Origin: an uncultured Ruminococcus sp.
GTDB taxonomy: Bacteria > Bacillota > Clostridia > Oscillospirales > Acutalibacteraceae
Direction: 5' to 3'
DNA: 36,898 bases
Assembly (NCBI GenBank): GCA_902762615.1
Contig: CACWOX010000021.1
Coordinates: 1 to 36,898 of the forward strand
The notes under the pieces were generated by a model. The model did no database searches. It saw only the letters and a program-made list of their open reading frames with translations, and had not been told where the DNA came from. Shown here piece by piece: positions 1 through 36,898 of the stretch. Position numbers and translations under genes: made by a program. Numbering within the stretch: the first letter of the stretch is position 1; every line of letters starts with the position of its first letter.

Positions 1-2
1 AA

Positions 3-74
3 AAACTTGGGCTTATTGACACTTCTCCCACTCCTAAACGTAAGCCCGGCAGACCTCCTAAAAATTGTGTATAG
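3..74 (+). CDS. C-terminal tail of an unidentified protein, possibly a transposase (partial)
   Basis: An open frame enters from the left edge and ends at TAG 72-74. It gives 23 residues ending in a basic, proline-rich stretch (PKRKPGRPPK) before the stop. Such AT-hook-like basic tails occur at the ends of some insertion-sequence transposases, but the piece is too short to assign a family. No inverted repeat was identified after it, and 75-143 holds nothing I recognise. Confidence 0.3.
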   Translation, partial: KLGLIDTSPTPKRKPGRPPKNCV

Positions 75-143
75 TCTTATCTTTTGGGATAGTAGTAATA
101 GACATAGTCTGCATTACCATATTACGATTTTCTGTATGGATAA

Positions 144-1070
144 TTATAGCTTCCACTCATTGATTGCGTCTGTCACCGCCTTATCAATGGCGATCCTTGT
201 TTCTTTGCACTCCTTCGGATAGCTTCTGCCGGCGGCGAACACTTTGGTAATCAAATCTCCGCCTACAGGAAGAATCGTTTTTACCAGCCCCTCAGGGAAA
301 ACAAAATGTGTTCCGTGTTCATAAACGCAGTATTGTACATCACATTCATGCGGACGCTCTGAAAGGCGTTGTTCCATGCGCCGAATGTATTTCGCCGTGT
401 CCCAAAGCACATCGTCCTCCGCGCCGATCAGCAGCAGCTTCCCCTTGATTCTTTCGATTTTGATGAATTCCTCTTCCTGAATGGGGTGCCGTTTTTCCGA
501 TTCGACGAACATATTTCTGGAGGCAATCATATCGCCGCCCGCTTTGGATTCTTCCTTGAGTTTCTGCCCGTACTCCGGGTGACGGTAGGCATATGGAAGA
601 TAGGGGAGCGGTTTGCCTTCCCAGGACGCGCTGGATTCGCCGTCGCCCGGCCACTCCGTATATCCATCGCGCTTGCCCTGACGGAATCCCTCCATGACAA
701 AATCAGCGGGCGTCATGGCAATCGTCAGCGTGAGTTCCGGATAGTAGGACGCCGCCAGCAAGGCAAACATACCCGTTGTCGAGGCGCCTGTGATGGCAAT
801 TTTTACGATTCCGTGCGCTTTCAGATAATCAATAGCCGCGCCGATTCGCTCCACCGGCAGATTGATATGGCTGTAATCCTTATGGGCGGGACTTAGCGTC
901 AGCACGCTGAGTCCGAACTTTTTCTGTATCCATTTCACGGCCGACTTTGCCATATGGTCCTCGCAGTCGTCCCCCAGCATGGCAATCATGGCGCATTCCG
1001 CACCCTCTTTCGGCCAATAACAGCCGTAAAAGCCTTTTTCCGTTTCTTTGATTTTCTTCATGGCAGTCAA
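144..1070 (-). CDS. Alpha/beta hydrolase, BAAT/acyl-CoA thioester hydrolase C-terminal type
   Basis: This is a 308-residue soluble protein with no signal peptide. The nucleophile elbow G-A-S-T-T-G puts the serine at about residue 97. An acid sits in the A-E-D-D loop (about 217-220) and a histidine in E-H-G-T-H (252 or 255). That order fits the BAAT_C-type alpha/beta hydrolases, which act on esters or thioesters; the substrate is unknown. The start is TTG at 1070, five bases from AGGAGG (1076-1081); the in-frame ATG at 1061 would be 14 bases away. The gene is monocistronic, behind its own promoter with an iron-box-like site. The hydrolase at 17585-18475 is a relative with similar layout. Confidence 0.75.
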   Translation of the reverse strand: MTAMKKIKETEKGFYGCYWPKEGAECAMIAMLGDDCEDHMAKSAVKWIQKKFGLSVLTLSPAHKDYSHINLPVERIGAAIDYLKAHGIVKIAITGASTTGMFALLAASYYPELTLTIAMTPADFVMEGFRQGKRDGYTEWPGDGESSASWEGKPLPYLPYAYRHPEYGQKLKEESKAGGDMIASRNMFVESEKRHPIQEEEFIKIERIKGKLLLIGAEDDVLWDTAKYIRRMEQRLSERPHECDVQYCVYEHGTHFVFPEGLVKTILPVGGDLITKVFAAGRSYPKECKETRIAIDKAVTDAINEWKL

Positions 1071-1111
1071 TAGTTCCTCCTCTTTACAAATGTTGTAATC
1101 TTCATGTCAAT

Positions 1112-1140
1112 ATTTTAGCATAAACTAACTTGTTTGTAAA
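1112..1140 (-). promoter_or_regulatory. Sigma-A promoter with overlapping TTAG-N6-CTAA box
   Basis: Read on the minus strand: -35 TTTACA (1135-1140), a 17-base spacer, -10 TAAAAT (1112-1117). The motif TTAG-N6-CTAA occupies 1115-1128, covering the spacer end and the start of the -10, the usual place for a repressor. It serves the 144-1070 hydrolase. On the gene's strand it reads GTTAGTTTATGCTAAA and matches the site at 20900-20915 in 14 of 16 positions. Confidence 0.75.
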
Positions 1141-1186
1141 GAGAATAATTTGATTTTCATTTTCTATTGCAGTCAAAGTCAATTAC

Positions 1187-1233
1187 AAAACAATCCCAAC
1201 ACAAAAGTCTCTGTTTCGCATTGGGATTGTTTT
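1187..1233 (-). terminator. Rho-independent terminator of the ABC/ECF operon
   Basis: A perfect 13-base inverted repeat, AAAACAATCCCAA (1187-1199) and its complement (1221-1233), lies 28 bases after the stop of the double ATPase. On the minus strand it ends in TTTT. It separates the operon from the hydrolase promoter. Confidence 0.85.
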
Positions 1234-1260
1234 GCGGATTTTCTAATGAAGATTATATCT

Positions 1261-2673
1261 TCACAAAGATATTGACCGCCCACAACAGGCATGAATCAGC
1301 TCGCTGTCGTGCGTCACAACAAGTATGGTTGTGCCCATGTCACGGAGTTTCTGCAATAACGCCGACGTTTCTTGCATATGTGCATAATCAAGTCCGCTGG
1401 TGGGTTCGTCAAGGAGCAAAATCTTCCGCCCTGACGCAAGCGCACAGGCGATAGCAAGACGCTGCTTTTGTCCCCCTGATAAACTTTGCGGGTGACGGTC
1501 AGTATAATCGGATAAATCAAGACTTTGTAGGAGTTCCAGTGCTTTTTCCTTTTCGTGAACGGTATTCTTTGGTAGGCTGATCAATACTTCGTCTAATACG
1601 CTTTCGGTAAACAACTGATTGCCCGTATCCTGCATGACCATGAAACAGAGTTTCCTTCTCGCTTTTCTGCCGTAATTTTTCCCCTTGTATTGGAGCTTTC
1701 CCTTACAGTGCTTCTCCAGTCCGCACAGGCAATTTAGCAGGCTGGTTTTTCCCGCGCCGTTTGCGCCGACAATCGCCGTAATCTCACCCTCTGCCAATTG
1801 CAGCAGCGGAATGTTCACAATAGGTTGTTTTTTGCCGCGATAGGAAAACCGGAATTTTTTGAGTGTGATCGGCGTGTCTTCTTTACGGAATGTGTCCTTT
1901 TGGATGTCCGATGGAGATTCTGTCATGGTTGTACGCAGTCCCATGGAATAAAGCTCATCCGGTGTAAGACCGTCCTTCTCACTTCCGACCAGTTCACGGA
2001 CAATCCGTCCGTCCCTCATGATCACCGCACGGTCGATGATGTCCCAGAGATATGCAATTCGATGCTCAGCCGCGATGATGGTTTTTCCTGCTGCTTTCCA
2101 TTGCACTATCATCTCTCGGAGTAACAAGGTCGCGTCATAGTCCAGATTCGCGGACGGCTCATCCAGCAGGATAATGTCCGGGTCGGATACATCGACGGAA
2201 GCGCAGGCGATCTTTTGCTTTTCTCCGTCCGAAAGATGAAAAATACTGCGATCCATGAGTTTTTCCATGTGGAAATGTGCAACCGTCTTGTCGATTCGTG
2301 TATAGATTTCTTTCTCAGAAAGGCCACGATTCTCGCATCCAAACGCCAATTCGCCTGTGGTATCAACATTGTAGAATTGCGTTCTGGGATTTTGAAATAC
2401 GGTTCCTACCTTCAGGGCAGTATCATAAAGCTCTTTGTCCTTTGTTTCCTCGCCGTCAATCAAAATATCGCCGATGACTTCTCCCGGGTAAAACTGAGGA
2501 ATCAACCCGTTGATCAGCCGCAGGATCGTTGTCTTGCCGCAGCCCGAAGGCCCGGTCAGCAAGACGAATTCGCCCGTTTTCACAGACAGACTGACGTCTC
2601 GCAGACAGTTCTCATTGTCCACCTGCGTTTCCTCGTTTCCATAGCGAAAGCTGACATTTTTCAGTTCTACCAT
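1261..2673 (-). CDS. ECF transporter double ATPase (two fused ABC domains), module 1
   Basis: A 470-residue protein with two complete ABC ATPase domains in tandem, the energising subunit of an energy-coupling-factor importer. Domain 1 has Walker A GPSGCGKT (41-48), an LSDGE signature (147-151) and Walker B IILLDE (167-172). Domain 2 has Walker A GANGAGKT, signature LSGGQ and LLLDEPTSGLD. The domain-1 signature carries Asp instead of the usual Gly, as in the copy at 21948-23414. The longer open frame begins at 2688, but ATG 2673 overlaps the EcfT stop and aligns with the start of the second copy, so I chose it. It is the last gene of the operon, translationally coupled to EcfT. Confidence 0.9.
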   Translation of the reverse strand: MVELKNVSFRYGNEETQVDNENCLRDVSLSVKTGEFVLLTGPSGCGKTTILRLINGLIPQFYPGEVIGDILIDGEETKDKELYDTALKVGTVFQNPRTQFYNVDTTGELAFGCENRGLSEKEIYTRIDKTVAHFHMEKLMDRSIFHLSDGEKQKIACASVDVSDPDIILLDEPSANLDYDATLLLREMIVQWKAAGKTIIAAEHRIAYLWDIIDRAVIMRDGRIVRELVGSEKDGLTPDELYSMGLRTTMTESPSDIQKDTFRKEDTPITLKKFRFSYRGKKQPIVNIPLLQLAEGEITAIVGANGAGKTSLLNCLCGLEKHCKGKLQYKGKNYGRKARRKLCFMVMQDTGNQLFTESVLDEVLISLPKNTVHEKEKALELLQSLDLSDYTDRHPQSLSGGQKQRLAIACALASGRKILLLDEPTSGLDYAHMQETSALLQKLRDMGTTILVVTHDSELIHACCGRSISL

Positions 2674-3404
2674 AACGTCACCCCGCAAAGTTCAAGAATC
2701 CATATCGCAATTACCGCAAGGCAAAGAAACAGCAACAATCCATCCTGTACCCTGCATCCTATGCGACAAATATTGGTTCGCTTTACCGGCGCTCCCAAGC
2801 CACGGGTCAACGCAGACGCCGAAAGCTCCTCTCCGATGCGCACGCTTGATGTGATCATGGGAACCATCTGGTATTCCAGAACCTGTCCCGCTTTTGTGCC
2901 ACTAAGATAAATGCCGCGCATTCCCATGGCGCGTCTGATGGATTTCCATTCCGCGCCGATGGTAGGAAAGAGTCGGAACATCACGGACATAGGGATCGTA
3001 ATCGCCTGCGGCATATGAAGTCGCTCCATAGCGGATATGAATTCACTGACCGATGTAGTGCTGATCAGGTACTCACCCATGACAATCGTCACGACAAAGC
3101 GAGTCAAAATGCCTCCGCACAGCAGAGCAATATAATTCAGTGCGCCGGGCAGATACGGCATAATAAAAAGCAGCCCGTAGCCCACCGCAAGCATGACGAT
3201 TCCCCGTGCAAACCGCTTCCACTGCCGCTCGATGAGCAGCAGCAGAAACGGAAGCGCCGAAAGACCTGTTTTGACAGGCTTGAGCATATCGCCGCCAAGT
3301 CCGCCCATAACAAACAAGGCTAACACGAGAACCAGCGCGAGTTTTGTGCGTGGGTCAAGAAAACCGCGTCTTTTTTCCTGTGTTTTTTCAGATGAATACG
3401 CCAT
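2667..3404 (-). CDS. ECF transporter transmembrane subunit EcfT, module 1
   Basis: A 245-residue multi-pass membrane protein of the EcfT (CbiQ-like) family, which joins the ATPases to the substrate-binding S protein. The two arginine-containing coupling motifs typical of EcfT are visible as A-M-G-M-R-G (about 159-164) and A-L-T-R-G-L (198-203); they dock into the ATPase grooves. The start ATG overlaps the S-protein stop (TGATG) and has no clear ribosome site of its own, so it is probably coupled. The C-terminal half is closely matched by the truncated copy at 21583-21951. Confidence 0.85.
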   Translation of the reverse strand: MAYSSEKTQEKRRGFLDPRTKLALVLVLALFVMGGLGGDMLKPVKTGLSALPFLLLLIERQWKRFARGIVMLAVGYGLLFIMPYLPGALNYIALLCGGILTRFVVTIVMGEYLISTTSVSEFISAMERLHMPQAITIPMSVMFRLFPTIGAEWKSIRRAMGMRGIYLSGTKAGQVLEYQMVPMITSSVRIGEELSASALTRGLGAPVKRTNICRIGCRVQDGLLLFLCLAVIAIWILELCGVTLW

Positions 3405-3988
3405 CAGGCAAGACCGGCTTTCTCAAAATGCTTTTTCAACAGTGCTCTGCCAAGGAGTCCTCCCAGGATACCGCAAATGAAGCAGGCTGCCAGAAGAACC
3501 GGCGCCATCCACAACGGCATCAGCTTTTGCACCGCGTCAATATATGCCTGCCCGTAGTCCGCTCTCTGTGCAAAATATCCCTCGTAGTCCGTAAACAACG
3601 GCAGGTAGTTCCCAAAAATCCACATGCTGAATAATCCGTAGGACAGAACCGCCTTTTTGGCGCTTTTGTACTTTCCGCTTCCTACGCACAACTCGGCAAG
3701 TATTCCCGCAATGGCACAGGTAAGAAGCGGCCACGGTCCCATACCCGTGAGCAGCATCAGAATTCCCATAATCATCGCCGTAATAAAAATCATTCCGGGC
3801 TTTTTCACCTTGGTCAGGAACAGCATAAACGGGATACCGCCCACAATCGGTACAAGCACAGAGAGAAGCGGCAGGAAAATGGGTATCATTCCCAGCATCG
3901 CCACCGCGAACAGAATGACAAAGTAGATCGCGCCGTAGATTCCGATATTGATCAGGTCACGGCCTTTGAGTTTGTTTTCGTTTTTCAT
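3404..3988 (-). CDS. ECF S component of the Trep_Strep/MptD family, module 1
   Basis: A 194-residue, very hydrophobic protein with about six membrane helices and a basic C-terminal motif (L-L-K-K-H-F), the hallmark of the Trep_Strep family (TIGR02185/PF09605) of putative substrate-binding S proteins. Substrates of this family are mostly unknown. GGAGG lies six bases before ATG 3988. It sits between two ABC half-transporters upstream and EcfT plus the ATPase downstream, so the complete ECF importer is encoded here. The paralogue at 20989-21582 shares the layout and the ending K-K-H-F-x-K-A-G. Confidence 0.85.
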   Translation of the reverse strand: MKNENKLKGRDLINIGIYGAIYFVILFAVAMLGMIPIFLPLLSVLVPIVGGIPFMLFLTKVKKPGMIFITAMIMGILMLLTGMGPWPLLTCAIAGILAELCVGSGKYKSAKKAVLSYGLFSMWIFGNYLPLFTDYEGYFAQRADYGQAYIDAVQKLMPLWMAPVLLAACFICGILGGLLGRALLKKHFEKAGLA

Positions 3989-4007
3989 TGAAATTCCTCC
4001 AAAATAG

Positions 4008-5747
4008 TTATTGTTTTATCTTCCAGCTTGCAGCCTCACGCCGCTGACCGATGAAGTCCTTGTAAATGCCGTCCTGCTCCATCAGGCTGGCGTGCGTTCC
4101 CTGCTGAACGATTCTGCCGCGGTCTACTACAAGAATCTGATCGGCGTGCTCCACCGTTTTAAGCCGATGGGCAATCATAATGACGGTCTTTTCCGCTGTC
4201 AATGCCTGAATGGCTTTCATCAGCTCGTTCTCATTTTCCGGGTCGACGTTCGCCGTTGCCTCATCAAGGAAGATGACAGGCGCGTCCTTCATCATGGCGC
4301 GGGCAATGGAAATTCTCTGTCTTTCGCCGCCTGACAGGCTTGCGCCGCCTTCGCCTACCACCGTGTCGTATCCATCGGGAAGCGCGGAAATAAAATCGTG
4401 ACAGCAGGCTTGTTTTGCGGCGGCAATCACATCTTCCATCGGCGCATTCGGCTGTCCGAAACGAATATTATTAGCTATCGTATCGTGGAACAGATAGACA
4501 CTCTGAAACACAAAGCTGAAATGGGACATCAGAGAATCCATATCATACTCCTTCACATTCCGACCTCCAAGTGAAACTGTGCCGCTCTCCACATCCCAGA
4601 ACCTTGCGAGCAGGTTGACCAGCGTCGTCTTTCCCCCGCCGGAGGGGCCGACAATGGCAGTAGTGGTCTTTTCGGGGATATGCAGTGAAATGCCGTCAAT
4701 CACGTTCCGTTTCTCATAGGAAAACGTGATATCCTGCGCGGCGATATCCTTTGTGTCAGGAGAAATGACCTCGCCGGAGATGTCCATCTGCGGTGTGTCC
4801 AGAATCTCCTGCGCCCGGTCTACGCTGACGTCCACCACACGAAGCAGCGCCGAATAGTTGCCGGCGGTCTCGAGGCTTGCATAGATGATGAAGGAAGAAA
4901 TCACCATCACGACAGCGGTCAGAGCGTCCATACTGCCGCCGCAATAAAAGGCGCAGGAGCACGCCACCATCGCCACGCCGGTGAGCTTGGCAATGTAGCT
5001 TTGCACCGTCATGCGCGGAATCAGCGTCATTTCCATATCCGTATTGATTTTGCTGTTGGCGGAAATGGCGTCGTTGAGTTCCCTGCTCTTTTTTCCTGTC
5101 AGATGATAGGCCTTCACTTCCGTCATGCCCTGCAGATACTCCAGCACCTTTTCCACAAGCTTTTCGTCAGCGCTGATCTTTGTTCCCGCCAGTTTTCCGG
5201 CAGCGGCCTGCAAACGGCTGTTGGCCAGAAGAAACAGCGCGAATCCTGCCAGCAGGACAAGGGCGATACGCCAGTCAAAGAAGAAAAGCATCACGATGAT
5301 AAGCGACGTCGTGAGCAGTCCTTCGCAGACAAGCATTACCACTCGGGTCGCTACATTTTCAAGGTTCTCCATCACGTTGGTCGTGACCGATGTGATCTGC
5401 CCAAGGCTGTTTGTATTGAAGTAGCCCATGGGAAGATAGCGCATATGTTCCGCTATTTCCACCCGCTTTCTGGCGCAGGTATCATAACCGCCCTCGGTTT
5501 GCAGCATGGTGGCCTTTGCTTTGATAAGTCCCGCGCCGATGATGCTGATCAGCATGATTCCCAGCGAAAGCAGGATATCCGTTGTTTCCACGTTTCCGCG
5601 CATCAGTGCGCGTATCATCGCCGCAATTGCGGGAATCTTCATGGCTTCAAACATCGCCTGAAACACGCTGAGCCAGACGGATGTCATGAACTTGCGTCTG
5701 TTTTCTTTCCCACAGAACGCAAAAAACTTTTTAATTACCTTAAGCAT
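4008..5747 (-). CDS. ABC half-transporter (exporter fold), second of pair
   Basis: A 579-residue protein with an N-terminal six-helix membrane domain (about 20-300) and a C-terminal ATPase: Walker A GPSGGGKT (367-374), Q-loop Gln at about 415, signature LSGGE (471-475), Walker B VIFLDE (491-496) and an A-H-R switch. It overlaps the upstream half-transporter by eight bases and presumably forms a heterodimer with it. The fold is that of exporters, but the family also holds the siderophore importers YbtPQ and IrtAB. The setting (ECF importer behind it, iron-box-like promoter) makes the importer reading plausible. GGAGGTG precedes ATG 5747. The direction of transport cannot be read from sequence. 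Confidence 0.85.
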   Translation of the reverse strand: MLKVIKKFFAFCGKENRRKFMTSVWLSVFQAMFEAMKIPAIAAMIRALMRGNVETTDILLSLGIMLISIIGAGLIKAKATMLQTEGGYDTCARKRVEIAEHMRYLPMGYFNTNSLGQITSVTTNVMENLENVATRVVMLVCEGLLTTSLIIVMLFFFDWRIALVLLAGFALFLLANSRLQAAAGKLAGTKISADEKLVEKVLEYLQGMTEVKAYHLTGKKSRELNDAISANSKINTDMEMTLIPRMTVQSYIAKLTGVAMVACSCAFYCGGSMDALTAVVMVISSFIIYASLETAGNYSALLRVVDVSVDRAQEILDTPQMDISGEVISPDTKDIAAQDITFSYEKRNVIDGISLHIPEKTTTAIVGPSGGGKTTLVNLLARFWDVESGTVSLGGRNVKEYDMDSLMSHFSFVFQSVYLFHDTIANNIRFGQPNAPMEDVIAAAKQACCHDFISALPDGYDTVVGEGGASLSGGERQRISIARAMMKDAPVIFLDEATANVDPENENELMKAIQALTAEKTVIMIAHRLKTVEHADQILVVDRGRIVQQGTHASLMEQDGIYKDFIGQRREAASWKIKQ

Positions 5748-7485
5748 GATCTTTCACCTCCATATGCGCGTTCCACATCGTTTCATACAGTCCGTGACGG
5801 GAAAGCAGCTCCTCGTGCGTTCCGCTGTCATCAATGGCGCCGTCTTTTATGACATAAATGCAGTCGGCTGACGTGACCGTCGAAAGCCGGTGCGCAATGA
5901 CAATCAATGTCTTTCCCTCTGTGAGTTTTGAGACGCTGCGCTGAATGACCGCTTCGTTCTCCGGGTCGGTGTAGGCTGTGGCTTCGTCCAGAATGACGAT
6001 CGGCGCGGCTTTCAGCATCGCTCTCGCGATAGAGATCCGCTGACGCTCTCCTCCTGACAGATGACTTCCGGAAGAGCCAACCAATGTATCATAGCCGTTT
6101 TCCAGACCCATGATGAATTCATGGCAGCCGCTCCGTCTTGCCGCTTCTTCCACTTCCGCATCCGTCGCGTCAGCCCGACCGAGACGGATGTTTTCTCTTA
6201 CCGTCATATTAAAGAGATAGTTATCCTGTGAGACAAAGGCAACCTTATCCGAATACGCCTCCTGCGGAATATGGCGGATATCCTCGCCGCCGAGAGAAAT
6301 ACTGCCGCTGCTGACATCCCAGAGCGAGGCAATCAGCCGGGCAATCGTGCTTTTGCCGCTGCCGGAGGGACCGACAAGCGCAACAAAGCTGCCTTCCGGA
6401 ATGTCCATGGAAATGCCGTGCAGGACTTCTTTGTCCTCATAGGAGAAACGGACGTCTGTCAGTTTCAGACTGTTCTTCTCCGGAGCGTTTCCGCTTTCCG
6501 GACGCACCATTTCAGGCGCGTTCAGAATATTCTGCACTTCCCCGAAAATGGTTCCCATGGTGCGGAAGTCATCGGAATAACTCATCAGCGTGATGAGCGG
6601 CGTGATAATGCCGACAGAAAGAATGATGACCGTCACAAGGTCCTGCGCCGCCAGCGTTCCGCCCTTTACCAGCAGCCCGCCAATGGGTAGAACCGATACC
6701 ATCGTCGACGGCATGATCACCATGGCAAATGTAAACGGCAGAATGCTGGAACGCATCCAGTCGATGTAGCTGTGTGCCGCTTCATAGGCGTCATGTACGA
6801 AACGGTCATAGGAGCTTTTCGTTTTGCCGAACACTTTGATGACCTGTATTCCGCCGATGTATTCCACCGCAGTATCGTTCAGCGCCTTTGTTGCCGTAAC
6901 CGTGCGCCGGTAAAACTTCGCGCTTCCCGCCATCATGAACACATAGCAGAACAACCCCAGCGGCACGGTCGCCAGTGACGCAAGACCCATGCGCCAATCA
7001 ATGGTAAAGATATACATCAGAATAATGACCGGAATCAGCAGATTCGCCGTAAACTCCGGCACGATATGCGCCAGCGTCGTTTCAATGCTGTCAATCCGCT
7101 CGATCAGCGTGTTTTTCAACGCGCCGGAGCTTTGCGCCAGCACCGCGCCGAGCGGCATTCTTGTCAGCTTTTCCGTGCAGCGTTTTCTGATTTCTCCAAG
7201 CACCGCGAATGTTGCCTTATGGCTGGCGGTCGTGCTCAGCGCATGAAACAGCACACGTCCCAGCCAGAATCCCGCGATAATCAGACAGCATATCAGATAA
7301 TAGGAAAGGTCTTTGTTGCCTTCCATCAATCCTCTCACGATGCCGACAACCACAAAGTATGGCGCAACGGAAAATGCCACGCCGACAATGGCGAAGAACA
7401 CGCTCATGACATATTGCCCCTTGTGTCCTCCCGTTTGCCCCAACGCCCACGCTATGGGAGAAGGGGACTTTTGCTTTGCTTTCAT
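5740..7485 (-). CDS. ABC half-transporter (exporter fold), first of pair
   Basis: A 581-residue protein: membrane domain over roughly the first 310 residues, then an ATPase with Walker A GPSGSGKS, signature LSGGE, Walker B IVILDEA and A-H-R switch histidine. AGGAGG lies seven bases before ATG 7485; the TTG six bases further up is less likely. It is the first gene of the ABC/ECF operon and partners the overlapping 4008-5747 gene. Upstream lie an 18-base palindrome and an iron-box-like motif, suggesting control by the neighbouring TetR protein and by iron. A multidrug exporter is the main alternative to a siderophore importer. Confidence 0.85.
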   Translation of the reverse strand: MKAKQKSPSPIAWALGQTGGHKGQYVMSVFFAIVGVAFSVAPYFVVVGIVRGLMEGNKDLSYYLICCLIIAGFWLGRVLFHALSTTASHKATFAVLGEIRKRCTEKLTRMPLGAVLAQSSGALKNTLIERIDSIETTLAHIVPEFTANLLIPVIILMYIFTIDWRMGLASLATVPLGLFCYVFMMAGSAKFYRRTVTATKALNDTAVEYIGGIQVIKVFGKTKSSYDRFVHDAYEAAHSYIDWMRSSILPFTFAMVIMPSTMVSVLPIGGLLVKGGTLAAQDLVTVIILSVGIITPLITLMSYSDDFRTMGTIFGEVQNILNAPEMVRPESGNAPEKNSLKLTDVRFSYEDKEVLHGISMDIPEGSFVALVGPSGSGKSTIARLIASLWDVSSGSISLGGEDIRHIPQEAYSDKVAFVSQDNYLFNMTVRENIRLGRADATDAEVEEAARRSGCHEFIMGLENGYDTLVGSSGSHLSGGERQRISIARAMLKAAPIVILDEATAYTDPENEAVIQRSVSKLTEGKTLIVIAHRLSTVTSADCIYVIKDGAIDDSGTHEELLSRHGLYETMWNAHMEVKDHA

Positions 7486-7503
7486 AAGCAAACCTCCTTA
7501 TGT

Positions 7504-7551
7504 TTTTGTTAGCTAACAAAAGTAAGTTAGTGTTAGCTAACCTTCATTCAA
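7504..7551 (-). promoter_or_regulatory. Promoter/operator region of the ABC/ECF operon
   Basis: A perfect 18-base palindrome TTTTGTTAGCTAACAAAA (7504-7521) lies just before the first ribosome site, and its 10-base core GTTAGCTAAC recurs at 7532-7541. On the minus strand a promoter TTGAAT (7546-7551), 16-base spacer, TAACTT (7524-7529) fits. TTAG-N6-CTAA (7527-7540) overlaps the -10 in the same register as at 1115 and 20901. The palindrome core is shared with the tetR promoter, so these are likely TetR operators plus an iron box. Confidence 0.75.
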
Positions 7552-7557
7552 ACGCAT

Positions 7558-7584
7558 CGCCTGTCCCCAAACGGAAGACAGGCG
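7558..7584 (-). other. Hairpin between tetR and the ABC/ECF operon
   Basis: An eight-base perfect inverted repeat, CGCCTGTC (7558-7565) with GACAGGCG (7577-7584), follows the tetR stop. There is no T-run on the minus side, so it is a weak terminator or a transcript-end stabiliser at most. Confidence 0.4.
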
Positions 7585-7630
7585 GCGGTGAATACCAATG
7601 ATGTTTGTATGTTTTTTACTTGATGGACAA

Positions 7631-8239
7631 TTAAAAGCCCATCAACTGTTTCCAACCCGGAAGGAAGAACGCTTCTACTGTTTTCAGGCTGTGAAGAGCC
7701 TCTTCCATGGTGTAAAGATGGACGACAGGCTCGAACATCGCCGTTGTGTAGGCCGAGAGAAGCAGATGCAGCTCTTTGGGATCAATGTCCCACGCAGGAT
7801 ATCCCTGATTCCTGAGCATCGGCATATAACGCAAAAGTTGGTTTTGGTGTCTCTCTGTCAAGTCATGAAGAAAGTTCTCGTATTGACTGCCCTGGGATTT
7901 CGCCAGAAGCAGGTGGTATTCCTCCATGTTCGGATAAACGACCTCTCGCATCATGTCGATCTCAGAGTCGCGCCATTGCATCGGTTCCTCCTGATTCACC
8001 GCATCTACATAACGGGCAACATGCGCATCAATCCATGCGTTGATCCTCTCCACAGCGGGAGAGACGATCTGATCAAAGAGGTCTTCCTTGTCCGTGCAAT
8101 GCCGGTAAATGCCGGCTGCTGTCATACCGCAGCGGTCTGCTATGCTTCTCATGGAGGCCTTATCAAAGCCGAATTCCATGAACTCCGCTTTCGCGGCAGC
8201 CATGATTTTGATATGATTGGCGGTCTTGTCTCTCGGCAT
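7631..8239 (-). CDS. TetR/AcrR-family repressor 1
   Basis: A 202-residue regulator. The N-terminal helix-turn-helix (about 28-58: A-S-M-R-S-I-A-D ... G-I-Y-R-H ... K-E-D-L-F) is classic TetR; the remainder is an all-helical ligand/dimer domain without family-specific features. It lies directly upstream of the ABC/ECF operon on the same strand. The 12-base palindrome CGTTAGCTAACG in its own promoter shares its GTTAGCTAAC core with two sites before the ABC gene, so it probably represses itself and the transporter operon. The ligand is unknown; the transported compound is a reasonable guess. Confidence 0.9.
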   Translation of the reverse strand: MPRDKTANHIKIMAAAKAEFMEFGFDKASMRSIADRCGMTAAGIYRHCTDKEDLFDQIVSPAVERINAWIDAHVARYVDAVNQEEPMQWRDSEIDMMREVVYPNMEEYHLLLAKSQGSQYENFLHDLTERHQNQLLRYMPMLRNQGYPAWDIDPKELHLLLSAYTTAMFEPVVHLYTMEEALHSLKTVEAFFLPGWKQLMGF

Positions 8240-8264
8240 GAAGGAAACTTCCTTTCGCTAATAT

Positions 8265-8311
8265 CGTTAGCTAACGCATATCAATATACCGTGATATTCC
8301 CTTTCTGTCAA
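8265..8311 (-). promoter_or_regulatory. tetR1 promoter and operator
   Basis: Minus strand: -35 TTGACA (8306-8311), 17-base spacer, -10 TATATT (8283-8288). The 12-base perfect palindrome CGTTAGCTAACG (8265-8276) begins seven bases after the -10 and covers the predicted start of transcription. It shares its 10-base core with the operators at 7508-7517 and 7532-7541. Confidence 0.85.
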
Positions 8312-8339
8312 GATGTGTCATGAAAAGTTAATAGTTTAT

Positions 8340-9038
8340 TCAATTTCGATAGCTGCCTTTATCGCTCCTCCTGTTGATATGGATCAGACCCGAAAGCATA
8401 AAGAACATCCATCCGGCAGATTCCAATATGACGGAAATATTGTGTGTCAACGCGGACGGAATCAATTTCAGAATGACGTCCACGCCGAGCATGACAGCCG
8501 GACAGCAGACCAAACCCCATTTGCTCACCCGAAGCCTATTGGTTAAGACCAACCGCCACAACACGATGGAAATTCCAACATCCTCTATCAAGAAAAATGT
8601 TATGACCGGAATCACATACGGTTTTTGTACCTTTTCAATTAATCTCAAGGCGGTTTCCGAAGCGATTCCCAGCTCTGTGGTTGTCTGATACAGGATGGGA
8701 GGCAGACAGTCTATGGCGATCATATACAAAGAAGAGACTGCGTAACTGACCGTTGATACCAAGAACAGCAGTTTTACCCAGCGTTTTTCCCGCAAGGTCC
8801 GGATCATCTCATACCAGCCGGAGAAGGCGAAACACATTGCGGGAACACCCAGCATGGCAAGCATCATACAAATCTCATAGAGCCGGATCGGGCGAAGAAG
8901 CCAGGCGTCCGCGTCTTTCAGCATACCGAAGCCGTCCATCCAGTAGGAAAGCAGCATCATCAGTAATCCATCAAAGATGCCCACCAGGAGGCGAACGCCT
9001 ATCCTTTTATCTTTTTTACGTTTGCTCAAATTATCCAT
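8340..9038 (-). CDS. Multi-pass membrane protein, DUF6796-like
   Basis: A 232-residue protein with about seven hydrophobic segments after a basic N-terminus. Its order of helices, a central S-G-x ... M-I segment and a C-terminal K-x-I-P ... G-W-M-x-F pattern resemble the 222-residue protein at 18567-19235 and the broken gene at 29678-30215; I believe this is the DUF6796 type, without known function. It is the last gene of the eleven-gene operon, seven bases after the preceding hydrolase. The ribosome site is weak (GTGAAG). It pairs with an HSL-type hydrolase and a PGTE-type membrane protein, as its relative at 18567 does. Confidence 0.65.
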   Translation of the reverse strand: MDNLSKRKKDKRIGVRLLVGIFDGLLMMLLSYWMDGFGMLKDADAWLLRPIRLYEICMMLAMLGVPAMCFAFSGWYEMIRTLREKRWVKLLFLVSTVSYAVSSLYMIAIDCLPPILYQTTTELGIASETALRLIEKVQKPYVIPVITFFLIEDVGISIVLWRLVLTNRLRVSKWGLVCCPAVMLGVDVILKLIPSALTHNISVILESAGWMFFMLSGLIHINRRSDKGSYRN

Positions 9039-9045
9039 TTATTCT

Positions 9046-9969
9046 TCACATACCAAAAAATCGCTTGATATCGTCTATGATTTCCCGCTCACCATCCCTG
9101 CCTTCTTTTGTAAATGTGAAGACCAGCCACGCGTGAAACATTCCTTCCTTGATCTTGATCTGATAATCCTTCACGCCGCAGCGGATAAAGGATTTTTCGT
9201 AGTCCGGAGCGATCCCGGCGAATACCTCGTCTCCGGCAAAATACATGATGATTTTAGGGAAACCGGTGTAGTCGTCCTCGTCCGCCTTGCCGAGAATGTA
9301 CTGCGGCAGGTCGCCGTCAGGATTATAATATTTCACCATCGTGTCAAACATATTCCAATGCAGCAGCGGATCCCTTGGGTCGATTTCCTTCATGCGCTCT
9401 TTTGCTTCCTCGCTGATCAGCAGACCGGAAACGGACACCGGCATCATCAGCCCCGGCATGGGCAGCTCCGGGTATTTCTGCACCATGTGCCGCCCTGCCT
9501 GCATCAGTACGTCCGCACCGCCGGAGAAGCCAAGCCAGACGATTTTTTCCGGCGGAAAACGTCCCAGCATCTTTTCATGAACCCGGATGGTGAATTCTGT
9601 TTCGTCCATCAGGTCATAGTCAGGCAGCAGCGGATAGAGGGGAATCCACAGCTCCGCGCCGGTCTGGGCAATATAGTGTTTGATGGAGCTTTTGAAAGGA
9701 AGCTGCCAGCGGCGGGAACCTCCGCCGGGGAAATAAACCACGGCTTTGTCCGGATGACTGCCCGCTTTCTTTCCGACGATGATATGGAATCCGTCCAGTT
9801 GTTCATCGCGGAATTCAAAACCCCTGATTTTGGGAAGCGCGAACCTGAACTTCCTCTGAATGTCGTAGGACGCCTGTTTGAATTCCTCGTAGCTCTCTTC
9901 CTGATGAAGCGAACTGCCCTTGACAACCTTTCTGACGATAGGCTTTAAGATGCTGTATAACAAACTCAT
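9046..9969 (-). CDS. Alpha/beta hydrolase, hormone-sensitive-lipase-like (copy 1)
   Basis: A 307-residue soluble hydrolase. The oxyanion motif appears as F-P-G-G-G (80-84, HGGG-like), the nucleophile elbow as G-F-S-G-G (147-151, Ser149), an acid in A-G-D-E-V (about 247) and the histidine in M-F-H-A-W (279). That is the layout of the HSL/esterase group, which cleaves small esters. GGAGGTG stands before ATG 9969. It is second-last in the eleven-gene operon, flanked by two small membrane proteins; the same trio recurs at 18567-20764. The substrate is unknown; given the iron-box promoter, an ester bond in a chelator is one option, a membrane lipid another. Confidence 0.75.
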   Translation of the reverse strand: MSLLYSILKPIVRKVVKGSSLHQEESYEEFKQASYDIQRKFRFALPKIRGFEFRDEQLDGFHIIVGKKAGSHPDKAVVYFPGGGSRRWQLPFKSSIKHYIAQTGAELWIPLYPLLPDYDLMDETEFTIRVHEKMLGRFPPEKIVWLGFSGGADVLMQAGRHMVQKYPELPMPGLMMPVSVSGLLISEEAKERMKEIDPRDPLLHWNMFDTMVKYYNPDGDLPQYILGKADEDDYTGFPKIIMYFAGDEVFAGIAPDYEKSFIRCGVKDYQIKIKEGMFHAWLVFTFTKEGRDGEREIIDDIKRFFGM

Positions 9970-9985
9970 GTCAACACCTCCGAAT

Positions 9986-10495
9986 TCACATCAGTGCAGT
10001 AAAGATCCACGCGGTGATCAAACTGCCGACAACGATCATGACGCATTGCCTGGTCTGCTGTTTGCGGTTATATCCGAAGTCCTGCCAGCCGGCACAGCCC
10101 TCCGTTTCCGGAAAGTAATGCTGGAAGAAGTGTGTCTTCGTCAGCAGAAAATAGTCCAACGCGCCGATGTCAAACGCCTTGATGACAGCCCCTATGATGA
10201 AGAAGCGCAGGAAGAACGCCCAGAATGTATAGCCGTTTCGCAGTCCGTCCAACCCGCCAATCACAAACAGACCGAGATATCCCGCGCAAAACAGGATCAG
10301 AATGACCCAGCCGAGAAAGCGACGGAGAGACATGGGCTGTTTTTCCCATTCTTGCAACCTTGGACGCAGGCATTCCTGTACATCCTCGGGGAAATTCTTC
10401 GCCAGCAGTTTGGTGGGCATCGTGACCGTCACACCCCATATTCCCAAAAACAATAAGGCGCATCCGGTCAGAGACAGCAGCATTGTCAGCCCCAT
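9986..10495 (-). CDS. Small membrane protein of the D-x4-D ... P-x-T-E family (member 1)
   Basis: A 169-residue protein with four predicted membrane helices and no named family that I can assign. Between helices three and four lies A-F-D-I-G-A-L-D followed, 15 residues on, by P-E-T-E. The same D-x4-D spacing and a P-x-T-E-like motif recur in four other proteins of this window (10514, 14091, 14590, 19339). It is closest to 14590-15087, sharing D-Y-F-L-L and F-F-Q-H-Y-F-P-E. AGGAG lies about 12 bases before ATG 10495. The conserved acidic pairs could bind a metal or be catalytic; that is inference. Confidence 0.65.
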   Translation of the reverse strand: MGLTMLLSLTGCALLFLGIWGVTVTMPTKLLAKNFPEDVQECLRPRLQEWEKQPMSLRRFLGWVILILFCAGYLGLFVIGGLDGLRNGYTFWAFFLRFFIIGAVIKAFDIGALDYFLLTKTHFFQHYFPETEGCAGWQDFGYNRKQQTRQCVMIVVGSLITAWIFTALM

Positions 10496-10513
10496 TTCTT
10501 TGCACTTCTCCTT

Positions 10514-11020
10514 TCAACGAATCCACATGACCAGCAGTCCCACCAAGGCGGCAGGAATCAGGGCAACCAGGATGCCCGGAAACAGCATCCCTTTTGCGTG
10601 AAACCATTTCTGATGATAGGCTTTATCCATATGCTCCGTGCCATCCAGCCGAAACATGGGAAGACGGGCAAAGAGTACCCAGTCCAGAAAGCAGGTATCG
10701 TACACGCCGATCCACACCATCAATCCAAAGGCCAGCCAAAAGCCCTGTCGGAATGTTTGCGCCCCTGCCATCAGAGCGCATCCAAGCAGAATCAAGATAA
10801 AAATCAAAATGCCGAGGCTCTTTGTAAGCAGCACGTTTTTTGAGCGGTATGACACATCCACACGCTCATGCGTTTTGAAATATTCCTCCTGAATATCCGG
10901 AGGATAGTTATGGATGCTCTCCGGACTGTATTTGCGATCTCCCCGATAATAACTGAAAACGATGATCGTAAACAACACCGCAAATGCAAACATTTCAATG
11001 AGAATTACCCACCAAGTCAT
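10514..11020 (-). CDS. Small membrane protein of the D-x4-D ... GTE family (member 2)
   Basis: A 168-residue protein with an N-terminal helix (about 4-24) and three later hydrophobic segments. The signature V-Y-D-T-C-F-L-D is followed by L-D-G-T-E. I chose ATG 11020, eight bases after GGGAG; an in-frame ATG at 11038 lies inside the preceding hydrolase gene. The start is four bases after the hydrolase stop, so the two are tightly linked. No function is known. Compared with the other members the first motif residue of PGTE is Asp. Confidence 0.6.
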   Translation of the reverse strand: MTWWVILIEMFAFAVLFTIIVFSYYRGDRKYSPESIHNYPPDIQEEYFKTHERVDVSYRSKNVLLTKSLGILIFILILLGCALMAGAQTFRQGFWLAFGLMVWIGVYDTCFLDWVLFARLPMFRLDGTEHMDKAYHQKWFHAKGMLFPGILVALIPAALVGLLVMWIR

Positions 11021-11024
11021 AACA

Positions 11025-11807
11025 TTATCTCCCTTCATGTGCCTTTATCATTTCTTCCAGAAATCTCTCCGGCTGTTCTCCTGCCAATCCTCCGTGTCCA
11101 AGCTCCGTGAAGATTTTGTACCGGAAGGGATAGCCCTGCTCTTTCAGCTTCTTCAGGTTGGCTGAGAGTTTTTTGTCAACAGATCCTTTGATTCCGTACC
11201 ATAGATGCATATCCGTTCTTTCAAATACGCTGTAGTCGGTTTTCTTGCCGATCAGACAGTAGTCCTGATTCTTCCAGCTTTTCCATGTTGCGCGGCGATA
11301 CAGCAGTCTGTTCGCCTCTTCAAGTCTTCTTCCCGTAACCTTGCACAGGAACTTCGTGCGCAGAGGTCCCGGATCGGCCATTACGACATAGAAAAGTCCT
11401 GTAAAGAAGAAGCAATAGAGTTCCTTTCCCAGCCTGCTTTTGATGTTTGGGTAATCTTTCAGGCTGATGCCGTCCGCGATCGTCGTGGTAATGTGCAGCC
11501 GTTCGTCTGCCAGAACTTCCGTCAACACTCTGCCTCCGTAGGAAATGCCATACAGTATATCGATATGTCCTCCGAAGTTTTCTACGAGGTAATCGCCCAG
11601 CCGTTTGGCTTCATTTTGCACAGAGACAAATTCCGTTTCGGGTTCAGAGGGATTAAAACCGTCATACGCCACAAGAATCACATGATACTTTTGGGCGACG
11701 ACCCGCACCGTCGGCTCCACACCCCGATACGATACGCCTCCGCCGTGGAGCATCACAACCAGCTCCTTGTTTTCTTTTCCATACTCTAAATACTTCGTAT
11801 CTATCAC
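11025..11807 (-). CDS. Alpha/beta hydrolase (LHGGG / GISYGG type)
   Basis: A serine-hydrolase-fold protein of 260 residues. An early V-M-L-H-G-G-G strand-turn supplies the oxyanion site; the nucleophile elbow is Y-G-I-S-Y-G-G; a histidine follows in E-L-G-H-G-G. I favour GTG 11807, which overlaps the methyltransferase stop as GTGA, preceded by GGGAAG; the frame is also open to ATG 11849, which lacks a good ribosome site and would overlap by 46 bases. It lies between a membrane methyltransferase and a PGTE-family membrane protein in the operon. The substrate is unknown. Confidence 0.65.
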   Translation of the reverse strand: MIDTKYLEYGKENKELVVMLHGGGVSYRGVEPTVRVVAQKYHVILVAYDGFNPSEPETEFVSVQNEAKRLGDYLVENFGGHIDILYGISYGGRVLTEVLADERLHITTTIADGISLKDYPNIKSRLGKELYCFFFTGLFYVVMADPGPLRTKFLCKVTGRRLEEANRLLYRRATWKSWKNQDYCLIGKKTDYSVFERTDMHLWYGIKGSVDKKLSANLKKLKEQGYPFRYKIFTELGHGGLAGEQPERFLEEMIKAHEGR

Positions 11808-12592
11808 TTTCTTCCCACAAGTAAAGCCGAGCCGGACAGTTCCATCCACACCGATTCAGATTTTGACATGAATTTGCCGTTTGTTGTATCAATGAGTTCG
11901 ACCTTTTCATACCCCATATCTTTCAGTTTCTTTACAAACGCCTGCATATCGCCGTATCTGGATTTTGAAAAAATATCGTGAATCGCGAATGTGCCTCCTT
12001 TTTTCAGCGTTCTTAGCGTTTCCAGCAGAATCGCCTGACGGTCGTTTGACAGGATGTTGTGATAAACGTAATTGCTCATCACAGCGTCAAATGTCTCGTC
12101 CGCAAAGGAAAGCCTGGTTGCGTCGCCGCGCCGGAAGGACGTATTGCTTACGCCTTCCGCTTTGGCGTTGCTCTCGCACAGAGATTTGTTGAACGAGGCG
12201 TATTCTTTGCCCCAGCGGTCTAAACCGACGATATTGGCGTTCGGGTTGCGTTTTGCCACAGCGATAGCAAGCGCGCCGCTTCCGCAGCCGACGTCAAGCC
12301 CTTTGCCGCCGTCGGGAATCGTAACGTATTCCGCAATCCCGTCAATGATCTGCTTAGACATTTTGCGTTTCCCGTTATACCAAAACGCGCGGTACAGCAT
12401 GATCATCCAGAACGACACGCAAGCACCAACGACTGTTCCAGCAAGAAAAACGATGAACAGCACGGTTTTCAGCGCGCCGGAAACCAGTCCGGTCAGTCCG
12501 AATACGATAAAAAGCGCGAGAAACAACGCGGTTATCGCAAGTGTGGTATAGATCATGCCCTTTGGCATCCAGTTTTTGTAATCAGGTTTCAT
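11804..12592 (-). CDS. Membrane-anchored class I SAM methyltransferase
   Basis: A 262-residue protein: two membrane helices (about 14-38 and 44-68) followed by a Rossmann-type methyltransferase with motif I L-D-V-G-C-G-S-G (99-106) and an acidic residue after the second strand (G-L-D). The anchor suggests a membrane-bound or hydrophobic substrate. ATG 12592 has GGAG at normal distance; the open frame extends to 12610 without support. It follows a second, soluble methyltransferase by 44 bases and overlaps the next hydrolase by four, so the three should be made together. The methyl acceptor is unknown. Confidence 0.75.
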   Translation of the reverse strand: MKPDYKNWMPKGMIYTTLAITALFLALFIVFGLTGLVSGALKTVLFIVFLAGTVVGACVSFWMIMLYRAFWYNGKRKMSKQIIDGIAEYVTIPDGGKGLDVGCGSGALAIAVAKRNPNANIVGLDRWGKEYASFNKSLCESNAKAEGVSNTSFRRGDATRLSFADETFDAVMSNYVYHNILSNDRQAILLETLRTLKKGGTFAIHDIFSKSRYGDMQAFVKKLKDMGYEKVELIDTTNGKFMSKSESVWMELSGSALLVGRK

Positions 12593-12636
12593 ATGTTCTC
12601 CTTTAATCATCGAATAACATTATCACTTTCTCTGTC

Positions 12637-13317
12637 TCATTTCACACAGCTAAAAATACCTTCGGCATTGACTGTATGGACATTTGCCTGAGAATACAGA
12701 CCGTCCAGTCTCTCTTTCAGGCTTTCTTTCGTTTCAAACGGCGGCGTAAAGAAACCCTTAGGCACATACATATGTTTAACAAACCAGTCGGTTCTTTTAA
12801 ACTCATCCTTAATGTAGAAACATCCGCAGAAAATGCCGCCCGGTTTCAGAACGCGGCAGGTTTCCCGAAACGCTGCGTCCTTGTTGGGAAAAGCGTGAAA
12901 GCCGTTGAGCGAGAGAACGATATCGAAGCTCTCATCTTCAAAAGGCAAGGCTCCCACATCGCCCTGAACGAAAGTGACATTCCGGACATTCATTGCTGCC
13001 GCCCGTTTTTCTGCGTTCTTCATCATATCCGCCGAATAATCGAGGCAGGTGATGTCGGCATTCGCAAGTCTTTGATACAGCGGCATGGTCAGCACGCCGG
13101 TTCCTATGGGAACCTCCAGCAGTTTCCCGGAAAAATTCTCCGGAATCTGTGCAAGCGCGTCGTTAATCCACTTTGCTGCAAGCTCCTTATCCAGCCCCCA
13201 GATCAGACCGTCCATCAGTTTACCGAGCAGCGTTGACCGCGTTATGATTCCGTCGTACATTGTACCGATATTGCCAAGTTGTTTATAAGACGCCTTTATT
13301 TCATCATGTCTTGACAT
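12637..13317 (-). CDS. Soluble class I SAM methyltransferase (Methyltransf_11 type)
   Basis: A 226-residue protein. Motif I is L-L-E-V-P-I-G-T-G (66-74), where the usual V-G-C-G/D-x-G is replaced by V-P-I-G; the acidic residue of strand two (C-L-D) and the later D-V-G-A-L-P-F and L-K-P-G-G motifs are intact. The glycines needed for SAM binding remain, so activity is plausible. GGAGGG precedes ATG 13317. It sits between a thiazoline-hydrolase-like gene and the membrane methyltransferase. The substrate is unknown; small-molecule methylation is typical of this family. Confidence 0.75.
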   Translation of the reverse strand: MSRHDEIKASYKQLGNIGTMYDGIITRSTLLGKLMDGLIWGLDKELAAKWINDALAQIPENFSGKLLEVPIGTGVLTMPLYQRLANADITCLDYSADMMKNAEKRAAAMNVRNVTFVQGDVGALPFEDESFDIVLSLNGFHAFPNKDAAFRETCRVLKPGGIFCGCFYIKDEFKRTDWFVKHMYVPKGFFTPPFETKESLKERLDGLYSQANVHTVNAEGIFSCVK

Positions 13318-13347
13318 TGCATTCCCTCCGCGATAGATTGTCGTATT

Positions 13348-14067
13348 TTATTTATAGCCTTTCCCCTGTCGGAAGATCGGTGGCCAGTACTCCATGGGCT
13401 TTGCGTCCATCTTCAGTTTGAAGTCACAGTAATCGCCATCCTCAAAACAGGTATGCTCCCGGAAAAGAGGAACGCCGAATACGCCGAACATGACATAATC
13501 CAGATTGCAAAGATACGGCATATATTCTTCATACCCATGCGCCTTTGCGAAATCGGAGAGTGGGCAGACAAGATTGTGATAGCTGAAATCGTAGCCATTC
13601 TCCGGCGGGATCATTGTTTTGGTTTCAAAGCTCCCGGGATATTTGGCTGCATTGACCGCATTCCGGGCGTCCTTTTTCTGAAATTTTTTGTTGAGTGATC
13701 TGACGTTGGTATAGGATTTGTGCGCGACCGTCTTGATGATTCCGGGCATATTCTGAAAACGCCGCTCATAGGCCAGCACCATCAGATGTCCTATTTCCTC
13801 CATACTGACGTCGTACTGCTTCAGCACCTCGCCCATGGAGACAAAACAGTACGCGCCGGTCAGATTGCTTGTGCCGCTGACAGCGTCACCGCCGATATAA
13901 GGAAAGTTCTCCATCATATTTTTCTCATAGTGTTCCCATATCTCCGCAAACACGACGGAAAATGGCTTTCCGCTGTGTTTCTCAAGTTCACCGGAAATCG
14001 GTTTCAAGAGTCCGTTCATTGCCTTTTTCAGCTTCGGTGCTTTTTTCGCGTAATATTCGTGCATCAT
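13348..14067 (-). CDS. L-2-amino-thiazoline-4-carboxylic acid hydrolase-like protein
   Basis: A 239-residue soluble protein that I place in the ATC hydrolase family from its length, all-alpha/beta outline and C-terminal pattern: Cys168, Cys187, Cys207 and a final G-D-x-C-D-F (Cys214). The named member opens the thiazoline ring of ATC to N-carbamoyl-cysteine, but most family members are uncharacterised, so the reaction here is not established. The operon setting is interesting because several siderophores, including the yersiniabactin type, contain thiazoline rings. GAGGGC stands just before two in-frame ATGs (14067, 14064). Confidence 0.6.
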   Translation of the reverse strand: MMHEYYAKKAPKLKKAMNGLLKPISGELEKHSGKPFSVVFAEIWEHYEKNMMENFPYIGGDAVSGTSNLTGAYCFVSMGEVLKQYDVSMEEIGHLMVLAYERRFQNMPGIIKTVAHKSYTNVRSLNKKFQKKDARNAVNAAKYPGSFETKTMIPPENGYDFSYHNLVCPLSDFAKAHGYEEYMPYLCNLDYVMFGVFGVPLFREHTCFEDGDYCDFKLKMDAKPMEYWPPIFRQGKGYK

Positions 14068-14090
14068 ATGCCCTCACTTTCTGTTTCAAA

Positions 14091-14576
14091 TCAGAATATC
14101 AATAGGATAAGTCCTGCGACAATCGCTGCGACCGCGATCCAGATCAGCGTCAGTATACCGCGTTTCTTTAACACCTGCCCCCATGTCTGCACAAAAGGCT
14201 GGTCTTCTGTTCCCGGAAGAATCCAGAACCTGCTGTGTCCGACCCACCATTTGTCGATCACGATGCCGTCATACCAGTTCATGACCTCCAGAAAGAGAAG
14301 CGCCTGCAGGTAAGCCGTCTTATAATCCCTTATGCCGTTCCAGACTCCGATGATCAGCAGAAGCGCTACAAGCATAGTCAGCACGAAAGGAATCATAAAC
14401 TGTTTGCGCTTCCGGTCCATTGTTTCTCTGTCGGTCAGACCAATAGCAATCGCCCGTTCCTGCACCGGTTTCGGGTAAAAGTACAACCCGTCTATCGCGC
14501 CGCCGCGAACAGCGAATTTTACCAACGCCGTAAAGAGCAGGCAAAAGAGAATCAGCTGAAGAACAATCATTTTCAT
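14091..14576 (-). CDS. Small membrane protein of the D-x4-D ... PGTE family (member 3)
   Basis: A 161-residue protein with four hydrophobic helices (near 5-25, 64-82, 88-104 and 140-160). The family signature reads N-W-Y-D-G-I-V-I-D and, 13 residues on, L-P-G-T-E. In the same place member 19339-19836 has I-P-G-T-E. GGGGTGA lies before ATG 14576. It is separated from member 4 upstream by only 13 bases, suggesting a paired complex. No enzymatic domain is recognised. Confidence 0.6.
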   Translation of the reverse strand: MKMIVLQLILFCLLFTALVKFAVRGGAIDGLYFYPKPVQERAIAIGLTDRETMDRKRKQFMIPFVLTMLVALLLIIGVWNGIRDYKTAYLQALLFLEVMNWYDGIVIDKWWVGHSRFWILPGTEDQPFVQTWGQVLKKRGILTLIWIAVAAIVAGLILLIF

Positions 14577-14589
14577 TTGCTCACCCCTT

Positions 14590-15087
14590 TCAAAACAGCG
14601 TGCAGATCCACGCTGCCAGCGCGGAAACCGCGGGAAATATCACCAGCAGCTTTATCAGTTGGCTTTTGATATTAAAGCCGTATTTTTTCAGCGGATACAC
14701 GCTTCTTACCTCCGGAAAATAATGCTGGAAGAACTCAAACCTCATCAACAGAAAGTAGTCGAAGCAAACCATATCATAGAGTTTGTATATAGTAAAAATC
14801 AGCACAAATCGCAGGAAAAACTGAAAGAAGGTAAAGCCGCTTCTGAAACCGTCCCAGACAGAGATGACGCCAACGCCCGATATCATCAGTACCCCAAATA
14901 CCATAAGCGTCCATCCGATTACCCTTGCTCCATAAAACAGTTCGTTTTCTCTTGGCTGAATCACCGCCTGCGCTTCTTTGGGCGCTGATGAAAAAAATCT
15001 CTTATCCTGGATAAACGCCACAGCCGCAAACAGCATCAGAGTAATCGCGGCACAAAATACAATCGCTAAAAATACAGTTAAAAGCAC
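14590..15087 (-). CDS. Small membrane protein of the D-x4-D family (member 4)
   Basis: A 165-residue, four-helix membrane protein starting at GTG 15087 with GGAG nine bases upstream. Its central L-Y-D-M-V-C-F-D-Y-F-L-L and F-F-Q-H-Y-F-P-E segments match the protein at 9986-10495, so these two are the closest pair in the set. The final motif is P-E-V-R rather than P-E-T-E, losing the T-E pair. It follows the first hydrolase of the operon by 37 bases. The function is unknown. Confidence 0.6.
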   Translation of the reverse strand: MLLTVFLAIVFCAAITLMLFAAVAFIQDKRFFSSAPKEAQAVIQPRENELFYGARVIGWTLMVFGVLMISGVGVISVWDGFRSGFTFFQFFLRFVLIFTIYKLYDMVCFDYFLLMRFEFFQHYFPEVRSVYPLKKYGFNIKSQLIKLLVIFPAVSALAAWICTLF

Positions 15088-15124
15088 AATTTGTCACTCC
15101 TTTTTCTTTGAAATTTTATCATTA

Positions 15125-15874
15125 TCACTCCACGCTCCCGATAAACCGTTCGATCTCTTCCACATATTCCTTCGAATGCGCCGCCATATATCCGCAATGC
15201 GCATAACCTCGTCTGATCACAAGATCCACTCCGGGCATATATACTGGAATCGTTTTTCTGGAATACTTCAGATCAAAGTCCTTCTCGCCAAAGTCAAGAT
15301 GGAGCTTTTTCTGCTCTTTCTCTGACAAGTTTCTCAGATCGTAATGGCAGCACGCAAAGCAGATCGCGTCAATATCGTTCGGAGTAATACGCTCAAAATT
15401 ACGCGTCATCATTTTAGCGAAGTCATATCCGTACATTTTCACAAGACTCGGAGAGGCATCCACATTTCTTTTCGCCAATTTCTTTTTCCGGCTCCGGAAA
15501 AGCCTTTTCATGAACCACTCGGCAAATCCTGCGTTTCCGCAAAGTGCAACGCCGTCAAACCACGCATATTCCACTTCAATATCCGGGTCAAAAAACAATC
15601 TGTAAGCGACAGCAACGCCAAGAGAAGCGCCGTAAAGCAGTCTTATTCTGGTGCAGTGATTCTGTACCAGCCAGTCTTTCAATGTCTGATACTCCACATC
15701 CGCGCTGATGTAATTCCCCGCTTTGCCATGCCCTCCCTGATCCGGAGAGATGACGTGATACGGTTTTGTGAAGTGTGGCTTCATAAGCTCGTAAAGATCA
15801 GTCCCAGAAACCATCATCGGCGCCAACAGGAGCATTGTGGGATCTTCTTTGCTGCCGTATTCGTTGATATACAC
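15125..15874 (-). CDS. Alpha/beta hydrolase, first gene of the eleven-gene operon
   Basis: A 249-residue protein with nucleophile elbow Y-G-A-S-L-G and a late histidine in Y-A-H-C-G-Y; a D-Q-G-G-H-G segment follows strand four, as in many alpha/beta hydrolases. I chose GTG 15874, which has GGGAGT eight bases upstream and starts directly before the first predicted strand; the frame is open to ATG 15916 but that start has no ribosome site. The promoter and an iron-box-like motif lie at 15967-16013. The substrate is unknown; a peptidase or esterase role cannot be told apart. Confidence 0.7.
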   Translation of the reverse strand: MYINEYGSKEDPTMLLLAPMMVSGTDLYELMKPHFTKPYHVISPDQGGHGKAGNYISADVEYQTLKDWLVQNHCTRIRLLYGASLGVAVAYRLFFDPDIEVEYAWFDGVALCGNAGFAEWFMKRLFRSRKKKLAKRNVDASPSLVKMYGYDFAKMMTRNFERITPNDIDAICFACCHYDLRNLSEKEQKKLHLDFGEKDFDLKYSRKTIPVYMPGVDLVIRRGYAHCGYMAAHSKEYVEEIERFIGSVE

Positions 15875-15966
15875 AAGTAACCACTCCCATTTTCGTGTTA
15901 GTCGCAGATAACTCATAGCTCAAAAATAAACCGCTCATACGGTCTGCAATCTGTATTTCCATACGG

Positions 15967-16013
15967 TTATCTTCAACTAACTTAATTGTACATTAATGAC
16001 ATCTATTTGTCAA
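15967..16013 (-). promoter_or_regulatory. Promoter and iron-box-like site of the eleven-gene operon
   Basis: Minus strand: -35 TTGACA (16008-16013), 17-base spacer, -10 TACAAT (15985-15990). Four bases after the -10 comes TTAG-N6-ATAA (15967-15980), one mismatch from TTAG-N6-CTAA, placed over the transcription start. No other strong promoter was seen between the genes down to 8340. Confidence 0.75.
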
Positions 16014-16027
16014 TATTGGTTGTGACT

Positions 16028-16056
16028 AAAAAATCATATCGTATAACCATACGATA
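16028..16056 (-). terminator. Rho-independent terminator after the 148-residue membrane protein
   Basis: An eight-base perfect stem TATCGTAT / ATACGATA (16037-16044 and 16049-16056) with a four-base loop is followed on the minus strand by TGATTTTTT. It insulates the next promoter at 15985-16013. Confidence 0.8.
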
Positions 16057-16066
16057 GTGAGTACCA

Positions 16067-16513
16067 TCAGCACTCGGTTTTGTGATATCCTTTGTAGAGC
16101 AGTCCGGCAAACACGGCGCAAAGCAATCCGCCCACGCTCATGATGATCAATACGTTTCCGTCCGCATGAACCGTCAGCGCGTTGACGGCGGCTGCGATCA
16201 ACGGTACCACTGTTCCCAAAATACCGCCGAGCGTCAATGCGCCGAATCCGCGAATCAGCCTGATTTTCGGCAGCACTCTGTCCAATTTGGCGATTCTTTC
16301 CGATATCAGTTCCAGAATGCCGACGAGCATCAAAACAGCCGGAATAACGGCTATCATGAGTAATGTCATCATCAATGGAGAACCCGACCATTGCGACTGA
16401 TCGATAAAGCAAAAAACAAGCCCGACAAAATACAGAATCCAGCCGATATTTCCGGGAATATCATACGCAATCCATCTGGCGTCGGATATTTTGGTTTCGT
16501 ATATTTCTTTCAT
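16067..16513 (-). CDS. Four-helix membrane protein of unknown function
   Basis: A 148-residue protein with four hydrophobic segments (about 21-40, 46-68, 91-113 and 123-141) and a charged loop between the second and third. I do not recognise a family, and it lacks the D-x4-D ... PGTE signature of its neighbours. GGAG lies about 12 bases before ATG 16513. It ends at its own terminator, and its leader contains a possible small ORF (16599-16715) behind an iron-box-like promoter, so it is probably in the same regulon. Confidence 0.6.
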   Translation of the reverse strand: MKEIYETKISDARWIAYDIPGNIGWILYFVGLVFCFIDQSQWSGSPLMMTLLMIAVIPAVLMLVGILELISERIAKLDRVLPKIRLIRGFGALTLGGILGTVVPLIAAAVNALTVHADGNVLIIMSVGGLLCAVFAGLLYKGYHKTEC

Positions 16514-16598
16514 TTTTCAGAAAGCTCCTCTCATCATCAATACAGTATAAAAATTTCTCATGGATATTTCACGGCGGTTTCACGCACTTTTATTCTTT

Positions 16599-16715
16599 CT
16601 ATGAAACCATGGAATAACATCTTGACGTTTCGTCGGTAATTTTACTCCCATTCCTCCAAAAAAAGCGAAATTCCTGCTCAAAGCAATCCTCTTTGACGGT
16701 ATAATACGGCTTCAT
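16599..16715 (-). CDS. Possible 38-residue small protein
   Basis: A short frame with ATG 16715 and GGAG nine bases upstream encodes 38 residues, aromatic-rich near the middle (E-F-R-F-F-W) and with two cysteines. It is the first frame after the promoter at 16741-16774 and ends 85 bases before the 148-residue membrane protein. It may be a real small protein, a leader peptide, or the start of a truncated gene. Nothing in the sequence decides between these. Confidence 0.35.
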   Translation of the reverse strand: MKPYYTVKEDCFEQEFRFFWRNGSKITDETSRCYSMVS

Positions 16716-16740
16716 GTATACACACTCCTCTGTTTTTGAA

Positions 16741-16774
16741 TTAGATTAAACTAACTTTATCATTTTATCATCAA
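16741..16774 (-). promoter_or_regulatory. Promoter with exact TTAG-N6-CTAA box
   Basis: An exact TTAG-N6-CTAA (16741-16754; GTTAGTTTAATCTAAT on the minus strand) overlaps a -10 TTTAAT (16745-16750) with -35 TTGATG (16769-16774) at 18 bases. It would drive the small ORF and the membrane protein at 16067-16513. Confidence 0.6.
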
Positions 16775-16840
16775 TCAGCAGAAAAATCAATATGATATAA
16801 AAAATTTGATAAATTTAAAAAAATACTAATATTTTCCCTC

Positions 16841-16869
16841 TTGACACATAACTCTTGTTATGTTATACT
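16841..16869 (+). promoter_or_regulatory. tetR2 promoter with operator in the spacer
   Basis: TTGACA (16841-16846), 17-base spacer, TATACT (16864-16869): a near-consensus sigma-A promoter. The spacer contains the perfect inverted repeat CATAAC-TCTT-GTTATG (16847-16862), ideally placed to block polymerase, so the TetR protein downstream probably represses itself. Confidence 0.85.
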
Positions 16870-16907
16870 CAGGTTAGACAAAGCAAACTGCAAGTGAGGT
16901 TTCGGGA

Positions 16908-17498
16908 ATGGCGGAGCAAGACAGCGGCACCAAGGAGCGGCTTTTACAATCAGGCAAAGAAGAATTTTGGCAGCACGGTTTTCAAAATGCCTCATTGCGC
17001 CGGATTTGTGCAAATGCAGGTGTGACCACGGGTGCATTGTATTTCTTTTTCAGAAACAAAGAGGATTTGTTCGGGAGTATTGTCGGGAAACCGCTCGCTG
17101 CGTATCACGAATTGATCGAGCGTTCTGCCAAAAAAGAAATCGAGGATGTATCCAGCGCCACCGGGAACGAAGAAAATTTAATGCGCCTTTTGATGACCTA
17201 CCGCGAAGAATTTATTTTGCTCCTGGAGAAATCAGCAGACACAAAATACGAAAATTGTTTGACGGAGTATAAGGCTAACCTTGAAAAAGTGACGGCTGCT
17301 TTTTTTGAAAAATACGCGCCCGGCCAGGCAAACGGACGATTGATTCAACTGATCGTCAGTATGCGTGTGCAGGGCTATCTGGAAATCATACACGGAAATG
17401 ACACGCTGGAGGAGGCGATGAAATTGGCAAAATATATGTCCTGTTACGCAGAAGCAGGATTTTCGGAACTGATCAGACAAATCAATCAGGAGTGTTGA
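16908..17498 (+). CDS. TetR/AcrR-family repressor 2
   Basis: A 196-residue regulator with an N-terminal TetR helix-turn-helix (A-S-L-R-R-I-C ... A-L-Y-F-F-F ... K-E-D-L-F, about 28-58) and an all-helical C-terminal domain. It is only distantly like the TetR at 7631-8239 outside the DNA-binding region. Its promoter carries a 6-4-6 palindrome, and a near-copy stands before the next gene, an alpha/beta hydrolase, so hydrolase and repressor probably respond to the same small molecule. Start ATG 16908; ribosome site weak (GTGAGG). Confidence 0.9.
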   Translation: MAEQDSGTKERLLQSGKEEFWQHGFQNASLRRICANAGVTTGALYFFFRNKEDLFGSIVGKPLAAYHELIERSAKKEIEDVSSATGNEENLMRLLMTYREEFILLLEKSADTKYENCLTEYKANLEKVTAAFFEKYAPGQANGRLIQLIVSMRVQGYLEIIHGNDTLEEAMKLAKYMSCYAEAGFSELIRQINQEC

Positions 17499-17525
17499 GA
17501 GGCTGTCAAATCGACAGCCTCTTTT
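17499..17525 (+). terminator. Rho-independent terminator of tetR2
   Basis: A nine-base perfect stem GAGGCTGTC / GACAGCCTC (17499-17507, 17513-17521), five-base loop, then TTTT. It begins at the base after the tetR2 stop and separates it from the hydrolase. Confidence 0.9.
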
Positions 17526-17536
17526 ACATAACAAAA

Positions 17537-17552
17537 CATAGCGATCGTTATG
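17537..17552 (+). promoter_or_regulatory. Second TetR2 operator, before the hydrolase gene
   Basis: CATAGC-GATC-GTTATG matches the 6-4-6 palindrome of the tetR2 promoter with one arm mismatch; an extra CATAAC half-site lies at 17527-17532. It sits 32 bases before the hydrolase start. The promoter itself is unclear; TTTACA (17523-17528) is a possible -35 without a good -10. Confidence 0.6.
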
Positions 17553-17584
17553 TGATTCAAAATGATTAAAGGAGCGATTTACAA

Positions 17585-18475
17585 ATGAAAGAACGATACA
17601 CCGTCACGACAGACGGTTTTTGCGGCAGATGGTTTGAGGGAACGACACACAAAGATAAGGTTGTCATCGTCATGCCGGGAACGGGTACAGCGGAGGAAAA
17701 TGCCGTCAAACTCTTTGGCTTCATCCACAAGGCCGGTTATTCCGTCATGATGATCGCCAATTCCAAGTGGGACAAAGAGCTGCCGAGCGACCCGATACAG
17801 GTACCTGTGGAATATGCTGAAAAAGCCATCGCCGTCCTGAAAGAAGAAGGCTACACCCGTTTCGCCATGTACGGCATTTCGTTCGGCGCACGGTATTCTC
17901 TGCTCTGCGCCACACTGATTCCCGATATTGAGGTAGTTATGGCCGCTTCGCCCTACGATTATGTTACGGAAGGCGTTAAGGGAATCACGAATCCGCAGAA
18001 CTGCTCGTCGCTGACTTACCGCGGGCAAGACCTTCCCTACCTTCCCGTGGAACTTTTGCACCACAATCTTTTGGCGGGCGTTTGCAAGCTGCTCAAATCC
18101 AGATACACCTTTAAGCAAATCATGCGGTTCGGTTACGACAGCTGCAAGGAAACCGAAGAAGCCAGAATCAGGGTAGAAAATATCACCGCGGATATTCTGC
18201 TGCTCTCCCCGGGCTATGATGACTGCTGGCCGTCCGACACCGCCGTTCCGAGAATGGAAAGGCTGATAAGGGAGAGCGGGAAATGCAAGCGTTTCAAGTC
18301 GGTGGTGTATGAAAAAGCCAGCCATATTATCGGCCTTGACCTGGACGCGACACCCGACCGCAAGAAGAAAATGCAGTCCATGCTGCAAGCCGAAATGAAC
18401 AATCCGCAGGCCTGCGACGAAGCCCGCCGCGAAGGAATGAAGGAAATCATCGACTTCCTTGACGCTTGGGAATAA
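17585..18475 (+). CDS. Alpha/beta hydrolase, BAAT-like, TetR2-linked
   Basis: A 296-residue soluble hydrolase related to the one at 144-1070: nucleophile elbow G-I-S-F-G (97-101, Ser99), acid loop G-Y-D-D (210-213), histidine in K-A-S-H (247), and a shared L-P-Y-L-P segment in the lid region. AGGAG stands ten bases before ATG 17585. Terminators on both sides make it a single-gene unit; the TetR2 operator in front implies induction by a ligand. Thioesterase or esterase activity is the family expectation; the substrate is unknown. Confidence 0.75.
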   Translation: MKERYTVTTDGFCGRWFEGTTHKDKVVIVMPGTGTAEENAVKLFGFIHKAGYSVMMIANSKWDKELPSDPIQVPVEYAEKAIAVLKEEGYTRFAMYGISFGARYSLLCATLIPDIEVVMAASPYDYVTEGVKGITNPQNCSSLTYRGQDLPYLPVELLHHNLLAGVCKLLKSRYTFKQIMRFGYDSCKETEEARIRVENITADILLLSPGYDDCWPSDTAVPRMERLIRESGKCKRFKSVVYEKASHIIGLDLDATPDRKKKMQSMLQAEMNNPQACDEARREGMKEIIDFLDAWE

Positions 18476-18497
18476 TTTTTCCATCAGAACGACCGAA

Positions 18498-18547
18498 AAA
18501 AATCTCCGTTTTGTTCCGTTTTTGGCAGGAACGAAGCGGAGATTTTT
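18498..18547. terminator. Bidirectional terminator
   Basis: Inverted arms AAAATCTCCG and CGGAGATTTT, with a further GTTCC/GGAAC inner pairing, lie between converging genes. Runs of A on the left and T on the right allow it to work for both strands. Confidence 0.85.
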
Positions 18548-18566
18548 GCTTGTCAATATATTCAAT

Positions 18567-19235
18567 TTACACTTCCTTCATTTCCCTTGGATTAACAATA
18601 CACAAATACACAAACCATACCATCATTCCAAAATTCATGCAGAATCCATCCAAACCGTTGGCAAGCGGATCGGCAGGAAGTATTTTTGCAATTGCGGAAA
18701 AAATGCACATCCATATAAGCGGCGAAAACAACGCAGCAGTCTTTTTGCAGACAGTCCTTCCTTTCACAATGTCAATCAGTTGCAGAATTAACGGCACCGC
18801 TACAAAAACATATGACACAAGCTGCATTGGCTGAAACAAATCCATCACGTCAATCGTTAAATCATGCGCCAACTCCGCATTTGCCGAATGAATACACCAA
18901 GAATAAATATAAATTCCCATCGACACAGTGAAATGAATGATGAGCCAGCCTATGGCACAAAGAGACCAAAGATACTGTTTCCGTGCTTTTCTTTTTTCAT
19001 CCTTTACAATGTTTCCCATCGCTCTGAAGCCAGAAAGCAAAAATGTCATTCCCAATGCGGCAAGCAACAGCGTAACAGACACCCTCATCAGATTGTAATC
19101 TGCCCCATGTCCTCTATGTATCACATGAAAATTCTCGCCCACTGAAGTGGGGTCTACATATTCCAATAACCAATCGCCAATGCCAAAGCACAAGCTGCCG
19201 ACGATGCCAAAAAGCCAATATTTTCTCGTTTTCAT
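18567..19235 (-). CDS. Multi-pass membrane protein, DUF6796-like (copy 2)
   Basis: A 222-residue protein with about seven hydrophobic segments. Early F-G-I-G-D-W, a central L-S-G-F-R-A-M stretch and a late K-I-L-P-A-D ... G ... M-N-F-G-M pattern parallel the 232-residue protein at 8340-9038 and the broken gene at 29678-30215. GGAGG precedes ATG 19235. It follows a PGTE-family gene and an HSL-type hydrolase, mirroring the gene set at 8340-10495. It has its own promoter in the 103-base gap. The function is unknown. Confidence 0.65.
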   Translation of the reverse strand: MKTRKYWLFGIVGSLCFGIGDWLLEYVDPTSVGENFHVIHRGHGADYNLMRVSVTLLLAALGMTFLLSGFRAMGNIVKDEKRKARKQYLWSLCAIGWLIIHFTVSMGIYIYSWCIHSANAELAHDLTIDVMDLFQPMQLVSYVFVAVPLILQLIDIVKGRTVCKKTAALFSPLIWMCIFSAIAKILPADPLANGLDGFCMNFGMMVWFVYLCIVNPREMKEV

Positions 19236-19277
19236 ATTTCCTCCATTTTAATCAGATACATTTTGCGTATCAACGAA

Positions 19278-19306
19278 ATTATAAATAATTTGCGGAAAAT
19301 TGTCTG
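19278..19306 (-). promoter_or_regulatory. Internal promoter for 18567-19235
   Basis: Minus strand: CAGACA (19301-19306), 17-base spacer, TATAAT (19278-19283). The -10 is perfect and the -35 matches four of six. No iron-box motif lies here, so this gene may also be made when the upstream promoter is shut. Confidence 0.6.
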
Positions 19307-19338
19307 TATTAAACGCAAACGCTATCGTTATTTTTCTG

Positions 19339-19836
19339 TCAGAATATCCATGCGCTGATACCTGCCACAATCAAACCCGCCATAGGACAGACCAGTAGCG
19401 GCCACAGAATCAGATGTTCGGGAAGCGCCAGCGTTTTCATCCACTCCTTTGTTTCCCATGCCTTGCAATGCTCTGTTCCCGGAATCATGATTTTATCCTT
19501 GACTGCGCCGCGATACCAAAAATCCAAGCCCCACAAGTCGCCCATGTTGATAAAGAACATTTCGATATATCCCGTCCAGAATAAATGCCAAAAGCCTGTC
19601 ACGCCCGCCAGATGGGAACTGACAATCATGTACGCAAAAATCAGAAGATACAGCGGATACAGAACACACGCCAGAATGACAACTTCTTTCCTTTTTCTCG
19701 GCGGTGCCGCCAGACGAATTTCTTTTGGCAGCATGTTACTGAATGCGCAAGGAATGAAAATCCATGTGACTGCGACCGTCAGATTAAAAATCAGACATAA
19801 CAAAATACCGTCCAAAATGGTTCTTGACCAAACCAT
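19339..19836 (-). CDS. Small membrane protein of the D-x4-D ... PGTE family (member 5)
   Basis: A 165-residue protein with four hydrophobic helices. The signature is G-D-L-W-G-L-D followed 14 residues on by I-P-G-T-E-H, then a W-E-T-K-E-W-M stretch before the last helix, comparable to the post-PGTE segment of member 3. AGGAGGTG lies ahead of ATG 19836, 13 bases after the HSL-type hydrolase, so the two are cotranscribed. Its linkage to a hydrolase repeats the arrangement at 9046-10495 in reversed gene order. The function is unknown. Confidence 0.6.
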   Translation of the reverse strand: MVWSRTILDGILLCLIFNLTVAVTWIFIPCAFSNMLPKEIRLAAPPRKRKEVVILACVLYPLYLLIFAYMIVSSHLAGVTGFWHLFWTGYIEMFFINMGDLWGLDFWYRGAVKDKIMIPGTEHCKAWETKEWMKTLALPEHLILWPLLVCPMAGLIVAGISAWIF

Positions 19837-19849
19837 AGATCTTCACCTC

Positions 19850-20764
19850 CTACTGTAACGCCTTAAAATATTCATGACGCACCGCCTTGGCCTCCGGCAC
19901 AAATTCCATCGCGCCCCAGCAGTGCATCATGCCTTCCCCGATATGCGTTGTCAGTGAAACACCGTACTTTTTACAAACAGTCTGCATATCTTTCAGGTAA
20001 GCCATCATCACTTCATGTGTTCCGTAAAAGATGTCCATTGGCGGAAAGTCTGTCAAATCAAACAAAATCGGACTTAACAGATACGCTTCTTCGCTGTTCA
20101 CCAGCACAGGCGCGATATTGTCGAAGAAACGCGGCGGAATCATCACGTCAAGATTCTTTCGCTTTTCCATTTCTTTTTTCTGTTTCTCGCTCGGCGGTAC
20201 TTGCAATCCCGGAGATTGCAACACTAATTTTGCGGGCAACGGAGCAGGGAGATTTTCATGCCTGATATACATACACAACGAAAGCGCCTGACCGCCGCCG
20301 GAAGACGTTCCGAAAAATCTGACATTCTCTGCGCTGTATTTTTGCAAAATTGCCTCATAAACACGGTACGTACTTTGCAGGGTTTCTACCAGCCTGTGTT
20401 CGGGTGCCATCGGATAGAGGGGAAACCAAACCTCCGCTCCCGAATTTTCCGCTATCTGTCCGCATAAAATCAAATCTCCGGGGTCAGGCGGCAGTATGTA
20501 ACCGCCGCCGAAAAGATACAGCACGGCCTTTTCTGGAACTTTTCCCTTTTCTCGCACAATATAACAGATTGTTCCTTCAATGCTCCTTGTTTCCACATCA
20601 AACTTTGGGTTCAGCTTTTTGTAGGGTACCTTGAGCGGCTTCTTTTGCTCGGCTTTATACTTTTCAAGCAATTTATCAAAATCCGTGCCTTGTTTGTCAA
20701 GCATTTGATTGACTCCTAGTGTCTTGAAAAAACTTTCAACGATTCTATATCTGATACTGGTCAT
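19850..20764 (-). CDS. Alpha/beta hydrolase, hormone-sensitive-lipase-like (copy 2)
   Basis: A 304-residue relative of the hydrolase at 9046-9969: oxyanion motif L-F-G-G-G (84-88), elbow G-T-S-S-G (152-156, Ser154), P-L-Y-P downstream of the oxyanion strand, an acidic loop G-T-H-E-V and the histidine in M-M-H-C-W. The catalytic acid appears to be Glu or a nearby residue rather than a clear Asp. AGGAG precedes ATG 20764. It is first gene of a two- or three-gene unit with the membrane proteins at 19339 and 18567, behind a promoter carrying a near iron box. Confidence 0.75.
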   Translation of the reverse strand: MTSIRYRIVESFFKTLGVNQMLDKQGTDFDKLLEKYKAEQKKPLKVPYKKLNPKFDVETRSIEGTICYIVREKGKVPEKAVLYLFGGGYILPPDPGDLILCGQIAENSGAEVWFPLYPMAPEHRLVETLQSTYRVYEAILQKYSAENVRFFGTSSGGGQALSLCMYIRHENLPAPLPAKLVLQSPGLQVPPSEKQKKEMEKRKNLDVMIPPRFFDNIAPVLVNSEEAYLLSPILFDLTDFPPMDIFYGTHEVMMAYLKDMQTVCKKYGVSLTTHIGEGMMHCWGAMEFVPEAKAVRHEYFKALQ

Positions 20765-20786
20765 AATGAACTCCTATGAATTGCGG

Positions 20787-20831
20787 TTAGTCTTATATAA
20801 CTATCATATCATGTTCCTTTTTAAAAATCAA
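20787..20831 (-). promoter_or_regulatory. Promoter and near iron box of hydrolase copy 2
   Basis: Minus strand: TTGATT (20826-20831), 17-base spacer, TATGAT (20803-20808), then TTAT-N6-CTAA (20787-20800), one base off TTAG-N6-CTAA. The box begins two bases after the -10, similar to the placement at 15967-15980. Confidence 0.7.
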
Positions 20832-20888
20832 GTAGTTCCGCCTAAAAAGTAACTCGTTGCTATTTGGAATAAAAATAACAAAAAGGAG

Positions 20889-20917
20889 TAGACATACAAG
20901 TTAGCTTATGCTAACAT
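20889..20917 (+). promoter_or_regulatory. Promoter and iron-box palindrome of ECF module 2
   Basis: TAGACA (20889-20894), 17-base spacer, TAACAT (20912-20917). The perfect inverted repeat GTTAGC-TTAT-GCTAAC (20900-20915) overlaps spacer and -10 with the -10 starting at the T of CTAA, the same register as at 1112-1128 and 7524-7540. Confidence 0.75.
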
Positions 20918-20988
20918 TGTAGTGCCACACGGTAAGCGCCATCGTTTCCGTGTATCGCAGGCAAAATTTTTCGTTCGGAGGAAGCTTT

Positions 20989-21582
20989 ATGTCCAATCAA
21001 CCAACTCAAAACCGCATCGGCGGTAAAGATCTCATCAATGTCGGTATTTTCACCGCCATCATCTTCATCATCACGATGGTCGTCATGCCTCTCGGATTTA
21101 TTCCGGTACTCATGCCGCTGTACTGTGTCATCATTCCATTGGTCGCCGGTATCCCGTGGATGCTGTTTGTTTCCAAAGTGCGTCATTTCGGTCTGATACT
21201 CATTATGAGCCTGCTGCTCGGCATTTGCCTGATGCTCACGGGCATGGGCTGGTATGCCATGCCTGTCTGCCTTGTATCCGGACTGATTTCTGAGCTGATC
21301 GTAAAAAAGGGAGACTACAAGAGCGCAAAGCTGGACGTCATCGCTCACGGATTTTTCTGCATCTGGCTGTTCGGCAGCTACATTCCGCTGATCTTCATGG
21401 CGGACGAATATTGGACGACCAACGCGGATTACGGCGAGGAATTCATTACCACGGCTAAAAATCTCTTCCAACTCTGGATGGCGCCTGTTCTGATTGTCTG
21501 CTGCGTTGTATTCGGCCTCATCGGCGGCTGGCTGGGCTTGAAAATCATGAAAAAGCACTTTGTAAAGGCGGGTATCGTATAA
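20989..21582 (+). CDS. ECF S component of the Trep_Strep/MptD family, module 2
   Basis: A 197-residue membrane protein with about six helices, parallel to 3404-3988: G-x-D-L-I-N-V-G near the start, L-T-G-M-G in the middle, L-W-M-A-P-V late and the basic ending M-K-K-H-F-V-K-A-G. GGAGG lies seven bases before ATG 20989, which I prefer to the upstream in-frame start at 20950. It heads a plus-strand operon whose EcfT is truncated, so it may depend on the EcfT of module 1. Confidence 0.85.
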   Translation: MSNQPTQNRIGGKDLINVGIFTAIIFIITMVVMPLGFIPVLMPLYCVIIPLVAGIPWMLFVSKVRHFGLILIMSLLLGICLMLTGMGWYAMPVCLVSGLISELIVKKGDYKSAKLDVIAHGFFCIWLFGSYIPLIFMADEYWTTNADYGEEFITTAKNLFQLWMAPVLIVCCVVFGLIGGWLGLKIMKKHFVKAGIV

Positions 21583-21951
21583 TGCTGTCGGGAGCTTCCG
21601 CTGTCGGTCATGTTCCGCTTTTTCCCGACAGTGGGAGAGGAAGTAAAGGCTGTCAACAATGCCATGCATATGCGCGGCATTAAGCTGGGAGGAAGCAATG
21701 CCTCCAAAATGATCGAGTACCGCTTGGTGCCGATTATGATGTGTTCCCTGCGCATTGGTGACGAGCTTTCCGCCGCAGCCCTTACCAGAGGACTGGATGC
21801 ACCGGTCAAACGCACGAATATATACAAAATCGGTTTCCGCTTGCAGGATGCAGTAATTTTCATGCTGTGCCTGGCCGCTTATGCCATTTGGATTCTCGGG
21901 TTGTTCGGCATTCACGCGAAGGAATGGTACGGAGGAGTAATGGGATTATGA
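21583..21951 (+). pseudogene. EcfT of module 2, N-terminal half deleted
   Basis: Directly after the S-protein stop, in the same frame, comes a stretch aligning with residues from about 137 to the end of the EcfT at 2667-3404 (S-V-M-F-R-x-F-P-T, M-R-G-I, A-L-T-R-G-L, A-P-V-K-R-T-N-I). Roughly the first 135 residues, including the first membrane helices, are missing. The first ATG (21610) lies inside a conserved motif, so it is not a natural start. The two ATPase-coupling motifs survive. I read it as a deletion that fused the S-gene end to the EcfT middle. Confidence 0.85.
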
Positions 21952-23414
21952 TTGAATTAAAGAATGTCAGTTTTCGCTATGCTTCCGAAAGCCAGAAAAT
22001 GCTGGAGGAAGAACAAGCTCCCACGGAAAACGTCGGCGGCAGACTGTGCGACATCAATCTCACGATTGCCGACGGCTCTTTTGTATTGCTGACAGGACCT
22101 TCCGGTTGCGGCAAGACCACCATACTCCGCCTGCTCAACGGATTGATTCCCCATTACTATGCCGGTGAGATTTCCGGCGAGATTCTGGTGAACGAAAAAA
22201 ATGTGAGCGAGAGAGAACTGTACGAAACCGCCTGCTCGACGGGAACGGTCTTTCAGAACCCGCGCTCGCAGTTTTTTAATGTGGATACCACCAGCGAGCT
22301 TGCCTTTACCTGTGAAAACAGGGGCATGGACGCAAATGAAATCAGGCGGAGAATGGATGAAACAGTCCATTCCTTCGGGCTTCAGAAGCTGATGGATCGC
22401 AGCATTTTTCAGCTCTCCGACGGCCAAAAGCAAAAAATCGCCTGTGCCTCCATTGATGTGGGGCGTCCGGACATCATTCTACTCGACGAGCCTTCCGCCA
22501 ATCTGGATTACGGAACGACCATGCAGCTCCGGGAATTGATTGGCATCTGGAAAGCACAGGGCAAAACCATTGTCGCCGCCGAGCACAGAATCTTCTATCT
22601 GTGGGATCTGATCGACCGGGCAGTCATTCTGCGGGACGGAAGCATCATCAAGGACTTGACGCGCAAGGAATTGTCGGAGCTTTCCGATGAGGACATTACC
22701 CATCTGGGTCTGCGAACAGTCCATTCCGAAGCACCGTCGGATATTTCGCTTCCAGCCTTCACACAGGAAGATGTTCCCATCACGCTTCAAAAATTCAAAT
22801 TTGCCTATCGCAGAGGTATGTTTGAACGCCGCCGAAAAAAGGGATACATTGTCAATATCAGACAGCTTAATATAGCACAAAGCAGAATTACGGCGATTAC
22901 GGGGTATAACGGCGTAGGAAAGACCACGCTGCTTCACTGCCTCTGCGGTCTGGAAAAGAAATGCAAGGGTAAAATCCGATACAAAGGTAAGAATTACAAC
23001 CGCCGCAAGCGGCATAATCTACTCTTTATGGTGATGCAGGACGTCAACCATCAGCTTTTCACGGAGAGTGCATTGGAAGAAGTGGTGATAAGTCTCCCAA
23101 AAGGCAGTGAAGAGGAGCGGCAGAAAAAGGCGATGCAAATTCTTTCCAAACTGGATTTGGCAGAATTCGCGCAGCGTCACCCGATGTCGCTCTCGGGCGG
23201 TCAGAAGCAGCGTCTGGCGGTGGCCTGTGCCATTGCGTCAGGGCGTGAAATCCTGTTGTTTGACGAGCCGACCAGCGGTCTGGATTACCTTCACATGCAA
23301 CAGACCGCCGATTTGCTGCGGGAACTGAAAGAAATGGGAAAGACAGTCATTGTCGTAACGCACGACAGCGAATTGATACGAAGCTGCTGCGACAGAAAGC
23401 TGGTGATTGAGTGA
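21948..23414 (+). CDS. ECF transporter double ATPase, module 2
   Basis: A 488-residue tandem ATPase, paralogous to 1261-2673. Domain 1 has GPSGCGKT, signature LSDGQ and IILLDEPSANLDY; domain 2 has Walker A GYNGVGKT, signature LSGGQ and LLFDEPTSGLDY. It carries a longer linker before domain-2 strand one (basic R-R-G-M-F-E-R-R-R-K-K). ATG 21948 overlaps the EcfT-remnant stop (ATGA) with GGAGG 12-17 bases upstream. The open frame to 21867 lies inside EcfT and is not used here. The frame is intact, so the ATPase could still serve module 1. Confidence 0.9.
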   Translation: MIELKNVSFRYASESQKMLEEEQAPTENVGGRLCDINLTIADGSFVLLTGPSGCGKTTILRLLNGLIPHYYAGEISGEILVNEKNVSERELYETACSTGTVFQNPRSQFFNVDTTSELAFTCENRGMDANEIRRRMDETVHSFGLQKLMDRSIFQLSDGQKQKIACASIDVGRPDIILLDEPSANLDYGTTMQLRELIGIWKAQGKTIVAAEHRIFYLWDLIDRAVILRDGSIIKDLTRKELSELSDEDITHLGLRTVHSEAPSDISLPAFTQEDVPITLQKFKFAYRRGMFERRRKKGYIVNIRQLNIAQSRITAITGYNGVGKTTLLHCLCGLEKKCKGKIRYKGKNYNRRKRHNLLFMVMQDVNHQLFTESALEEVVISLPKGSEEERQKKAMQILSKLDLAEFAQRHPMSLSGGQKQRLAVACAIASGREILLFDEPTSGLDYLHMQQTADLLRELKEMGKTVIVVTHDSELIRSCCDRKLVIE

Positions 23415-23676
23415 GAAGTAATATACTGACACAATACGGCGATTTACCCGATATCAAGGTGTTTTATGACGGCAGGGGAATGCAGATCCGCTCGACGATG
23501 TAAAGGCGTTTATCTGCAATGGCGGTAGAAACTGCAAATGTGTGGGCTGCTGGAAAGTCTATGGGAACGAAAAGGAAGCGGCGCAGACCTTCGCCCGGTT
23601 CAAGAAATGCAGCAGCATCTATTCCAAGCTGTGGAACGGCGGCAGAAGTGTCCGTCAGCTCACGGTGGCGGTATAG
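23411..23676 (+). pseudogene. Frameshifted small Cys-rich protein
   Basis: Coupled to the ATPase stop through GTGA, a frame runs to TAA 23501-23503. A second frame, offset by one base, continues the sense to TAG 23674-23676 with C-N-G-G-x-N-C-K-C-x-G-C-W, a dense Cys motif suited to a metal or Fe-S site. The switch falls near the G-run at 23474-23478, consistent with loss of one base. Restored, it would be about 88 residues. I do not recognise the family. A sequencing error is possible. Confidence 0.6.
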
Positions 23677-23750
23677 TTTTTATGATTTGAGGAATATTTC
23701 CGTCAGGAATTTTCCATATATTTTTCATCTTATGAAATGAGGTATTTGTT

Positions 23751-24173
23751 ATGAGCAAAATAGCGGTAGTATATTGGAGCGGTACAGGAAATACCGAAGC
23801 AATGGCCAATCTGGTTGCGGACGGCGCAAAAGCAGCCGGCGCAGAAGTTTCGGTCGTTGCCGTCTCGGATTTCAGCGCATCTCAGATGGACGCATTTGAC
23901 GCGGTGGCATTCGGCTGCCCCTCCATGGGCGCGGAGCAACTGGAGGATAGCGAGTTTGAGCCGGTATTCATCGAATGCGAGGCGAAGCTCAGCGGTAAGA
24001 AACTGGGACTCTTTGGTTCCTACGGTTGGGGAGACGGCGAGTGGATGCGCACATGGGAAGAAACCTGCAGAAATGACGGTGCTGTTCTCGTGGCAGACGG
24101 CGTGATCTGCAACGGCGCTCCCGACAGCGAAGCGGAAGAAGCATGCAAGGCACTCGGCGCGGCACTTGCCTAA
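23751..24173 (+). CDS. Flavodoxin
   Basis: A 140-residue short-chain flavodoxin: the FMN phosphate loop S-G-T-G-N-T-E (10-16) follows the first strand, and the second FMN loop shows as G-S-Y-G-W-G-D-G (about 88-95) with the flanking Trp/Tyr that stack on the flavin. It carries electrons in place of ferredoxin and is typically raised under iron shortage, which suits the neighbourhood, although no iron box was found directly before it. GAGG stands before ATG 23751. A hairpin follows its stop. Confidence 0.9.
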   Translation: MSKIAVVYWSGTGNTEAMANLVADGAKAAGAEVSVVAVSDFSASQMDAFDAVAFGCPSMGAEQLEDSEFEPVFIECEAKLSGKKLGLFGSYGWGDGEWMRTWEETCRNDGAVLVADGVICNGAPDSEAEEACKALGAALA

Positions 24174-24198
24174 ATTTTTTTCAAGCAAATAACAACTT

Positions 24199-24239
24199 AT
24201 CCTGTGAACTTTCTCGGTAGGAGGATTCACAGGATTTTG
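24199..24239 (+). terminator. Hairpin terminator after flavodoxin
   Basis: Ten-base perfect arms ATCCTGTGAA (24199-24208) and TTCACAGGAT (24226-24235) are followed by TTT. The T-run is short, so strength is uncertain. Confidence 0.6.
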
Positions 24240-24313
24240 CTGCAAGGCAAGCATGGTGATTTCGGATTGGCTCGGAATGGTCAAGATGATTCACCTTTCG
24301 CTTTGACATAAAG

Positions 24314-24327
24314 TTAGTTAATTCTAA
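24314..24327 (+). promoter_or_regulatory. Iron-box-like site before feoA
   Basis: An exact TTAG-N6-CTAA lies just before AGGAGG (24330-24335) of feoA. TTGACA at 24303-24308 looks like a -35, but its matching -10 would place the start inside the ribosome site, so the real promoter is probably further up and the box lies in the leader or over the start point. Confidence 0.7.
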
Positions 24328-24341
24328 TCAGGAGGTACCAC

Positions 24342-24563
24342 ATGAAATTAAGTGAAACGAAGAAAGACACACACGGCAAAGTGATGGGCATCGAAGGAGA
24401 CGCGCACTTTGTCAGCAGAGTCACCGCCATCGGCATGACCGAAGGCGTACCCTTCCAGACGGTGAGAAACAACAAGCGTATGCCGGTGCTGGTTTACCTG
24501 AGAGAAACGCTCATCGCGCTCAACCGCTCCGACGCGGAAAGAATCGAGGTGGAGTCAGAATGA
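24342..24563 (+). CDS. feoA: Ferrous iron transport protein A
   Basis: A 73-residue SH3-like FeoA, the small cytosolic partner of FeoB. The G-M-T-E-G turn and the N-x-S-D-A-E-x-I-E-V ending are typical. AGGAGG is six bases before ATG 24342. Its stop overlaps the feoB start (ATGA), so translation is coupled. An iron-box motif directly upstream is in keeping with control by a DtxR-family regulator. Confidence 0.85.
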   Translation: MKLSETKKDTHGKVMGIEGDAHFVSRVTAIGMTEGVPFQTVRNNKRMPVLVYLRETLIALNRSDAERIEVESE

Positions 24564-26425
24564 AGACAAGAATCGCGCTTTTAGGACAGCCGAATTCCGG
24601 CAAGTCTACCGTCTACAACGCTCTGACGGGTTCCCGTCAGCACGTCGGAAACTGGCCGGGCAAGACCGTTGAGAAAAACGAAGGGCATTATACCTATGAC
24701 GGCGTAAAATACACCGTGACCGACCTTCCGGGCAGCTACGGTCTGACCGGAAACTCCGACGAGGAAGTAATCACAGCTGATTACATAAAATCGGGCAACG
24801 CCGATCTGGTGTGCATACTGGCGGACGCTTCTCAGCTGGAAAGAAGCATGTATATGACGGCGGAATTTGCTCCGCTGCAAAAGCCTGCCGTGCTGCTGCT
24901 CAATATGATGGACGTTGCGAAAGCACAGCAAAAGGAAATTGACTATGAACTCCTTTCTCAGCGGCTTGGAATTCCCGTGCTTCCTTTTACCGCAGCCGAA
25001 AGCAAGGGCTACGGCGAACTCAAAAAGCTGCTGGCGCAGGAGCTTGCGCAGCCGCACATCATTTCCTCCGCACCTGATGTGAAAGAGAAACATTATGACG
25101 ATTCCATGGCGGACAGCGTCAAAGACGACAGCGGCGCAAAATATGAGTGGATCGGAAAAATGCTGGACGGCGTGACTTCTTCCGCACAAAAGGAATACAG
25201 GCTGTCCGCCTTTGACAGAATCGCCACCGCTCCCTTTTGGGGAAAGCTGCTGTCGATAGGTATCATCCTTCTGGCCTTTCTGGTGGCAATGGTCATCTGT
25301 ATTCCCTTCATGAGTATCGGCAGTATGCTGCCAAGTCTGCTTGGGAAGCCCATTGCCGATACGCTGGGCGCGTGGAATGTACATCCGTGGCTGGTTTCCA
25401 TATTCAGCCTGATTATCCCCAATGTCCTCTACTTTTCGCTGTCCATGGCGGCGTTTGTGCTGGGCGTGAACATTGTGTTCGGCTTTCTGGAGGAAATCGG
25501 ATTTCTCGCCAGAGCCGCCTATCAGTTTGACGGCGTGCTCTCTAAGCTCGGATTGCAGGGCAAAGCAATATGCCCCATGCTGATGGGCTTCGGCTGCACC
25601 ATCGGCGGCACCTGCGGCACCAGGGTCATGGACAACTGGGGACAGCGTATGCTCGCCATGGCAGTCGTATGGGCGGTGCCGTGCGGTTCCATCTGGTCGA
25701 TCATACCGGTCATATCGGGTATGTTCTTCACTCCTGCCGAAACACTGCTGGTGAGCCTGGGAATATTGGTTTATATGATCATTATGATGTGGCTGGTTTC
25801 AAAGGTTTTCGGCAGATTCCTCTCGCCAAAGGAGTCCCGCACCGGTATGATCATGGAGCTGCCGCCCTATCACAAGGCGCACTGGGGACATATTCTGAAG
25901 GAATCCTTCCTGAAAGCGTTCGACATTTTCAAGCGAGCGCTGAGTACGGTTACGATTGTTTCGCTGCTCTTCTGGGTATTCTCCTTCAGCACCACAGGAA
26001 ATGTACAGGACAGCCTGCTTTATCAGGTGGGCACATTTATCGAACCTGTTACCCGTTTCTTTGGAATGGGCTGGCAGACCTTTATGGGCTTCCTCAGCTC
26101 CGCGTTTGCCAAGGAAGCGGTACTCGGCGTACTCAACGCCATATTTGTAGGACAGAACAGTCTGGTGGAAGCTACCTTCCATGCCGGTAATACCGCTACA
26201 GATGGCGCTGTGCTTTCGCAGATGATGTCGCAGACGGTTTCCAAGCCCGAAGCGCTTGCTTTTATGGCAGCCTGCACCTTCAATATTCCCTGCGTCATGG
26301 CGCTCACCACTACCTACCGCGAATCGCATTCCTTTAAATGGACGGCGAGAGTCGCGCTGTTTTACATTGGAATGGCGTTGCTGCTCTCCTGCGCGGTCTA
26401 CCACATTTCGGCTTTGTTTATGTAA
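24560..26425 (+). CDS. feoB: Ferrous iron transporter B
   Basis: A 621-residue Fe(II) uptake protein. The N-terminal G domain has G1 GQPNSGKS (9-16), G3 DLPG (55-58) and G4 NMMD (115-118); the membrane part starts near residue 230. The first Gate motif reads G-F-G-C-T-I-G-G (about 342-349) where many FeoB have G-x-G-C-x-V-P; the second, F-N-I-P-C, is intact. It is shorter than the about 770 residues of enterobacterial FeoB, mainly for lack of a long G-domain tail and C-terminal extension. It is followed closely by an ABC transporter. Confidence 0.92.
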   Translation: MKTRIALLGQPNSGKSTVYNALTGSRQHVGNWPGKTVEKNEGHYTYDGVKYTVTDLPGSYGLTGNSDEEVITADYIKSGNADLVCILADASQLERSMYMTAEFAPLQKPAVLLLNMMDVAKAQQKEIDYELLSQRLGIPVLPFTAAESKGYGELKKLLAQELAQPHIISSAPDVKEKHYDDSMADSVKDDSGAKYEWIGKMLDGVTSSAQKEYRLSAFDRIATAPFWGKLLSIGIILLAFLVAMVICIPFMSIGSMLPSLLGKPIADTLGAWNVHPWLVSIFSLIIPNVLYFSLSMAAFVLGVNIVFGFLEEIGFLARAAYQFDGVLSKLGLQGKAICPMLMGFGCTIGGTCGTRVMDNWGQRMLAMAVVWAVPCGSIWSIIPVISGMFFTPAETLLVSLGILVYMIIMMWLVSKVFGRFLSPKESRTGMIMELPPYHKAHWGHILKESFLKAFDIFKRALSTVTIVSLLFWVFSFSTTGNVQDSLLYQVGTFIEPVTRFFGMGWQTFMGFLSSAFAKEAVLGVLNAIFVGQNSLVEATFHAGNTATDGAVLSQMMSQTVSKPEALAFMAACTFNIPCVMALTTTYRESHSFKWTARVALFYIGMALLLSCAVYHISALFM

Positions 26426-26441
26426 GTGAGGCGAGGAAAAA

Positions 26442-27140
26442 ATGTTCATTGAAGTCAAAGACGCAAGGAAGCAGTACGGTTCGGGTGAAGCGGCCGTTTA
26501 CGCCCTGGACGGCATCGACTTCACACTTGACGAGGGAAAAATCTGCGTGATACTTGGACCGTCGGGTTCCGGAAAATCCACGCTGCTCAATATGATCGGC
26601 GGTCTGGACAGCCTTGACAGCGGCAAGATGATGATCAACGGCACAAGCATCACGGGACTTTCCAAAAAGGCGCTGACCGCTTACCGCAAGGAAAACGTCG
26701 GCTTTGTCTTTCAGTTTTACAACCTTATCCCCGATTTGACGGTGGAGGAAAATGTCGCGGTCGTGGCGGAGATCGCCAAAAAGCCGCTGTCGATGGACGA
26801 TATTCTGAAAGCGCTTGATATCGAAAAATACCGTTATCGCTTTCCCCGTGAATTGTCCGGCGGTCAGCAGCAGCGCGTCGCCATAGCGAGAGCGATGGTC
26901 AAAAATCCCAGGCTGCTTCTCTGCGATGAGTTGACCGGCGCGCTCGATACCAAGTCCTCCCGCTCGGTGCTGCGATTTATTGAGAAGATCAACCGCGAAT
27001 ACGGCACGACCACCCTCATTATCACACACAACGAGGCGATTGCGGGAATGGCGGACATCATCGTGCGTATCCGTGACGGAAAAATCGAATCCTGTGACGA
27101 AAACCGGAACAAAGTGACAAGCGACGCGCTTGTATTGTGA
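26442..27140 (+). CDS. ABC transporter ATPase, MacB/LolD type
   Basis: A 232-residue ATPase with Walker A GPSGSGKS (39-46), signature LSGGQ (138-142) and Walker B LLLCDE (158-163), then L-T-G-A-L-D where most relatives have P-T-G-A-L-D. It lies 16 bases after feoB and nine before an FtsX-type permease, its partner. This family drives mechanotransmission or export from the membrane (peptides, lipids, antibiotics). The feo-operon position suggests iron-linked expression, but the substrate is unknown. Confidence 0.88.
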   Translation: MFIEVKDARKQYGSGEAAVYALDGIDFTLDEGKICVILGPSGSGKSTLLNMIGGLDSLDSGKMMINGTSITGLSKKALTAYRKENVGFVFQFYNLIPDLTVEENVAVVAEIAKKPLSMDDILKALDIEKYRYRFPRELSGGQQQRVAIARAMVKNPRLLLCDELTGALDTKSSRSVLRFIEKINREYGTTTLIITHNEAIAGMADIIVRIRDGKIESCDENRNKVTSDALVL

Positions 27141-27149
27141 GGTGGCGGC

Positions 27150-29375
27150 ATGAAACTCAACAAACGCTATCGGCGCGGTATCAGAGCCGATCTGCCCTTT
27201 TATGTGTCAGCGTCGCTCCTGACAATGGTGACGCTGCTGATGTTTTATCTTTTCTATATTGCCGGAACAGGTATCGGTCAGTACGGCGACGAATTTTTCT
27301 CCAGAAATAAACGGGAAGACGCGACCTTTGCCACTTACATGGAAATTCCGCTGGAAAAGATATCGGCATTCGAGGAAAAATACGGCGTTACGCTGGAAAG
27401 AGAGCGTTACGCCGGTGTGGACGAGGGCGACTACAAGGTGCGCGTCTTTCGTCCGAACGAGAAAATCGATTTGTACGAAATACACACCGGCAGAGACCTT
27501 CGCAATGACGGGGAAATCCTGATATCTGCGGGATACGCCGACGAAAACGGTGTGTCACCGGGTGAAAAAATATCTGTCGGCGGAAGGAAATATACCGTGG
27601 TTGGAACCTTCCTGCGCCCCGATTATCTTTACATGATCGAGAATTTAACCGACGATTACAAAAACGTCACGACTTTCTTCCTCGCCTATATGACGCCGAG
27701 AGAATTCAAATCACGGTTTGGCGAGGGCAGTATCCATTACAAGGTCATTTACGGAGAAAAAACCGATCAGGTTGCTTTCCGCAAGGATATTAACGATCAT
27801 TACTATATGGCAAGCTATCTCGCCGCGGACAACAACATGCGCATTACCTTTGTGCATGAACAGGCCGATATGTTCATTATGTCGTCTTGGTTCATCCTGA
27901 CGCTGTTCCCGCTGCTCACCGTTCTGATGATCTGTATTCTTCTGGGTCGGAAAATCCGCGCGGAGCAAAAGCTCATCGGAACACTTTCGGCGATGGGTTA
28001 CAGCAAGGTCAAACTTATGCGGCATTACAGCCTGTTTGCGGTCATTCCGGGTATTGTGGGCGGACTACTGACCTCTGTGGCGGCACTGGTTCTCGCAAAA
28101 CCGTTCGGGTCGCTGGGGCTTGCCGATTATGAGCCCATGACGCCGGAATTTACGCTGCCTCTGTGGGTCGCCGCCGCAGGACTTGCCGTGCCGACGCTGA
28201 TTTATTTCATTGCCGCCATGCTGCGTGTCAGAAAGCTGCTGAAAGAGGACACCGTGAAACTGCTGGCCGGACAGGTGGGCAATGACGCAAAGAGCCGAAG
28301 AATTCTCACCCGCACCAGAAGAAAGGTCAAATTCAGATTTGCCGTCCGTCAGCTTGTCGGGAATCCCGGAAGGAGCTTCGTTATCTTTCTCGGCATCTTC
28401 CTGGGCGCGGCAGTTGTGGCGTTCGGCTTCTCTTTCCTCGACTCGGTAAAAGCGGTCGGAGAACAGGCGCACGGGGAATTCGGTTCCTTCCGATACGAAT
28501 ATGTCCTGAACACCCTTGAAAAAGGAAAACCTTACGCGGGCGAGGCGATGATCATGCTCCCGTTTGAGGACGCAAAGGCAAGACAATTCTCCCTGATCGG
28601 GCTGGACAGCGACTCTACGCTCTGGAACCTCACTACCGTTGACGGTGAAAAAGCCGACCTCGCCAGCGGCTTCTACATCAGCACACTGTGCGAAGCCATT
28701 TACGATGTCCACAAGGGCGACCAATTCACCTTCCGTCATATTGCCACACTGGAGAAACACACCGTCACCATTGACGGCGTCATTAAAAACGGATACCAGA
28801 GCTATCTTATTTCCTCAAGGAAAAGCGCGGCGGATATTGCCGGACTGGACAGCGGCAGCTACAACGTCATTCTTGCGGAGCGTTCACTCCCTCTGGAAAC
28901 GGACAAAATCTCGGAGATTATTTCGGATACTACCTACGAAAATCAGATGCAGAATATGATAAACGCCATGGCGGGTCTGATTTACGCCTTTATCGGCATT
29001 GGCATGATCATCTGTATCGCCTCGCTCTACGCGACGGTCAACAATATGCTTTCGGAGTGCGGACACAATATTTCCATGCTGAAAGTGCTGGGATTTGAGG
29101 ATCGTCGTATTCATTGCATGATTCTCTCGTCCAATCACCTGCTGCTTCTTCCGGGCATCATATTGGGGATTGCTTTTGCATACGGAGGAATGGCATGGTA
29201 CTGTGCGGAATTTATTGAGGTGGAACGTCTGATCATTCCGGCGACGCTCAAACCGATCAGCATTCTGATGACGGTCGTGATCACGGTGTTTTGCTATTTC
29301 GTGTCGCTGGTTCTGCTGCGGCGCAAGGTGAATAAGATTGATATGATTGAAGCGTTAAAGGATAATCGAGAGTAA
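27150..29375 (+). CDS. ABC transporter permease with two FtsX domains
   Basis: A 741-residue permease: one helix near 19-41, an extracytoplasmic domain of about 200 residues, a first FtsX helix bundle (about 248-360), another helix near 408-430, a second outside domain, and a C-terminal FtsX bundle (about 610-735). It partners the ATPase just upstream. The arrangement fits the MacB-like permeases of Gram-positive bacteria with duplicated halves. Start ATG 27150, preceded by GAGG. The substrate is unknown; no bacteriocin or sensor-kinase gene lies beside it. Confidence 0.85.
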   Translation: MKLNKRYRRGIRADLPFYVSASLLTMVTLLMFYLFYIAGTGIGQYGDEFFSRNKREDATFATYMEIPLEKISAFEEKYGVTLERERYAGVDEGDYKVRVFRPNEKIDLYEIHTGRDLRNDGEILISAGYADENGVSPGEKISVGGRKYTVVGTFLRPDYLYMIENLTDDYKNVTTFFLAYMTPREFKSRFGEGSIHYKVIYGEKTDQVAFRKDINDHYYMASYLAADNNMRITFVHEQADMFIMSSWFILTLFPLLTVLMICILLGRKIRAEQKLIGTLSAMGYSKVKLMRHYSLFAVIPGIVGGLLTSVAALVLAKPFGSLGLADYEPMTPEFTLPLWVAAAGLAVPTLIYFIAAMLRVRKLLKEDTVKLLAGQVGNDAKSRRILTRTRRKVKFRFAVRQLVGNPGRSFVIFLGIFLGAAVVAFGFSFLDSVKAVGEQAHGEFGSFRYEYVLNTLEKGKPYAGEAMIMLPFEDAKARQFSLIGLDSDSTLWNLTTVDGEKADLASGFYISTLCEAIYDVHKGDQFTFRHIATLEKHTVTIDGVIKNGYQSYLISSRKSAADIAGLDSGSYNVILAERSLPLETDKISEIISDTTYENQMQNMINAMAGLIYAFIGIGMIICIASLYATVNNMLSECGHNISMLKVLGFEDRRIHCMILSSNHLLLLPGIILGIAFAYGGMAWYCAEFIEVERLIIPATLKPISILMTVVITVFCYFVSLVLLRRKVNKIDMIEALKDNRE

Positions 29376-29392
29376 AGGGGAGATTTTTCAAG

Positions 29393-29641
29393 ATGGAAAA
29401 AATTACAGTCAAAATCGAAGGCATGATGTGCGGTATGTGCGAAGCGCATATCAATGACGTCATAAGGCGTATCTATCCAAAAGCAAAAAAACTTGTCGTT
29501 TCGAGAAAGCGGAACGAAGCTGCATTTGTTTCCGATGAACCTGTCGATGAGGAAACGCTCCGCAAGTCCATTGCCGAAACGGGTTACACCTTTGTTTCCT
29601 ATGCGTCGGAACCGTATGAGAAAAAAGGTTTATTCGGATAA
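29393..29641 (+). CDS. Heavy-metal-associated (HMA) domain protein
   Basis: An 82-residue copper-chaperone-like protein: G-M-M-C-G-M-C (10-16) gives the paired metal-binding cysteines 13 and 16, followed by the expected beta-alpha-beta layout. It follows the permease by 17 bases and probably belongs to the feo operon. HMA proteins usually bind Cu(I) or Zn; no P-type ATPase lies in the window. GGGGAG precedes ATG 29393. Confidence 0.85.
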   Translation: MEKITVKIEGMMCGMCEAHINDVIRRIYPKAKKLVVSRKRNEAAFVSDEPVDEETLRKSIAETGYTFVSYASEPYEKKGLFG

Positions 29642-29677
29642 TTCTGCAATGCTATCATAGAGAAGAAAGGGCAAATA

Positions 29678-30215
29678 ATGAACAATACCAAATATCTGCA
29701 AAAAATGAAGTTTTACGCACTTCTGGGATTTATAGGCGGTATTTTATTCCTATTACAGAATGATAGAGGATACTTGCGAAAAAATACTGAGAGTCACGGC
29801 AACATTCATGGCAATCGGGGTTGCGTCAACGGGATTTCTACACTTTGCGCTGGGTTCACTCCTTCCTATCACCTATAAGAGCATACTGTCATCGGGCGGT
29901 ACTGAAGAAATTGCATATGCAGTTGCAGAGCATTGGCAGAGTATACTTGCGCCGCTTGATGTGGTTCTGATAGCTTTTCTGTGTCTGGAATATTTCACCC
30001 ATTTGGCGGCGGTCATATCGGGAAAGATTGGACTGCCACGGCTTATGTGCCTTGTAGGACCTTTGGGCGCAGTACTGTGAGGGATGATTTGGAAAATGCT
30101 ATTCAAGGATAATGTCATGGAAGGTGCATGGGGAGCGTGCGAGAGCCTCGGAGAAGCACTTGTATTTCTGACGGCATATGTTTATTGGAAAAAGAAATGT
30201 ACCGTTGACAAATAG
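29678..30215 (+). pseudogene. Decayed DUF6796-like membrane protein gene (copy 3)
   Basis: The start (M-K-F-Y-A-L-L-G-F-I-G-G-I-L-F) resembles the first helix of the proteins at 18567 and 8340. The frame then breaks near 29757; a second frame from about 29760 continues with I-L-R-V-T ... and ends at TGA 30078-30080, after which the same frame runs 44 more codons with the family's late K-x-L ... G-A-C-E-S-L-G pattern to TAG 30213-30215. So there is an internal deletion or frameshift and one in-frame stop. It closes the feo operon. Confidence 0.65.
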
Positions 30216-30272
30216 TAATACAACCCAATTTTAAAAAAACATTTCTGAAAATTCATTTTCATCGAATCAAAC

Positions 30273-30324
30273 AAAAAGCCGCCTTTGATTTTGCTCGTTG
30301 TTACGAATCAAAGGCGACTTTTTT
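30273..30324. terminator. Bidirectional terminator
   Basis: Arms CGCCTTTGATT and AATCAAAGGCG form a long stem flanked by A5 on the left and T6 on the right, between the converging feo operon and sigma-factor gene. Confidence 0.9.
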
Positions 30325-30389
30325 CTTATTCAGTTTTTTGGGTATATCCTATTTATGCTATTTTAAGATGCGAATCCGGCAAGAACCTA

Positions 30390-30860
30390 TTATTTAAGAA
30401 CTCGTCTGAGCTTTCTGACAGACTGTCTGATGGATTTCTGAATCGCCTGATATCTGCAGCCTTCCAGAGCAGCGATCTCCTCATACGACAAACCGTCAAA
30501 AAAATACATAATGATTCTTCTGCGCTGCACCTCCGGCAGTTCTGCAATGGCTTTTCTAAGCGCATGATACTCAATATGCTCAGAGACAGCGACATCGACG
30601 GGGATAAAATCCGATTCAACATTATGGAAAATGGTCTGTTCACTCAGTTCAAAAAGAGTTCCGTGACGTTCCATTTCATTCATGTGCGCCAGATCTTCCA
30701 ATTCAAATCTGTCAAATAGGGAGTATACTTCTTCGCTGATTTCTGTTGTCACCATGTTCCCTGTCGAGTCCTTGAACATAACGAAATATTTGCCTTCATT
30801 TGTGAAAATTGAATAAGGATTGTCCTTATCCTTTCTTCGCATCGGTCTTTTTTCATCCAT
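30390..30860 (-). CDS. Sigma-70-family, region-4-type regulator
   Basis: A 156-residue protein. The C-terminal part (about 98-155) is a sigma region 4: L-P-E-V-Q-R-R-R-I ... L-S-Y-E-E-I-A-A-L-E-G-C ... I-x-K-S-I-R. The N-terminal half starts with N-P-Y-S-I and a beta-like G-K-Y-F-V-M-F-K-D stretch, a layout I associate with small sigma-like genes on mobile elements of Clostridia. A full region 2 is not obvious, so it may be a regulator rather than a working sigma factor. GAGAGG precedes ATG 30860. No integrase is in view. Confidence 0.75.
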   Translation of the reverse strand: MDEKRPMRRKDKDNPYSIFTNEGKYFVMFKDSTGNMVTTEISEEVYSLFDRFELEDLAHMNEMERHGTLFELSEQTIFHNVESDFIPVDVAVSEHIEYHALRKAIAELPEVQRRRIIMYFFDGLSYEEIAALEGCRYQAIQKSIRQSVRKLRRVLK

Positions 30861-31456
30861 TGGTAGTTACCTCTCAATCGTTAAAAAATTTCTGAAATTT
30901 CAAAACGATTGAAAAGGTGGACTGTGACAGCCCACGCTGAAAGCAGGCTGCTTACAGAATATAATATTTATCGCAGTGTTATCAAATGGATTGCTGCGAT
31001 GATGTATATATAAACAGACCGTACAGATAACACCATGCGCTATTATGCGATAGCAGCGATGCTTTCGGTTTGCATGGATATTCTCTTTCTTGCCTGATTA
31101 TATCTATTTACAGCCGACTCTATTAAAGGACGGCTCAAAAGGTATATTCCTTCTAAACACAAAATACCCCTTCCAAAACGAACTTGAAAGGGGGTATCAT
31201 TTTTGACGCAACTATTCACCCCGCCAAAAAGGTCGTTTTTTTTTAGGCAGGGTGCTATTTATTTATTTTAGTACTGAATTTATGGTTGTAAATTAATGGC
31301 GGATGAAGGAGTTCTCCTCCATGGTGATATTATATCACGTTAGGAGCCACTAATCAATAGTGATGTGAACTTTTCTACTATTTGCACAAAAACATTCTCC
31401 ACGCCATTCACAAAAAATTGACGGGAGGGATATCGAGCGATTATTCAATTACGAAC
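30861..31456. other. Gene-poor stretch with hairpins between the sigma-like gene and BREX
   Basis: No convincing gene. It holds an imperfect palindrome near 30917-30935, a strong hairpin at 31164-31197, a second hairpin near 31217-31253 (CACCC-x-GCC / GGC-x-GGGTG) and a perfect 15-base palindrome GTGATATTATATCAC at 31324-31338. The cluster of hairpins without genes suggests an element boundary or a regulatory leader. Confidence 0.5.
31164..31204 (+). terminator. Terminator-like hairpin
   Basis: ATACCCC (31164-31170) pairs with GGGGTAT (31191-31197), with additional pairing inside, followed by CATTTTT. No plus-strand gene ends here, so it may be a relic of a lost gene. Confidence 0.6.
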
Positions 31457-31500
31457 ATAAAAACACGCCTGAAGACTAAAGCTGTCATTTCAGACGTGTT
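31457..31500 (-). terminator. Terminator of the pglX-pglZ operon
   Basis: AACACGCCTGAA (31462-31473) pairs with TTCAGACGTGTT (31489-31500) with one mismatch; on the minus strand the stem is followed by TTTTAT. It lies 29 bases after the pglZ stop, so nothing follows pglZ in this operon. Confidence 0.8.
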
Positions 31501-31528
31501 GTATATCTCAAGAAATGATTGTATATTC

Positions 31529-34135
31529 TCACCCGAAAAAGTCATCATCCGCGACCGCAAAGGCGATGTCGATCTGGAATTCTTCACGGGATAGCTGTTG
31601 ACCGTTTGTGTCGGCGATAATGAGGTAATAGGCTGCGGTATTGCTGTAGGAAAGCGGCTTGAGGCTGAAGGTACAGCGGAAGATGCGTTCATGCACATCG
31701 TCGGTGGTCTTGTCGGCAATAATCGTAGCGGTATCGCTCACTGTCTTTCCGTTGCTGTCGGTGAAATACGCATGACAGACGGTTGCCTCGCGAACGCCTC
31801 CGACCGCTTCTTTCTGATAGAAATCCAGCGAGAATATCATGTTGCAGATCTTCCGGCTTGCCGACAGAAGATGAACCGTCACCGGTTTTGTGTCGTATTG
31901 GCTCCGGTTGCGCTTGTATTCCTTGCTGTCGTTGCGCAGGAAGTGGTATTCGATGACCGGAACCACCATCTCCTGCAAGCTGATGCCGCCGTGAACAAAA
32001 TTCAGCCCGCCGCCTTTCATCTTGATGCGGATGCTCTCTCTCGGCGCAAAGCCTTCGTATTCGGAGTTGCCGTCAAGGAATTTTACCGGAAGAAGATATT
32101 GCGGCTGTGTGCCTTTTTGCATAATTGCGTAACGTCTGCCGATCTCTATATCCTGATCGCTCTCGGTGGATTTGTCAACCTTTTCGTCCTCTTTCAAAGG
32201 ACTGTAGGTATATAAAAATCCGTGGTCGGAAGTGATGAGGATATTCGCGCCGCCGAATTCGTTGGTGATGATGCGAACCATGTTTTTGATTTCATCCATC
32301 GCTTCCATGCACGCGCCGAAGACGGACTTGTCGAGATGTCCCGCTTCGTCGATGGCGTCGTGGTAGATGTAAACGACATTCATTCCCCTGACCAGCGCTT
32401 GACGGTCGGCGCGTTTCATGCCGATGATGTCCTTGTATTTCAGCGCGACGCTCTGAGAATCCGCGCTTTTGAGAAGCCTGTCGCGGTTGTTTGCTTCGGT
32501 GGACTGACCGTCCGCGAGAACTGCCAGCCGTTCGGTCTTGCCGGATTTCAGGGCAACAGACAATTCCTTGTGGGGCAGCAGCGCCGCCATGCCGAATTTG
32601 GTGATGGTCGGGAAGATGCCGCAGACGCTGCCGAGCGTCACCTTGCTCTGGGTTTCGCGCCGAAGCTGTTCGGAAAGTTCGACCGCGACTTCATACCGCA
32701 TGGCGTCGGAGATAATGACATACACCTTGCTGTCGGAACGGGCAATTCTGTCGCGGTAGAAATCGCTCTGTCGCGGTACTTCGAGAATCCGTCCGTAATC
32801 CCGCAACTGTTCGGCGCAGACGTCCGACCAGTTTCTGCCAAGTTCTCCGAGGAACCAGCCGCAATACAAGCCCTCGACCTTCTCCATGACCGACGCAAAG
32901 AGATTGGACAATTCGGGATGATAGGTTTTCAGGCTTGCGGCATACGACTTGTGAAATTGCCTGTAATAGGTATCCATGACGTAATAGGTGGAAGTGTATT
33001 CCTTCCAGACCTTCTCCGGCAGGGCGTTGTGGAATCCGGCGGCATGGGTCTTGTAAAACGCCTGCATATTGGCAAGCTGCAAAATGCCTTCATAGAAATG
33101 CTGCAAAGGCTCGTACCATGCACAGGTGCGGCGCTTTTCCACCGTCTTTGTAATGACGTTCACGTCAATCAGATGGTCGCCAATGTCCTTCATCAGCTTG
33201 ACAAGAATCACCTCGTGAACGCAGGGGAACACCTCAGTGCCGAGCAGGTCGGATATTTCAAGATTCATGAACCGTTCGGGAAGGTTTAACTCATTTTCCA
33301 ATAATTCCGCAATCGAGCGTATGCCTTCGGAATCCTCGCTGTGCATCCATTCGGAGACAAAAGCGTAGCAATACGCCTGATGCGCCGCGGAAATCAGATC
33401 GTCCAATCCCGCAAGAAATTCCTGCCGCATGGTTCGGGTGGATGCGGTGAGAAGCAGGTGCGCCGCCAGCCGTTTCAGATCCGGCTTTGGATCACTGTTC
33501 TTTGAATAGCCGGAACCCTGCTCCACCATGCGCCAGAACGCTTCGTCTATCCCATAATTAACAAATTCCTGATAAACCGCGTTTTCCTCGGAATTCAGAC
33601 CGTTCTGCAATACGGCTTTGATGACGGCATTTGGCTTGGCTGTCTTTACGCCGGCAAGCACCGCCATGATTGCCACCTGCAACTGCGACAGTTTTACTGG
33701 GACGCACAGCGACGCAACCTTATTCCGGCGCGATTGGGCATTTAAAAATTTGCTGTATTTCTTGAATCCTCTGCGGAGATCGACGGTCTGCGGCACGCCC
33801 ATTTCGTCCATCCAGATGGAAATCAGGTCGGCGCGGAATTCCTCGCTGTAAAGCTCGATATCCAGCAGCCAGTTGTCCTCCTGCGATTCATAGGCTATCG
33901 GGCAGTAAACCAGATAATCGCTCTCGGTGTCGTCCTTGTTCAGCAGTTTTTTGACAGCGAAATGGTTGCTTCCGGTCAACGCAATAACCTTCACGCCGTC
34001 AATCTGAATCTCGTCCAGTTTATCAATAAATTCCCTGTCCTCGTCCTTCCATACGATAATGCGCCGCTTGTAGAATTCCGGCAGCGGTTCCGCGAATCGA
34101 CGGGCGAGGTCGTGTTGTATTTTTTCGGTGTCCAT
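31529..34135 (-). CDS. pglZ: BREX alkaline-phosphatase-fold protein PglZ (type A)
   Basis: An 868-residue PglZ of BREX phage-defence systems. The phosphatase-like domain shows the metal-site motifs V-I-I-S-D-A-M-R-Y-E (about 475), Y-H-D-A-I-D-E-A-G-H (about 600) and I-T-S-D-H-G-F-L-Y (about 645). The N-terminal I-I-V-W-K-D-E-D-R-E-F opening is the type A hallmark. GGAGGTGA stands before ATG 34135, 16 bases after pglX. The usual type 1 gene brxL does not follow; a terminator does. The frame is intact; whether the system works is doubtful because pglX lacks its 5' end. Confidence 0.9.
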   Translation of the reverse strand: MDTEKIQHDLARRFAEPLPEFYKRRIIVWKDEDREFIDKLDEIQIDGVKVIALTGSNHFAVKKLLNKDDTESDYLVYCPIAYESQEDNWLLDIELYSEEFRADLISIWMDEMGVPQTVDLRRGFKKYSKFLNAQSRRNKVASLCVPVKLSQLQVAIMAVLAGVKTAKPNAVIKAVLQNGLNSEENAVYQEFVNYGIDEAFWRMVEQGSGYSKNSDPKPDLKRLAAHLLLTASTRTMRQEFLAGLDDLISAAHQAYCYAFVSEWMHSEDSEGIRSIAELLENELNLPERFMNLEISDLLGTEVFPCVHEVILVKLMKDIGDHLIDVNVITKTVEKRRTCAWYEPLQHFYEGILQLANMQAFYKTHAAGFHNALPEKVWKEYTSTYYVMDTYYRQFHKSYAASLKTYHPELSNLFASVMEKVEGLYCGWFLGELGRNWSDVCAEQLRDYGRILEVPRQSDFYRDRIARSDSKVYVIISDAMRYEVAVELSEQLRRETQSKVTLGSVCGIFPTITKFGMAALLPHKELSVALKSGKTERLAVLADGQSTEANNRDRLLKSADSQSVALKYKDIIGMKRADRQALVRGMNVVYIYHDAIDEAGHLDKSVFGACMEAMDEIKNMVRIITNEFGGANILITSDHGFLYTYSPLKEDEKVDKSTESDQDIEIGRRYAIMQKGTQPQYLLPVKFLDGNSEYEGFAPRESIRIKMKGGGLNFVHGGISLQEMVVPVIEYHFLRNDSKEYKRNRSQYDTKPVTVHLLSASRKICNMIFSLDFYQKEAVGGVREATVCHAYFTDSNGKTVSDTATIIADKTTDDVHERIFRCTFSLKPLSYSNTAAYYLIIADTNGQQLSREEFQIDIAFAVADDDFFG

Positions 34136-34150
34136 ACGGTCACCTCCCTG

Positions 34151-36711
34151 TTATTTAATCTTCGCCAGCACATCGGCAAACTTGGCATAATTCACCTTCA
34201 CGCCGTCGTCCAGATCAATCTCCATCATCCTATCGGCGAGGTGGTGGATTTTTTCTTCGTAGGTGCGGAGTTCGTCCGCCTGACCCTGCATGGTGGTGAG
34301 TTGCTTAGTGAGCCTGACCTTGTCGGAAGTGGACGCGGATGCAATGCGCTTTTCGAGGTCAGCCATTGCCGTGCGGTAACGGGATTGCAATTCGTGGACG
34401 TAATCGGTGCGGACGCGGGCGACGGTGTCCCGACGGTAGCGGTGAAGGTAAATCAGGCACTTGAAGCCGTTCTTCTTTCCGCTGTCGAAGAGCCAGTAGA
34501 TCGGGCGTTTCTGGTAGATTTTGCAATGGTCGGCAAAGAAGTCATTGATGAAATAATTGCGGATAATTTCGCGCGGAGATTTAGCCGTTAGCCGTTGGCT
34601 GTTAGCCGTTAGCGCGGTTGCAATGAATTTCAGGTTTTCTTCCAGCGTTTCCCGACCGTAGACCGTTTCAATAAATCTGACGAACAGCGCGACAATATCA
34701 TCCTCAAAATATTCATCGTCTGTAATCGGAAGAATGCCGTCTTTGTCCGGCTGGAACGTGACATATTTGGAAGAATCCCATTCTCCTCCGGCGTAAACCA
34801 ACCCGTCCACATCGAGCGAATACCGACCGAACATACAGCCAATCGCATAGGAAATCAGGGATTTTATTTCGCGCTGCAAATCCGCCTTGCGGACGGTCAC
34901 GTCCTTATCCTCGACTTCGGGGGTGAGTTCGTCCTGCAAGCCGTAGATGTCGATGAAAATGCGGTTGAGTTCTTCCTCGTTGGCTTTGAGTTGGTGGAAG
35001 CGGTCGCTGCACTCGGCTTGCCACTGTGCAAAGGCTTCTTCCACGCTTCCAACGCCGCGAATCAGTGGGTGTCTGCAAAAATCCCACGACGTTTCAAAGC
35101 TGTCCCAGTCAGCGCGGGAGAGGGAGATGTTTTCTTTTGCAATTTTATCAGCAACAGAATTAAATTTCGCATATGGCAATGAATTGAAATTACAAATTTT
35201 AAAATGTAAAGTTGGATTTAAAAACTGAGCAATAACATTTACAATTTTTGAATTAAGAAATGCTAAAGCAGAATAATAATCGTTTTTATCAGGGAATGCT
35301 GCATTAGCAGAAGCATCAAAAATAAATCCTTTAGGGACAAATCTAAAAGAAATACCTTTTGTCGTAATATCAGTCCATGTAATATGTTCTATAAAATACA
35401 ACTGTTCGTTGCTTATTTTCCAACCTAAATTATCACCAAGTTGCGGATATACACGTCGAGTATTTTCTTTTATCTCATCCCCATTATTTTCCCAATTTAC
35501 AACATACTCTTGATTCCCATACCATTTACGATACTCTCCGCCTTTGTTATATGGTATCCACTTATGTGAACCAATGTCCTTATAGGATTCTGCGTTGCGT
35601 AAAAATTTATTGTCTATAATTTCAAACCATAAACGCAAAAATCTTTCATTGTCACCTGTTCTCATTCCAATACAAGATTTAATTTGCTCTGAAATATGTT
35701 TATCTCCAACTATTGTTAATATCCTATCACTCACCCAATACGCCACAGGTGCGCCGGGGATTTTTGCAAAATTGTCTTTTTCGGCAAAATATCTGTTTTC
35801 GCCTGATAAAAACATTTCTTCTTTACCGTTCTGCGTGGTGGGTTCTATCAGGCGGCAATAGGTGCCTTTGAATTGTTCGGTGTGTCGGTTGACGTTGACA
35901 AAAGCGGTGGTCTGCACGACTTCGCCGCCGATTTCCTCAAAGGCTCTTGCGCCGAGATGTGCCATGTTCACCGTGTCAATCGTCTGCAATTTGACGCGCA
36001 GTTTTTCATAGCTTGATAAGAACATCCATGCGTGCTGGGTAATCATCGCGTAATAGCCGTTTGTTTTGGTTATTACGCCGCATTTTTCGATAAACACGGC
36101 AAACAAATCGCTCTTGCTGTCGGGGTAATTCTTCTTGACAAATTGGCTCAGAATATCGTCCATTCCACCGCCCATATACGGCGGATTGGTGACAACCACA
36201 TCGTATTTCTGTGACAGCATCCGCGCCAATTGCACCATGCGGAGCAGCTTTTCCCGCGCGTCCAGACCGACAAGAAAATCGTCCGTGTAAGCGTCCACGG
36301 CGTTGGCGGCGGTTTCGATGTCGATGCTTTTTTCCGATATTTCCAGAAGGGAGCCGTATTCGTCGGCATTCTCAAACGCTTTCACCAGCGATTGCAGGGC
36401 AGGGGCGGAAAAATCCTCCGCGCGATAGGGCGTAAAACCCTGAAAATGCCCGATGTTCGGCTGCACGTCGCGGCTGAAAAAGCGGCGATCGTACTGCCGC
36501 GCCTTCATCATGACCGCAAAATAGGCAAGCTGTCCGGCGCGTTCATCGAGGTCAAGTCCGTAGAGATTCTTTTCCACAATCAGCCTGACCGCTTCCCTTA
36601 CGGAATAGCCGTAGGCTTCATATATCTGCACCAGCACGTCAAAGAGATAGCACAGAATATGCCCCGAACCCATGCAGGGGTCTGTTGCCGTGTCTAATTT
36701 GATACAACATA
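34151..36711 (-). pseudogene. pglX: BREX DNA adenine methyltransferase PglX, 5'-truncated
   Basis: About 850 residues of PglX, the BREX methyltransferase that marks self DNA. Motif I D-P-C-M-G-S-G (coding near 36682) and catalytic N-P-P-Y (near 36187) are present, followed by a target-recognition region and the conserved C-terminus (I-Y-Q-K-R-P-I-Y-W-L-F). Full-length PglX is about 1150-1225 residues, so roughly 300 N-terminal residues before motif I are missing. The only upstream start in frame is a TTG inside the palindrome at 36731-36778, and a TAA precedes it. I therefore call it truncated, with a possible short frame (36694-36816) in another phase replacing the start. Confidence 0.75.
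34581..34613 (-). repeat. In-frame TTAGCCG repeat inside pglX
   Basis: TTAGCCGTTAGCCGTTGGC and its near-repeat TTAGCCGTTAGC follow each other, coding L-T-A-N-S-Q-R-L-T-A-K on the minus strand. It falls in a linker just before the conserved R-E-I-I-R-N-Y segment and looks like a short repeat element inserted without shifting the frame. Confidence 0.6.
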
Positions 36712-36816
36712 ACGGAGCGGAATTTCTACGCCGTAACGATGCACACCCCTGCAAACGTGCCCGTATGCATCGTTACGGAGTAAGGTATTCGGTTTAATCG
36801 CTGCCTGTGCGTACAT
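36694..36816 (-). CDS. 40-residue frame spanning the palindrome, with ribosome site
   Basis: ATG 36816 follows GAGGAGAGAG and opens a 40-codon frame through the palindrome to TAG 36694-36696. The first 14 residues (M-Y-A-Q-A-A-I-K-P-N-T-L-L-R) precede the palindrome and the rest is encoded by it. It is probably the start of a former gene, now joined out of frame to the pglX body, rather than a working protein. Confidence 0.35.
   Translation of the reverse strand: MYAQAAIKPNTLLRNDAYGHVCRGVHRYGVEIPLRYVVSN
36731..36778. repeat. Palindromic element at the pglX breakpoint
   Basis: Perfect 13-base arms CCGTAACGATGCA (36731-36743) and TGCATCGTTACGG (36766-36778) flank a 22-base centre rich in C and G. 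Size and form resemble the small dispersed REP-like palindromes of Clostridia. It lies exactly where the pglX coding homology ends. Confidence 0.8.
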
Positions 36817-36841
36817 TTCTCTCTCCTCGTGGAACTGGAAT

Positions 36842-36898
36842 TTATCGCATGATCCAGTCGATAATTTCCTTCTGTGATTTCTCGAAATATCTTAGGTT
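36842..36898 (-). CDS. C-terminal end of an unidentified upstream gene (partial)
   Basis: A minus-strand frame enters from the right edge and ends at TAA 36844-36842, giving 18 residues (ending E-I-I-D-W-I-M-R). It stops 25 bases before the ATG at 36816, as in an operon. In BREX loci brxC or an accessory gene often stands here, but the piece is too short to assign. Confidence 0.45.
   Translation of the reverse strand, partial: NLRYFEKSQKEIIDWIMR

Follow-up and report, generated by a model that had tools for sequence, protein, structure and literature searches.

In Firmicutes other than the uncultured Ruminococcus sp. studied here, feo, flavodoxin, and the genes for siderophore and heme uptake belong to the regulon of Fur, and the targets described below make up the same list. 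The closest operator is that of EqbA, a DtxR-like protein encoded at the equibactin locus of ICESe2 in Streptococcus equi. According to PMC3672683, EqbA has Cys104 and Asn13 and no SH3 domain, and it binds a palindrome containing GTTAG-ATGTAT-CTAAC in the presence of Fe(II), of Zn(II), and in part of Mn(II). For actinobacterial IdeR, PMC8464063 describes half sites that are bound by one dimer. How anaerobic gut Clostridia control iron seems to have been described only sparsely. Titles and abstract openings in the open-licence literature name no DtxR-type iron regulon in Clostridia, Firmicutes, Ruminococcaceae, Ruminococcus, or Lachnospiraceae, and a term search of PMC12574912 returned DtxR in the reference list only.

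Results

A Palindromic Box Recurs Upstream of Genes in the Window

The window, by which we mean the whole 36,898-nucleotide stretch of DNA that was analyzed, contains six exact copies of TTAG-N6-CTAA where 0.21 are expected, and none of 100 shuffled sequences reaches six. Five of these copies (1115-1128, 7527-7540, 16741-16754, 20901-20914, and 24314-24327) had been reported in an initial annotation, which also correctly put the chance expectation for such an eight-base motif below one per window; the sixth, at 31340-31353, had been missed. When up to one mismatch is allowed in the eight-base core, the window holds 14 matches, a total that counts the six exact copies; the mean is 8.0, and 14 or more turn up in 8 of 100 shuffles. 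Because this count is near chance level, one-mismatch core matches alone carry little weight, and the measure was dropped in favor of a ten-base motif, GTTAG-N6-CTAAC with at most one mismatch, and a scoring matrix.

The ten-base motif finds ten boxes in the window (Table 1), three of them (15898, 16874, and 31340) new relative to the seven first noticed. The matrix was derived from 87 sites, all from outside the window; it presupposes the core, so that only the flanks are independent, and its spacer positions hold little information. It places the first seven sites at window ranks 1–7 (scores 23.0 to 14.4), and both approaches back the two one-mismatch copies claimed earlier at 15967-15980 and 20787-20800. 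The added boxes score 13.9 (31340), 12.6 (16874), and 11.3 (15898), the last of which falls inside the range of maxima from 12 Markov-simulated windows (5.0 to 12.0).

Listed genes span 88% of the window, yet nine of the ten boxes lie clear of all of them; the exception, Box 3, shares bases with the initial codons of the hydrolase operon, listed as starting at 15916. The initial annotation had asked whether the motif is equally frequent inside coding regions, and in the window it is not. Its description of every copy as lying in a gene start needs qualification at Box 5, which precedes a truncated short frame at 16716 with a membrane protein gene (16067-16513, minus strand) behind it.

Promoter geometry was judged by consensus matching. 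A −10 element beginning within CTAA, earlier claimed for three boxes, is seen at 1115 and 20901; 24314 joins them only if a poor −10 is accepted beside a good −35. Boxes just after a −10, earlier claimed for two, occur at 15967, 16741, and 20787 and at the added box 16874; no good promoter was found by this method at 7527 or 15898. Box 9 is the copy that had been said to precede feoAB. Box 10 stands at a promoter that belongs to a short transcript-like element and not to a gene, and two of the six copies of that two-hairpin element have the box intact; the window has no Rfam match at the gathering threshold.

Table 1. Boxes and genes of the window
Feature	Position	Strand	Remarks
Box 1 TTTAGCATAAACTAAC	1114..1129		In −35/−10 spacer upstream of hydrolase 144-1070(−); −10 starts in CTAA
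Box 2 GTTAGTGTTAGCTAAC	7526..7541		Upstream of ABC/ECF operon; additional GTTAGCTAAC nearby at 7508-7517
Box 3 GTTAGTCGCAGATAAC	15897..15912		Not in initial annotation; lowest matrix score of the ten
Box 4 GTTATCTTCAACTAAC	15966..15981		Immediately past TTGACA-N17-TACAAT promoter (− strand)
Box 5 ATTAGATTAAACTAAC	16740..16755		Just past − strand −10
Box 6 GTTAGACAAAGCAAAC	16873..16888		Directly past TTGACA-N17-TATACT, 20 bp ahead of TetR gene; not in initial annotation
Box 7 GTTAGTCTTATATAAC	20786..20801		Past −10 of hydrolase operon starting 20764(−)
Box 8 GTTAGCTTATGCTAAC	20900..20915		In −35/−10 spacer upstream of second ECF system; −10 starts in CTAA
Box 9 GTTAGTTAATTCTAAT	24313..24328		In promoter spacer; core end 14 bp ahead of feoA
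Box 10 GTTAGGAGCCACTAAT	31339..31354		Promoter spacer of repeated two-hairpin element, − strand; uncertain
Alpha/beta hydrolase (BAAT_C)	144..1070	−	Pfam PF08840; predicted regulon member
ECF double ATPase	1261..2688	−	
ECF T component (CbiQ family)	2667..3404	−	
ECF transporter S component (Trep_Strep/MptD)	3404..3988	−	
Second ABC half-transporter	4008..5747	−	YbtP, MsbA, IrtA score alike
ABC half-transporter	5740..7491	−	Best bacterial chains among matches listed: YbtP, IrtA
Same-strand gene run, hydrolase at 15916 to DUF6796	8340..15916	−	
TetR-family regulator	16908..17498	+	PF00440
BAAT_C hydrolase behind TetR gene	17585..18475	+	
Alpha/beta hydrolase (Abhydrolase_3)	19850..20764	−	
Second ECF S component (Trep_Strep/MptD)	20989..21582	+	
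Second ECF double ATPase	21867..23414	+	
Flavodoxin	23751..24173	+	PF00258
feoA	24342..24563	+	PF04023
feoB	24560..26425	+	PF02421/PF07664
ABC ATPase + FtsX-type permease	26442..29375	+	

The long minus-strand run, which we read as a single operon, contains hydrolases, two methyltransferases, an ATC_hydrolase, and small membrane-protein-like genes. Homologues of the ABC ATPase/FtsX-type permease pair have boxes of their own elsewhere in the genome (C20:16857) and in the relatives G024, G036, and G063. No NRPS condensation domain was found in the genome.

The Box Is Clustered in the Window and Recurs at Iron Genes of the Genome

The 3-Mb genome has 14 copies of TTAG-N6-CTAA, six of them within the window. 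For spacers of 2 to 12 bases, genome counts are 5, 6, 8, 1, 14, 3, 2, 3, 2, 1, and 5, with the peak at six; a hand count in the window gave 6 at that spacing and 1 for ten other spacings combined. The ten-base motif with up to one mismatch occurs at 25 places, 10 of which fall in the window, or 1.2% of the genome (binomial P 2e-13, assuming even placement). A reversed-pattern control outnumbers the motif genome-wide, at 41 vs. 14 for the core and 68 vs. 25 for the ten-base form, presumably from the rarity of TAG/CTA words. It is therefore unsuitable as an estimate of chance, and we took the spacing control as the fairer one.

By the initial annotation, an iron regulon would have been refuted if feo and further iron genes beyond this region lacked the box; a second feoAB operon outside the window carries three boxes upstream, 32 bp apart. 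Two further boxes lie upstream of DUF2325-DUF3793-flavodoxin genes, likewise outside the window, and C20:16857 lies upstream of an ABC ATPase gene resembling that at 26442. Window box 24314 and C20:16857 share one spacer and have a flavodoxin gene beside each. Not all targets are classic for iron uptake: one box overlaps the −35 of mntP, with the same spacer at mntP of relative G060, and another lies ∼300 bp upstream of a gene that we take to be of NuoE type. Among the remaining matches, C28:21786 is ∼290 bp ahead of a gene resembling an ABC transporter and C53:17024 is intergenic. Three matches in or beside coding DNA (L218, L219, and L224) and one where a called frame ends (L217) were judged by eye to be chance.

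A Two-Domain DtxR-Family Protein Is the Candidate Regulator

The initial annotation had suggested looking for a DtxR-family gene. The genome yielded one, encoding a protein of 126 aa (P0001) on contig C1, a different contig from that of the putative iron island; a search of this genome for a box at the P0001 gene found none within 1.5 kb. Only PF01325 and PF02742, the DtxR N-terminal and metal-binding/dimerization domains, score over the cut-off, with no SH3 or third domain. In the 95.9% complete genome we found one gene of the Fur family, which is probably Zur because znuA and an ABC ATPase gene follow it. No iron-type Fur, of the kind that governs this target list in other Firmicutes, was found.

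The solved proteins that match P0001 best are MntR proteins, with which it shares a two-domain build and the highest sequence scores, and six MntR ligand positions can be aligned, using MntR and DtxR ligand numbers that we take to be the accepted ones. Unlike MntR of Bacillus subtilis and Escherichia coli, P0001 has Asn9 at the position of Asp8 and Cys100 at that of Glu99, and its apparent targets are mostly iron genes; P0001 was therefore not placed among the MntR proteins, both ligands being absent. Among ten aligned sequences, P0001 included, Cys100 is found in all ten and Asn9 in nine.

With actinobacterial DtxR/IdeR, P0001 has in common the N-terminal and dimerization domains and a primary site of Cys, Glu, and His, and TTAG-N6-CTAA corresponds to the one-dimer half of the 19-bp box. 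It differs in lacking SH3 and in having Asn, not Met, at position 10. Window boxes agree with the 19-bp DtxR consensus, as we take it to be, at 15 of 19 positions at most. A canonical DtxR/IdeR protein is excluded by the missing SH3-like third domain and the missing two-dimer 19-bp box.

By its published description (PMC3672683), EqbA is the nearer match. Both proteins are DtxR-like without SH3. DtxR positions 102 and 10 are occupied by Cys and Asn, respectively, and these metal-site residues lie 91 residues apart in each protein; the operator core GTTAG-N6-CTAAC is common to both systems. The equibactin locus also resembles the window in its linked YbtPQ-like ABC genes and alpha/beta hydrolase. 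It differs in that EqbA acts at one siderophore NRPS operon promoter on a mobile element, whereas here the box marks many units.

Box and Regulator Gene Are Linked Across Relatives

In 80 named regulator loci, the N6 spacing gives 87 matches, and none of the other spacings between 0 and 15 gives more than 8. These loci were selected by their regulator, so that closeness of regulator and box there is a biased sample. In 28 of the 80, a box is found no more than 600 bp upstream of the regulator gene; ten control spacings put to the same 600-bp test gave counts of 4, 3, 2, and otherwise 0. The examined flanks of 20 loci contain feoB, and all 20 of these have a box. Anaeromassilibacillus sp. An172, a cultured commensal relative, is an example in which feoB and boxes adjoin the regulator gene; in 44 of the 80, some with short flanks, the examined flanks have none.

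Among 60 family genomes, the ten-base box occurs in 52, at 228 places vs. 112 for the reversed control. Of the 53 genomes that have a P0001 match, 49 contain it, as do 3 of the 7 others (Fisher P 0.004). This comparison is confounded by the latter seven, of which four are <90% complete and three are only 1.0 to 1.4 Mb. Boxes occur with no P0001 match in G010, G014, and G026, and a match with no box in G011, G038, G044, and G059. G047, which is 99% complete, has six boxes, including those at feoB and at a periplasmic binding protein gene, and a weak DtxR match of 30% identity. Among relatives, boxes also mark YbtPQ-like genes, a Shp/NEAT heme protein together with FecCD, and a methyltransferase that shares 65% identity with the one at 11804-12610 of the window.

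On an Anaerococcus prevotii plasmid, a P0001 relative (39% identical) is followed by NRPS-type genes, the first of which has the same box ∼26 bp ahead of it. Five annotated secondary replicons were examined among the matches listed (15 of 215 records), and in four no box was found near the gene of the P0001 relative. At the Asn position of P0001, the aligned secondary-replicon set has Asn in three of six sequences and Asp in three of six, with Asp in three of the five replicon relatives. Two distant P0001 relatives on viral contigs had no boxes.

Discussion

We propose that GTTAG-N6-CTAAC is the operator of an EqbA-like, Fe(II)-dependent repressor of the DtxR superfamily, with P0001 as the candidate, and that this repressor controls the units described here; on the sequence evidence, we put the probability of this reading at roughly 0.87. 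The DtxR/IdeR-type iron regulon of the initial annotation is thereby retained in refined form, with a two-domain EqbA-like regulator and a single-dimer box in place of the canonical three-domain protein and 19-bp box. P0001 would sense cellular Fe(II). With enough iron present, its metal-loaded dimer would occupy the −35/−10 spacer or the transcription start and block polymerase; when iron is short, the dimer would leave, and the units would be expressed. Those derepressed would include feoAB, flavodoxin, the two ECF systems, the YbtPQ-like ABC pair, and the hydrolase and methyltransferase genes, whose products may process imported iron chelates. Many of the unexplained genes of the window are thus probably switched on under iron scarcity.

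The boxes might instead be operators of a manganese-sensing, MntR-like protein, with a regulon that responds to manganese. The kinship of P0001 with solved MntR proteins fits this idea, as do the box over the mntP −35, with its spacer repeated in G060, and the Asn at the Asn9 position, which PMC3672683 likens to TroR. We nonetheless consider it improbable: the Glu99 position is Cys in P0001 and throughout the alignment, the boxes stand at feoAB, at flavodoxin, and at genes for uptake of heme or of siderophore type, and no Mn importer gene was noticed at a box on inspection.

Another protein could read the box, such as the TetR-family regulator at 16908 or some palindrome-binding factor, with P0001 merely traveling with feo. 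Such a reader seems very improbable, given that every one of the 20 named loci in which feoB neighbors the regulator gene carries the box and that, by PMC3672683 and PMC8464063, the box equals the EqbA operator core and fits the one-dimer half of an IdeR site, even though the TetR gene is itself preceded by a box, a TetR-like gene precedes the YbtPQ-like pair in G063, and G047 has boxes with no close P0001 relative. That the enrichment reflects chance or copied promoters, with no regulon, is close to negligible: the near-chance one-mismatch core count, the spacer shared by 24314 and C20:16857, and the partly intact element copies of Box 10 are outweighed by differing spacers and flanks at the remaining boxes, by the clustering in the window, and by the sharp spacing peak in this genome and the 80 outside loci, which refute it for the strong boxes and leave 31340 and 15898 uncertain.

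More broadly, we would give even odds to the view that EqbA-type single-dimer repressors are general iron regulators in much of the gut Clostridia, replacing Fur, with the window an island for chelate import and processing and with the eqb element and the Anaerococcus plasmid as mobile branches. If so, the groups covered would be Ruminococcus-like bacteria, Oscillospiraceae, and Lachnospiraceae. Chelates made by neighbors would be imported by ECF and YbtPQ-like transport and chemically processed by hydrolases and methyltransferases whose genes are seldom classed with those for iron. With a readable ten-base operator, the regulon could be computed for many uncultured genomes, and a testable role in iron supply would fall to hydrolases, methyltransferases, and membrane proteins that are so far unnamed.

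Abundance and placement of the box

The dispersed TTAG-N6-CTAA box described in the initial annotation is confirmed, with six exact copies in the window against 0.21 expected, a number reached in 0 of 100 dinucleotide shuffles. All five exact copies listed there are present, and a sixth lies at 31340. The two one-mismatch copies also exist, but counts of the eight-base form allowing up to one mismatch stay close to chance (14 in the window, the exact six included; shuffle mean 8.0, with 14 reached by 8 of 100 shuffles). Flanking G and C extend the core to GTTAG-N6-CTAAC. With at most one mismatch, this ten-base form occurs at 25 places in the 2.99-Mb genome, 10 of them inside the 36.9-kb window (P = 2e-13 assuming even placement), including previously unlisted boxes at 15898, 16874, and 31340.

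Genome-wide, the reversed pattern outnumbers the motif (41 versus 14 for the eight-base form, 68 versus 25 for the ten-base form with at most one mismatch), presumably owing to a scarcity of TAG and CTA words. Because the reversed pattern is commoner, spacing was taken as the control. Genome counts of TTAG-Nn-CTAA for n = 2 to 12 are 5, 6, 8, 1, 14, 3, 2, 3, 2, 1, and 5; by hand count, the window holds six copies at n = 6 versus one at all other spacings in this range. A matrix built from 87 sites near regulator genes of other, named genomes gave the seven originally listed sites the top seven ranks in the window and placed 31340, 16874, and 15898 next; its construction requires the core, so that independent evidence comes from the flanks only, and the score of 15898 falls inside the range of maxima from 12 simulated windows. 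Frequency inside coding regions had been proposed as a test, and the boxes proved mostly noncoding, nine of ten lying outside the listed genes, which make up 88% of the window.

A protein bound in the -35/-10 spacer or just past the -10 would block transcription, and most of the boxes do occupy such repressor positions, as first suggested. Boxes 1115, 20901, and 24314 lie in the spacer, with the -10 (weak at 24314) beginning within CTAA. Boxes 15967, 16741, 16874, and 20787 lie immediately downstream of the -10, and 16874 directly follows the TTGACA-N17-TATACT promoter of a TetR gene. No good promoter was seen at box 7527, 24 bp from which lies a second GTTAGCTAAC.

Genes associated with the boxes

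Box 24314 precedes feoA and feoB, with a flavodoxin gene upstream of these. Box 7527 stands before an operon encoding two ABC half-transporters and an ECF system; another ECF system follows box 20901. Among the 60 matches listed for the half-transporters, eukaryotic double-length ABC chains score highest; YbtP and IrtA are the best bacterial chains for the first, whereas YbtP, MsbA, and IrtA have similar scores for the second. Hydrolase genes are headed by boxes 15967/15898, 20787, and 1115. In the 15967/15898 unit, an extended series of genes on one strand includes two methyltransferases and a protein of the ATC_hydrolase family. Yersiniabactin-type siderophores contain thiazoline rings, and chelate processing by this protein is conceivable. 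A search for NRPS condensation domains matched in 4 of 14 control genomes but found none in this genome; thus, the window transporters may handle iron carriers produced by other organisms.

Selected features of the window
Feature	Position	Strand	Remark
ATC_hydrolase-family protein (L-2-amino-thiazoline-4-carboxylate hydrolase)	13348-14067	-	in iron-linked operon
Short frame behind box 5 (16741)	16400-16716	-	ended early by a stop: truncated gene or leader
HMA protein	29393-29641		downstream of FtsX gene
DUF6796 match, partial family profile	29760-30080		probably gene remnant
Longer DUF6796 genes	8340-9038 and 18567-19235
Repeated element, ~200 nt	31140-31400	-	-35/-10 promoter and two strong hairpins (fold z -3.2)
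PglZ-domain gene and Eco57I-type methylase gene	31529-36754		pairing as in BREX-like defence loci

The weak site 31340 is located in the promoter spacer of the repeated two-hairpin element, which may represent a family of small RNAs. Among nine genomes searched, three (this one, G060, and G062) carry two copies each (L230-L235), and only two of the six copies keep the box. An Rfam scan of the window gave no match, this element included. G062 has a PglZ protein with 96% identity, and there too the repeated element lies next to the gene.

Eight exact boxes lie outside the window. The expectation that other iron genes of the genome would carry the box was borne out at a second feoAB, upstream of which three boxes lie 32 bp apart. 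Two exact boxes lie upstream of DUF2325-DUF3793-flavodoxin, one upstream of an ABC ATPase gene resembling that at window position 26442, one ~300 bp upstream of a NuoE-type 2Fe-2S gene, and one overlapping the -35 of mntP (L001:1501, L173:1501), with an identical spacer in G060. The mntP and NuoE-type targets are not classic iron uptake genes; at mntP, an iron-type repressor would act on a manganese exporter. A one-mismatch ten-base box (G000:C28:21786; L225:1487) lies ~290 bp before a gene resembling an ABC transporter.

A candidate EqbA-like regulator

The search for a DtxR-family gene, as first advised, found one in the genome. Its product, P0001 (126 aa), is built of the DtxR DNA-binding and dimerisation domains, with no further domain behind them; the most similar named regulator among the matches listed is from uncultured Ruminococcus sp. 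RUG14461 (86% identity). One Fur-family gene was also found, and its product is probably Zur because znuA and an ABC ATPase gene follow it; the genome is 95.9% complete, and a missed Fur is possible.

Aligned to Bacillus subtilis MntR, the ligand positions of P0001 are Asn9, Glu12, His78, Cys100, Glu103, and His104, against Asp8, Glu11, His77, Glu99, Glu102, and His103 in MntR. P0001 thus differs at Asn9 and Cys100 and matches at the other four. Cys100 is present in 10 of 10 aligned sequences and Asn9 in 9 of 10. Compared with the full 19-bp DtxR consensus, the boxes match at most 15 of 19 places.

EqbA, the regulator of the equibactin (eqb) locus of Streptococcus equi ICESe2, is reported to have Cys and Asn at the equivalent positions and no SH3 domain, to give a gel shift with Fe(II), with Zn(II), and incompletely with Mn(II), and to recognize a palindrome whose centre is GTTAG-ATGTAT-CTAAC (PMC3672683). 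P0001 resembles EqbA in Cys100, Asn9, and the lack of a domain after the dimerisation domain, and the box matches the EqbA operator centre. TTAG-N6-CTAA also corresponds to the IdeR half site, which is reported to be bound by a single dimer (PMC8464063).

Linkage of box and regulator in other genomes

In 80 named loci, the best of at least 573 confirmed P0001-like genes, there are 87 hits at the N6 spacing, against no more than 8 at each of the other spacings from 0 to 15; for GTTAG-N6-CTAAC the count is 59 versus at most 2. The box occurs in 36 of the 80 loci and the reversed control in 8. In 28 loci, the 600 bp before the regulator gene contain a box, compared with 4, 3, 2, and otherwise 0 loci for ten other spacings. 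All 20 loci with feoB in the flanks examined contain the box, and tandem boxes are frequently 25 or 26 bp apart. Among 60 same-family genomes, 49 of the 53 that have a P0001 match carry the ten-base box, as do 3 of the 7 that lack a match (Fisher P = 0.004), although these seven are incomplete or small.

Boxes in relatives lie at feo, DUF2325/DUF3793, ABC/FtsX pairs, YbtPQ-like genes, a Shp/NEAT heme-binding protein with FecCD, and HMA-domain proteins; one in genome G047 lies at a methyltransferase 65% identical to window 11804-12610. An HMA-domain P-type ATPase gene has a box nearby in three relatives (L192:3431, L202:3696, L205:2914); the gene was assigned by Pfam in L192 and L205 and, in L202, through a BLAST match with the HMA protein of the window. 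In the loci retrieved from outside this genome, 18 of 231 distinct box positions fall inside long frames, in a sample biased by most loci having been chosen by box or regulator.

The Anaerococcus prevotii plasmid pAPRE01 carries the gene of a P0001 relative (39% identity), behind which lie thioesterase, phosphopantetheinyl transferase, AMP-binding, and NRPS genes, and the box GTTAGCCAATACTAAC lies ~26 bp before the first gene of this set. This order of regulator, box, and NRPS genes looks like the eqb locus. The equibactin-like cluster spans L256:5992-12348, and the plasmid is typed as conjugative.

Several results stand against this linkage. In this genome the regulator gene has no box closer than 1.5 kb, 44 of the 80 named loci lack a box in the flanks examined, and the ten-base box is absent from four same-family genomes that have a P0001 match. 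G047, with six boxes, lacks a close relative of P0001. Among five named secondary replicons with a P0001 relative, four are without a box and three have Asp in place of Asn.

Overall, the iron-regulon reading is supported, and on sequence grounds the set is best called the predicted regulon of an EqbA-type DtxR-family repressor. Judged by titles and abstract beginnings for part of the matches, no published account of such a regulon was found; literature naming EqbA is, by title, streptococcal or unrelated. An EqbA-type regulon is known in kind; what would be new is a wide regulon in gut Clostridia that includes nonclassical genes.
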